A stretch of DNA of 64,000 bases, taken from the NCBI GenBank assembly GCA_021234155.1, contig JAJEKV010000006.1:24867374-24931373 (forward strand), written 5' to 3'. The DNA is from Isoetes taiwanensis. Its lineage: Eukaryota; Streptophyta; Lycopodiopsida; Isoetales; Isoetaceae. Position numbers and translations under genes: made by a program. Positions within the stretch are counted from its first letter, which is position 1. The number at the start of each line of letters is the position of its first letter. This document shows positions 1 through 64,000 of the stretch, one piece after another. The notes below the pieces were generated by a model. The model had not been told where the DNA came from, did no database searches, and saw only the letters and a program-made list of their open reading frames with translations.

Positions 1-400
1 TTGTAGCAACTTTGGAATCATTGTATTTGCTGGTCCATTTTATAAGTGAATAATACAAAGATAGTCTTGAGGATACGTGGTAGTACAATCTCCATGAGCG
101 AACTAGGTATAACACGATTCTTTGCTCAATCTATGTGCTCTTCTTTGATCATGAAGTACTCTTCTTTTAGCCTCATCCATGGCCTTCAACAGCTTTGTAT
201 AGATTATTTCGCAGGTGTCACACTTGGAGAATGCAATCTTCTTTGCAATACTCACATCCTTGAAGCCATGCCTCCATGTTCTATAAAATTCTGTTGGAAG
301 ACATTCTTGTCCCATCAACACTATCATTTACGCATTGATCTCCTCAAGAATGCGGTCTTAAGTAAAGATTGCAAGCAACTTGGTCACGTTTTCTTAGATG
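1..400 (-). pseudogene. DUF7869-type repeated gene, fragment A
   Basis: This is a minus-strand fragment of a repeated eukaryotic gene family whose proteins carry the DUF7869 region. It reads through a segment with the family-like pattern FYRTW, then KIAFSKCDTCE (a CxxC pair), then a basic alpha-helical stretch. It ends at the window edge in a segment similar to the family's LSIIIDGMDQ region. The core with the GHTH motif would lie beyond the left edge. In-frame stops occur upstream of the FYRTW segment, so the copy looks dead. The function of the family is unknown; its copy number suggests an association with mobile DNA, which is inference. Two further copies lie in this window. The assignment rests on remembered family patterns, not on a search. 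Confidence 0.5.
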
Positions 401-2186
401 CCATCCTCATTCCTCCTTCTGCGGTAAGATAGGGACTCTTGAAGATGGATTTGCACCTTCTAAATGGTCATGCACATTACCAACAACATCAATCCATGTC
501 TCCAACCCTGCATCATGCATCCATTCTTTGATTAATATTGCCGCTATCAAAGATGCTAAACTCAAGGATGTCCTCGCCACCAATCTGTTGAATTACACAC
601 CCTGTCCAATAATTTGATCCTTTCTACTACCTCATCTTTAAGAATCATCTTTCTCAAAAACTTGTTTCTCAACTCTAAAGTCTCAAAATTAGAGATGGCA
701 AAGGTAGAAACATAGGAAGGAAAAGAAGAAGGTGAAAATGAAGGGGCTGCCTTTTGCACTTTCGCCATGCATCGGGATCTTCATTCATTTCTTTTTCAGT
801 TGCATTGCCCTAATAAACATCTTTATCCACAGGGCGTTACCTTATATAATCTATATATAAAATGTGTGTGGCTCGGGTGGGGTTTTTCATCCCTTCCATA
901 TCGTGTACGTGCACAAAATAAGGTTTCTTCAAAATTTGAGGTGGGATGGTCTTTGCGGGGATTTCATTTTGTATGATACAATGTGGGATGGTAGAAATTA
1001 CTACTTTCAACCTAGGTATGCATTCTAATGCTTTGATTTCATAAAGACATTCTCATTTTGATTCAATCAATGAGCTTGACATTTTATTAAACCTACTAAT
1101 ATATGGGGTGGGTGATTGATATTAAGAAAAAAAAAATATCATATAGAGATGACAAGGGATAGAGCAACATTGAAATGGAGAGGTCATATCTGGGGAGGTT
1201 TTTCTAGAGAAATTCCATATATGGAAGGATTTTTCTTTCCTTAGGAATGCCGTGGTGTATTCATATATATATACAAGTGGCGCCCCAAGACCTTTACGAG
1301 GAGGTGGATCACCCTAGTGCGGAATATTTCCATGATTGTTCTTTCCTCTCATGAATTTGCCAAACCCTATCGTCTGACCCCTTCCATAGTGTGATGTAGG
1401 CCCTTTGATCTCATTAACCAAAACATCATGGCCCCTCTGCTCTCTTGTGCCTCCTAGATTAAATGTTTTGGTTGTCGCCAATGCCAACCTCCTCATCCCA
1501 CACTATTAAAATGCTATAAAACGGACTTGCAATCCTTTGAATCTCCGCGAGGAACTATCCGTGGCTTGACCCTTAAGACTTTCATAAGATGCTCAACATT
1601 AGGGCCACAAGCCTACTCATCTTTTTCAACATTCTAGTAGAATAAGCTTTTACTTTCACTCGCATACGCATTGAATCTACTCCATTCCATGAAGAACCAA
1701 ATCCTTCTTATTTTGAACATTCTTAATTTGCGGCCAAAATAGATTGGCACCTCTCGAAATGCTCTATCAAAAAAATTGGCATCCCTTATGTGGTTTCCTT
1801 CTTTAGAATGAATAGACATATTGGATGCAAGGTTTTAAATCATGCATTGGCTCACGCAAGTTCTTTGTTATGGTGCCAGCGCTCATACTTCTAGCAAGAG
1901 AATCTCCCTTCCAAGCATGGTCCTTTAAATTCGAATGAGCAATTGTCATCTCTAGAATACCTTTCCCATAGCCTGATAGATCTCTTGATCTGGAATTATA
2001 TTCTGACACCTCCTTGGCATCTGGATAAAAATCCTCTTTCCTTTTGAATAATCTCCTAATATTTAGATAATCTTCCTATACTTGAGACTGTTGGACACCT
2101 CATTTGTGGTCCCTTTTGTAGAAACATTCCAGCCTACTCTTTTTGTGCCTTTACATGGATCTAATCTTGAAGAATAGAATAGATTT
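401..2186. other. No recognisable gene
   Basis: AT-rich sequence. Positions 401-770 may hold decayed upstream parts of the DUF7869-type fragment on the minus strand, but I cannot align them with confidence. The short open frames between 770 and 2010 have no recognisable motif. Confidence 0.4.
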
Positions 2187-2460
2187 TTTAACGTCCACGG
2201 AGACCTATAGGTCATGGGACCATACAATGGGCTAGTACAATCATTATTACTAGGATTAAAAACCCCTGCCTCGAAAGGTTTTCAAGGGAAAAACCTTTGC
2301 AGTAATGATGATACTAGACAAGCGGAGATAATGACTACTGAGGGCTCGGTAATTGCCGCGTTTATCTAGAACCTCAAGTATATATAATGCCAAGTCATGC
2401 GGATGGTGCTCACGAGAAGTTGTAGGCGTGGAATGGAATGCTAAGGTCAAAAAATGATTC
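2187..2460 (-). mobile_element. SINE-like repeat with hairpin 3-prime end, copy 1
   Basis: The left boundary reads TTTTTTAACGTCCACGGAGA and is followed by a small hairpin around CCTATAGGTCATGGGACCA. The same boundary recurs at about 18760, where a GGAA microsatellite lies next to it. A shared conserved end abutting a T-rich run or a simple repeat is what the 3-prime end of a minus-strand non-LTR element looks like. The internal part holds an A-rich GATTAAAAACCCC stretch that also recurs in the other copy and in the 0.65-kb repeats near 55.3 and 63.4 kb. No coding sequence is present. The family is not identified. Confidence 0.35.
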
Positions 2461-5050
2461 GGACTATCTCAAAAGCGGAGGGCAACTTCGAGGAAGAGTA
2501 TGGCTTTCATCTTCAATAACACATGGCGGCAACGGCACATAGTCTAAACTTCAGCGGCAATTGCGGCCGCTCCATCTATCTGTCTCAATCAAGGTAGCAC
2601 AGTGGGACCCGTGCGAATTGATGCAATAGCTACAAGCTTGTTCTGGACAATGAAGCAAGCAAATAAGCTTGGGGCCACGGTGCCAAGGTGGGATTTATGT
2701 GTGCATGATAATGACCGGTTTTCACTTGGGCCAAAATAGCTGCGTCCTATATCTTTTGAGGAAATGACTTAATCTACAAGTAAAAGCCCCACTATATCCT
2801 TGCTCCACACAACCTACTACTTGGATTCTTTGTTGTCGATCCACGATCAAATACAAGAAAACTTATTTCCATCATTTCTTGATTTGTACCCAAAGAAACT
2901 TATTTATTCCATGCTTCCTTTGGATGAAAATTGCCTCGTAACCCTTAGATCCATAACCTGGCAACCAAAAACATGTTTTCAACTAGAATTCAAGCAACAT
3001 CAAAAGTGCTTTCACTCTCATGCTTCTTCAAGGTCACTACAAGACGCCATCACTTTCCTGCTCATTGGAGTTTTCTCTTTAAGATCAACCTTGTCCTCCT
3101 GCAGTTTTACTGTTACTAGATAGTTAACTTTGCAGAAGACTTCTACAAGCATATCTCTAATTGTATCTCTTATATTTCTACCAAGTCCTACAAGCATTCT
3201 CATAAAAAATGCTTGTTTAAGAATCTTTGTTGTCAGCATGATTGTTCTCCAAAATTCAATCAAATATTCTGAATGTTGATCCTTTCCTCTCATAGAAAGC
3301 CCTGTTGATGAAGCCTCTCATATCTTCATCCTCTTGCATATAACCTTTCTATATCTTCACCTTCTGGCCCGATCATGTCAACATCTTCATCCCTTGAGCT
3401 AATATCTTCTCTTGTTGACAAACTTTTTTTGGCATTGTCTTCATCTAGCCTCTTGCCTCACAAAAAGCCCTACCAACGTCTTTGTCTCAAGAGCCTTTAA
3501 CATCTTCTCCCTTTGACAAACTTCTGGAAAATACTCATAGCACCAAAGTGCTACTGTAGTTTCAAATATAAGCAAGATTTGAAGCAAGATCAAGGCATCC
3601 ATAAGTCGATCGACCCGCTCTGATGCTATATTATGAAATGATCCTATATGTAAAGCTTGCATTAGAATATAAATGACAACTACATAATGAACTTACAATA
3701 GAATTCATGTATGAAGCACAAAAATAGAACACTTTGTCGCTTCACCTTCTTCTGTGTACTTCCCCTAATATACACTTTACCTTCCAATTACATTTATGAA
3801 GGGTTTCACCTCCCCTGCAAGCCCTGAATTTTGATGTCCACAGCAAGATTATCAGAGCTGCGACAATCCATAGCAAGGTTTATCACCTGTCATAGCAAGT
3901 TTATCAGAGCCATGACAACCCACAACAAGATTTACTCCAAACCTGAATCCAGAGCAATAATCAGGCTCCAAACCTAAATCCAGGGCATATGCAAAAGTTT
4001 ACAAGAGATGATCTTTGCTAGTTCTAGTCTATCACTTTCGTCGCAATGGACCCCGGGATCGGCCCTGATCCAAAAGCACACTTGAGTTAAAGATATATAA
4101 TACTAAATTGACTCCATCGTTTGATGCGTTAAAAAGCGGGTATTTTGTAGATTCCTCCTTAGGGAATTCCTCGAGGAGATTTTAATTACGGCCATTGGAT
4201 GGAGTTCAATTATTAGGCGTAGTGTGACATGACCCGCCTGTTTATCATGATAAGCGGGCCCGATTATTCTTGACTTTGTTTATTGCTATAAAATGGTAGA
4301 TTAATTTTTTTAATAAAACACCTTTTAACAAATTGGGTACAATTTCAATTCTCTCCATGTGTTCTTTGTGATTTGGACCATGAGGCGGCGGCTTACGTAT
4401 AGTTTCGTACAACTTGACACCAAAAAGTTCATTGATGATCAAAATGCAACAAAAACTTGGGAACAACTTTGTGCATAAAATCTGCTTCTAGAATGCAACA
4501 ACGGATCTTGTCGAACATTCACATAAATCAATTCATCCCAACCAAATGAGCTTTTCTACTTTCTTTCATCTTTTGCTATGGCGCTTGCTATTGCACATCC
4601 GTGCTTGATTTCAAGTGGCGGAGACCAATGGGCTAAAGGCCCATTCAAGAAAACTTTTCACACATAACAAGATTGTGTATTAAGCGGGAGCAAATCATCG
4701 AAGCGGGAGCAAGAAGAATATTACAAAGGGGGTAAAATGAGGTAAAAAAGGAAAAAAAAGGATATAAAATTATATTTTGACCCCCTCCCTCCCCATAATG
4801 ACTATTTTTTTTTTTTTGAGGGAATTGACTATGTGAAAGTGACACTTTTTTGCAACTAAATTTTTGACGAGTATGTTTTTAGAGAACCTCTAATTTAAGA
4901 GAATATAACATTTATGAGAAAATTGAAGTGAAGTCATGGCGAAATTGTAGTATTTTCAAAATTTGAAGAAAAAAATCTTTATATCCACATGCAAAATTCT
5001 GAGTATTTTTCTAGAACTCAATTATGTGCAAAAGTGTCGGGAGTGATGAG
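2461..5050. other. No recognisable gene
   Basis: Mostly AT-rich. Positions 3830-3990 hold imperfect short direct repeats containing AGCAAGATTATCAGAGC variants. No open frame here shows a conserved motif on either strand. Confidence 0.4.
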
Positions 5051-5059
5051 GGGAGGGAT

Positions 5060-8000
5060 CTAAACGTCATCATGTTCATTTATGCCATCCTCATCACCTT
5101 TACTTCTTTCACTATTACTTGAGGAAGTGCTTGAGTTATCTTCCTGCGTCACTATCAACAGATGGTGAAGCATTGCCACCACCACTCCTTCTTCATCTTC
5201 TTCCTCATAATTACAAGCATTTTTAAGCAAATTAATACGTCCTCTGTCGTGAGCGATTATCGATTTCAATTTGAAATCATAGCACAATATAGTCCGTTAC
5301 TTAGGTTGGCTCATCCCTACAACCCACTTTCTTGGACTTTCTTTCCTTTCCTTGACTTCTCATTTTCTAACTCATACCTACCTTCAAAAGCATTTTTTTT
5401 GAGCGTGTGGCAAACCAATGAATCTTGAGTTTAGTGACTAAACTTTCCAAGTACTTTTGCTATCAAAAGGTCAACCTTTGTCATCCTCCTCGGTCGGAAG
5501 AGCAATGAGCATACCTTTGGCAATTTACGTGATATTAGCTTTGGGGAGGTTCATTCTTCGCCAAGTGGTCAAGGTACATGTTCGATCCTCGTCTTCCTCT
5601 CTGCGGGTTCCTTTGTAGCATTGCTTGGAGTGCATGGTTTGGGGTTGATGGAGGCATCGGGCCAAAGGTTCACCTTTGCCTTAGACCTAAGTTTTTCAAG
5701 AACAATCTTTTTGTTCAAGGAAGAAATTTCTCCACCACATTTGATCTTCTTCTAAGAAGTATTTAAAGCCTGAGGAAATTCCATTTTCAATGGCTTTTAA
5801 GGATGTCACTGGGGTACTTTTCTTCTGCTTGGACTTCTTAGAATTTTTGAGAGGAAGTTGCTCAGCACTATGAAGCAAGTGTCTGAGTCTGGAACAGATT
5901 TAAGGAAGCGCAATCCCTCTGTTGGACTCTCGTCCTTAGTTGTAAACTTTGTCCATCCTTCAAGTGGAGAACTTGATGTGATATTGAAAGATGAGATCAT
6001 TCAACTTGTTCACAGTTTGTTCTCTATTTGAACGTTGAGCGAAAACAAACTCTCTAAAGTCAGCAGTCTCTGTGATCAACCACTGGAATGAGAGTGTAAA
6101 AATCTTCAACAATTCGAACTAAAGTAGAAAGACAAAAAGCCTTCTTCCTTCTAAGGCCTTGCGGAAAATCTACTGAACATCTGGTCTATTTTATCATGAG
6201 TGTGGCCTACTAGTAAAAATCTGAGCTTTACTTCTCTAGAGATCCCTAGCTCTGCTAGCATAGCACAATAAGCAAATGATGTTTGGTTCTTGTTCCCCCT
6301 AGTTGTGTTGTCAAGTTGCAGGTAGAGCATTGGTGGTAATTGCTCTTGCTCACATAGCACCTTGTTAAGAATTGGGTGTGAGGTTTGGGTCACTATGCAA
6401 GTTGGCATCGTTAAGAAGACTTTGCACTTTTAGACTTAGTTAGAAACCTTGATAAAAGCATTCCTCACGGCACATCTTTAGGAATATTCAAGAAATGAGG
6501 TAGAGTTGTCTTTTTTTTTATCCATTCCTTCAATCACAACAGACATGTACTGTAGTGGACGCCCTAGAGCTTTTTTCCTGTGCTTAGCAAGCTTTCTTCT
6601 CTCGGCTCCCATTTGTTCGATTAATGTCAAGCAAGGTTACGTTGTACAATATCTATGGAAGAAATCAGGTTAACAAAATTCTGTGAAGCAAGTATAAACA
6701 TGCAGAACTATAACTTACTTCTTTCAACCTCTGTCTTTGTAGTTTCTCATTGACTCTTTAATTCTGCACACCTTGAGCAAACAGACATTTTGTGTCTCAT
6801 GGGAATTTTCACCGACCGAATTCACTTTTCCACAGTCTAGTGAAGTGTGAGTAGGAGATGTGCTGAGACTGAACACATGTCTCTTTGTATTCTTGGAAGA
6901 CATCTTTTTTGTGATGTTATCTGTCAAATGATACATGTTGCTGTTGGGCAACTTTTCACATGTTTCTCTAAAATAGTTCTCCATCTATGACCTTACGGGC
7001 TAGGGCATACATTGTTACAACTCTTCTTGGACCACAATGGTCATCAATTGTTGGATTTTTGTCAGTCTTTTTGTGTGTATTGAGACATTCTTGTTGTGGA
7101 CCTTAAATTGTAAACAACCATGAAGCATTTACGGCGAGACTTATTCCACGGTTAATGTAGTGCAAGAAGATGTGGCGACCAGGTCTTAGATGATAAGCTA
7201 AGTAGGCATTACAGTGCGCCAATGTCATGGAACTATAATTATCTCCTTTGCCGAAGTTTAGCCATGTTGAATTTGTTGATGCAACCCAATGAGCAACATT
7301 TAGTTCTTAGAAGTCTCCTCATTTTTTTGTTCATCCATAAGGTTTTTCTTCTTATAGAGGAGCATGCTCTCAAGCTAAAATCCACCTTGAATTTCTTAGA
7401 AGACTGGTTGGAGAATCGTTGCCGTCTTCATCTTTTGATGAGAGTTCTACTATAGGGGTCACCTCTTCTGCCCTGCGTGATGTGTTTGTCGTGGAAAACA
7501 AACCACGTGAAATACACGAATATGGCGAGAATGCGGTGTTGAAAGAAGATGACCGGACTATAAGATGTTGTGGAAGCAGATGTTGTTGCAGCGCCTTGGT
7601 AAAGAGTTCTTGCAAACATCTCCCTTATAGCAGACTGATATTCTATAAACCCATGGGTCACAACTGTTGTGTGTAGAGGAGTAGATGTTGTGACATCATC
7701 CTCATTTGTATTGAAGTCATGATGAGAGAAGTTGTGGAGAATCTCACATTCTTCTGAACGTTATGCAGTCTGTGTATTTCTACCTGAGGCAGGAGAAACG
7801 ACAAATGGTGGGGGTAGCCTGTTCCGAATAACTCGTTGTGGTGGAGCCTGTGTCAGTTCGGGAGATGCAACAAAAGGTGGCGGCAGCCTGCTATGTACAT
7901 GCAGTGATATTGTATTGAGAGAGGGCATTGTACTTTCTATTTGGACTTGGTGATGGTGGAGCGGTGGTGTGATCTACTACTTCTTTGGACTTGGACTATC

Positions 8001-8200
8001 TTGGGGAGCAATACTGATTTTATCGAGGTGGGAGTTGGAGATCAAAAAGAGTACATGTTTGACCCACGAGTTTCTTCAGAACTAGAGGAACTAGAGACAA
8101 CGAAAGGTGGTGAAAGTTTGTTAACAAAGCGATTCACCATCTGCAAAATAGTGGGGAATATAAAACTAGTTGAGTGGGAAGAGAAAACCTATTAGGAATC
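5060..8200 (-). pseudogene. DUF7869-type repeated gene, copy B, decayed
   Basis: This is the fullest DUF7869-type copy in the window. Read on the minus strand, it has a Ser/Pro-rich start (two LPPPFV-SP repeats near 7.8 kb). A segment with NTHKKTDKNPTIDDHCGPRR (about 7.06 kb) follows. Next comes the IEGMDKKK segment (about 6.55 kb) and then the core with LQLDNTTRGNKNQ and VGHTHDKIDQMFSRFS (6151-6330). After that come a DFREFV segment and an acidic C-terminal tail ending near 5060. The invariant-looking D, N, H and D residues of the core are still present. Stops and frame changes separate most segments, and some gaps may be introns. No function is established; a nuclease or transposase-like role is only a guess from its repetitiveness. 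Copies A and C are on the same strand. Confidence 0.55.
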
Positions 8201-8459
8201 ACTTTATATAGAACAATAGAAGGTGCCATTGCCTACATTTAAAAGAAATTTTGGCACCCTCGGTCAAAAGGTATTCGAGTCTCAAAGCTCCGGATCCGAC
8301 CTCGGCCACCTTTGATTTTCTTTCAGAGGCGTATTAGATCCGCGTAGAGATACCATGGAGAGATGAGTGAGAACGGTACTATGTACAACTTTTTGAGCGT
8401 TTGAGAAGTCCAACACCATTCGAATATAATTATAGTTTTGAAAGTATATCGAAATACAA

Positions 8460-8760
8460 TTTACATTTTTTCGAAGTGAAAGTGTATTAGGAATAAACTT
8501 TCGATTTCTCCGGTGAAAGTGTATTAGGAATACACTTTAAGTTTTCGAAGTGAAAGTGTATTCGGAATACACATTTGCCTTGAAAAGAAAAGCGAAAGTG
8601 TATTCGAATATACCTTTGCCTTGGGAGAAAATAAAATTGTATTACGGAATACACTTTCCCCTGAGAGAAAACCATAAGTGTATTAGGAATACACTTTCAC
8701 TTGAGAAAAATAGAAAGTGTGATACGGAATATATTTTTTAGTCTGTTTATGTAAAAATGT
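8460..8760. repeat. Array of palindromes, unit GTATTCGGAATAC
   Basis: About seven imperfect units of 40-50 bp, each centred on a palindrome such as AAGTGTATTCGGAATACACT, are separated by GAGAAAA-like spacers. The units differ from one another, so the array is not young. A second array with the same core but a different arm (GAAGCAAAA / TTTTGCTT) lies at 10640-10855. The two arrays flank the ParB-like half of the methyltransferase gene copy 1. The architecture resembles the palindrome arrays of the Mutator-like element at 60230-62747, whose units contain ATTCCG / CGGAAT. Confidence 0.75.
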
Positions 8761-8999
8761 TGTATTCGAATAGTTTGAGCTGTTTTTAGAACTCATTAGC
8801 GGGTTTTTGCTACTTTTAGATCTAAAGAGTGCCTTTCAAGTTATAATGTTTAGACATAAAAGGGTAGTTTTTCTAGCACAAATTTATCATATTTTTATTC
8901 GAATACACTTTAACGATTCTTTTTATATCTACTTTACAACTACTAATAAGGCTTTGTTAATAGGCAAGAAGGAAACAAGCATACACCAAAAGAACTTTG

Positions 9000-11900
9000 A
9001 ATTTGGTGAAGAAACCTCATCTGCGGGGCAAGGGTGCGGGACGAGAAAAGAGCTTGCCATTTATGAAAATTTCGGACCACAGTGGTTTGTTACTGGGGCT
9101 TATTTGGAAAGTACAACACCCTCACTTTCATGCATGTCTGCGGTGCACCAGGGCAGAAACGTTATGACGATAAAAAATTCAAGTGCATGGACACTATTAA
9201 AAACGTTTTTGAGGTTGCGGTCGGTCACGGACGGCGAGGGGCGTCTTTCATTTAAGGCGTCCCAAAGGTTTTATTATTCTTGATCGGGCATTCTTGGTGG
9301 CGAGTGAATCAAGCGTCTGTACAATATATGGCACATTACATTAACAAAGCGGAGGCTCAGGAAATCATAAAAAGGTGTGCTCTACACAAAGTGAGGACTT
9401 CAACTAGAGTGCCTCGGAGGACGAGTATGTTAAAGAAGAAGGGGGAGAGGCTGGGAGTGCTAGTCAATATGAGTCAGCCCCAAGTACATCAGGTTTCGAG
9501 GGCAGCCCCAAGTAGCAACAAAGGAGCAGACCTCGAGACACTATTGCACCAACGAGCCAAATAAAAAAAGGTCCAACAAATTGATGTGGAACCTCTTCAA
9601 GAGGAAAGCTCGAAGAAGAGGAAGGGCAAAGGAAAGGCACCAGGGGTGGCCATAAAATTGAAAAAGGTGGACAGGACCTCGGAAATAATGGAAGAGATAA
9701 ACAAGCAAAAGTACGTCCAAGGCGTAATTTACTTGCCTGTGATGTCAATGAGGTTACCACCTAAGAATGAAGCTGGAGAGAGGCCCCTTCACATCCGTAA
9801 AATATATGTTGACCATTTAAGGAACCTGAAGGACAAGATCAGGAGCAACCCAAATGCACATGTAGCTCCAATTGTGGTCCTTGTGGACAGAACCCAGTGC
9901 ATTGATCCCAAAGACTATATGTGTAGAGAAAATCTTTGACACATATCCTTTTTCGTTTTGGGGAGAAACCATAGCTTCAAAGCCAGGAGGCAACTGTATA
10001 AGAAAAAGAACAACCCGAGATATCTCTCAGTCCTTTGTGCACTTTACTGTGGCTTGACAGACAAGGAAGCAAAAATCGTTGCCAATATACACAACGCTGA
10101 CAACGAGTACAAATTGAAAATGAGCTTTGACTCCTTGGAGCTTAAGGAGGCATGTGCAATCGAGTGCTGCCTTAAGTACGACGAGGCTAATAAACGGTAG
10201 TCACTGATAAGCCATAACAACTAGTTCCAGCTTGCCTTTAGAGATGGCCGCGCGTATGTTTCCTTTGTATTCAAAATACTTTTTATTCCAAACTAACTAC
10301 TTTCCTCTTTTGAGTGCGGATCACGGGAGCTACAAAGCGAAAATTTTTATATGTTTGGCGGGGAGAGTCGAAGAGCAAAGGAAAGGTCTCGAGATAAAAA
10401 AAAGGGCTCGGCGTCCCAAAAAAAATGACCATCACGTGTGGAGGGGAGATCACGGGGCTTTACGGATATGGAGTTGCTAGAGGCTCCTTCAAAAAGTTGT
10501 GGATAAGGACTTCCTGCTTGGAAGAAATGTCAGGAGCCGCAAGTAAGTTGACATTCACATTTCATTTGTCTTCATCATGGTTTTAAAGTAAAGTTATAAA
10601 TGTCTATTTAGGAATACCTAACCACCATGCAAGTGAAGCGGAAGTACTTATGCTTCACGTTAAAGCAAAAGTATATTTTGGAATACAATTTTGCTTTAAC
10701 ATGAAGCAAAGTGTATTCGGACTACATTTTTTGCTTTAGCGTGAAGCATTAGTGTGTTAGGAATACATACCTTTAACATGAAGCAAAAGTTTATTCGGAA
10801 TAGACCGCTTTATTATGAAACAAAAATGTATTCGAAATACACTTTTTGGTTTACTTGCGTGGTGATTGTGCATTAGGATCTGATGCTAGTTCTCATTTTC
10901 TTTACTTATTTTGTCGGGGAAGTTTGTGTACGCTAATTTTTTTCTTTGTTGACTTTCGGTAAAAAAAATGTCATAATGTGCGAGACATGTTTAATGGGCG
11001 GTTGAGCGTGGACAATTGGGAGAGGTATAAGGAACTTTATCCCGTTGCTACCTCGGTGGCGGATTTTTTCAATCGTTCCAAATTTTGAGGGTTAGGTACG
11101 TCACCTCCTTGTTTTTTTTTAGATTCCTTAATGTGTCTTTGTTGAAGTGGCGATTCTCTTCTAGCAGGAAGAAGAACAAGGACCTACAGGACAGATTCAT
11201 GCACACAGTAAGGAGAGTTCGAGAGGAGAGGACATTAGCGAGCGGCGGATTGTAGATGTTGAACCGTCCGGCTTACGAGAGGTTTTGTATGTTCGATCAA
11301 AATAACTTTTTCGATCATTCATGGGATTTGCACAAAGTTTGGCTGGGCGATAAAGCCATAAGAGATGCGCTTTAGTCATAGGAGACTTACCTTATGGCTT
11401 CAAGGCTGAAAGATAGCCCTTCTGACGACCAGCCTTTTAAGAATTGGGAATTTAGCGTTAAAGTCGATGACATTAAGCAGGTTACCACAGTAAAGCATTG
11501 GCGGCTTGTTGTGTTGTATGCAAGCAGGACTCGTGGAATCTACTTTTAAGAACCACTTCGGCTCCCCTGTACAAGCCGGTTATGAAAATATAGTCTGGTG
11601 AGTTTCTTATTCTTGAATCTGGTTGTTTCTTCCTTAGTTCAAGCTTTGATTCATCGTTGTAATTGTAACTTATCTTCTTCGTACTTTCTATTATGGAATC
11701 GTTGTATTTGAACCTAGAGACCTCATTGAATCCATCTTACGTGTTTTTAAGCTAGCGGTACTTTTTGTTCTGTGGGTACAAAACAAACATTAACTACCAT
11801 GGTGGAGGACCAAGGGCTGTGAGCAAGGTGGAATATCTCCATGTCGCTTACTAGAGTTTTTAATGACAAAGCGCCTTATGAAGCATTTCAACCGTGACTG

Positions 11901-12240
11901 CCGAAATTTTTCCGAATGTGTTAGAGTTCGGGGGTGTTCACTGTTGCGGGACCCAAGTGCACAAAGGCGGGATTGTCAATCATTACCGAAACTTCTGAGA
12001 ACACGATTAACCATCTTACGGATATGTTCTCACGTCCGGGATATTAGGTGCTTGATGCTTTCTCGGCTTTGGTACAACAAAAGCATGTGCACTTAAAGGG
12101 CGCAATTGTGTCACGATTGACATTGACAAGGGAGGCTGTAAACTTTATCAAGATGAAATTATGCCTTTACCAACTCTAACATATGAGAATCAAGAGTTAA
12201 GCGCCAAATCTTCATCGATTTTGCCAAGATGACATCTTGA
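9000..12240 (+). pseudogene. ParB-like/DNA methyltransferase fusion gene, copy 1
   Basis: Three coding blocks follow one another on the plus strand. Block 1 (9000-9580) has MHVCGAPGQKRYDD and a Ser-rich linker. Block 2 (9586-10200) reads like a ParB domain: a lysine-rich lead, IRKIYVDHLRNLKDKI, then APIVVLVD, then GENHSFKARRQL (compare the ParB G-HR--A box), then GLTDKEAKIVANIHNADNE. Block 3 (11190-12180) has VIGDLPYGF, equivalent to methyltransferase motif IV (DPPY), and then HWRLVVLYAS. It also has NTINHLTDMFSRPG, VLDAFS and GRNCVTIDID, equivalent to motif X/I and the acidic residue after it. The order IV then I is that of beta-class N4-cytosine/N6-adenine DNA methyltransferases. ParB plus methylase fusions are known in phages and bacteria. 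Several frame changes and stops, and an array of palindromes between blocks 2 and 3, show that it is not functional as it stands. Relatives lie at 30.1-34.8 kb and 57.2-63.6 kb. Confidence 0.55.
10630..10860. repeat. Second palindrome array, unit GTATTCGGAATAC
   Basis: Five units of about 45 bp, each a hairpin of the type GAAGCAAAA-GTGTATTC / GGAATACAC-TTTTGCTT. It shares the core of the 8460-8760 array and lies between the ParB-like and methyltransferase blocks of copy 1, possibly in an intron or as part of a transposon that landed there. Confidence 0.7.
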
Positions 12241-12249
12241 GATCGACCT

Positions 12250-13340
12250 CCATTTACAAACTCTACGAAAGATGAAGCTACTTTTTTGAGCTTAAAGTAG
12301 CTCTAGCTACTATTCTGAAAAAGCGTAGACACAAACAAAGATGAAACTCTTTGCAAAGGAGCAAGCTGAGAAAAGGACCAACTTGAGACAAGCAAACAAA
12401 ATGAGGAGGAATATGATTTGGATCTCTAACTTGTCTTGTGCTAGATTATTTATTATTGACTATAAGCGATTGCCAAATTTGATAACGAAAAAATTTTAAT
12501 AATATAATTATTATTCTTTCTACCTTATTTAGATGTCTTCAAATTCCTAATTCACGATTGATTGTATACTAAAGTCTAAAAATTTTGCCATTTTCAAGTG
12601 TTCTTCTTTACAAATACAAGATCATCACTTGAAAAGAACCCAAAGTGCTGCGATAATATAATGTTCCTCTTGATTTTCCGAACTTCTTTCAAAAAGGATC
12701 AATGTTTAAAGCATGGTATTTTCTAAAGGGAATCTTTGAAACGGGAATGATGCAACACTCCCGTTTAATTTGCAACAATGTTACATTTGTTATTGCAAAT
12801 ACAAGAGCTCGCTATAATGCAATAGAGCAAAAGCTTTTTCTTTAGTCGAAATGGAGCATGTCCCTTTTTCCCTCTTCTAGGAATGGCATGCTAGCCCTAT
12901 TTTTTTTCCGGCTCCTTCATAGATGAAATACCAAAGATTTGCCCATGATTCAACCACCTTGGTGAGAAAATCTCATGTTTCTTCCCTTGTTAAGAAGCAG
13001 TGATTGCTTAGAAAGACTCAGAGGAAGGCATAATGCATCAGAAGGATTCGATGGATAGCCAGAAACAAGCAGAGATCCCCAAATGTAAAATCATGCAAAA
13101 ATACAGCAAGAATCATAAATGCAGTCAAGAATCATGCAAAATGTAGCAAGCACATAAGAAAAAACTACCAAACGCGTGTTCCTCCAGCGAATCTCCCTCC
13201 CGCGCCATCGGATCTCCTCAGGCGCCAATTTTTCCAGCCGCGCTCTTCGCAGAGTAAACTCAGAATCTAATTTGTAGCCCCTTTGTCCAGTAGGCAAATG
13301 TCTTTGTCCAAAATGTCAAAAGCGTAAAATCTCCTCGAAA
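12250..13340. other. No recognisable gene
   Basis: AT-rich sequence just after the methyltransferase block. I see no conserved motif and no repeat structure of note. Confidence 0.4.
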
Positions 13341-13344
13341 TTGC

Positions 13345-13467
13345 CGGTTAAAGGGGTTAAACCCCCTTGCTCAACCATTTGTGGCAAATAAACAGGCTCG
13401 TGCCTCCGGGCTCACCTGTTTATTTGCCATAACGGCGTTACAAGGTGGTTTAACCCCTTCATAACCG
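13345..13467. mobile_element. Foldback MITE with double stem
   Basis: The outer arms CGGTTAAAGGGGTTAAACC and GGTTTAACCCC-TTCATAACCG face each other. Between them a second pair, GGCAAATAAACAGG and CCTGTTTATTTGCC, forms an inner stem with a GC-rich loop. No clear target duplication is visible. The size and structure fit a non-autonomous DNA transposon. Confidence 0.55.
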
Positions 13468-14029
13468 ATGCCATCAGATATGCCAATTATAAAATGGCTA
13501 TTTTCTTGTTCTTCCAAGATTCAGATTCCAACACATGCACCGTTGTATTTCCGGCTTCGGGCAAGGCTACTTTGGCGGCAGTATTTGAATTTTCTGTGTT
13601 GGGAAGGAGACGCTCATGCTTTCACTGAAGTAATCCTTGGTTTTTTGTTGAGGTAACTTGATTGACATAGTTCAAGCTTCAGCTATCAGAACAAGAAAAA
13701 GATCTAGGTACAGCTTTGCAGAGAGCTGAGATTTTTAAAGAGTCCTGGTTGGCTTCTGTTAGACACACAACAAATAACTCGGTTTTTGCTTTGTCCTAAA
13801 GCTTAGCTATGTATAAATGTTTCTGGTGTAGAAAAAAGATTTCTGGCTATCGATTATCAGGTAATTACATTGTAAGCCTAAATTTGTTTATGGATGAGTG
13901 TGCCTTATCTATTGCTCTATTATTGCCTTTTTTATGTTCAGCTCCAACCACACATAAATCCTCTTCTTTTTAGCTGATTATTTATGTGCAGTCTATCATT
14001 TATTTTTAGGGATACTACCTTAGGGAAAC

Positions 14030-14232
14030 CCATATAGAGATGAGCCCCGATATTTTATATTCCAAAATCTTAGGCGAACCTGTACTCTATATTAAAAAAT
14101 CATAGATGCCCCCAGTCATAAATGACCATAGTCAAAACAAGAGGTAACCAGAGACCCAGCATACGATTTGGATTTGTGGGATGGACAAATGGGTAGTAGG
14201 TTTGTTATGTCATAGGTCCTAGGTCCTTGCTA

Positions 14233-14263
<31 letters not shown>

Positions 14264-14275
14264 TATAGATAGATA
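14030..14275 (+). mobile_element. SINE family member, 3-prime part, with simple-repeat tail
   Basis: The stretch containing AAATCTTAGGCGAACCTGTA, then GTCATAAATGACCATAGTC and AACCAGAGACCCAGCATACG, matches the reverse complement of the two copies at 47.6-48.5 kb over roughly 200 bp. It ends in GAAA and GATA tetranucleotide repeats, as a plus-strand non-LTR element would. The tRNA-like head is not present here, so the copy is 5-prime truncated. Confidence 0.5.
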
Positions 14276-14299
14276 ATGTCCATGGAGACCAAAAAGATG

Positions 14300-15590
14300 T
14301 TCCAACTTATGTGAAGGGTTGATGCCATATGTCCTTGCTAAACAAATGTTTCAAGGTATGCGCGCCTGGCCACACAATTACTAGTGAAATTTAAAATGAA
14401 TGTATGAAGTTCAAATTATGAAATTGGTGCGGAGCTCTTTGTGCAGAGTAGAGCATTTTATAATCTATAGGTAAAAGCACACAATAATTTATCTTGCAAA
14501 TACATGCTCAATTGTATATTTTGCAGCTGAAGGAGTTCTTCAAAAACTGTAAGATCATAGGTTTCATTTTAACCAAGAAATCATGAACTGTAACAAATAG
14601 TCTTCTGCTTGTTATACGGATGGAAACCTAACAAATATTTTGCTGTAAGCTTGACATTCAACTGGGTATGGGTATCATCTACAATGGCAAAATGGTATCA
14701 TCTAAGCAGGAAAAGAAACTGTTCCTGAAGGAAAAAGTTCATGTAGTCATTAATCTTGGTCAGACAGGTCTATTGTGATAAAAGCAGTCTCATAGCCACT
14801 TTGAAATAATTAGAACATCCGCAAACTGTGATCTCAAATTCTATTTGAAAAATAGAACATATGGAATTCTCATCCCAGAGTATAATTCATGAACTATGAC
14901 ACTAATCATTCTGTCAATGCTGATTTCGCCGTGCATCTAAGCGCCCTCAATTGGGAGATTTTAATGCGCTCAGCTTTTTATGGAACGGAGTAGAAGAAAT
15001 AGTCCATTTCTTCGGCCCAAACCATTCTTTAGGTTTTTCCTTGTAAAAACCTCGTGAAAAACAGAGCGATCATTCTCTTGTCTCAGGTCCGCATCGGAAA
15101 GGATGAATCCGGCACCTTTTTTTCCTTTTTTTTTTCCTTTTTTGCAACTATTTTTTTCCAACAGGAGTCATAAGAATATACTCAGCGAATCATGCCTTTA
15201 GCGATTAATAAAGGGTTAGATACTGGGCCCGAACAATCCTTTCCTTATCTACAAAATGTTGGAACATACTTATCTGCAAATTCCAGGAAAGCGCCATATG
15301 TTAAAACGACATATCATGTGTCAACGAGAAACATCAAGTTAATGTCTTCATAGACTAACTTATATTTCTAGGTTCCCAAACTAGAACGTGTTGATGACAC
15401 GGCACAACGCCGAAGAAGATAATTATGCCGGGTAAGCAAAGCACCTTCAAGAAAATGTCATATTTGGATGATTCGTGGATGTACTCGCTTGAAGCCAGTA
15501 AAAATAGCCGGCCTTGAGAGCCAAGGCACCGCGTTTTTCACAGCTCATATCCTAAAACTAAGCATATTAGCATATAGAAGGTAAAAAGAC
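14300..15590. other. No recognisable gene
   Basis: AT-rich sequence with a poly-T/C tract at 15115-15155. No supported feature. Confidence 0.4.
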
Positions 15591-15601
15591 CGTAGTTTTC
15601 C

Positions 15602-16060
15602 TTGCAAAAGTTAAGGATAATGAGGGCAAATGCGTTAGAGATGAAGGTTTTGTGTGTAACAATACAAGGAGGAGAGGAAGAACACCCAATGTCTTTGGGA
15701 GTAAGAGTATTGGCAAGGTCCAAAGATGGAGGGATAGTGTTTAATGGAACAGGGGAGCCATGCAACGGTCCAACATTTCTGAACCTTAGGATAGGCCAGT
15801 TGGACAGGGATTCGCATTTTGCGATGTATGTTTGTAAGGATAGGATTAAAGCAGTTGGGCCAATTGAGTTGGAAGTTTGGCACCTGAAAGAGGTACTTAG
15901 ACGTGCCACACTTGCTTTTGAAGGTGCTTGGTCTATGGCTATGGAGGATTGTGAGCTTTCAAAGAGCTTTGCGGTTACTGAAATAGGACTTATTGGAAGC
16001 TTTCAAGGCTCTCCTCTCATCCTTTCTACCCATTCTGATGCCGTGGTAGAGTCCTTTTAA
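15602..16060 (+). CDS. Hypothetical protein, 152 residues
   Basis: A single uninterrupted frame with balanced composition. It starts MQKLRIMRANALEM and may truly begin at the second methionine (ALEMKVLCVT). It has no signal peptide, membrane segment or motif that I recognise. The middle part (VRVLARSKDGGIVFNGTG, then FLNLRIGQLD) reads like alternating beta strands. An overlapping antisense frame is less protein-like. It could be a small gene, a last exon, or a fragment of a transposon protein. No neighbour helps to assign it. Confidence 0.35.
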   Translation: MQKLRIMRANALEMKVLCVTIQGGEEEHPMSLGVRVLARSKDGGIVFNGTGEPCNGPTFLNLRIGQLDRDSHFAMYVCKDRIKAVGPIELEVWHLKEVLRRATLAFEGAWSMAMEDCELSKSFAVTEIGLIGSFQGSPLILSTHSDAVVESF

Positions 16061-18755
16061 TGTTGGCTTGGCTCTAGCCAATTTATGGCGTTTGTGCAAA
16101 TTTTATCCACTATCTAGTAAATGGTGGTTGTCACTGGTCATGCCTTATTTTGTACTTGGGCAACGCTTGAACCTTTTGATCAAGTCCTCTCTGAACCAAT
16201 TCAATTCAATTCCGAACCAATTCCGATGTATTATAGACAAGAGCTTCTAAAAGTGTAAGCATAGAAACTTATATAAGATTGCGTCTTGATGTCAAGAGCA
16301 AGGATCCATCGGTGTTAGATTCTCAAGTATGGTTTCCAATGGTCCTCTATACCTTTCCCCTATGACCTCCAAACCAGCCCTAGCTAAGTCTATTGTAAAT
16401 CTAGGTGGAAAAGAAACTAAAAACCAAATGAATGGGCAAATAAAAATTTCAACTTATGTTCCTATGAAAAAGAAGTAGAGCTATTTTTTTTATGGGAAAT
16501 AATATACTCCTTCAATATAATTGATGTTTATTGTAACAAGAAGTTTACCTTGGATCAGGTATATAAAATGTTTTGTTTTTCTTCTTATGATGGATTCGCG
16601 ACATCGATAAATTGGAATATCTTTTCATCTACCTTGCTTTAAAATCTTGAAATATGGCATCGTAGTTGTTGCCACTAGCTGTTGCTCATAATCTAACTTA
16701 TTAAATTGAGATTTTTAGGTTTGGTTGGAATTGTTTTTTATTTTTTTCCTAAGATCTAGGGGATTTTGGACGCTTGAACAAATTCCCAATTTTCCAAAAA
16801 TGGAGAAACTTTTTTCGCATGTTTTTGCCAGGGATTTTTGGGATTTTCTCTTTTCCTCTTCTATAATGAACGAGACCCTCAAATTACGCCTTTATTGCGT
16901 CTAGTTTACCACACGGAATTGGCTTCCAGAATTTACGGAGCGGCGCCGCTGTCGAACTATTTCGCACAGAGACAGAGATTCAGGGATGATCCCTTATATT
17001 TTAAGCTCTGCTTTCGACTAATATTCCCTAACATATCCGCGAACTCGAGGCATATACTCCGGCCTCCGGATTTGATCAAAGTCCAAAGCTTCCAGGTCTG
17101 AGAATCGTTTGATAGATTTTTTACAAGGTATGTGAATAAGAAGCACACTTATGCTACTTACCTTAGCTTTTTTGAAGATTCAGAGCTTTCTATTATCCAA
17201 AGAATGAAAATATCCATCTCTGTACACCACTTCACATGGGCGAAAATTGGTGGGGATGAACCGATCCTTCTAAAATCTCTGTAACCCATCAATCCGGTGG
17301 ATTTTTTGTTGGCATTTTAGATGGAATGCCGGGGAAATGCTGGTCTGCGAAAACCTAAGTAGTTTTACAGGCATGTCATCCACTACCTCCCCCTCGCTGC
17401 GAACTTCAGTGATACTAAACTAGATTGTTTATAAAGTCTAAACTGGTTAGGGCAAAACAAAACCTGTGAAGGAGCTCGGATCCAAAATTTTCTTTTACGG
17501 CGAAATTTGAGGGTCTCGTGCATGCGTTATGCACGGGAAAATACCCCTTTTGGATTTTCCGTACTCAGCGGTGCTGCCAGCAATAGCAGACGCACTTGCG
17601 GCACCGCCTCGCAGATTATTCGTCAGAAAACCATTGCGGGGTATTTTCCCTTATACTTTGGCAATTTTACCTGATTGCATGGAGATTACATTTGATTCAA
17701 ATGTTTCTCTGGTTGATCTTGCAATTGGGAACGTGTGTCTGCCTTAAAAAACCCCCTATTTTGAGAAATGTTTTGCCATAAGGAACGATTCGATTGCAGA
17801 TTGAGTCAGGTAATTTTTTATTCTTATAGAGCCGATTGTGTGGTCTGAGTTCAAGCAAGCAGATTTGGCACTGCTTGAAGATACAGAAAATTGATAGGGT
17901 CTTCAAAGATTGCACGCCGAAGACCTCATCTGGATTGTTTTCCAAGGTATAACAAATTCTTGCTCATCTGTTCATGGGTGCACATTCATCCCATCGCTGT
18001 ACTCAATATGATGTTTTTTGAGACGATAATCAAAACTAGCTCTTGGCAAGGTTGTTAACTAACTATCCTAAAACTGGGTGAGATGGGTAAAGCCTCTCTC
18101 TTGCGGTTAGAGATATAGGAAAATCTTTTGAACCATGGCCAACCTTAATTTTAGTGCAGATGTACAAGTAGATCATCAGAGTTTGATTTTGATGCATTTT
18201 TTTGCGGATCTTCTTGCACACAACCCACATGTTTGGAGCACACGACTCTGGTATGTTGAGGAGTTGGATGAATGTGTCCACATTTTGCATGAGAAATGAA
18301 AGCTATTTTATGTTGTATAACTACTGCTCTTAATTGTTTGCAGAAGTACATTAGGTTGACTGATGCGGTTCTCCTGTCACAGATTAGTCGTGCCGCCTCT
18401 GCCAAAAACCAACAGTCTGCCCTGTTCATTTCTTTTCCCTGCAATTAAAGGTTGGCCTTTGTCTATTTGCATTCTGACCCTACATTGGCCACAGATTATT
18501 CCACGTGTCACATATGTACATGTTGCTCATTAACCGTGTGTGCAGTCATAAACAAGTTGGTTTTAGTGGACATTCAAAATGCTCCTCAACCCACCATTCT
18601 ACATTATTGGAATCAATCTGTTTTCCTTCACCGTATCATTAACCATGGACTGCAATGTTCGATGAATAGGACTTTAACATAGATTTTCCACATGAGAAGG
18701 TATAGTTCTACTATTTGTGCAGATTTTAATGCAAGGAAGGAAGGAAGGAAGGAAA
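16061..18755. other. Gene-poor stretch with two weak inverted-repeat pairs
   Basis: A 21-bp pair (CGAGACCCTCAAATT and its complement) at 16870-16890 and 17499-17519 could be the ends of a 650-bp non-autonomous element, but no target duplication was found. A perfect 13-bp pair, GGGAAAATACCCC, lies at 17535-17547 and 17638-17650. No recognisable coding sequence is present. Confidence 0.35.
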
Positions 18756-18757
18756 AA

Positions 18758-19345
18758 TTTTTAACGTCCACGGAACCCAATCGGGTTATGGGACCAAGTA
18801 CATAAGGGACCGAAGTCCTGGACCGAAGTCCAAACAAGAGCATGGGCCGAAGCCCTTAAACCAAAGCACAACGTGAGCTAGAACACAACCATCATGACCC
18901 GGATTAAAAACCACCTGGGAAAAAACTGTTGCCAGGATGACTATGGCTGCTCACCGATCCAGCAACAAGCATACCTTCATACCTCCAGCAGGCAAGGCTT
19001 CACCAAGCAACTCCGAACCGTAACCTCTTCACAACTGGGTGCTGGGAAACAGACGCCCCCAACGCCAATCGCCCAGACACGCAGGGAAGGCGGCGCTCAG
19101 AAAAACCGCTCAGGGAAATCGCCCATCGGAGGTGCCTCCTCACCCATCCTCCAGCCCTGCGCCAAGGCGCCAGCACCCCCAGGTATGCACGCAGGCGGAC
19201 ATCCACTCAGGCACACACAGGGGCGCCATCCTTCACTGCCGCTGCTCCAACGCCATCCATCACTGCATCCGCTCGGGCAGGCCTCAGGCAGCGCCTCAGG
19301 CAGGCGCCAGGCGCCAGGCGGAGGCGGAAGAAGGGCAACCCCTCA
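18758..19345 (-). mobile_element. SINE-like repeat, copy 2, with GC-rich body
   Basis: It begins next to a GGAA microsatellite with TTTTTAACGTCCACGGAACC, the boundary shared with the copy at 2187. A hairpin (CCCAATCGGG) follows, then small repeats of GGACCGAAGTCC, then a GC-rich body with GCGCCAGGC repeats, far richer in GC than its surroundings. The orientation is inferred from the tail. It lies about 390 bp upstream of the STRAP-like start codon and may affect its promoter region. Confidence 0.4.
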
Positions 19346-19731
19346 TATAGTTGGTATCAAATGTTGATTTCAATGACAACGTTTTGTTTGGAATGGATAT
19401 TTCAACATGCATTGGCCACATTTCTAGTGTGATCTTAATGCCCGTCAAAGCTGACGGCGTATTCCCTCCTCGACGGAATATTCCCATCTCCCTTCAGCAC
19501 GTAAGGACTCCCAGCTCTTCCTGCGCAAATCTGCCGAGGAATTAGGGTTTTGCCTTCAGAAATGGGTCCGGGACCTTAGGCTTGGATATGCTCCCACCTA
19601 CGGATTAGCCCTTTCGGAAGCTTTTGCCTTCTGTGTTCAACGGAAAACAGAACCAATTCAACACAACAAAGGAAGTGACACAGTGGTCCTTTCTCCAGTA
19701 GTTGACGGTTTCGGTTTCTACACTATTATCT

Positions 19732-21991
19732 ATGGATAAGAAGAAGGCGCAGGTTCCATTGGTTTGCCATGGTCATTCTCGGCCGATCGTGGACCTCTTT
19801 TACAGCCCAGTAACACAAGATGGTTTTTTCTTGATTAGCGCCAGTAAAGGTTAGTTGATTCTTCGGATCTGCCTCCTCCATGTACATACCATAGAAGTTG
19901 GAAAGACTGTAGCTTCCTGATTCTGGTTATTATATTTTGAATATGCATACCAATCATCGCTATTATAATTTGGTTTTCTGCCCTCTTCTTTGGCATTTCC
20001 CTCAGTACCAGTGCATAACATGATTGCCAAAACGTCTTGTCGTCCATCTTTATTTGAGAATCTTAATTAACATTGGATCCATTCAATGAATGCTCCATTA
20101 TAAAAGGTTAATAGTGCGTTTTCATTTATTCTCACATAGATGGAAAGCCGATGCTCAGGAATGGAGAGACAGGAGATTGGATAGGAACCTTTGAAGGTCA
20201 TAAAGGAGCAGTCTGGGGGGCATGCCTTAACACTCCTGCACTTAGAGCAGCCACTGCTTCAGCAGATTTCAGCGCGTAAGGCATTACTCTCGTAATGCTA
20301 TAATTCTTCCACAATTCGTGTCTCTTATGTAGTACATATCCTCTTACTGATGTTAGTTTTTTCGCGTCTCTTATGTAGTACATATCCTCTTACTGATGTT
20401 AGTTTTTTCATGTCTCCTATGTAGTACATATCCTCTTAGTGATGTTAGTTTTGTTTAAGTATCCCTTTCTATCTATTCACCTTTTACAAAATGTATCCTT
20501 TTTATTCTGTAATATTGGTGAAGAAAGGAGAAGAAGTATAGGGAGAGGGAGTCTTCATACTCAGGGGTCCTTTATTTTATGGAGGTCAATGCATTCTTTT
20601 GCAGTTTTCTTGCTTTATTATTTCAATACATGTTATGGAGCTGATATGCCAGTCAAATGCTAAGGACCCTTTAATGGTAGTTTATTTGAGGATTGTCAAG
20701 TGGGGAATGAGTTGAGACGCATGATTTATTAAGTTCTTACATTCTGTAGTGGGATATTAAATACTTACTCCACGTGAATGTCATGGTTTTCTAACATGTA
20801 GTTTGGCGTGCAGGAGAGTTTGGGATGCCTTAACAGGGGATGAGTTACACTCATTTGAGCACAAACACATAGTTCGGACCTGTGCATTTTCTGAGGTCCG
20901 TGTTTTCTCTTCTTTGTTGCTGTAGCACATGTTTTCTGGTTTCTTGCAACTGCATTCAAGATTTTGTATTCTGACATTACAAGATGTCCTGGTACAGAGC
21001 TCTACATTATTACTGACTGGGGGAGCAGAGAAACTCCTTCGGATATTCGATTTAGAGCGTCCAGATGCTGCCCCAACAGAGATTGATGGTTTGCCAGGAA
21101 CAATAAGAACTGCAGTGTGGCATCATAGTGATCAGTCAATATTAAGTTCATGCAATGATACTGGGGGCATCAGGTAATCATTTATTTCATTGCTTTGATT
21201 CAATTAACCATTTCTCTGATATTTATAACTACTGCTTTTAGATTTCAAATTTGCAGTCTTATAAATTGTCTTTGGCAGGATTTCTTGAAACTTATATGTA
21301 TACATTCTTCTGATTCTGTAGATATTGGGATGTAAGAACAAAGAAAACAGTCCGTATATTGGAAACGAAGTCTCCTTGTACTAGTGTAGAAGTAAGCCGG
21401 GATGGGCGCTATATCACAACTGCTGATGGGAATAGTGTAAAGTTTTGGGATGCAAATCAGTAAGTAGATTTCAACTTCAAAGGAATATTCTAAAAAATAT
21501 GTTACTTTTGTGTTTCCGTTTCACTCATGCTTTGGTATGGTCCAGCTTTGGTTTGGTGAAGTCATACTCAATGCCAAGGCCTGTTGAATCAGCATCCCTC
21601 TACCCTACCCTAGGCAAATTTGTAGCAGGAGGAGATGATATGTGGGTTCGTCTTTTTGATTTCTATACTGGTGAAGAAATAGGTCAGTAACAAGCATCTC
21701 GTTGAGTTGTTGTGTTGTGGATCTTGCATTTGTTACATCTAATATTTTGTTCTCTTCAGAATGTAATAAAGGACATCATGGTCCAGTGCATTGCGTCCGA
21801 TTTTCCCCTGGTGGTGAATCATATCGTCCGGTCTGAAGATGGGACCATACGCATCTGGCAAAACAACAGAGTCCACCCTTAATGATGATGAACAGTTTGG
21901 CCCAAAAGTAGTATCGTTGGTAGACAATGTGGTGAGAAAGGTTGAGGGTTTTCATATTGCATCAGAGGGAGGTGAACTCAAACATGAATGA
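19732..21991 (+). CDS. STRAP-like WD40 repeat protein, seven exons, last exon disrupted
   Basis: It encodes a relative of serine-threonine kinase receptor-associated protein (STRAP/UNRIP), a cytoplasmic and nuclear WD40 adaptor found in all plants. The exons are 19732-19849, 20140-20275, 20814-20895, 20998-21173, 21322-21459, 21546-21682 and 21760-21991, all with GT-AG borders. The start [19 protein letters not shown] matches plant homologues. WD repeats follow, including [60 protein letters not shown] and [15 protein letters not shown]. In the last exon the frame is lost twice: two bases are missing near 21825 and there is one extra base near 21861. The frame after the second change reads [19 protein letters not shown] to a natural stop, giving about 339 residues, the usual family length. 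Either this copy is recently inactivated or these are assembly errors. Possible polyadenylation signals AATAAA lie at 21998 and 22216. Confidence 0.85.
20321..20458. repeat. Minisatellite, 3 x 46 bp, in intron 2
   Basis: Three head-to-tail copies, each starting TCTCTTATGTAGTACATATC or a close variant and ending in TGATGTTAGTTTTTT. The first two are identical and the third differs at a few bases. It lies inside intron 2 of the STRAP-like gene. Confidence 0.85.
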
Positions 21992-22433
21992 CTTGCAAAT
22001 AAAATTATGAGTTCTGCTTCACCCATACTTTGACATACTTCGAAAATTTGAGCTACAAGCTGAGAAAACAAGTATGGTGACAAGAATATCTAATGCACAA
22101 AATGTGAGGTGCTGGATAGTTCTAGTACTTAAATTGGGCATGTTTTGCATCTTATATTGTTTCATGATAAAGCCAGTTTAATTGAAAATGATATCACACC
22201 CAGCTGTTTTCCTTGAATAAAATTAAGAGCAAAGTTTCTCATGAAAAGGAAGTTTTATGCTGTGCATTCTTAAAAAGGCTTGTAAAATCAGTCGACTTCA
22301 TTTCCAAATCAACCACGCAGGTGGTATACGAAGAGCCACGCAAGTGGTATACGAAGAGCCCTTTTCCACGGCAATGTTATCAATCTTTTTTGAAAAATCT
22401 ACCCATGTAAGTGGTTTGTCCAGGTTAATTTAC

Positions 22434-22601
22434 CTAAAAAGTTTGAACAGGAACAAATTCCCCGTTAGTGGTTTAATGGCGAGCTTTGCGACATGGCTAA
22501 AGCCAGTTCCGTACCATCTAAAAAGTTTAAACAGGAACAAATTCCCCGTTAGTGGTTTAATGGCGAGCTTTGCGACATGGCTAGAGCCGGTTTATTAATG
22601 G
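22434..22601. repeat. Tandem duplication, 2 x 84 bp
   Basis: Two nearly identical copies share AACAGGAACAAATTCCCCGT and GGTTTAATGGCGAGCTTTGC. A shorter 22-bp tandem (GGTATACGAAGAGCC) lies just upstream at about 22322-22361. No function assigned. Confidence 0.8.
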
Positions 22602-22830
22602 TTTGCATGGGGTTTTGTTTTGTGTTGTTTTGTTTTCTTTTGTTTATGAATTGTACGTGGACCAAGCATGTTCCTAGCATGGTGCTTCTTTTTGCCCATG
22701 CTTTACATACCTTGTAGCAAAAGGCGTTATTTTGTTGTTTTTATGTTCTAAAGCATCAACAACAGTTCCAAGACCTAGATATGACACCTTTGGGAATCAT
22801 AGCCATATATGAGCATTGGTGCAGGGGGTG

Positions 22831-23030
22831 CGATGCAATTTCTATATTTAAGTTTGGACCAGTGGATGGCCAAGATGGAAGCCAATTTTTACTGGTGCAT
22901 ACTCACACAATTATTGTGGAGCTTATCCTACGATGCAATTTCTATATTTAAGTTTGGACCAGTGGATGGCCAAGATGGAAGCCAATTTTTACTGGTGCAT
23001 ACTCACACAATTATTGTGGAGCTTATCCTG
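22831..23030. repeat. Tandem duplication, 2 x 100 bp
   Basis: Two copies, apparently identical apart from the last base, starting CGATGCAATTTCTATATTTA. A recent local duplication with an open frame running through it, but with no recognisable protein. Confidence 0.85.
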
Positions 23031-23862
23031 CTGCCTTATGGCAGACAAAGTGGAGGACACGTAGAGGCACAAGTTCTACCACGTCGGGGATCATCATCGT
23101 ATAACCCCAGTAACCAACACCCAATGCTAATCTGGAACCGGGGAGTTAGTTAAGGTCCATATATAATGCTCATAATCAATCTTATAAGCTTAAATGAACA
23201 TAGAGTACGTATAAGAGCTATAGTACAACATGGATGTTCAACCAAACTAGGACTATAACATCTGCTTTTCGATAAGGGAAGTGAAAAAAAGAATCATGGC
23301 ACTATAGACACCATAGTCATGAATCCAACAACCTGTAATCTTGCCTCTAACCGTGACAAGACATGTAGGTCCTCTCATATGTACATTGCTTAGAAAAAGG
23401 GCATATAAGGTTGTTGACATGAAGCTTAGATTACTAAAGTTTTTTCTGATTCTTGTTACAATCACATTCCACATGAAAGAGTTGTTTGATTCTTAGTAAA
23501 GAAAGAAAACTAGCAGTAAGGCAGGCTTGGGAATGGGTTGGGTTGGATGAAGAGTTCGGCATAAGAAAGAGTATTAAATTAGTGCTTATTATGATAGAAG
23601 GAAGAAGAATGTCTTTTGCGTGGAAGCGTTTGTATTAAGTCAAGACATTATAGGTGGAAGAGCATTTTGTTCATGGTAGTAAAAAAGGTATCCAATACCT
23701 CGGGTCTAAGTCGAGGCGGCAAGTACTCAAGGTGATTGAAGGAGATTTTATATAGAAACTATTTGACGTTTATTGGGTTTTGAAGTACTATAACATACGT
23801 AGTGATGTGTGTTGAAGAATTTGCATTGTTGGTGTTGGGCAGCTTTATTCATATGTTAGGTA

Positions 23863-23993
23863 GCGACGCAATAAAGTTACCCTGGTTATGGGTCGTGGCA
23901 CGATCATCATCGTGGGTTATTCTACGGGATGGAATCACCCACCGTTGGGATTGCGCCATATCAGCATGACCAGGGTAACTTTATTGCGTTCCT
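23863..23993. mobile_element. hAT-like MITE with 8-bp target duplication
   Basis: The ends carry an inverted repeat that includes CGCAATAAAGTTACCCTGGT (20 bp, perfect) and a less perfect outer tip. The 8-bp direct repeat GTTAGGTA flanks the element on both sides (23855-23862 and 23994-24001). An 8-bp duplication is typical of hAT elements. The 131-bp body has no coding capacity. Confidence 0.7.
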
Positions 23994-24001
23994 GTTAGGT
24001 A

Positions 24002-24640
24002 CATGAAGACAAGGTATTAAGCAAGTACTTGCTTATACATTGAAGTTGGAATTATATAAGTATAAAAAAGTGGCATATGATATTAAATGGTAGTGAGCAT
24101 AAGATGTTAATCAATAATTCCTTGGATACAGATCATTTTCTTGAGGTTGTCGGTGTTGTTGATACATATATTAGATACTTGAAGACAAGGTATTATGCAG
24201 TTGTTTGTTCTAATATAGAAGTTGGAATCATATAGGCATAACAAAGAATGTCAATTAATAGCCTTGCAAAGAATTTTGCAATCCCATGCAAACCAAAACC
24301 CATCTCAACAACTTGATTACATCTGCGCTTGACCTCCATCTCCGCCAAGTGCGCTAACTATACATAGACGAAACAAAACATATAAGGCAATGAATGCAAG
24401 ATCTTACTTACGGCAAAAGGCTACAATCAAACAAAAAGGCATCTGAGAAATGCTTGCATACCTTGGCAGCAAAATCCCCACCATATACTCAGACAAGTTC
24501 TTTCAGCCTATGCAGAGGTGCAGTGTCAGGCTTTCGCCAAGCCTTTTCTAAGCCAGTATAGGAGCAGTTTGGATAATGTTTGAAAATCTCCCACTTACTC
24601 AACGTATACACATATATTTGCAGGGCTTATATGTAGCAAA
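24002..24640. other. No recognisable gene
   Basis: AT-rich sequence with no supported feature. Confidence 0.4.
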
Positions 24641-24840
24641 ATAAGAGGGGGTTCCAGGGGGATTTGATATGGATGTAAAAAAAAATTAATTCCCGAAACC
24701 ATAGACCATATATCCCTAAAACGATTGAATGGGTTGTTATAAAAAAAAAAAAAAAAAAAACATAAATTCAAAATAAAAGATAATCAAATTAGCTCACTGG
24801 GTATATTGGTTAAAGTAGTCTTATTAGGATATTGAGTATT
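24640..24840 (+). mobile_element. SINE family member, truncated, with tRNA-like A box
   Basis: It matches the reverse complement of the repeat at 47.94-48.08 kb: CCAGGGGGATTTGATATGGA, then GATTGAATGGGTTGTTATAA, then an A-rich run, then TTAGCTCACTGGGTATATTG, which fits a pol III A box. The part that would hold the B box has diverged or is missing. Confidence 0.5.
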
Positions 24841-27194
24841 TTGAAGCCTTTGGGAAAAGTCATGTTATGTGTCTAGAGATGCAATTTGAAGTTGGATTCT
24901 GAAACTACAAAATCTTCGTTGCTATTATGCCTTGCAACAATTACTGAAGAATTGATTATTATAGCTTGGAACGATAATGTTTAGAATCTGAATGTTCTGA
25001 TATAGCTTATCACTTTTCTCAGTTTTGGCCTTCTCAATAGCCTGGATTCAATGAATTCGTGGCTGAATACCAAAATATGACTGGTTATTTAAAAGAAATT
25101 ATTTGCACAACGTCCATTCCTTTCACAAACACGTCCAAATATAGTATGGTTGTCTAATCAAGGTGTAGCAACTGTTGTAATAAGAAATTGTGGTCCATTT
25201 GTATTTGGTCCAACATTTGCCATAGAAACAGTAAAAGGATGGCCATGCCGGAGGCTGCGAATGGTGGGAAGGTATTAGCAAATCACAAAACTTCCTTCAC
25301 ATAACTAATCGCCTCCCCATACCGATTAGTCAACAGTTCCATCACCTAAAGGATCTTCACTCCATTTTGCACAATCAATCCTTTGGTTATCCCGTGGAAA
25401 ATAAGATGACCATAGTATACATTTCTGCAATGTGTTGTGAAGTTTTTAACTGTCCTTGAACAATCCTTTGGATATAACCTTATATAAATATCTGTTTGGC
25501 ATTTCTCGAGTGGAATGTTTTTGAGCTGTTGTGGCTATCCTTGCACAATCTTGCATCTATCACACTGTTGTACTCTTGAATTTTACGTTTGTGCTTTTGA
25601 ACTTCTGGCATAAGGAACATACTTGACATGATCACCACATACCTCCAACATTAAAAATGATAAAACTTGCATTTTCGTACATAGTCCAAAATATAAAATT
25701 GTTAATGCTATGCTGTTGTCTATTCTACAAATAACCAGTTAATAACAACCTTAGTTGAATAGTATAGCAGATTTTAACTAGTTGAACCATCAAGATCTCT
25801 TAAAGAGATTCGAGCATGTCGAAGGAGGCAGTTAAGCAACTGCCTGTTAGATTCTAGGAAACACATTAGTATCGTTGCTGGCAAATATAGAATTTTATCG
25901 TGAAAAGAGCGTGTAGGAGCCATGTTTAAACTACTATCATAACCCCTCAAAGCTCCAAACCTTTGTGGCTATGGTTGAGATAGAATTTCAACCAAAGGTA
26001 CAAGCTCCAAAGTCTAATAATGGGGGGATTCCTTTCAGACAATTTTGATCACTTTTTGCACTCGAAGGTAGGTATCAACCCTAATCCTAAAACTGAAATA
26101 GTGGAGATAAAAATTGAAGCTTATAAGATCCATGATGGTTCATCAATATGTTCCTTCTTACTCTTTGAGCGCTTGAATTTCATAATGATCAACCAAGGTA
26201 CGGGAATGTGAAGCTACCACCATGGGCAACAAATGCAATAAACTTTATGCAAAAACACAGGGCTGCATTGGAGAGCGAATATATATAAGCACACCTACAT
26301 GAACAGATTGACCTCATCTTTGCGTAGCTAAAGGAGCACATCAAACCTTTGTGAGTTCCCATATGCTTGGCTTGTGGAGGCAGTCTGCTTAAGAATCTTT
26401 AATGCAGGTATAAGCAAGATTGGAACCAATCACAGCTCAAAATGTCCTTTTTTATATGACATATGAAGGAGCTTTGCACATTGATAAGAGGTAACTCCCA
26501 TACAACTTAGTCTAATTCCAATATCCTAGAAACACTTATGTACTTCTTGTTCTTTAGGCACTTCATGAAGCAACTCAAGATCAGATTGCATATTTTGGAC
26601 AAACTCCATCACAACTTCTAAAAAGTCCTCATATTAGGAGATTGTCAATAAGAGATGTGCCGCAAATTCAGGTATGTTTAGCAAGAGACAACACCTAGCA
26701 GAAGACTTATTTAGTTGTAATTTGAGCCTAGCAGACAATTTTCTGCAATCCCGAAGCACAGAATATTTATAAGATCCCAATTCAAGAATGTTGCAATGTA
26801 CTGGCCTCAAATATTATCACCACTGTAGACTGGATTATAACACTTAGCATGGGTGCACCTGCTTGTGATATTGCAGTACATAGCTGGCAACCAAACATTC
26901 TCGATGGAAAGGGGATGCTTTTTGTGATTCATCATAGTAAGTCTATCACAAATGCTAGTAGTGGAGCATTGATAAGAATATTCAAAGGGGTGTCTGGAGT
27001 AGAGCATATCCATTATAACCATCATTCAATTAAATTGGGATTATGTCTTGATTTTGGGACAAATTTCATATTGCAAATTTTTAGTAACTTGACTTCAAAT
27101 TACAAAATCATATATCATGAAACTCAAGTAGTACACAACTTTTATTAACTATGATTGATACATAGTAATGTAGAAAACATATTTACATAGTTTT
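24841..27194. other. No recognisable gene
   Basis: AT-rich sequence. The open frame at 26849-27148 has no motif that I recognise. Nothing else is supported. Confidence 0.4.
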
Positions 27195-27419
27195 TCATTT
27201 TTCCACCAGCATCCCCAAGGATATGAGAACCTTATTCCTTACATCCTGAGGTATTGTAACTCTCGCTGTTTTACTTGGAATAGTTTTTGGAGTCCACGAG
27301 TACAATACGGTTTCAATGTCTAGCCAAAGATCAGGATCACTAGGATTTCTCCTCCATCTCTTTGTCCAACAATCTGAATATCTTTCTTTATCGGTGACAT
27401 TAGTCAACTGGTCTTCCCG

Positions 27420-27855
27420 ACCGGAAAGCAGAGTGATCACTTGTGGTACGATCGGGATGGGTAGGCTCAACAAGCTTTCCCCCCTGAGAACCGTACGTGA
27501 GGGTTTCCCCGCATACGGCTCGAGTTCGGTCCCCCAGTCAGTCTCGGCGGAGTAGGTATGGTTTTTATAGGTTTTTATAGAGAATATTCGGGTTTCCAAT
27601 GGTAATTCTTCAGATAAAAAAAATTGCTTTATGAGTTTGATTACTTCTGAGTAATAAATACAGATTATAAAAATCACTATTTGATTTTCACAATTATTTA
27701 TTTCAAATAGTGATTTTTACAATTTCATAGAATCTCGAAAATTATTTTCTTTTACTCTCGTAGAAACGATCAAAGGGTTCCAAATGATCCTTTCCGGAGA
27801 ATTGGATGGTCTCCCCGAACAAGCTTTTTATTTGGTAGGTAATATTGATGAAGCT
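27420..27855. other. Nuclear insertion of plastid DNA (mosaic)
   Basis: Positions 27760-27855 on the plus strand read [22 protein letters not shown] and YLVGNIDEA, the conserved C-terminal region of the chloroplast ATP synthase beta subunit (atpB). Positions 27488-27521, in reverse complement, form a 34-nt group II intron domain V beginning GAGCCGTATGCG and ending CACGTACGGTTC, followed by domain VI-like sequence ending CTACCCATCCCGAT. A 15-bp inverted repeat around AATCACTATTTGA at 27668-27719 resembles a plastid 3-prime stem-loop. The atpB piece and the intron piece are in opposite orientations, so at least two organellar fragments were joined. The exact left border is approximate, and the intron piece could be mitochondrial. 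Confidence 0.7.
27488..27521 (-). ncRNA. Group II intron domain V (fossil)
   Basis: A 34-nt hairpin with the AGC catalytic triad at its base and the GAAA-type loop, of the same length and pattern as domain V of the yeast ai5-gamma intron and of plant organellar introns. It is carried inside the organellar insertion and has no host role here. Confidence 0.75.
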
Positions 27856-28639
27856 TGCACTGGACACCACCATTCCACACGCACCTTATTGAAGTTAACA
27901 CCACCTTCTTCTTTGCAAATATCTGAGATGGTGTATCCCAACCACACCGGATAGGTCTGTAAATCTGCTGGTTTTACTACCACAAATTGGTGGCACTCCA
28001 CGTCAGTTGCTGGTTCATAAACATCTAGGCCTAGATATTTTGGCCTATCTTTCTTAGGACCAACATAGTGTTTGTCAGATTGAGGAGGAGCATGGGCCTT
28101 AACAATGCTACTAATAGTGCCATCATCTTCCTCAGCACCTGCTAATGTCCTCCACCTGCTTTTAGGGAGCCACCCTTCAGTCAATTCTTCTGAGGATGTG
28201 TCTATCTCATCCAACAAGTCAATCACCTTCTTCCAGTAATCTATCAATGCACGATTAGTGTCATCAGAATTAGTTTGCCAATGCTTGATGTAGTCATTGA
28301 TGCCATCCTGGGTCAATCCCACTTGATTCACTTCTGTAGTAGGTTTTAGAGCTTTTGGTTGACCTGGAGGTATCATAGGCTTGCCATTCGCATCTCTATG
28401 CCAGATTTCTGCCCCTCCTCTCCACTTCTCCTCTGAAGGTCTCATCTTCCATTGCATGATTGGAATCCCATCTCTCACCCAAAAAGTGAATTGAAGAGGT
28501 CTAGAATGGCCTTCCATGTCTTCAGTATAACCTTCCACAAAACTCTTCCAATCAGGCACCTCTTCTATGAGAGATCCTATAAAAGATGGAGTAGTGCATC
28601 CATGGAATATTTCTGGTATATACTTCCCTTGGACGACCA

Positions 28640-28970
28640 TCAACGCTGGACCCTATACAAGATACTACTTAATTGTGCTGTTCAAAACATTCAAAGAGAG
28701 TTGGACAAGCCATATGACAGTCTGTATCAGGGGCCATGGGAATGCTACCATCGCATCACTGGATTTATGCGGCTCCTCATGCTCTTAGTAAGGCTCATGC
28801 CAACAAATAAATATGAGGCTTTGATTAGGAGTATCAAGGATCGACGGGACACTCTGATTTGGAGACTCGACATTCGCAGGGAATGGGAGGATGATGTCAT
28901 ATCAGAGTGGTACAGGTGGGACTGGACTCAGTATGTAGCCGATGAAGTGGGCCTATGTGACATTTCGTAG
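28640..28970 (+). CDS. Unidentified exon-like frame
   Basis: The plus strand reads a well-balanced frame of about 110 residues ending at a stop: YKILLNCAVQNIQREL, PYDSLYQGPWECYHRITGF, YEALIRSIKDRRDTLIWRLD, then WYRWDWTQYVADEVGLC. It begins almost exactly where the minus-strand DUF7869-type frame ends, so it may be an upstream inverted piece or a separate small exon. I do not recognise the family. Confidence 0.3.
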
Positions 28971-29363
28971 AGATATGTACAACCTGCTATGTTAGTTTAG
29001 AAAGAACTCGCGCCTGGCGCATTTTCACAGAAGGAAAAATGTACATATATGTTTTTTGAATATAAATACAAACTCGGGCCTGACGCAATTTTGCAGCTTA
29101 TATCACGCTTATTTTATTATGTTTTTTTATATGCAATGTCGAAAACATTAAATCCTTTGATGCCCTCCAGCCAGTATGACCAACCCCAAGAAGCTACACA
29201 TTTTTGTTAATGTGTAGTTTCATGGGGTTGATAAGACTGGCTAAAGACCATCAAAGAATTCAAAATTCACAACATTCAGAATTCAAAGAATCCAATGTAT
29301 TCAAAATAAGTTATGATCTAAAATATTATAGCTTCTTTGTATCAGAAGGTCTGTACATACCTT

Positions 29364-29610
29364 TTTTAGACGTTCTTTTGGCCATGCCACAAATGTGCCC
29401 ACGCTCTCCCCGATTGTGTCGCCACCAGGATGTCTTCTTGGAAGAGCTTCATCCTCATAGTTGCAATTTATAATGCTAACTTTACAGAAACTGTTTCCAA
29501 GAGGGACACCATGGCACTTAGATTCAGGTTCCAGGTCTTCGATTTTACATAATCCAAGTCGACGCTTCAAGTTTGCTGTTAATAGATAGCATTCTTCTCC
29601 CATGCTGATA
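29364..29610 (-). pseudogene. Exon similar to the C-terminal part of CACTA-associated proteins
   Basis: A single exon on the minus strand with both borders visible: an acceptor (polypyrimidine then ATCAG) before MGEECYLLTANLKRR and a donor (AAAAAG then GTATGT) after WPKERLKK. The motif order GVPLGNSF, KVSI, EALPRRHPGGD, TIGESVGTFVAWP matches the segment (DUF8039/TNP1 type) found near the C-terminus of many plant En/Spm-associated proteins. It is on the same strand as the adjacent DUF7869-type copy, and the two may belong to one element. It was assigned from remembered patterns. Confidence 0.45.
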
Positions 29611-30050
29611 ATTGAAAACATTAAAAAAATGATTTCTTCAAGAATATAATATGTTTCAAGAACAGTCTTCAAATCCTACTGATAGCACTCACCATAGTTC
29701 GACCACATGATAGCGCGGTCGAGGCGGCCGATCGGTCGAGGAGGCGATCGCTAAGTCGAGGCGGGTCGATCACGCGAGGAGGCGAAGTTGATCAATCAAG
29801 GAGGCGGTCGACCAGAAGAAGTCCATGAAGTTGATCGGGTTTCTTGAAAATTCGGTGGCTTAATGAGCATGTGGAAGCAGCGTGCCACATAGGGCTTTCT
29901 TGAAAATAATAAAAATAAATATTCGTGGATTTGCTTTTAATAAGAAAATTAAGTTTTTAATTTGAAATGAGCGGGATAATGTTAATATAGGCGGAATAAT
30001 TGTAATTTAAAATCGGGAGCAACTGGACGGTTCGTGATAATGCACCCATA
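29611..30050. other. No gene; short GC-rich GTCGAGGCGG repeats
   Basis: Positions 29705-29815 hold irregular repeats of GTCGAGG-GGCG and GATC motifs. The rest is AT-rich. Nothing else is supported. Confidence 0.4.
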
Positions 30051-30060
30051 ATGTATAAAT
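30050..30060 (+). promoter_or_regulatory. Possible TATA box
   Basis: TGTATAAATTT lies about 50 bp upstream of the start codon of methyltransferase-type copy 2. The spacing suits a TATA box only if the transcript leader is short, so this is weak. Confidence 0.3.
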
Positions 30061-30107
30061 TTGAATCGCTGGCCCCATAACATTTCATTCGGAACATTGC
30101 AGTTCTA

Positions 30108-33100
30108 TGGCGTCCTGGAGGATCCGCTTAACGAGAGGTAGAGGCGGAGGGAGAGGTTAGGGGGAGAGTCGGGGCGACGGCCCAACACTCGGGAAATTCC
30201 CAAGCAGTCGCCAAAGACTCGGGGAAGGTGTATTTATCTATGCTTATACTATTTCTTCTCGATTTCTACAGTTTTCGTGTTATTTTTAAGTTTTGTCTAC
30301 TGTCTGTGTCGTTTTACATCATTTTTATACTGTCTCTGTGTTATTTCTACTTTTTATATTGTTTCTGTGTCATTTCTACTGCTTTTACTACCTTGTTTTG
30401 TGTGTTTTTTGTTATAATCTTCTCCTGTACTCTGTGTTTTTTGTTCTGTATTCTCCAGTTCTTATAATGTAGATCGTTTAATTATAGTTTCTTGCACTTG
30501 TTTGTTTATAGTTTTGTTCTATATTCTCCAGTTCTTTGGAGTCGACTTTTTTGTAGCCTAGTAATATAGAGCTGCCCTCAGAGGGCCTCTATAAAACGCA
30601 GGCTTCAGCGATTTATAATATAGAGCATCTCTGATATGATTGTTTTTGGCTGTCTCTGATACTTGCATGTATACCATTTATGTTTTCCGTAGTAAGGCGT
30701 CTGTCAAAACGCGCTCATTGTAACTTTCAGGATCTTCTAAAAATGTGAAAAGAAAATCAAAGCAAGTGCAGGGTCACGGGACATCGGCACCGAAAAAACC
30801 AAGAACCGGAGGACGATGTATCGCTGGGTGATTTGGCACACGCTAGACCATGGATGATACCATCGAATAATAAAGGCTCGTGTAGAGCCTCCATGTCCAG
30901 AAGAAGATCTACCAGAGGGCTCTGAATGGTATGTGGAGATCTTCAAGACTAGCGGAAAGACAGATCTTATTTTCATGTCTAGAGTTAAGGAAATGGATCA
31001 AATGAAGAAACAAGGTATTCTGATCACATGCGAAGAACAGGACGATTCATATTGTTCCGTATTACTTGAAGCGGGTCATAAAAATAAAAAAGGATTGAAG
31101 AAGTTAATGCGCTGCAGTGCCAGTTCCTTACAAGACACAGCCCTAAGAACGGATGAGGCCGCAGATAACCTCTTCAAATTTGGCTGTGGTCAGGTGGTGA
31201 ACCATTGACACCAAAAAAAATATATGAAGGTCTCTCAGCTGTGAGAAGAGTAATCAGTATAAGGCCGTCAGCTAGTGTGTACCTACAAGCTTTAAAAGAG
31301 AAGGAAGATGCAAGTTTTAGAGGTAGGGAAACAGCAGACGCTTTACGCATTACAGATTTGAGGATGACAATAAGGCGAGACAGTTAGAGGCCATGAGCAA
31401 ACTCAAGAAGTATGCTGACAAGTATCCACTGGCCTTAACTTCACGCACCAGTCCATGTCGAGAGGCTTTTCAGGTCCACGAAGTCTATGTTTGTCAGCAG
31501 AAGATACGACAAGCAAAGACGCAAAGGGAAATAGTCAACAACATCATTGAAAACCTGTAGGTGTGCCAATGCCTACAGATGTGGTGCCTTTGATATGAAG
31601 ATCTAAGAAGGTGTTGATATGGAATAAACTTGAAGATTTCATTGGCAACCCGGATATTAACTTCATGATAATAGATGGCCAGATTCAAATGGATGAAAAG
31701 GTTTTGATCAAAAGCACAAAAACCGGAAATCGCTTATTCTATAGACTATACTCGGTCGAAATTGCCGGTTCCTCGCTGGCTCAACAACGCAAAGAAAATT
31801 AGCCGAAATCGGCCACAGGCATTTGAATGACATGGGAAAGACATTCCTATACAAAAGGTATTTCATTTTCCCACACATAGTTAGTGTCGGAACTTCCAAA
31901 CTACCGCGGCTGATTTGTCGCCATAGCGTTTAATCGCGCCAGCGCTGGCGTTTTCATTAATCATGATTTACAAGAAATTTTCAGCGCCGATTTCTTCATG
32001 TGTCATACATGAAGAAATCGCGCCAGCGCATTTCTTGTAAATCCGTGATTAATCTAAAACGCCACGGCGCTGCTTTTATATTGTTATTGTTTTGTCTACC
32101 GCCTATTTTATTTATCTAACGGCCCATATTTTACGGTCAGTATGTGGGGCGATTATGCACGCTTCATAACCAATGGTTCAATATGGAAAACCAATGCCGC
32201 ACGGACAAGGACAATCTAAGAGTGCCAATTCAAATTACTAGAAAGGACACCGTGCCAAACCATAATACAGGACAAGAGTAAGAGCACTAGATCAAAGAAG
32301 AAAAAAGGGGATGAATTAGGTGCTGGCTCAGAAGCTCAAACGGTGCCAAAGGATGCCCGCAAGATTATTTTTTTCTTCACTGTGTATGGGAAAAGTGGAA
32401 CTAATTCGGGGACTTCTATTTTAAAAAGAAGTTTGCTAGATTCGGCCCCGACGTGTTTCCTCAAGTAAGATACATCTATTTTTATTTAGGTGTAAATGTA
32501 GATGAGGAGGGCACAAGGATTGGATGATGCGTAATTAATCTCGGCCCCAGAGAGGTGCATCAGAAAGGAAGTTGTCTACAAGAAAACGCTCATAGAAAGA
32601 AAGCACTTGACATCTTTTCAAGATGCCCGCGAACAGCCTAAAAGATATGAAAATCCTCGAAAAAGGTTGCATAAGAACCGCAAAGGCTTACAGAGACTTC
32701 ATCTTATCGAGATAGGCTTAATGCAAAAGTACAACGTGATCTAATGATGATATTAAGAAATATGTGTTTTGGTCAAAAGATTTTGTGAAGCAAAGAAAAG
32801 GCTAAGAATGTGGCAACTCTAAAGGGGATTCACACAAAGTGGTGTGTCGACCTAAAAAGAAAAGTTGCTTTGGTGAAACACACGCCTTTAAGAGGAGTCT
32901 CCTTTTTTTCTATAAGATGTCCCATCGGTCATAAGTGTGCCATACCGAGACGGGTGATGGGCCAACCAACATCACTCTATTTGTTCTTGATAGCCGTGGC
33001 ACGAGATGGACACAAGATGATTACATCACCTTCTTCAACACATGCGTGGTTTTAATGATCGAGATCCGTGGATGCTTGCCACCCGACATGTCCCACGATA

Positions 33101-34805
33101 TGCACTATCTTTGCAAAATGATCTCGAATGCATTAAAGTGATGAGGCAAGCAAAGAATGATAGATGAAAACAAAGATAGTGAGTTCAAGATCAGAAAGTA
33201 AGATCTCACATGTGCTAGTCCTTATGATAGTCATTATGGATGATAAAGAATATGAAAGACTCAAGGGGAAACCGTAAGGTGAGAAGATTTCTTGGCAAGC
33301 ATATCGGCCAGACGAACCCCTAGTGAAGAATGTTTTTTATGTCGAATCCATGTGAAGACAAAGGGAATAAGATTGCGATGTGGATGTGGACCTTATAGAG
33401 GACTTAAGAGGAAGAGGAAGAAGAAAAACTGGTGGACCTCGCCCTTAATTCACCAATCAAGTATGAGCTACCGAGGGCATAAGGGGAGGCTGAACAAGTA
33501 CGGTTTTCTTTTGGCCCTTTCAAGTTTTTGATTGAAGCCTTCCGCGCTTTAGAGTCAACGTGTTGGGAGTTTCATGTTGAGGTTATGTCGGCTCCGGGAA
33601 GCTTTGAAGCTAGCTAGGAAATGCCAAAGCGTGGTCTCTGATGGTCAAGCCAAGGACTTCCTTGATATTTTTTCGAGAAAGTGCTAGAGGTGGCACCTAG
33701 GGGGTCCAATAGGTGGTGCAAGAAATAAAGCTTCCACCTCTAAGGGTAATTACCTCCGTGATCCGCTAAAGAGCCGAGGACATGAGAAAGCGATGGAGCG
33801 GATAAATATGAATTTCGACAACCAACCGGATAACTATGCGCGTAGATCGCGCCTATACTTCCAATCACATATGAAACTCTGACGGAAGGGGATGTAGACA
33901 ACGCAAACCAAGAAGACAAAATCCAAGATGATACAGTGGAATCGGAAAGCTCTAGCCGTTAGCATAAAGAGTAATGAAGTATCAACCATAGTTCAAACAC
34001 TAAGTGATGTGGTTGACACTTCCCGCGCATCGAAGACAACCGAGAGTAAGCTCATCATTGCGTAAGTTGAACAGAACCGTAAAGGTATGTTCTTCAAACA
34101 ATGAAAATCGCCAAAGCGCCGATTTCAATTTTTTTTCCTTATCTCACAAGTGTGTGCTTTCTTATTACGCACCTAAACCGTTTCCTCCAAAATTATGGTG
34201 TTCGATTTGAATGGAGTGCTCGCAAAACATTACCTAAAGCAACATTCACCCTATCATGGTATGCACAGAAACCATTTGAGACACGCATTTTAAATGGGTA
34301 TATCCGCGTCAGTATCGAAAGGAGGAGATGTTAGACCAAGCTTTCACTTTATTTCATTGTGCAATTTGGTCATCGATGGAGAATAGAAATATACAGAAGT
34401 TTTGAGAGTAGTTCCCGAACTACATAGAGATTGGGCATCCGTTTGGGATCGAGCAAATGTAAGTCATTTAAAACCGAAGGATCCAACGTGTAAAAATATA
34501 TTTGTGAAATGCTTGAGCATGATATGATGGATGACTTTCATGTTCGTGAGAAGGAAGGCATCATTATAGTTGATGATGACGCCTTGAAGTGTTGCTTCAA
34601 TCAGTCACAGTCACTAAATCCACCATCCTATCATCCTGATATGGTTACCATAGATGATTTTCTGCTTTGCTTCATTGGTGTCATGCAAAAAATAGCTTCA
34701 GGAAAAACGGTCGAAGAGATACAAACACTATACCCGCAACTTGATCGGACAGGGAAAATTGACAGGGACCTTGAGAAAATCGTTCTAGAAAGGGAACTTT
34801 TTTGA
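30108..34805 (+). pseudogene. ParB-like/DNA methyltransferase-type gene, copy 2, strongly decayed
   Basis: Exon 1 (30108-30229) reads MASWRIRLTRGRGGG, has one in-frame stop, and ends at a GT donor. Exon 2 starts at 30732 after TTTCAG with GSSKNVKRKSKQVQG, a basic, nuclear-localisation-like stretch, and then reads DLPEGSEWYVEIFKTSGK. Around 31600-31800 the frame VLIWNKLEDFIGNP, FMIIDGQIQMDE lies where a ParB-like box would be expected. At 32935-33141 the frame TLFVLDSRGTRW, DDYITFFNTCVVLM fits a decayed motif IV region. Near 33580-33700 MSAPGSFEAS and YFFEKVLEVA fit motif I and the following helix. The last frame ends ELF at 34805. Similarity to copy 1 is clear in layout and weaker in sequence. 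The middle is full of stops and frame changes. Confidence 0.38.
31941..32071. mobile_element. Foldback MITE with nested hairpin
   Basis: The arms AGCGCTGGCGTTTT-ATTAATCA-GATTTACAAGAAAT and their complement enclose a second perfect hairpin built on GATTTCTTCATGT / ACATGAAGAAATC. It sits inside the decayed methyltransferase-type copy 2. No target duplication was identified. Confidence 0.6.
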
Positions 34806-34858
34806 TATATATGTATACAAAAAATACACTTTCCAAAAAGTTTTGAATATGAAATATA

Positions 34859-35116
34859 CTTTACACCAGAGTTTCTTGAATATATATTGTGTTCTTATAG
34901 CAGCATTATTGGTTCTGTGTACGTATTGTATTATTATATTATGTGTATGGTTTGCTATACTTGCAATAATTTGTATGTATATACCGTCAATAATTCAGGT
35001 GTGTATAAATAGATATGCATGAAATTGCCAAACCATCGGCTTCAGACTCCGCCTGCTTCTTGTTATTATGGCACATTCTATTACCTGCAAGATGACCCAT
35101 AAGGACCTCTGCAGGT
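34859..35116 (+). repeat. 258-bp direct duplication, left copy
   Basis: It starts CTTTACACCAGAGTTTCTTG and ends GACCTCTGCAGGT. By eye it is identical to 40225-40482 on the other side of the Copia element. Its 3-prime end, together with an 11-bp extension, forms a perfect 18-bp inverted repeat (CACATTCTATTACCTGCA at 35072-35089 and its complement at 35110-35127). Confidence 0.85.
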
Positions 35117-35127
35117 AATAGAATGTG

Positions 35128-35576
35128 TGTTAAATGGTGTCATGTTATTTGGGAGACCTATGAGAAGCAGTGGCAGTAGGTCAAAGTCAAAGTCAAAGTC
35201 AAAGTGGCGGGCAACCCCTACCCGGGTGTTGCTGGGCTCGCTAGAAAACACACGACACCCCCGCCCTGGCCACTTAGGGTTTGCGTTGACCAGCCAAAGT
35301 CAAAGTCAACTAGGGCCGAATTTTAAGGAAGGCAAGTCTATCTACTCCTGATTTTTAGGCAAGTTGGAGAACTTTCTATATGAAGGAGATGAACAATTTG
35401 ACAAGTGGATGCACCCGGATTGGAAGGTAAATATGGAGATAAATACTGGAGTAAGGCATAGACAGGAGAGCTTGCAGGTCGAGATATGAAGGTGAGATTG
35501 TTTGAGCTACCGATTGATCTTGTTGTCGATGTATTGAGTATCGCTTTATTGAATACATTATCTTCAAATTCTAACA
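35128..35576 (+). repeat. Copia left LTR
   Basis: 449 bp, with short inverted tips TGTTA and TAACA. It contains the simple tract (GTCAAA)n near its start. Confidence 0.9.
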
Positions 35577-38500
35577 GTGGTATCAGAGCCATGTCAAGCA
35601 GGTTTGGAGCAGGGTTGTTGAACTCTATTGCAGTGTATGAAGGGGGACCAGGCTTTCAGATTTGGAAGGAACAAATCAAAAATGTTCTTGAAAATGAAGG
35701 GCTCGGGAATTAGTTCAAGGAACTAGTTCATGGGGATGCGCCTCGTGGGTCGCAAGAAGAAGTTCTACCTCCGAAAGTCCGGGTGAAACTTCAAGAGTCC
35801 GGGTGAAGTAGACTCAAGTAAAAGTGGTAAGGATGAAGTTGTTAAACTCGTGAAGCATATGGTATTTTGACCAGCAAAGTTGGGGCTTCAATTTTGTGAA
35901 GATAAGGGAAAGTCCCCTAGTGATATTTGGAAGTTCCTCGCCAAAAACTATGAGGAAAAAACATCATCTCGCATTGATGTTCTTGATAAAGCACTTAGGA
36001 TGCTAAGGGTAAAAGAAGGTGATGACTTACCAAAGTTTTTTCTAAGTTTGATAACATTGTGGCGTGCATTTAGAAGGTGCCGGGTGTTGGCCGACCGAAC
36101 AACAAAAAATTATTGCATGTGGCAAGAGCAATTGAGGGGAACAAGCAGCTTGTCAACTCTTATTAGGAATGTGGCCAAAACCGAGAGGCAAAGCAGAAGA
36201 AATGATTCGAACAGAGTTTGAACAAAATAAGGTATTGTATGATGATGACATTGAAGATAATGTTGAAGTGTTGTATGCAGGTAAGGGCAAAGCAAAGTTT
36301 TCAGGAAAAAGTGCTAAAGATAAGAGTGAAATAGGTCCTTGTTTTCACCGCAAAGCAAAAGGGCATTTAAAGATAAGTTGTCCTAAATTGAAAGAGGTTG
36401 AGTGCTTTAACCGGTGGAGGCAGAGGTCACTTCAAGCAAACAAGTGCTCAAGCAAAAAATGAATAGAGGCGTAATTCAAGTAGAGGAAGAAATTATTCTA
36501 GAGGTCGAGGAAGAAATCCCGATACACAAAGGTCTGTCAGAATTTGGTGCAAGATATTGAAGAAGAATCAAGTGAAGAGGATGAAGATGCCGAGGTAAGT
36601 AATTATGACATTTTGGTTGTTTCAAAAGAAAAATCTAATAATGATGATGAAATGTTAATATTAGATAGTGGAGCGTAAAAATGCGGACGGGGCCAGCCAA
36701 ATTATTCAAGGAGGAAAAGAAGGAAGAATTAAGCATATCAAGTTAGGAAATGGGAAGTTGCAAGATGTTCAATGCACGGAATGTTAGAATTGTTTGACCT
36801 TCAAAGGGAAAGCAAGAAACTTGAAGGATGTTTTGTGTGTACCTTCACTAGTCGAAATTTAATTTCTCTGTACGCTTAGTAGACATGGATTACAATCGTT
36901 GTTTTTGACAAGTATCAATGTAAAGTGCTTTTGAATAATGAGATCAAATTTTTGGAAGAAGATTTGGTAATTTGTTTGCATTGATAGTGGTTGTTTGCCC
37001 GTTGTTAATTTCGTTATGATTCCGTGATATGGACACTTGGCATCCGAGGTTATGTCATGTTAATCATAGCACCATAGATACTATGATTAAACAAAAAATA
37101 ATCAAAGCAAAAAAATGAAGTTGATGAGCCAAGAATCGCCTAGGTTGCATGCTAGGAAAACATGCAAGATTGCCTTTAAAAGGGCAAAGAGAAAACCAAA
37201 GGGGTGTTGGAGCTAGTGCATACAGATCTCTCGTGGCCCTCTTAATGTTAGAGGAATATCGTGAAAAAGGTATTTCATACCTTTATTGATGACTTTAGTA
37301 GAAAGACAACATGCATGTGTCTTAGAACTAAAGATCAAGCCTTTGAGGCTTATAAAATGTTTGTCGCGTATGGAATTAGAAACACAAAAAAAAGTGAAAT
37401 GTATTCGATCCGACCGTGGTGGAGAGTTCATGTCATCCGAAGTTTATCAAGTTTTGCAAGGTAAGGGGAATAAAGAGACAGCTTTACATGTAGTTTTTCT
37501 CCACAAACTAATGGCATTGCTGAAAGGAAAAATAGGACAATTTTAAATGTCGGGCCGAGCTATGATAAAACACAATGTGGCTACCCAATTATTTGTGGGA
37601 GGAAGTCGCCTTAACAAAGAAGGAAAGTTCGTAATATGTTACCAAATAGAGCTGCCGCTGGAATGATCCCGTGATGAGCTATGGTCGAGTTAAACCAAAC
37701 TATGAGACACCGAGAGTTTTGGTTGTCTAAGCTTTGTTCATGTACCAAAGCAACAAAGGTTAAAGTTAGATGATCGAGCAAGAATAGCCTTTCTTGTAGG
37801 ATATGATCAAGAATCCAAGGCATACCGATTATTTGATCCACAAAGGAAAAAGATTTTGATCAAGAGAGATGTGACGTTTGATTAATCTCAATCTTATAAA
37901 AACATAAAGTTTTTCTCTCGTTAATCCTAAAGAAAAGGAAGTCTTTAAATTGAATACTTAACTTTATTGATGATGATGATGAGCAGGATGCCAACAAACT
38001 CTCCTCTCAACAAGTTGGTGTGAAGACGCCTCGATAGTGTGGCGGATACTATAGAAAAGGAGGTAACACAGCCCAAAGGTCGGTAGAAGAACCGCAAAAT
38101 GATCTTGCAACAAGAGGCTAATGTTGATCATGAAAGATTTGGAAGAGATAACACGTAGAAGTAGGAGAATACAAAGTGAAGCAGGTGTAAACCTTATTGA
38201 AATCCTTGCCTTGTCGGATACCGAAGTACCAAAATCTTATAGAGAAGCTATAAGTGTGGTTGATGCAAAAGAATGGAAAATTGCCATGAATGATGAGTCG
38301 GATGCATTTAAGAGAACAGGACGATGAGCTTGTAAACTTACCCCAAGGTAGACATGCAAAGGGGTGTAAATGGATATTTAAAATCAAGCAAGGAGTACAA
38401 CCTCACCAATTAAGTATAAAGCTCGATTAGTAGCAATGTGGATATACACGTAAGAAGGGAATTGACTATGAGGAAACTTTTTCCCCTATAGTAAAATGAC

Positions 38501-39775
38501 AAGTATCGGGATGTTGTTAGCAAAGAGCAAATGCAAAGAATTTTGAGGTACATCATATGGATGTCTCTAACGCTTTTTTGAATGTCGACTTGGAGGAGGA
38601 TATCTTTATGATGCAACCTCCCGGCTTTGAGCAAGGGAAAGATAAAGTGTGGAAACTTAAAAGGTCAGATATAATGAGACAAATACCAAGACAATGGTAT
38701 ATTTGCATGGACTCATATTTAAGGGAACAAGGTTTTATAAAACTAAAGGATGATGGAAATATTTATTTATTTAAGGATGGGAATGAAGTATGCTATATTG
38801 CATTATATGTGGATGACAATGTGATGGTTAGTAGCAATCTTGATGTGCTACAAAAAATGCAAAGACATTCTCAAGAATCGTTTTAAAATGACAGACTTGG
38901 GCTTAACTTAAAAAGTTTTTAGGAATTGAAGTCTTCAGAGATAGAGACAAATGTGTTCTTACTTTGACACAAGGTGAGAATATTGCGTGCATGCTCAAAA
39001 GATTCAATATGGAAGATTGTAAGGTGGTAAAACTCCCATGGTTCCGTGTAACAAACTAACCTTGAATTTGAATGATGACAGTCAGGAAATGGAAAACATT
39101 CCATATCAAGAGTTAGTTGGTCGCTTACTATATTTATCTAGTCGCACAAGACCCGATATTTCATTTGCAAATAATATTCTAAGTAGATACCGCCATAACT
39201 TTGGAAAGGAGCACCGGCAAAAAAGCCTAAGAGGGTTCTAAGATATTTGAAAGGAAGAGATTATGGGATACAATTTAATTCTGATAACATGGAGTTGCTA
39301 TCATACTGTGATTCAGATTGGGGTGGAGACCCTGATGAAAGAAAATCAACTTCAGGAATTATTTGCATGCTAGGAGGAGGGCCCATCTCATGGAAATGCA
39401 GGAAGCAAAAGGCAATAGCACTGTCATCTGCAGAAGCAGAATATGCAGCTGCAACCCTTGCTGCTAAGGAAATAGTATGGAGTGAAAGGTTGCTACAAGA
39501 AATAGGTATAGAGCAAAGAAAACCTTTGAAATTGCTTTCTGACAGTCTCAGTTGCATAGGAATGACGAAAAATCCAATACAACATGAAAGGACCAAGCAT
39601 ATCGAGCTGGAGATGCATTTCATAAGGGATTTAGTGAAGAAAAGAATCATTGAACTGCAATATGTTCAAACTGAAATGCAGTTGGCAGATATTTTGACAA
39701 AGGCTTTGGCAGAGTTAAAATTTAGTAGACTGAGACATATGATCAGTTGCAAGGAAAAATAACATGAAGGGAAAG

Positions 39776-40224
39776 TGTTAAATGGTGTCATGTTATTTGG
39801 GAGACCTATGAGAAGCAGTGGCAGTAGGTCAAAGTCAAAGTCAAAGTCAAAGTGGCGGGCACCCCCTACCCGGGTGTTGCTGGGCTCGCTAGAAACACAC
39901 AGACACCCCCTGCCCGCCACTTAGGGTTTGCGTTGACCAGTCAAAGTCAAAGTCAACTAGGGCCGAATTTTAAGGAAGGCAAGTCTATCTACTCCTGATT
40001 TTTAGGCAAGTTGGAGAACTTTCTATATGAAGGAGATGAACAATTTGACAAGTGGATGCACCCGGATTGGAAGGTAAATATGGAGATAAATACTGGAGTA
40101 AGGCATAGACAGGAGAGCTTGCAGGTCGAGATATGAAGCAGGAGATTGTTTGAGCGCCTGATTGATGTTGTTGTCAGTGTATTGAGTACCAGTTTATTGA
40201 ATACATTATCTTCAAATTCTAACA
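39776..40224 (+). repeat. Copia right LTR
   Basis: 449 bp, the same length as the left LTR, with the same (GTCAAA)n tract and tips. Confidence 0.9.
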
Positions 40225-40482
40225 CTTTACACCAGAGTTTCTTGAATATATATTGTGTTCTTATAGCAGCATTATTGGTTCTGTGTACGTATTGTATTAT
40301 TATATTATGTGTATGGTTTGCTATACTTGCAATAATTTGTATGTATATACCGTCAATAATTCAGGTGTGTATAAATAGATATGCATGAAATTGCCAAACC
40401 ATCGGCTTCAGACTCCGCCTGCTTCTTGTTATTATGGCACATTCTATTACCTGCAAGATGACCCATAAGGACCTCTGCAGGT
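40225..40482 (+). repeat. 258-bp direct duplication, right copy
   Basis: By eye identical to 34859-35116. It follows the right LTR without any gap and continues into the exon-like sequence at 40507. Confidence 0.85.
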
Positions 40483-40506
40483 GCCGCTAGCTAGAAATAG
40501 AACTTG

Positions 40507-40653
40507 AGGACTGGTTGACTATCGTTGCTATGAATCCCGTCCGCTTCTATCCTGATCCCTTTGATGTTGTAATCCATCTTCAATGGAATCCAGAGCATGC
40601 TTTGTTCATGATGGAGAGGATCTCAGGAGCTCCTGTCGACGATGAATCGGATT
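40507..40653 (+). CDS. Unidentified last-exon-like frame
   Basis: The frame LEDWLTIVAMNPVRFYPDPF, DVVIHLQWNPEHALFMMER, ending DDESD and a stop, is protein-like and is preceded by possible acceptor sites (CTAG, or AATTCAG further up). It may be the tail of the gene that the Copia element and its flanking duplication interrupt. No family is recognised. Confidence 0.3.
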
Positions 40654-43640
40654 AGTTTTTTTAGTTTATATTCTATTATAATGCTATATTTATGCCAATG
40701 AAATCGCGCCACGCGCGATTAGAACCACGAAAATCTCTGTTTTGTAGCAACTTGCTTGCCGTTATTTATTCGTAAAGCACTAAAATTTCAATCTATAGAT
40801 TTCGTTGTCGTCCGTGATGGTACGAAATAATAAGCAATTTCCTACTTTTTATATTGCCAACATTCTGTCATAATATGGGTGATTTGCATCGAATATTTGA
40901 ATGCCTTTCCATTTCAACACAAAATGCATCTTCCTAGCCCGAAAATAAACTCAATGCAAAAGTGTGGTTACTTCAATATAATGGTCAATAAAAGGCTTAT
41001 ACGGCGCGATTTTGGAATAGACATAATCCCAATTTAATTGAATGATGGTTTTATCCACATGTGACTGCTTTGCACGGTTAACATAAATAGTGAAGTTGTA
41101 GCAGTTAGTTCTGAAATGCAAGGCTGAGTTTTAGGAAGCAACAACACCTTTATCAAGCCCTCTTTTAAATCATTTACATAGTCATGTAGAATGGACATCT
41201 ATATGATTTAAAGAGTGGCAAAATTTGTCCATACCTCAATTGTAGCGCTCATAGAAACCCTAGATGATTTGGAGCATATGGGTCTGTTGAAGATAGCTAT
41301 AATGCAGGTGATAAAACTTTGAAGATGAGGCTAGGGTACATAGATGGCTTGGTGCAAAACGCTTGTTTCAGATAAAGCCAGGGTAGACTTTTAGTGCCTT
41401 GCACAGAGATGAACCCAACAGGCTAGACGAATGGTATGGACAAAGTCGATACTCCCATTGCAAGGTAATGCTTGAAATCACATGAAAAAGGGCATGAAGC
41501 TTTACCTGGACACATCATTCCTTTGCTTGATGCTTGCTATCCATGATTCAGGGTGCTCCACATCCTACTTCCATTGTATTGGCAGACAAATGGGAGAGAC
41601 CTTACTCTCGTGTGACTGCTGCTTTCCTTGCATCTTGGCTACTTGACAAGCTGTCTACTTCAAGCTTGCTCTTCATCTAAACAAAGAATATCTTAAAATT
41701 CCAGTATAAAGACAGACTTGCTTCTTTCCTTGCTTGGGAAGACCAAGGCATGTAAGTACGTCCTTGAGCTCCTTGGTACAAAATGTAGCCAATTGAATCT
41801 ACACAACACAGTTTAGGACGATTAAGAAAACTCCACATAAGTATTGAAAGGACAAACTGATTGCAATATTCACTCTGTACCGACTAGCAACTTTATCCAT
41901 TGGTAGTGGCTTTCATTGCTCCAGACAAGCATCAAAAATTGCATCAGAAACTTTATCACTAAGGAGGACACACCAAACCTGTAAAGTAAGAACTTGATTT
42001 ATTACTAGAATGAACAAAGCATTTGAATGAACATCTGCAAATCATGGCTTGGACGATGTAGTAGATCACGATCCGCCCTTGATAATGTAAAGGTCTTCTC
42101 AACCATTTGTAGAGGACATTGGCTGGGAAATAAAAAGTATGAGAGATGAAGAAGTAAATCACAAACACTCAAGCTATATGAGATGGCTCAAAACTTATTA
42201 CCCCTCAGCTTTCGGTCCAGCACAACTGAGTTGAGTCAAAGTCATTGTCTGCGTAATTATAACACAGAACCTGCATGGCAGAGATTTAAGTCACAACTTA
42301 TAAAGTATCAAAGTCATTTCTAACATGCTAGAACTTCATATGCCTTACGGGTCACCACGATTTATACAACAAGTTTCACAATAGAACTGGGAAGGAATGT
42401 CCATCTCAACTCCTTCAGAAGTGAATCACAAAAACTCAAGCCATACGAGATGGCCATAACTTATTACCCCTGAGCTTTAGATCCAGCACAACTGAGTCGA
42501 GTCGAAGATTCCGGGTTGAACCAAATGGTTCCACATATTACCACCTTATACGAATGTATGTCAATGCTAGTAATCTTGATAAGTCCCTAGAGACTTTTAG
42601 GAAAGCTCAACTGGAAGGTTGTAGAAGTAGGTGTTGGAAGCCATTTAAACTGGTACTTGATTTGCTTATTGAAGCAAGAGATGTCTCTATAGCTGAGGAC
42701 TCTACACTCTTCAAACTGCTTGCTTGAGTACAATATGCAATCGACAACTTAGAATTTAAATCAAGATCCATACTTTCCATAGTAAAGTCTGTTGCCAGCA
42801 AATGCATCACTTGTAGAAACATCCAGTCAAAATCCACTTTTGAAGCCATTTAAGAACTTGCTGTTGAATCCACATTTCTGATACAAACAAAACAAATCAA
42901 TACAACAACTTACATGGAGGTTTCCCACCCCAGATTCTTAAACGTCTCAAAAATATGAAAGGAAGAATTCTATAATGGCTTCTACTGCTGCTGGACTTGG
43001 AGGGCTTCGCCTCTTGGGGGTCGCCATAGTCCGATGCTCCCTCTATCTTGCCGATTAGGCAGTTCAAACATCAGCGACCCACAATGCAGGTGACTGCCAA
43101 TTTACAGGGAACACTAGGTTTGGAGCAGTTTTTGGCATATTCTAGATATATTCTAGCATATACTTAGAATATACCGAAATCCACATGAGGAGGGTTTCCC
43201 CCTAGGGGCAACCCTAAGCTTCACTTTCAGTTAAAAAATGATGTCCACGTGGCATCACATGATTGGTCAACGTTTTTGTACCTATAATTATGTTGAATGA
43301 CCGTGTTACATTGATCCTTTCCTGTTGTTTGTCCAGTGACCTCCCTTGTGTCAACGTTTTTTATTTTTACCCGTTAGACTAATGAAGGAGTGCCACGCGA
43401 CTGCCTTTTGCTTTGGTTATGCACGTTTTATCTAGCATTCTCGGCGAGATTTACGTGCCTTTGAACAGTTGTTACTTCCGAGGATCTAAAATTTATGGAA
43501 GAAGAAATTTTCGACGAGAGAAAATTTCGCTTGAGAGAAAATTTCGTTTGAAATTTTCTAGCGGCTGCAAGGGGCGGAGCCACGAGCAGCGCTGCCAGGT
43601 CAGCTAGCAGCCGCCAGAAAATTTCAACCCAAATTATTCA
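40654..43640. other. No recognisable gene; one dispersed direct repeat
   Basis: Two diverged copies of about 100 bp, sharing ACTTATTACCCCT and CCAGCACAACTGAGT, lie at 42145-42250 and 42415-42515. The rest is AT-rich with no conserved frame. Confidence 0.4.
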
Positions 43641-43644
43641 ACGA

Positions 43645-43858
43645 AAAAAAAGGGAGCGTGAAATTTGCCCCTCATTTCTTCTATCCGGCATAGTATTCGC
43701 TGGCAGCGCCGCTTAATCTGGGAGAGCGCCGCTTAGCAAGGGAACGCGACCACAGGCTCGAGGGCAGGAAAGTCGACTTGGAGATCGATAGAAAATTTCC
43801 GGAGGCAAGAAGCTGCTGTTTGGGGGCGAAATTTCACGCCTCCTTTTTTTTTTGGGAA
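43645..43858. mobile_element. Foldback element upstream of the actinoporin-like gene
   Basis: A run of A then GGGAGCGTGAAATTTGCCCC on the left is matched by GGGGGCGAAATTTCACGCCTCC and a run of T on the right. The body is GC-rich. The arrangement fits a small non-autonomous element about 145 bp before the coding start. Confidence 0.45.
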
Positions 43859-44000
43859 AAAAAAGCCAGGTAGACAAGTCACATATTGCCAAAATGACAA
43901 TGTAACTGTACCCATTTGGTGAAGAGAATATTTAAGGCAACAAGAGTCCTAATGGAACTGGTGTCGTCTTACATTTTACATTTGCGCTTGCTGCTGGGAA

Positions 44001-44513
44001 ATGGCAGCAGCGTTTGTAGTGGCAGGAAGGAGGCAAGATGTGAGGGAAAATCTGAGGCTTCAGATACCAACACTATACCCGGAAGGAGATCGGCCGGCCA
44101 TAGTGATAGCGCTTGTGAACAGATCAGGCACAAAGCTGAGCGGCGGAGAAGTGTACTCAGAATCAGGGGAGCAGACAGGGGAGCGTTTGGCGGAAATCGG
44201 AGACCAGGAGGCGCTGATTTTTGCGCCGCAGAATGGCTCCGGGTTTCTGATCTACAGCCTGCAGGCCAGAAATTCGGCCGTAATGCTCATGTGGATGCCG
44301 GATGCCTGGAATATGCGGATCGTGGACGCCAGACCTCGCCCTTCCGCTGCCCTCTTCACAGATCTGTACCATAACGGGGCTAAAATTGGGGATGAATCTC
44401 GCGTTGTCCAAACTGCTGGTTCCTTCCAGGATGTCGCCTACCGTATCCAGGCTTGCATGAAGCGCTGGGGCACCCCTACCTTGAAAATCGCCCTCACATG
44501 GGACCTCTCTTAG
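44001..44513 (+). CDS. Actinoporin-like protein (bryoporin family)
   Basis: An intact single-exon frame of 170 residues similar to the actinoporin-like family of pore-forming proteins, known from sea anemones, some fishes and mosses (bryoporin). Family-type segments run in the expected order: an N-terminal helix region, then IVIALVNRSGTKLSG, EALIFAPQNGSGF, a strand with VMLMWMPDAWNMRIVDARP, then LFTDLYHNGAKIGD. It is slightly shorter than the usual 175-180 residues and has no signal peptide. The gene looks whole. In mosses the relative has been linked to drought response; a similar role here is only inference. The sequence after the stop begins a tandem-duplicated block, but the second unit contains no second copy of the coding region. 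Confidence 0.7.
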   Translation: MAAAFVVAGRRQDVRENLRLQIPTLYPEGDRPAIVIALVNRSGTKLSGGEVYSESGEQTGERLAEIGDQEALIFAPQNGSGFLIYSLQARNSAVMLMWMPDAWNMRIVDARPRPSAALFTDLYHNGAKIGDESRVVQTAGSFQDVAYRIQACMKRWGTPTLKIALTWDLS

Positions 44514-45130
44514 ATCTCTCGCCCTTTTTGCCCCTTCTGTCTCCGATCCTCGGCTTCTTTTCCCTTGTCTTTTGCTTTCTTTCCTCTATCCCAATGTTTC
44601 TTGTGTATATGTTTTCTTTGTCTATCTTTCTTTCTTTTGGGCTCTGTTTTTCGTTCTGTAGTTCTGTATCGCTCGTACTTTCTTGCATGCTAACATTTTC
44701 AGATTCTGTATGGGGATGGAAATAGGGGAGATGATTCCAAGGGTCCCGCGACCGGCGGGAGCCGGAAGCGGGTCCTGGAATCATTGACCTTGTTTCGTCC
44801 CCCCCACATCATGGTAAGTGGGGAGCCGGGAGCCAGGAGCGGGTCCTGGAATCATTGACCCTGTTTAGCCCCCCCACATCATGATAAGTGGGGAGCGCCA
44901 TCAATTTTTTCCTGCTGATCGATTGCAGATGACCGCTTGAGCAGAATGACACTGTCGTTTTCCATTCCAGAGGCAGAACCGTTTTCCATTCCAGAGGCGG
45001 AACCAGCGACCCACTTTCCATGATGTACCCTAAAAAAGCCTTGTCTTTTTAGAGTATTAATTTTGATTCACTGAAGCAATTTTAGATTTACCTTTACTTC
45101 TGTTATCTAAGAAATATTTTTGTCCGATAA

Positions 45131-45463
45131 GGGCCAGGTCACATGAGGATGTTGACATGACGTCTTTCATGTCGACTTGAATGCTTAATAAAAGGTTGGG
45201 GTCGCATGTTCATCTTCAAAGGAAATGCCACAACCGTTCAAAGAAACTTCCTTAATTTAGACGGTTGATCTATTCCAAGATTTGCAACGTGTCAAAATAA
45301 AAAGGCTTCATGTCAACATGGACTCCTTCAGCCGAAGAGGAAGCCGGTGGAATGGATAGACGTTGACATGAAGCTCTTCATGTCAAAAACTATCATGTGA
45401 CCCTTCGTTTTTTAAATTTTGACGTCTATCCCTTCATATTGACATGTACATGTGACCATACCC
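45131..45463. mobile_element. PIF/Harbinger-like MITE, 333 bp
   Basis: The inverted ends GGGCCAGGTCACATG and CATGTGACCATACCC are flanked by a TAA duplication (45128-45130 and 45464-45466). A 3-bp TWA target duplication is the mark of PIF/Harbinger elements. The matching place in unit B (CCGATAAGCAGAATATTTCT near 46790) has one TAA and no insert, so the empty site is preserved in the same molecule. Further TGACATGAAG repeats lie inside the element. Confidence 0.85.
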
Positions 45464-45496
45464 TAAGCGGAATATTTCTCCCCATAAAAACTAGTA

Positions 45497-45660
45497 AAAA
45501 CTAGCAAACGTGTGCTTAGCGTTGTCGTGCATAAATAAAGCCATGTGTTTATACGAGCGCTTAACGTTGTCGTGCATAAATAAAGCCATGTGTTTATACG
45601 AGCATTTGATATTGCCGCGCATAAATAAAGCCATGTGTTTATATGAGCATTTGATATAAG
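45497..45660. repeat. Minisatellite, 3 x about 53 bp
   Basis: Units contain GCATAAATAAAGCCATGTGT followed by TTATA-GAGC. Unit B of the tandem duplication has only two copies (46850-46945), so the copy number changed after or during the duplication. Confidence 0.85.
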
Positions 45661-45936
45661 ATTGATCATTCAAAGCTGCTAAAATGATGCAAGGTATTAG
45701 CTTCAGACTAACATTTAATTACTGATTAATTCAAGGGTGTTGCTAACATAGTGGTATGGCATTTGCAAAATTTGTGAAGCATATGGGAAGGAGGTGCATG
45801 GGCCCTTGTGAAGGATTTTATTGGAGTCTAAGATTAGACATGGTATATGTTATGAAGATGCTCTAGAAGATGTTGTTTAACTTGGCTTTCATGTTAATAA
45901 AGGCTTGAATATGTTGTTTAGCTTGGCTCCTATGTT

Positions 45937-46416
45937 TTTTTTTTTGAAGAACTGTGTCATCAATATATTAAAAGAATGGTAATGTTACAAAACAAGTGAG
46001 GAGGAAGGAGAACTCCCCCAAAGAGACAAATGGGATACCTCAACAAATCCACAACAAACTCACGTAAAAAAGCGCAACTCCCCATTGTACAAACCGACCA
46101 TCACCATCTACAACACCCAAGAAGTCCCGCCAAATGGCAAACATCCGCTCTACTAATCCCGTGAACACCAGAAAGCTTTGAAATAGCTTATACATGAGTC
46201 GAGGAATCAGAGAGGCTTGCAGGCTGCTGAATCCCCTGAAAGATCCACAACCGCCGCCGCTTCCAAATCAGCCACACCAACCAAGCCACGCACAGATGCA
46301 AGGCTTGCTGCCGCAAGAGCGGCCAAGCACCAGGATACACATGAAGCAGCAACTGCTGGCTAGTCAATCTCACCTGAAACAGAGCCCTGACCCAATCCCA
46401 GGCAGCCTGCAAGTGA
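45937..46416 (-). mobile_element. LINE 3-prime end, 5-prime truncated
   Basis: A T-run at the left end is the poly(A) tail of a minus-strand insert. The coding part (46188-46412) reads WDWVRALFQVRLTSQQ and then VAWLVWLIWKRRRLWIFQG, typical of the zinc-binding (zf-RVT) tail of plant LINE reverse transcriptase proteins. An 11-bp target duplication, GCTCCTATGTT, flanks it (45926-45936 and 46417-46427). Unit B carries the equivalent site without the insert. The tail has no gene function of its own. Confidence 0.85.
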
Positions 46417-46459
46417 GCTCCTATGTTAACAAAGGCCTAAATAATTATCGATAAGCTTC

Positions 46460-47257
46460 GTTCTATATCGTACTTTCTTGCATGCTAAGATTTTCAGATT
46501 TTGTATGGGGGGTGGAAACAGGGGAGATGATTCCAGCCAGGAGCGGGTCCTGGAATCATTGACCCTGTTTCGTCCCCCCACATCATGGTAAGTGGGGAGC
46601 GCCATCAATTTTTACCTGCTGATCGATTGCAGATGACCGCTTGAGCAGAATGACACTGTCGTTTTCCATTCCAGAGGTGGAACCAGCGACCCACTTTTCA
46701 TGATATACCCTAAAAGGCCTGTCTTTTCAAAGTATTAATTTCGATTCACTTAAGCAATTTTAGATTTACCTTTACTTCTGTTATCTAATCCGATAAGCAG
46801 AATATTTCTCCGTGATAAAAACTAGTAAAAACTAGCAAACTGTACTGCTTGGCGTTGCCGTGCATAAATAAAGCCATGTGTTTAAATGAGCATTTGATAT
46901 TGCCGCGCATAAATAAAGCCATGTGTTTATATGAGCATTTGATGTAAGACTGATCACTCAAAGCTGCTAAAATGATGCAAGGTATTAGCTTCAGGCTAAC
47001 ATTTCATTAATGATTAATTGAAGGGTGTTGCTAACATAGTGGTATGGCATTTGCGAAAATTGTGAAGCATATGGGAAGGAGGTGCATGGGCCCTTGTGAA
47101 GAATTTTATTGGAGTCTAAGATTAGACATAGTATATGTTATGAAGATGCTCTAGAAGATGTTGTTTAACTTGGTTTTCATGTTAACGAAAGCTTGAATAT
47201 GTTGTTTAGCTTGGCTTCTATGTTAACAAAGGCCTAAATAATTATCGGATAAGCTTC
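46460..47257. repeat. Tandem duplication, unit B
   Basis: 798 bp, colinear with unit A once the MITE and the LINE tail are left out. It holds no coding region. It is the uninterrupted reference for both insertions. Confidence 0.85.
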
Positions 47258-47624
47258 TTAACATATTTGAACCAAGAATTTTGGATTATGATTGTTTTTC
47301 TATAACATGTGAATCTTGTATGAAACAAAATGCACAATGTTCTACCATCGACCACTAAGTCCTAGCAAGCTAGAGATGAGCCAATAATGGAACATAATAG
47401 GCAAGGAAGCGAGATCATGTCCATGATGCTTATGCAACATAAAAGAATATGCCAAATCTGACCCCATGGGGTTTTGTAAAATTACATAATGCATGGTTCA
47501 TCTTTGAGGGGTGTAGATTGACTTGATGCATTGTAATGAACACATCCAATACAAAATCTATAAACTCTAAAACACTTGTTTTGATGGATAATTTTTGTTG
47601 TATATATATATGTTATCTATTTGT

Positions 47625-48031
47625 TTTTGCTACATATTCTAAACGAGGTGCACCCTGGACTACCACAGTCGTCGGATTCGTCGATCCTACGACCCAGATC
47701 ATATGTTGGGGCCTCTGGGCACCTCTCGTTTTGCTTATAGTCATTTATGATTGGAGGCGCCTATGATTTTGAAATATGAAATACGATTTCACCTAAGGTT
47801 TTGAGGGAATATCGAACCTCTATACGGCTTGCCTAAGATTTTAGAATATGAAATACAGGGGATCAAACCTCTATCAAAATAACTCAATGTTCTAATAACA
47901 CTTCCTTAAACAATGTACCCAGTGAGCTAAAGTGATTATTTTTTATCTTGAATCTATGTTTTTTTTTATAACAACCCATTCAATTGTTTTAGGAATATAT
48001 GGTCTATGGTTTCAAGAATTGTTATTTTTAT
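47625..48031 (-). mobile_element. SINE, tandem copy 1
   Basis: On the minus strand a pol III A box (TTAGCTCACTGGGTACATTG, near 47930) is followed about 55 bp later by a B box (AGGTTTGATCCCC, near 47860). A longer body then ends in GTGCACCTCGTTTAGAATAT. This is the layout of a tRNA-derived SINE. It is followed head to tail by copy 2 with a period of 445 bp. Related pieces lie at 14.03 and 24.65 kb. Confidence 0.6.
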
Positions 48032-48069
48032 ATCCATATCAAATCCCCCTGGAACCCCCTGCCCTGTTA

Positions 48070-48473
48070 TTTTGCTACATATTCTAAACGAGGTGCACCC
48101 TGGACTACCACAGTCGTCGAATTCGTCGATCCTATGACCCAGATCGTATGTTGGAGCCCTTGGGCACCTCTCGTTTCGCTTATAGTCATTTATAATTGGA
48201 GGTGCCTATGATTTTGAAATATGAAATATGATTTCCCCTAAGATTTTGAGGGAATATCGAACCTCTATACGGCTTTGCCTAAGATTTTAGAATATGAAAT
48301 ATGGGGGATCGAACCTCTACCAAAATAACTCAATGTCTTAATAACACTTCCTTCACCAATGTACCTAGTAAGCTAAAGTGATTATTTTTTATCTTGAATC
48401 TATGTTTTTTTTATAACAACCCATTCAATTATTTTAGGAATATATGGTCTATAGTTTCAAGAATTGTTATTTT
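48070..48473 (-). mobile_element. SINE, tandem copy 2
   Basis: Same structure as copy 1, with A box TTAGCTTACTAGGTACATTG near 48370 and a better B box, AGGTTCGATCCCC, near 48308. The two copies and the spacer CCATATCAAATCCCCCTGGA suggest a tandem duplication rather than two independent insertions. Confidence 0.6.
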
Positions 48474-48484
48474 TTTTCTTAATG

Positions 48485-49130
48485 CATGTGCATACAACAT
48501 AGCTTTGTCTCGTAGAAAATGGGTCCAATAATGTAGTTGGTGAGTATGGGCTTGACTTATGTACAACTTCGTCCCATGCACTTATCAATATGTATACAAA
48601 ATGTGGAAGTTTAGATGCTGCAGTTGTAGTTTTTGATCACATGTCTTGGCACAATGTTGTTTCATGGAATTCATTAATTATAGCATATGCGCAACATGGA
48701 TATGGAAAAGAAGCCATATGCACCCTTGAACAAATGCAGGTAGAGGGCATGATGCTTGATGAGGTTACACTCTATAGCATCCTTTCTGCTTGTAGTCGGG
48801 CTGGCCTTTTGGAAGAAGGATGTCAACACTTCATCTCTCTTACTGGATATCACGGTATCCAGCCAACATTGATACATTATAATTGCCTTATTGACCTCCT
48901 TGATAGAATGGAATAATTGGCTGGATCAGAGGTATGTAACCTACCATTTCAAGCTGATGACACATCTTTAAGAGCTTTTCTTGGCTCATGTAAAATCCAT
49001 GGCAATCTTGATCGTGCCAAACGTGCAGCATAGCTTGTCCATGAGCTAGATTTAGAGGACTCTTCATCCTATGTATTACTAGCAAGCGCATTTGCAAGAC
49101 CTGAGAAATTGAATGATGCATCAAATGATG
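48485..49130 (+). pseudogene. PLS-type pentatricopeptide repeat protein, C-terminal remnant
   Basis: PPR proteins bind organellar RNA. The plus frame reads SHALINMYTKCGSLDAAVVV, then the motif start MSWHNVVSWNSLIIAYAQHG, KEAICTLEQMQVEG, TLYSILSACSRAGLLEEG, then PTLIHYNCLIDLLDRM. After that comes an E-type segment (TSLRAFLGSCKIHGNLDRAK, SSYVLLASAFARPEKL). This is the order P/L/S motifs then E motif. In-frame stops are at 48914-48916 (TAA) and 49031-49033 (TAG). No start or full array is present, so it is a truncated dead copy, possibly a retrocopy because no introns are evident. Confidence 0.8.
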
Positions 49131-49588
49131 ATGGTTAAGCTCAATTTTATAATATACAGACACTTTGTGGAATGGCTAATAGTGGGCTTGGTCTTGGAAG
49201 CATAACAGTTGACTTGCAGAGTTGCGTCACTGCAAAGCAGCATGGGTGTACGAGCTGTACCCCTTGCAATTGGATGATAATTGCTCGCACAGGGTGATGT
49301 ATATCCCACCATCTTGTCTGAAAGTTGTGTCACAAAATCATGCTTGGCATAAGTAATTGGTCATATCACAATTATTGATAATCATTGCTATGATCTCTTG
49401 GTTGTTACCTGATCATGTATTCCATCTATTAGGATTTTCAGAGCTGATGCTCCAATCATGTTCTTATGGCTAACAACTTGCTCCAGATGGATTATTAGCT
49501 TCTTTTTATTATGGAAGCCAATGGCGTAGGATGGTTTTGTGTTATAGTAAAAGAATAAATACCTATGACCAGAATTTCTGACTTGCAG
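49131..49588. other. No recognisable gene
   Basis: AT-rich, lying between the PPR remnant and an exon-like frame. Confidence 0.4.
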
Positions 49589-49729
49589 AACAAGTCGAGG
49601 CTTGTTTTGGCAAAGGCTGTGAAAATAAATGAGTTCAGGGTTCTTGAAGGGAAACTAGATGCTTTAGGATGCCTTCGGATGAAATTTGGACAAAATGTTC
49701 TTGTGGTCGAGGAGGCTTTTACAGAATAA
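49589..49729 (+). CDS. Unidentified last-exon-like frame
   Basis: After an acceptor-like TTGCAG the frame reads NKSRLVLAKAVKINEFRVLE, GKLDALGCLRMKFGQNVLVV, ending EEAFTE and a stop. It has 47 codons, is protein-like and has no known motif. It may be the end of a gene whose upstream exons have been lost. Confidence 0.3.
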   Translation, partial: NKSRLVLAKAVKINEFRVLEGKLDALGCLRMKFGQNVLVVEEAFTE

Positions 49730-51110
49730 TTCCACGTCAAGATTGATGACACATGCTCCTCTTTTGACTAAACAAAGGAAGGGCATTAGGAAAATTGACA
49801 TTGAGTATATGTAGATGGGATTACAAAAAATACTCTGATGGATTTACCAAAATCAATGGCCATGTCAGTTTCATTGGCATGTCTTTTAAATTTCCATTCT
49901 AGTTGAACAATATATGCTGCAAAAAGATGACAAAATTGCGAAATACATCAGGATCTTTTATTTCTTCAGATGGTCTTATATACATACAACTTATGTCCTT
50001 GTTATGTTACTATCAGTAAGCTTATTGCTCATGTTTGTTTTCAAACGCTAAAGACATTAAGTGTTTGAAATTCTGACCTTTAGAAGTGTTTTTCTCAGGT
50101 AATGATAATTCTGATGAGAGACCGTAACTGACATCTTCTAGTTGGCAAGGTGCTCATCTTGCTTGCAATCACAGCTCGGCAGGTGCGCCTCCTAGGTTTA
50201 GACGCAAGCTAGATACTTTTTGTTTCTTCTTTTCCTTCCAGATTCCTTGTTCTCTTGTTATAGTAGAAAATATTTTTTGGTTCATTGATGCAAAGGTAGC
50301 TTTCTTTCCCTTCGGGAGTCTTTGTTCTCTTGTTACGGTACAAAATGTTTTGGTTCTTCTTAGTTCTCGGTTGATTTCTTGTTTTTCTCTTTGTAAATTC
50401 GTTCACTATTTGTTCGTCTCTTTCTTTTTGTGGGTGCTTCATAGCTTGTTTGCTTTTGGATTAGGTTTAAATATCTTGTTCTTGGCTCCGGATTTGGGGT
50501 TTGGAATGCTTCTACTACACATTTTTTCCTGCAGCTCCTTCTGATCTCTCAATATCTCCGATTTTTCGCATATAAAGCTCGTTGAAATTCGAATCTATAG
50601 GCTCGCTATGGGTTCTTGCAATCTTTTTTACTTGCCTCAAGCTCCTTCACATATTTGCACTTACATTCTCATTCAATCATCAATGTATTTGCCTTTTTAT
50701 CCTTCCAATCTCATTTGTATGTTTTCTTCTCCAAATTTGGCTTGATTATGCTGATTTTTGGCACATTTGCACAGATACAAGTTGAGACTTCGAAACAATG
50801 TGAGGCTATCCACGCTGCAACCAAGTGGGATTTTTGTGCATGTGGTTGCTATTTCCATCGTTTGATCTACGGCTTCAAAAATTCATAAAAATTCCAAGGC
50901 AATTATGGGTGTGTTGGGGACAAACAGGCATATTCAATTTTAGCAAAGCAAAAGAAAATATGCAGGGAGCTGCAGCGCCGAAACTTTCCAATCCAGATTT
51001 GCGCCATATCTGTTGTTGATGGAGTTTGATTCTTGTCGAAATATTCCTTCCATCTTTTTCTCCTCATTGTTCCCTTCAATTCTGAGTTTTTTTTGCCCCA
51101 TTTTGGCACG
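49730..51110. other. No recognisable gene
   Basis: AT-rich. It could contain the promoter and leader of the alcohol-oxidase fragment that follows, but no signal is clear. Confidence 0.4.
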
Positions 51111-51114
51111 TCCA

Positions 51115-51765
51115 ATCCTCTTCCACATGCCCTAAATCAGCAGAAGCTAAGAACCATCGCTGCAATATGTGATGTCCCTTCACTTACTCCTGAAGATCTC
51201 AATCACAAAGACCCCAGGTCCAAATTCTCTTTCTATTGTTGTTTCTATGTCTCAGATCATAAATTCTTTGGGTTTTAATCGGGCAAGGAAATTTTTCTCT
51301 TCCCGTTCTTGTTTATATGTTTCAAATCATATTTCTTTAGGTTTTAATCAATTAAACAAAAGAATTGATCTGGGTTTCTGCTATAGGTAGCCAGTTTGAT
51401 GTTCAAACGGCTTGATCCGAATTTGCGACAGCTTGCAACTCCTCTTTTATGGCTTCTATCTACCAGAATTGGACCTTTCTCTCCTGTGGTTCTGCCTCTG
51501 TAACTGGACCATTTCCATTTATTCAAAAATTTGCAGATCTTCCTTTGAATCAAAGAGAAAACCTTCTTTTGAATCGAAGAGAAAAATTACTCCAGCAATG
51601 GTCCAGATCAACATACAAGCTTCAATCTATGTTCAAGCCCTTTCTGGCAACACCGGATTTAGATGTGCTCGTTGATGTGGGTCATCCTTTGCTTAATCGT
51701 GTCGTGGATGGATTTATCAAGGTTGGAGGGGTAAATCTATGCATATGTTCAAGATTTCTTTAAAC
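51115..51765 (+). pseudogene. Long-chain-alcohol oxidase (FAO), N-terminal fragment
   Basis: FAO proteins are membrane-bound flavoenzymes that oxidise long-chain fatty alcohols. Exon 1 reads LNQQKLRTIAAICDVPSLTP and ends at a GT donor near 51221. Exon 2 begins after TGCTATAG (51386), reads FKRLDPNLRQLATPLLWLLS and then, after a frame change near 51475, PFIQKFADLPLNQRE and LLQQWSRSTYKLQSMFKPF. These match the N-terminal region of plant FAOs, where the order is QMQSLEAMCEALMPS, then RLGTLLLCG, then REKVLQRWSR. The flavin-binding and catalytic parts are absent from the window downstream, so it is a truncated copy. Confidence 0.6.
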
Positions 51766-51994
51766 CCATCTTTCATTAAACGCTTTTAGTGCCATCTTGA
51801 AAATGTGAACTTCTTAAGCTAAATTCTGATTCAAGTTGGTGCTCTGCATGCTACTTCTCAAGAATCTTTCAAGGTCCTAGTGGAAGGTTAGTGAGCACTT
51901 TTCCGACTTTTGAATTTGACCCAATGTTGCTTAGCAGTTATGTAAGATTTTGTACTGTCCATTTTGTAGAGGAGACCAGCAAAAACCATTATAT

Positions 51995-52577
51995 TACATA
52001 CAATTAATTACACAACATAACATGAATTCATTTAAGTGTAATGTAATGTTGTTTATTTATAGCCCCAAAGGGGCAAAATTTTTTTTAGGTATTACAAAAA
52101 CCATTATATTACACACTTTAAAATTAAAATCCCCCTTAAACCCCCTTTGGTTTGGGTGCATATTCACACGGGGGGTGACTCCGGGCATCGAGAGCTGTTG
52201 GATAGGCATATTCACCCTATATTCCTTAACCTGCACCGTACACAAAGTTCCTCGTTTGTGGGGTATGCATGTACAAAATTTGCTATACTGTATAAACAGA
52301 TTTGCAATATACTATAAGATTTGAGGTAATGTACTATATGGTGTTGTTTTCGTACATGCGAAACATAATTTTAGGTGCTCTCGCTCCCCTACGTCACCCC
52401 CCGTGTGAATATGCACCCAAACCAAAGGGGGTTTAAGGGGGATTTTAATTTTAAAGTGTGTAATATAATGGTTTTTGTAATACCTAAAAAAAATTTTGCC
52501 CCTTTGGGGCTATAAATAAACAACATTACATTACACTTAAATGAATTCATGTTATGTTGTGTAATTAATTGTATGTA
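51995..52577. repeat. 185-bp perfect inverted repeat with 213-bp spacer
   Basis: The left arm (51995-52179) and the right arm (52393-52577) are reverse complements of each other with no difference that I can see; the 62 residues they would encode are the same in both. The outer tips are TACATACAATTAATTACAC and its complement. The arms have runs such as GGGGTTTAAGGGGG. This is either a young foldback transposon or a local inverted duplication. A transcript would form a long double-stranded hairpin. Confidence 0.9.
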
Positions 52578-52959
52578 GGAAAAAATTTGGGCCCTTTGGG
52601 CCCTAAGAAAATCAAACATAGTTAAACTTAGATGAACGAAGTAGATATATGCTCAATAAGGCCATGTACAATAAAAGTGTGGATTTGAGTCATTGAGGCA
52701 TTAATAGAACTTATAAACTATATAGATGGAAGGCTATGAAGCAAGAAGTAAAGCAAGAAATGATCACATAAGGTTTGCAAGATGAGCAAGAAACGACCAC
52801 ATATAGTTCTTATGAACCTGTGGAAACACACGTCATTGCAAATTAAGCTAATAGATATAACGAAATAATTATTTAAATAAAGAACTAGAATTGAAAATGG
52901 GATATATTGGAGCATAGATGCTCTATTCAGTCTTTGTTGGATTTGAACCAACATAAACA

Positions 52960-53150
52960 TCCACACCATACGAATATCCCTATCTTGCATTTGTTGAAAG
53001 GCATTTGTTGAAAGAAGGTAAGACTATCCGTTGCATTGCCATGCTGCGCACACGATGCAGTAATTGCATTCCAAACCAGCTTTTTTCCAAACCAGACCAG
53101 GTGCATTCCAAACCAGGTGACTGATACAAGCTCAGGAGACCACATACATC
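52960..53150 (-). pseudogene. PPR motif remnant
   Basis: On the minus strand KLVWNAITASCAQHGNATDS, LTFFQQMPF fits the start of a PPR L/S motif (compare VWNAMITAYAQHG-EAL-LF-QM). It is preceded by a low-complexity LVWFG repeat. Too short to place; an independent remnant of another PPR gene. Confidence 0.45.
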
Positions 53151-55100
53151 CATTTAATTCTGCAAATGTAAAATTTGGCTAGAATAATGTGCACATGGAC
53201 AGGCTGCCAACTAGGTGAAACCTTGGATGTGCAGGTAGGGCCTAGGCTCAGTGTACGCAGATAATACAATAGTGTATGGTTCCAGGGTGAATTTCTTCAG
53301 CTTTTCATAGGGCTCCTGGATGCCATGTCTCCTCATTATCTACAAGCACAGCAGGTTTGCAAATAAAACTTCCTTATTCGGGATACTAGAGAATATATAA
53401 AGAATTTACAGTCTGAATGGGTTTTGCAAGAACCTCCCAATGATTCAGGTCCTTGCGAATGGCATTCTCATTAACCTGATATCAACTAAAATTGTGAGAA
53501 GAGGATGAAAATGGCATAAAAAATTATGATGTGAAACTAGACTATCACTTCCAGCCATCGATCCCCTTTCTGTGTACTCCCATAAGCAACAAGTGATTAT
53601 GTAGCATTATAACAACCCCAAGATTAAACAAGGTTGCTTGAACGTCAGTCCCGCTTACAAACATTGTATGGAGGTCTAGAACTATTAGAGATATGGCTTT
53701 CCAGTTCGCAAGTGAATCATGTTCCAATCCAGAAGCCTTGAACATGCAACAAAGAACAACTTAGCCTGAACTTTTCCATTTGCCATGGCGTTTCCACAAA
53801 GAATGATCCAGATGTGCCAGTAAAAAGAACCGCTTTTGAATATCCGCAAATAAGCCGAGAAACCGCGTGCCAGATCTACAGTAAAAAAGGCACGGCAAAG
53901 ACTTTTCAACCAATAAGAGATCTTGGAAAATGACTCTGCTCCAATCCCCGCTCTAGTGAAAAACTAAGGGCAATCCTCAAGACCGCTTCTTCCCGTTTTG
54001 CATCCCCCGGAGCCCGGGAAACTAAAACTAATATGGCCAAAACTAATCGCCGTTTAAGAAAGGTATGAAGTGGAGTCTTCGCCTTGGCATCCTCGAGACC
54101 TGCATCCCCCTTCCCCTTCCCGAGCCCTGCCAGAAAAACCACAATACAGTCGATTAACCCTAAACCCTAAAGTATCCTTCTTCGATTAAACCCTAAAGTA
54201 TCCTTCATCGAGCCTTGCATGCTTCCATTGGAGATATCCTCAAAAATCATAGGTGTAACCATTAAAAAAATGTCATAAAAATTAATGTGAGCGTATGCGC
54301 ACTCTAGAAGTACGCATTAGTACGTCTTCAAAATACAGTGACCAAATCTTAGCAAAACCATAGGAAAAAACGTACAAAAATACAAAAGTAACCCCCTGTT
54401 ATAATGCTATATATTTGAGACCTAATGTCATTTCCTTAGTTTTTTCTAGATTCCAATTTCGTATTTTCTATACGTGAATCGCATGGACAAGGAATGCTTA
54501 CAGTGGGGTATGATAATATCTGGCCTTATGATTCCGGAATAAGATGGAGACATTGTGGACTAAATCTAGTATGACCTATGGCATGCAAAGAGCACGTGGT
54601 GTTCATGATTGGGTAATGCTCACATTTACTTTTTTGTTCAAGGATTTGATGGTTGCGTAATGCTGCATATTTCTCTTCATCAGTGGTTTTTATCACAAGT
54701 CGCAAGGTTACATTGCATTGAGCAAGTCGCAATGCTAAGGTCATATGGAAAGAGTTTGCAGTTCTTGATGGATTTCCTGTGGATTTCTGTTTTGTTGCGC
54801 ATGTTCGGATGGTAGGGCATACTTTTTTTTTTTTTTTTTAATTGAAGGCCCTGGTAGGGAATACTTGTTATATACTAGGTGGAACATGTTAAATCACATA
54901 GATGTATGTGGATATTAAGATTGTCATTATGTATCTATACAGAAAAATACAATGCTTGGAGGTGCATTAACAGGAGCAGCACCCACCTTGCATGAGTACT
55001 GATTTGTTCTATCCATAGCATTCCATGACATGTTATATTCTGACATTTGCTCAAAGACTCTGGCAAAAACTGTACTATTTGATGACCTAATTTGACTTTA
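53151..55100. other. No recognisable gene
   Basis: Contains a poly-T run near 54824-54839. Minus-strand frames near 53.7-54.1 kb are open but have no motif that I recognise. Confidence 0.4.
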
Positions 55101-55141
55101 AGCATTCTAGAATGGAGCTCGCATGAAAACGACAAAAACCT

Positions 55142-55812
55142 TAGATAGGCTTCTCATTCATCTCAGTAGATTTTCTACAATGGTGGATAGTGGGTAGCCG
55201 CGCACATGCGAACTACCCATGAAGAAAAATAAAGGAAATGTCTAATTACACAACTTGGACCCCATGAAATACAATGCTAATACATGTTTATTTGTGTACC
55301 TGCCGAAAGCTTATCACCGGGATTAAAAAACCCCGCCTTTTCGGGTTTTCGAGGAAAAACCTAGTGATAAGCCTTTGGCAAGGGGCTTGGACAAACGTAA
55401 GGCTAAGAGTTAGCTCCCAAAAAACCCACAAATGGAGAAGTCGAAGCTGCTGCTGCTTGCCTACCTGTACCTGCACATCATCAACACAAGAACAAATGTG
55501 ACAAAACAAACCTCCCAAAGTGGAGGGGCTGATGACGCGTGCCACGCGACAACAAAACAAAAATCTCTTCAAATAGAGGGGCTGGTCACGCATGCCATGT
55601 GACAAATGCATTAAACAATTAAGGTGGGGGGTGGGTTTCAAAGAATAGAGAATAAGGTACTGCTGAGAGAGAAGAGGAAACACCGATGAGACGTTGATGA
55701 AGGACCCCGCCTAATATAGCGATCTCCCAACCAGAGAAGGCATGCAATGCATGCATGCAAGATATGCATGCTTGCTCCCTCTAGAATCTTGATCTGAGGG
55801 CTCGGATCGATG
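55142..55812 (+). mobile_element. 0.65-kb repeat family, copy 1
   Basis: About 640 bp match, in inverted orientation, the repeat at 62897-63540. The match runs from GATTTTCTACAATGGTGGA to CTCGGATCGATGG. Inside are a hairpin of GGGATTAAAAAACCCCGCC with TTTTCGGGTTTTCGAGG and GCATGCATGC runs. It has no coding capacity. The insert is bracketed by a 40-bp direct repeat (55102-55141 and 55813-55852, one mismatch) beginning GCATTCTAGAATGGAGCTCG. Compared with copy 2 it has about 23 extra bases at its left end. Confidence 0.7.
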
Positions 55813-56100
55813 GCATTCTAGAATGGAGCTCGCATGAAAACAACAAAAACCTCCCGAATAGAAGAGAACTTTCTTATCAAAACGGGATCGAGGACGAAGC
55901 TCAAAGGATTATGGCTAAAGAAGAGGCAAGACCGATAAAGGACATGCCACATCATGAAAAAAATGCCAAATTGGTCAATCCAAGCAGGGAGAAGCCCCTC
56001 TCCTGCATGGTTTCAAAGAATAGAGAATAAGGTACTGCTGGGAGAGAAGAGGAAGCGCCGATGAGACGTTGATGAAGGACCCCGCCTAATATAGCGAGGG
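55813..56100 (+). mobile_element. 0.65-kb repeat family, older partial copy
   Basis: Positions 56008-56098 repeat the segment GGTTTCAAAGAATAGAGAAT to CCCCGCCTAATATAGCGA found in copy 1 at about 55635-55723. The sequence before it resembles the middle of the family. Copy 1 therefore seems to have landed next to or inside an older relative. Confidence 0.5.
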
Positions 56101-56348
56101 GGAAACTTAGATGTAGTTTTTTACCGAAGTGTTTCGGGTGTTTTTTTCAAAAAATTGAGATATTCCTTTCACCTACATGCTTTCGAATAGTTACAACCAT
56201 TGACACATGCAGACCATATACTATGCGGGTGCAACTATGAGGGTGCGGCAGTGGGGGAACTACCAGGTACGGCACTATCATGGTTCATTGTAAAGGCGGG
56301 AAAACAGAGTTGCAGAAGAGGAAAGAATAGAGCGATCCCACAGCAAAC

Positions 56349-56873
56349 ATGGTAACCACGAGGCTCCAACGCGGAGAAAATAGGCTACGCATGCAGCGAT
56401 CACTATCTGAATCGCTTCTGGATAGAATGAATGGCTTACAGATGGAGATCCTAAGAAATTTTAAGAAAAGACACAGCACCGAGTTCCAATGCTGCGTTAG
56501 TCGACTAGTGAAGGTAGGGGCTCATACAGGAGGAGTAGACAAAGAGGCAGATACAATGGGGAAGCAAGAGCAAGTATATTACATTCTACAGCTGAAAAGG
56601 GAAGTAATCAGATGTAAGGCCCTGGAAACAATGCTGAAAATGACCGAGCTATGGCTGAACAATTATCTCAGGTGCCATTTCGAGAGAAACTACCACCTCT
56701 TCCAACAGAAAAGGAAAGCACATGTGCTATTATTGCTGGACAGGACGCCGCACAATGCAGAAGAATTCGACAATCTCTTGGTGATCTTCAGCAACAAACT
56801 GTGCTACTCAGTCACACTGAAAGACATGATATGCGAAAATGAAAGCGGAACATTGCTACAAGCATCAACATAG
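56349..56873 (+). CDS. Hypothetical protein, 174 residues
   Basis: An open frame starting MVTTRLQRGENRLRMQRSLS, rich in K, R, E and L and probably helical (coiled-coil-like from residue 75 on). A second plus frame in the last third (QDAAQCRRIRQSLGDLQQQ) looks equally protein-like, so a frame change or chance opening is possible. It lies convergent to the methyltransferase-type gene. No family is recognised. Confidence 0.3.
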   Translation: MVTTRLQRGENRLRMQRSLSESLLDRMNGLQMEILRNFKKRHSTEFQCCVSRLVKVGAHTGGVDKEADTMGKQEQVYYILQLKREVIRCKALETMLKMTELWLNNYLRCHFERNYHLFQQKRKAHVLLLLDRTPHNAEEFDNLLVIFSNKLCYSVTLKDMICENESGTLLQAST

Positions 56874-58746
56874 ATGAATCGTAGCATGTTTGTAGACCAA
56901 TGTTCTTGTGAAACTAAGCTTGTAATTTGTTTTGTTGATACTATGTTTTAACAGTTCATAAACTTCAAAGTTCAAATGTATTTGCAATCATAACTTGTAT
57001 GCGTAACAAATATCTACTTTTGATGGCAATTTTCAATCCATGTCATTCCTCATCTGCCTCATCATCTATATAAATACACCGCCTTATCCTCTTTTTTGCT
57101 AGTAACAAAATTGGTGACTCAATCAGCTCCATAAGATAGGCTGTTTGGGTTGCATAAGGTGGCAGCATACTGTTGGCAATGGCAGATCAGTCAGTTAAAT
57201 ATCTGCAAAAAGAATGAAAGCACATAAAACAGTTCAAAATACCAACTAGTCATCTGGTTCATCCACATCCTCGGCCATAATGCCTGCCTTATCAACATTT
57301 GCAGAAATGTCTTCAATGGCATGTTCTTTAACAATTCTATCATCAATGTTTGCGTGTTTGTAAGACAGCCGATTGTCTTTAACATCTTCATACATGTCTC
57401 GGTCTTGCTCTAGGCCATAATAATGCCTACCACGAATTGCACATGCCTCCATAAGAGAACCAACACCCGGCATTAGATCCAACACCAATGAATTTGTCGG
57501 GGAAAAGCTAGATACAATGAACTCCATGAAACGGACTGATTTCTCAAGATTGGACCTGTCGTTTCTTTTCTTAGACACAAATAACTTCTCTTCATCTGGC
57601 AAGTAATGCACAATTGTCGATGCATGCTGATTAAGGTCTGCACTGCTGAAGACATTCTTAGAGATCCTTGGTGTTTTCAGCCCTGCTCTAGAATACACTG
57701 ATAAGCAAATGTGGTTTTTGTGACGCCGAAGGGTGTGGAACTGTATATATGGTACAGTCTCCTTTTCTGCAAATTTCTTTTCTTTGCATTGAAATTGATA
57801 TTAGGTAGCTGATCATCTGTGCATATGACTATGAAAAAGCCATTGTCATCCATACATAAATTTGCAATGACAGTGATGTTCTCAATGAAGGTGGAGTCGC
57901 ATGAATTCCATCGTGGAATTGTAGAATGACCACATGTTGGGTATTGACTTGTAGGAAGATCACAGAAAACGATGTGGCAACCCCAATCCCTGTTCTTACC
58001 ATTCCTTTTATAAGCATGATCGGCTAGCTTATTCTGTTTTCCAAATTCTCGAAATACTTTGAAAATGGATGTATCTGATTCTGAAGTGAAACTTGCAGTC
58101 AAAGCAGATGCACTTGCCCATACATAACCTATAGAGCAACTACCATATTTCTTTAGATCATTTTCAGAAGGATCACCATGTCCTGATATTTGAGAATCCT
58201 TACTAAACCTATTGAGGACGACATCTTGGCTATCATGCATATGTGCCAAGTTTTCATCATTCTCTTCATCTGATATGACAATATCATGTCTACTTTTTTT
58301 GTTTTTGTTTTTTAACTTCTCCTTGCATTTTCTTTTTGTATTTTCCATCTCTGGACTTGACACATTCTGCGAATGTGATGGATTAATTGAATTTATATTT
58401 GTTTGCGAACATGCTGCCCATGTATCCTTCTCTTCATTTGGATACTCACTCTCTGGAAAATCTAACCACCAAGGACACTCGTCAATTTCAAATTCTACTA
58501 ACTTTGAATTGAATCTCTTATTCAGATTGTCCGAGTACATCCATCCTTGATCATCATGGTAGTACAGTACTTGGTAGTTTGTCCACGTACTTCTTATGAA
58601 TAGCATGCTTGATGTACCTGGAAATAGCAAGGAAGAATAATTTTTAGTGAAGCAATAAGTATTGAATTTATATCAATAAGATTCTATGTTAGAGTACCTG
58701 AAGACTATTCTTTTGGCACAATTGAGAAGATCATGTGCTTTATCGT

Positions 58747-58748
<2 letters not shown>

Positions 58749-58810
<62 letters not shown>
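58749..58810. repeat. GATA microsatellite inside a coding exon
   Basis: About 15 GATA units. On the minus strand the frame of copy 3 stays open through it as a serine-leucine-tyrosine-isoleucine repeat and continues into YDKAHDLLNCAKRIVFR before a donor site. Confidence 0.9.
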
Positions 58811-61800
58811 AACGGTGTGGGACATGTGTTTCTCATTGTTGACGAATATCTTCTTCCTGTACTCCATTTTCATGTAACGGAACCAAGTATGTACTGTTTC
58901 TGTAGTGTTCTCTAAATGAACAAATTCAGGCTCATCCTCTTGTATGGCATTTAGAAGCTCCTTGCTTTTTTTTAGAACATGCTGCAACCAAGTTTCTTTC
59001 TTGATCCATTCATGAAAATCCCTGTCATTACCTGGCATTTTGTAGCTATTCATGAGGTTTGACTCAGTAGTGATAAGCAATATCCAATTGTTCCTATCAT
59101 TGTCTATTGTTGCCTTGGCCATATCATATAACTTTTCTAGTGTCAATTTAAAATCTTTTGTGCTCACATCTTTGGAGGTCACTGCCTTAAGCCATGTTGG
59201 TCCCAAGCTGGGGCGAACAATTGCTAAGTATTTATGTAGCTTATTTGTCCATCTTCTTCTAACTTCTTTCTCGGATTTTTCTCATGCTTTTAACTCTGGC
59301 ATTTTTTGTGTGTGGAACTTCAGCAACACTTCAATCTCATTTTCAATATTGGCCTGCACATACTCGTTGTTAGTTCACACTACAAGTAAAATATTATTTG
59401 CTTGCCACATTTAATGTACCTTGTATAAGATCTGAGCTAGCATGAATCTAGTCAGAGGGTACCAAGGTTCCTCTCCAAGCACTTTCACTTCTTTAGCTCT
59501 AGCTTTTGCTATCTCTTCTTCTGTCACTTCTTTGGTAAAGATTCTTAAGTCTCTGGTTGCCACAAAATGTCCTTGAGTGTCTCTCTTACAACTCCTTTAT
59601 CGTTCAGTCTACACGGAAAAAGCATTGAATAAGTACAAATAGTGGCAAACAATTTATGACAAGCTCAAAATCTGATCTCACTCATTAATTCTTCTCATTG
59701 CAGTTATGAGTTCAGCTTCTCTTTTTCTATCAACCTCCACAAAGGTTGCTTGAACTCTGATGTGCATGCTCAGGGCATATGTGTATCTTTCAGAAATTTT
59801 CTCCATCCAAGCATTGGTACAATGGTTCTCGTCCCAGCACAAAAACATCTTACCTGATAGATTAGACCAATGTGGATTAGTGGACAGTTCCTGCTCAAAG
59901 TTTTCGTTCTCCACTTGCTTATTATCATCCCAAGAACTGATCAATTCCTCAGTAACTGGAGTCTCTTTACCCTTGGGTCCCTTTATGGACAATATGAATT
60001 GTCCTTTTTGCATAATATAACCGTCTCTTCTTAAAGTATCATGCAACTGTTGACAGTTTCGTATAACCATTCTCACAGCCTCGTGTATTTGCATTCTGCA
60101 TAATGGAATGAGGGGTGGAGGAGATTCCCTGTTTATCTCTAGCTCCTTTAATGTCTGTGATACTTGATTCACAATGAACGAAGCTGGCAGCTCGTCATTA
60201 TCTCCATCACATTGTTGTGTGGCCCCAACGCGTGAAAATATTTTTACCCCGGTTATTGTGATTCCATCGCAAGATATTCTTTCCCGCGGAATCACAGACC
60301 CTCCGGGAACGGGATCTGTTCCGGAGGACCCGTTATCCATACCTGACAACGTCAGGTGTACCTTCTGATGGATCCCAGCCATCCGTTTGTAGGGTCTATC
60401 CTGGCCGTCCTTTTTATACCTTCCGGCAGAATCACATCCGCAAAATACCGCCGGACGGAATCACGGCTCTGTTATTCCATGCGGCGGAATCACCATTTGA
60501 AATATAAAACTAAAAAATTCAAAATTTTTACGTCCTTTTCTTCTTGGAGTTTTTTTCAGCCAGTGCAGTGCCGGCTATGGCGGCTTGCTCCGGGCGATCT
60601 TCCTTCTTTTCTTTTCTTGTTATCGTTTTACTTTCTTCTACAGATCCGGAATGGTGGCTATGGCGGAAAACATTTCGGTGCTTCATTTTTAAGAGCTATT
60701 TCGTGCTTCATTTTTTAAGCTTTAGGGTATGGCGGCAGTAAGACCTAAGCAGCTTCTGTTGGTTTTCTTCTGATAGCTATACTAAGCTTCTGTTGGTTTT
60801 CTTCCGATAGCTATGGAGGACCGTTTCTCTGAATCACCGCAACTAAGACCGAACAAGAGGAGAGGAAGGCCACGAAATTGGTTTTGGTGGAGGCTTTGAG
60901 CTTAAGAACTTGCTTTTGTTCATTAAGGCAATGGGTTGAGAATGCTCCGCGGTTATCAAGAATGGACATTTGAGCCTTTGTTTGAGGTAACGTTGCTCTT
61001 ATTATGCTTTGCTCGCTTTTGGTTTGGCTTTGCGGTGGTGCTAACTCAATGCATGCGTATTGTTTGTAGGGCTGAATAACTGGATCAAGCTGGGGCATCA
61101 TTGGCACCAATATGAAACTAAGGTTTCGACCGAACCGCATGGAATATGTAATCCGTAATGGTCGGATTTGAAAACCCATGGAAATATCCGAGGCTTTTTC
61201 TCGGGGGAAGATCAAGTTCGGGACAGTAGATAGTCGATGTCTCCTATATTTCCTTGTCTCCTATATTTCCTATTGTTGTTTGGGCCCAAAAAGTTCATTC
61301 AACCGCCTTTTCCTTCGTTGTTCATATCGAGCAAATGCTGCAAAGTTATGTTTTTTATTTGGGTTAGTTGGCTTTGACCTTGAGGAAGGCATTTGGTTAA
61401 TTACTCCGCTTGAGAAACCTATTTTGATATTGGAAAATCTTAGAACCTACCGTAGTGCGTAGGCAAGCCCTTTATTATGATCTTTGTGATTTTTCTTACC
61501 AGAGTGGCCGAACCTCAAGAAAAAGCATTCAATAATGTAAACCACCCTTCATTCTTTTCCGCTTTCGTCAAAAAGCTTCTCAAAAAAAGAAAATCATGTC
61601 TTTCATTTTAGTTTGTTAAACCCACCCTTCATTCTTCTTTCTTCGCCCATTTTTCTAAGGAGGAGGAATGTTGGCTGAGCATGGCCGGCTAGCATGGCCA
61701 TTGTTCCCGCCACAGAGATAGATCTTAATGACCGAAGTTTGAATCCCGCGGACGTAAATAAATCCTCGTCCGCGGATTGAATTTCGGGTTTGTGTTGAAT

Positions 61801-61909
61801 CTAAAGAAATGGGTTTCTAATCCATTTTTGCTATGTTTTTGTTCTCATGTTAAAACGGGTATGTTTATTGTTTTGTTCTTACTTTGAAGCAGCCCATGGC
61901 ATTGCCGAT

Positions 61910-61986
61910 AATGGCAAGGGGTTCAAATCCCCAACCAGAAATGTTAAGGCAAAGGCAAGGGGTTCAAATCCCCAACCAGAAATGTT
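61910..61986 (+). repeat. Small tandem repeat with T-arm-like motif
   Basis: Two copies of GGCAAGGGGTTCAAATCCCC followed by AACCAGAAATGTT inside the Mutator-like element. The GGTTCAAATCC core resembles a B box, but no A box is found. Confidence 0.6.
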
Positions 61987-62179
61987 CTGGGCAAATCATA
62001 ACAATGGACATGCACACCCAACTTGTTTTTTTCAACCATTGGTTTAGTATTAATTTTCTTCATGATCTTCAAGTAACATAGGCTTTGCGGAATGCAGATC
62101 TGATCACTCAATATTGGGTCTTCCGGCTTCATGATCAGGTCTTCCGGCTTCATGATCTTCAAGTAACGTAGGCTTTCTG

Positions 62180-62610
62180 AGGAGTGATTCCATCTGGCAG
62201 AATCACGGCGGAGTGATTCAATTCGACGGAATCACTAAACTGTGATTCCGTCCCACGGAATAGCGCGGTTGTGATACCGTCGGGCGGAATGCATTCGTGG
62301 TGATTCCATCTCGAAGAATCTTACATTTGTGATTCCACCGGGCAGAATCGCATGGTTGTGATTCCGCCGGGCGGAATAGCAAGGTTGTGATTCCGTCTGG
62401 CGGAATAACACGATTGTGATTCCGTCTCGCGGAATAAATAATACGGTTGTGATTCCGTCTGGTGGAATAACACGATTGTGATTCCTTCTCGCGGAATAAA
62501 TAATACGGTTGTGATTCCGTCTGGTGGAATACATGAGCGGTGATTCCATCTCGAAGAATCGTAAATTGGTGATTCCATCTGGCGGAATAGCAAAGTTGTG
62601 ATTCCGCCGG
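62180..62610. repeat. Palindrome array inside the Mutator-like element
   Basis: About 12 units spaced near 38 bp, each GTGATTCCG followed by a variable 3-5 bp and CGGAATA or a variant. Inter-unit variation falls in the centre and the spacer, while the arms are conserved. Likely subterminal binding sites of a transposase (inference). Confidence 0.8.
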
Positions 62611-62896
62611 AAGGTATAAATGACTGGCGACCCCGCAGTCACGGATAACGGGCTCTGTACGGATAACGGGTCTCCTGGCCGGTGATTCCGCAGGAGGGAA
62701 TATCTTGCGATGGAATCACAATAACTGGGGTAAAAATATTTTGTTCCGACCCCAACACTATCTCCTCCTTGTTGTTGCATGACATCGATGGTTTCTCCTT
62801 TCCCTTCATCCGAGTTTACTACATTATCATCCTCCTGATTTTCACAATTATGGGGAGTAGCCACATCATGATGAGGTTCATTAGCATCTAATGCAT

Positions 62897-63540
62897 TCCC
62901 ATCGATCCGAGACATCGGATCGACATTCTAGAATGGGGCGAGCATGCATGTCTTGCATGCATGCATGCGGCGCATGCCCTTTCTGGTTGGGAGTTCGCTA
63001 TTTTAGGCGCGGTTCTGCATCAACATCTCATCGGCGCTTCCTCTTCTCTCAGCAGTACCTTATTCTCTTTGAACCCACCCTCCCCCCTTTCTTTGTTTAT
63101 TGTATTTGTCGCCTGGCATGCGTGACCAGCCCCTCTATTTGAAGAGGTTTTTGTTTTTTGTCGCGTGGCACGCGTGATCAGCCCCTCCACTCTGGGAGGT
63201 TTGTTTTGTCTCGTTTTGTTGTGTTGGTGATGTGCAGGTACAGGTTAGCGAGCGACATCTGTTTTGACTTCTCCATGCATGGGTTTTTGGGAGCAATTTC
63301 TATGCCTTACGTTTGTCCAAGCCCCTTGCCAAAGGCTTATCACTAGGGTTTTTCCTCGAAAACCCGAAAGGGCGGGGTTTTTTAATCCCGGTGATAAGCT
63401 TTCGGCAGGTACACCAGCCACACATCTATTAGCATTGTAATTTTCGGGTCCAAATGATATAATTGGATTTTCCCTTTATTTTTCGTGGGTAGTTCGCATG
63501 TGTGCGGCTACCCACTGTCCACCATTGTAGAAAATCTGCT
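62897..63540 (-). mobile_element. 0.65-kb repeat family, copy 2
   Basis: 644 bp, the inverted counterpart of 55142-55812. It is bracketed by a 26-bp direct repeat (62871-62896 and 63541-63566, one mismatch) that starts ATGAGGTTCATTAGCATCT. The direct repeat is coding sequence of the methyltransferase-type gene (it reads DANEPH in both copies), so the repeat landed in the first exon. No open frame, no poly(A) and no long inverted ends are present; the mechanism is unknown. Confidence 0.75.
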
Positions 63541-63782
63541 ATGAGGTTCATTAGCATCTCATGCATCATAGTTAGTACTATGTGAGGCCATGTCTGTGCC
63601 AACATCAGTAGCCTCTGAATCATTAGGGATTTTTTGAGATCATAAAAGGGCCTTCTAAGAACTGCTGACTAAGCTATATGAACTACCAATCGTAAAGCGA
63701 CGGTAATCCGGTCGACAAAAAAGCGATTATAACTAACTCCTTTGGATCACATTTTCTAGCATAAGTGTTGATAGAAAAGTCC

Positions 63783-64000
63783 AAATGAGCTCTTGTTTGG
63801 TGCAATAGATAGATCTCATTGAGATCTTTCCAACCTTGGATGGTTTGCATATCTTTTAGCCTCGTAGGATATTAAAAAAATTGTAAAAACCACATTTTTT
63901 GGAGTTTTGACAATTATAAGTGGCTAAAATATGTGTAAAGCACCTAAGGTTGGAAAGATCTCAACGAGATCTATCTATTGCACTAAACGAAATCTCATTT
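63783..64000. mobile_element. MITE with long inverted ends, reaching the window edge
   Basis: The left arm AAATGAGCTCTTGTTTGGTG, then CAATAGATAGATCTC, GAGATCTTTCCAACCTT is matched by its complement at the right edge. The arms are over 50 bp with a few mismatches. The outer border and the target duplication cannot be judged because the window ends there. Confidence 0.65.

Follow-up and report, generated by a model that had tools for sequence, protein, structure and literature searches.

Results

A probable decayed two-gene element in the window

The window, i.e., the whole 64-kb stretch of Isoetes taiwanensis DNA analyzed here, contains a ParB-methyltransferase gene (copy 1) and an upstream neighbour which together are probably the decayed remains of a two-gene TIR transposon of streptophyte plants, whose ParB-methyltransferase would mark the DNA of the element. 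The layout and the homologies are directly observed, as are TIRs and selection on both genes in Azolla-associated relatives. Both genes are dead in the window.

The ParB-like exon of copy 1 (9679..10257, + strand; box GRNHSFKARR) comprises the N-domain and the start of the next domain, and is broken at 9937 by a TGA and near 9963 by a change of frame. It is recovered by a frame-aware profile (score 314 vs 47.8 ± 9.2 for 12 shuffles), by an HMM over 9679-10125 (iE 8e-28) and by tblastn against the ParB exon of the Azolla-associated locus L008 (E 4e-26), and its joined pieces have 16 homologues (E 7.6e-21 to 1.4e-17). A fold test places the N-domain in the ParB/Srx superfamily. Pfam ParBc gave no match in the window or its relatives, at E up to 10 in one search and up to 1 in the others, with only a weak likeness to DUF6551 in some members (0.03-0.12). 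As candidate CTP-binding motifs, GG-x-H-x-x-E-A-R and H-N are invariant across 24 aligned proteins, with an Arg-to-His change with respect to the Arg-rich box of ParB proteins.

The methyltransferase part follows on the same strand in two pieces, each spread over two frames: motif IV (GDLPYGF) and the next strand at 11318..11570 (tblastn to motif IV exons, E 7e-6 and 1e-5), and motif I (VLDAFS / GFGTTKACALKGRNCVTIDID) at 12006..12229 (tblastn E 0.004; Pfam N6_N4_Mtase 1.7e-4, under the gathering score). The whole part has a profile score of 212 vs 46.9 ± 7.9 for 12 shuffles. Motif IV lies at about 11.38 kb, ahead of motif I at 12.0-12.2 kb (~12.05 kb), and this order and the two profile scores bear out the earlier note, which had read copy 1 as a ParB domain joined to a beta-order amino-methyltransferase. 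The motif IV tetrad departs from (D/N/S)-P-P-(Y/F/W), being D-I-P-Y in all seven aligned Azolla-associated exons, D-L-P-Y in copy 1 and D-F-P-Y in the Chara protein P0041; KsgA/Erm enzymes have (N)-(I/L)-P-Y.

Head-to-head with copy 1 lies a decayed relative of the DUF7869-domain protein of Azolla-associated contigs (5344..7376, - strand), a protein that we infer to be a transposase. The DUF7869 match is 3.7e-51, and some Asp residues are invariant in 4 sequences. The remnant is well supported over 5702-6987, with both ends weak: 6984-6136 is found by tblastn (E 2.3e-28, 34% identity, containing stops) and 6609-6148 by HMM (iE 6.6e-33), as are pieces at 6987-6904, 6916-6797, 6815-6441 and 5875-5702 (iE 0.0054 to 7e-5), the outermost being 7376-7230 (iE 2.7) and 5412-5344 (iE 4.3). 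Its frame-aware score is 629, the median of the 62 tile-strands being 60; the end point of that match, 4025, is a tile edge and is not trusted. Neither this remnant upstream of copy 1 nor the palindrome arrays had appeared in the earlier note.

Palindrome arrays

Four sites of a palindrome, AAGTGTATT-MGG-AATACACTT, lie between the divergent genes (8480..8696; pattern search, repeat search and palindrome scan), and pattern search places two more between the ParB and methyltransferase exons (10709..10844); with up to 3 mismatches allowed, 100 shuffles gave zero matches. A different palindrome, GTGATTCCG-N5-CGGAATMAC, is found 5' of copy 3 in 13 places, mostly at 29-bp spacing (62184..62704; pattern and repeat search), with two extra places at 60273-60493; its 28 strand matches fall in 16 places, for a chance mean of 0.03. 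Palindromes, as putative sites, cluster near the ParB gene at copy 1 and in six of the nine Azolla-associated loci, their sequence in the window differing from that of the Azolla-associated elements; a candidate site for the ParB-HTH part of L001 is GAAGTCGATGC-NNN-GCATCGACTTC. In all six palindrome-bearing loci every palindrome is confined to the region 5' to the ParB gene, and the palindrome is therefore absent from the TIRs.

Azolla-associated and other relatives

One MAG contains nine diverged copies of the ParB-methyltransferase (the Azolla-associated loci), and the transposase is on the opposite strand in all five contigs that reach far enough. TIRs, matching with 1-7 mismatches of 34, are present at both ends in 3/9 loci and at one end in 5/9, with none at L009. 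The window, 64 kb in all, yielded none with as many as 12 mismatches allowed, so that TIRs were not found for copy 1. A candidate target-site repeat, AACA, was noted at L001, where a gypsy integrase frame adjoins, with none clear at L007 and L008, and insertion of the element within a gypsy ORF is seen among these loci. At L001 the gypsy frames sit outside the TIRs, and the ORF list shows no ORF >100 aa between them beyond those of the two genes.

Eight of the nine loci retain methyltransferase exons, and the motif IV exon is ahead of the motif I exon in the six of nine that have all three. Pfam N6_N4 matches above the cut-off were obtained for the L001 gene (2.3e-16) and for the Ginkgo-style protein P0035 (7.8e-19), and Chara P0041 had no N6_N4 match at E <= 1. 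The ParB exon is under purifying selection (2 usable pairs), and relatives are recorded in Ceratopteris, in the Ginkgo-style protein and in Chara. The suggestion of a mobile family is thus supported by TIR-bounded relatives bearing the transposase; the accompanying suggestion of a viral derivation found no backing, no relative being found in viral contigs in scans with the last exon of copy 3 and with the family alignment.

Copies 2 and 3

Copy 2 scores 64.5 with the ParB profile and 55.8 with the methyltransferase profile, below the shuffle maxima of 70.2 and 73.0, and its tail (34.2-34.8 kb) has a likeness to NIF/FCP1-type phosphatases (Pfam 0.0081, under the cut-off). The last exon of copy 3 (57246..57797, - strand) carries a motif I region of the N6_N4 methyltransferase type (Pfam N6_N4_Mtase 5.6e-7, above the gathering score), with matches to DpnA in the PDB (E 0.0013), to P0035 (4e-4, a single blastp comparison) and, at E only 0.19-0.26 by tblastn, to the Azolla exon. 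An upstream frame (57677..58669, - strand), read directly, holds a candidate motif-IV-like VFCDLPTSQY, with no Pfam match and E 0.76 against the motif IV exons (hhalign). The proposed ParB box of copy 3, DENHCTNAW, is not sustained: Pfam ParB gives nothing there up to E 10, hhalign against the family gives E 0.26, and the profile score of this part, 70.0, is background, at least four unrelated tiles reaching 69.2-71.1 among the best nine tiles of the whole-window scan. On these profile, Pfam and hhalign results, the three diverged copies of the earlier note reduce to one demonstrated ParB-methyltransferase (copy 1, positive for both parts by profile), one N6_N4_Mtase of unproven kinship (copy 3) and one unsupported copy, negative for both (copy 2).

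Discussion

We favour a TIR transposon in which one gene encodes the DUF7869 protein, the putative transposase, and a divergent second gene encodes a ParB/Srx domain, a possible HTH and an N6_N4 methyltransferase in one chain, with palindromes arrayed between the two. The ParB part would load onto its own array and spread along the element, and the methyltransferase would add N6-methyladenine, or less likely N4-methylcytosine, to element DNA, a mark that might spare the element from silencing or flag its DNA for the transposase to move. More tentatively, and less likely than not, a eukaryotic transposon may have co-opted the bacterial ParB-parS clamp: a ParB switched by CTP would load on the array of the element and slide from there, its fused enzyme laying 6mA over the element, as a self-marking, sequence-addressed anti-silencing system. 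The AMT1-6mA pathway has been reported as lost in plants.

The same anatomy would be expected if the ParB-methyltransferase were a transposition factor with no role in silencing, bridging array and ends while methylation marks newly replicated or already excised copies; Dam methylation times some bacterial transposons, and an array between divergent genes could be a regulatory or assembly spot. The palindrome is, however, not at the TIRs in the six palindrome-bearing loci, and we consider this reading possible but unlikely. Rather improbable is an auto-regulator that would repress both divergent promoters through the palindromes, as KorB or restriction-modification control proteins do, its methyltransferase protecting against nicking by ParB: retention of methyltransferase exons in 8/9 loci goes beyond what a repressor would need.

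Purifying selection on the ParB exon and the records in Ceratopteris, the Ginkgo-style protein and Chara would also suit a plant host gene family lying beside transposons by chance. This is made highly improbable by the opposite-strand transposase in 5/5 contigs, the TIRs on both sides in 3/9 loci, the nine diverged copies in one MAG and the insertion into a gypsy ORF. Three diverged members of one family in the window are very doubtful too: copies 1 and 3 share an N6_N4 motif I and are both preceded on the 5' side by a palindrome array, but the ParB part of copy 3 and the whole of copy 2 are at family-profile background.

A TIR transposon that carries a conserved ParB-methyltransferase, present in contigs associated with ferns and having kin in Ceratopteris and Chara, would bring a bacterial-type DNA mark into plants and would offer sequence-specific anti-silencing by a second, unrelated route. 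The L001 copy is intact, and with this copy, its palindromes and native nanopore sequencing the idea can be tested directly. Among the matches listed from the open-licence literature, none reports a TIR transposon with a ParB-methyltransferase.

Comparison with known systems

The best solved match of the methyltransferase part is CcrM (PDB 6pbd; E 2.6e-9, with both motif IV and motif I in the alignment), the N6-adenine methylase of Caulobacter, which has ADPPY in place of ADIPY and lacks the fused ParB part. DIRS retrotransposons, eukaryotic mobile elements that likewise carry an adenine methylase (Dam-type), are described in passages of PMC6338049, where methylase-encoding transposons are stated to be absent from land plants; unlike DIRS, the present element has TIRs and, by the L001 ORF list, no reverse-transcriptase-sized ORF of its own. 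VANDAL transposons, in the sections of PMC5735166 that concern them, bear an extra gene for VANC anti-silencing proteins, and have short motifs in tandem, different from one family to the next, which sit in noncoding parts and introns. The likeness is one of layout only (a plant transposon, an extra gene, family-variable tandem motifs); VANC causes loss of methylation in contrast to the apparent methyltransferase here, and palindromes replace the short motifs.

With ParB/Spo0J, Noc and KorB and their parS-type palindromes, the family shares the N-domain fold, a possible HTH and palindromes clustered near the gene, but it has GG-x-H-x-x-E-A-R in place of the Arg-rich box and a fused methyltransferase; no ParA was noticed on reading the ORFs of L001 and L008. 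The ParB-methylase fusions of bacteria and phages (Bce_0392, polyvalent proteins; PMC5512222) also join a ParB-superfamily domain to an adenine methylase in mobile elements, whereas the plant element, with no Pfam ParB match, has introns, an extra HTH-like part, a DUF7869 neighbour and TIRs.

Relatives of copy 1 and their origin

The pieces of copy 1 (9.0-12.2 kb, plus strand), joined with X into one query, recovered 16 proteins (E 7.6e-21 to 1.4e-17) from 6,167 candidates. A profile built from these homologues was then scored against 7,994 candidates, with 41 matches at E <= 0.01. Usable names are available for three of the 41: Ceratopteris richardii KP509_1Z236600, Chara braunii CBR_g44476 and Gb_10123, which we take from its identifier style to be from Ginkgo biloba. 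In bacterial and archaeal genomes, the family profile found nine loci (L001-L009), all in contigs of one MAG (uncultured Trichormus sp., ERR2144891 bin), which contains eukaryotic-looking DNA in these loci. The Azolla cyanobiont is named Trichormus azollae in PMC12376041, and 'Nostoc azollae' 0708 is counted among its strains. Because spliceosomal introns are present in L001, together with an integrase flank of Ty3/gypsy type, the nine contigs are probably fern DNA within the MAG.

A two-gene transposon with terminal inverted repeats

The Azolla-associated loci represent a DNA transposon with two divergent genes. In L001 and L008, an exon with a ParB fold is followed by exons matching the methyltransferase profile and preceded by an open frame on the opposite strand, roughly 870 aa long, that corresponds to DUF7869 (Pfam, 3.7e-51 and 1.8e-52), the presumed transposase. 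By tblastn this frame is found in L001, L003, L004, L007 and L008, every time on the strand opposite the ParB exon; the remaining four contigs start 81 to 618 bases ahead of that exon, a shorter distance than the 866-base gap between the two frames in L001. Methyltransferase exons occur in eight of the nine loci (all three in six, two being truncated by the contig end), and tblastn found none in L009. In L007 the ParB exon is missing its 5' portion, the motif IV exon of L008 has a frame break, and other copies carry stops. The L001 gene can be read as a stop-free 960-aa product if four GT-AG introns are removed, a chain that scored best among 60 without stops. A weak first model of protein P0001 suggests an N-terminal five-strand barrel (residues 46-112) ahead of the ParB part.

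Inverted repeats about 34 bp long, carrying 1 to 7 mismatches, bound L001, L007 and L008 on both sides; L002, L003, L004, L005 and L006 have one at a single end, and none was found in L009. L001 sits in an apparent gypsy pol frame. Its left flank contains Integrase_H2C2 and rve, and its right flank, where Pfam gives no match, resembles by eye an RT/RNase H end. AACA is repeated in the L001 flanks and the frame stays open once one copy is removed, as it would with a one-base repeat; the L007 and L008 flanks have no clear repeat. Purifying selection seems to act on both genes in the relatives, with dN/dS of 0.07-0.12 for the transposase (six pairs, dS 0.96-2.73) and 0.06-0.08 for the ParB exon (the two of 15 pairs with estimable dS).

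Palindromic sites clustered 5' of the ParB gene

The palindrome GTCGATGC-NNN-GCATCGAC, allowing up to 3 mismatches, occurs 44 times 5' of the ParB gene (L001 5, L002 4, L003 15, L004 10, L006 8, L008 2) and nowhere else in those six contigs; L005, L007 and L009 have none. In L001, L003, L004 and L008 the palindrome stretch sits between the divergent genes. Copy 1 has its own palindrome, AAGTGTATT-MGG-AATACACTT, which occurs four times at 8.48-8.70 kb and twice more within the gene, at 10.71-10.84 kb (0 in 100 shuffles). For copy 3 (57.2-63.6 kb, minus strand) the palindrome is GTGATTCCG-N5-CGGAATMAC, found at 16 places, of which 13 fall within 62.18-62.70 kb, 5' of copy 3. The layout therefore recurs, each time with another sequence. 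A single palindrome of the copy 3 type lies at 23916-23938 (minus strand), remote from the array.

Vestiges of this layout in the Isoetes window

A six-frame reading shows copy 1 to be broken across several frames. Its ParB-like stretch (9.68-10.26 kb) is interrupted by a stop at position 9937 and shifts frame near 9963. Methyltransferase motif IV (GDLPYGF) follows near 11.38 kb and then, at 12.0-12.2 kb, motif I (VLDAFS / GFGTTKACALKGRNCVTIDID), whose piece matches N6_N4_Mtase at 1.7e-4, below the Pfam gathering score. Head to head with copy 1 is a decayed transposase at 5.3-7.4 kb on the minus strand, the sole strong place for Azolla-type transposase profiles in the window (tblastn 2.3e-28; HMM 6.6e-33 for 6609-6148; frame-aware score 629 vs a median of 60 over 62 tile-strands). 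The best tiles not overlapping this element score 82 for transposase, 71 for ParB and 82 for methyltransferase, vs medians of 60, 50 and 54, and are read as background. No terminal inverted repeat was found around the copy 1 element in the window. We hold the identification of copy 1 as such an element with high confidence. A weak transposase-profile match at 46-360 on the minus strand (HMM iE 1.5e-5; frame-aware score 74, near background) is possibly another remnant, truncated where the window ends.

Copies 2 and 3

The earlier note had proposed three diverged copies of a ParB plus methyltransferase gene, a description that holds for copy 1. Copy 2 (30.1-34.8 kb, plus strand) is not confirmed as one, its profile scores being at the level of unrelated tiles: against 12 shuffles each, the frame-aware profile gives 64.5 vs 53.1 +/- 7.0 (maximum 70.2) for ParB and 55.8 vs 58.6 +/- 6.3 for methyltransferase. 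Cross-matches among the copies, self excluded, are limited to a motif I match between copy 1 and copy 3 (E 0.077) and 13 residues between copy 2 and the copy 1 lead (E 0.93), and pieces of the copies tested in Pfam gave no match to the ParB profile.

For copy 3, the methyltransferase is supported and family membership is not shown. Its last exon matches N6_N4_Mtase at 5.6e-7, above the Pfam gathering score, and 12 shuffles each give 70.7 vs 47.7 +/- 5.1 (maximum 60.5) for methyltransferase and 67.8 vs 50.3 +/- 6.2 (maximum 64.9) for ParB, heights that unrelated window tiles equal. With hhalign against the family, motif I reaches E 0.0014 (probability 17) and motif IV E 0.76; the ParB part once assigned to copy 3 gives E 0.26 (probability 0.2). 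From these profile, tile and hhalign scores, copy 3 is a frameshifted amino-methyltransferase gene with an upstream palindrome array, whose family membership is not demonstrated; it may represent another family of this kind, more distantly related. A search for its relatives returned none. An in-frame (TCTA)n microsatellite lies within the gene at about 58748-58812.

The copy 2 tail (34199-34805, plus strand) resembles a decayed phosphatase of the NIF/FCP1 type (below the Pfam cut-off at 0.0081; first motif by eye). Upstream of copy 2 and divergent from it, a fragment at 27828-28652 (minus strand) resembles the end of the DUF7869 domain, with Pfam values of 0.13 and 0.24 that fall below the cut-off, and might come from another, more distantly related transposase. 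An open reading frame at 29301-29675 (minus strand) is weakly like TNP1/EN/SPM transposases (Pfam Transposase_23 0.13, below cut-off). A group II intron domain V at 27451-27523 (minus strand; Rfam RF00029, E 3.1e-8) probably marks an organelle sequence inserted into the nuclear genome. At 38.5-39.8 kb and 48503-48916 (both plus strand), inspection by eye suggests Ty1/copia polymerase frames and a frame of pentatricopeptide repeats.

Proposed function and known parallels

We propose that the ParB part would bind the palindrome array and spread from it, and that the methyltransferase would methylate the element's DNA, which could affect silencing or transposition. This self-marking mechanism is tentative, with chances slightly below even, and the identification of copy 1 and the mechanism, taken jointly, are rated as reasonably probable. 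Among the matches listed, no description of the element was found in the open-licence literature. A bacterial ParB-methylase is already on record in PMC5512222. The nearest functional parallel is VANC of the Arabidopsis VANDAL transposons, whose targets are described in PMC5735166 as tandem motifs that vary between VANDAL families.
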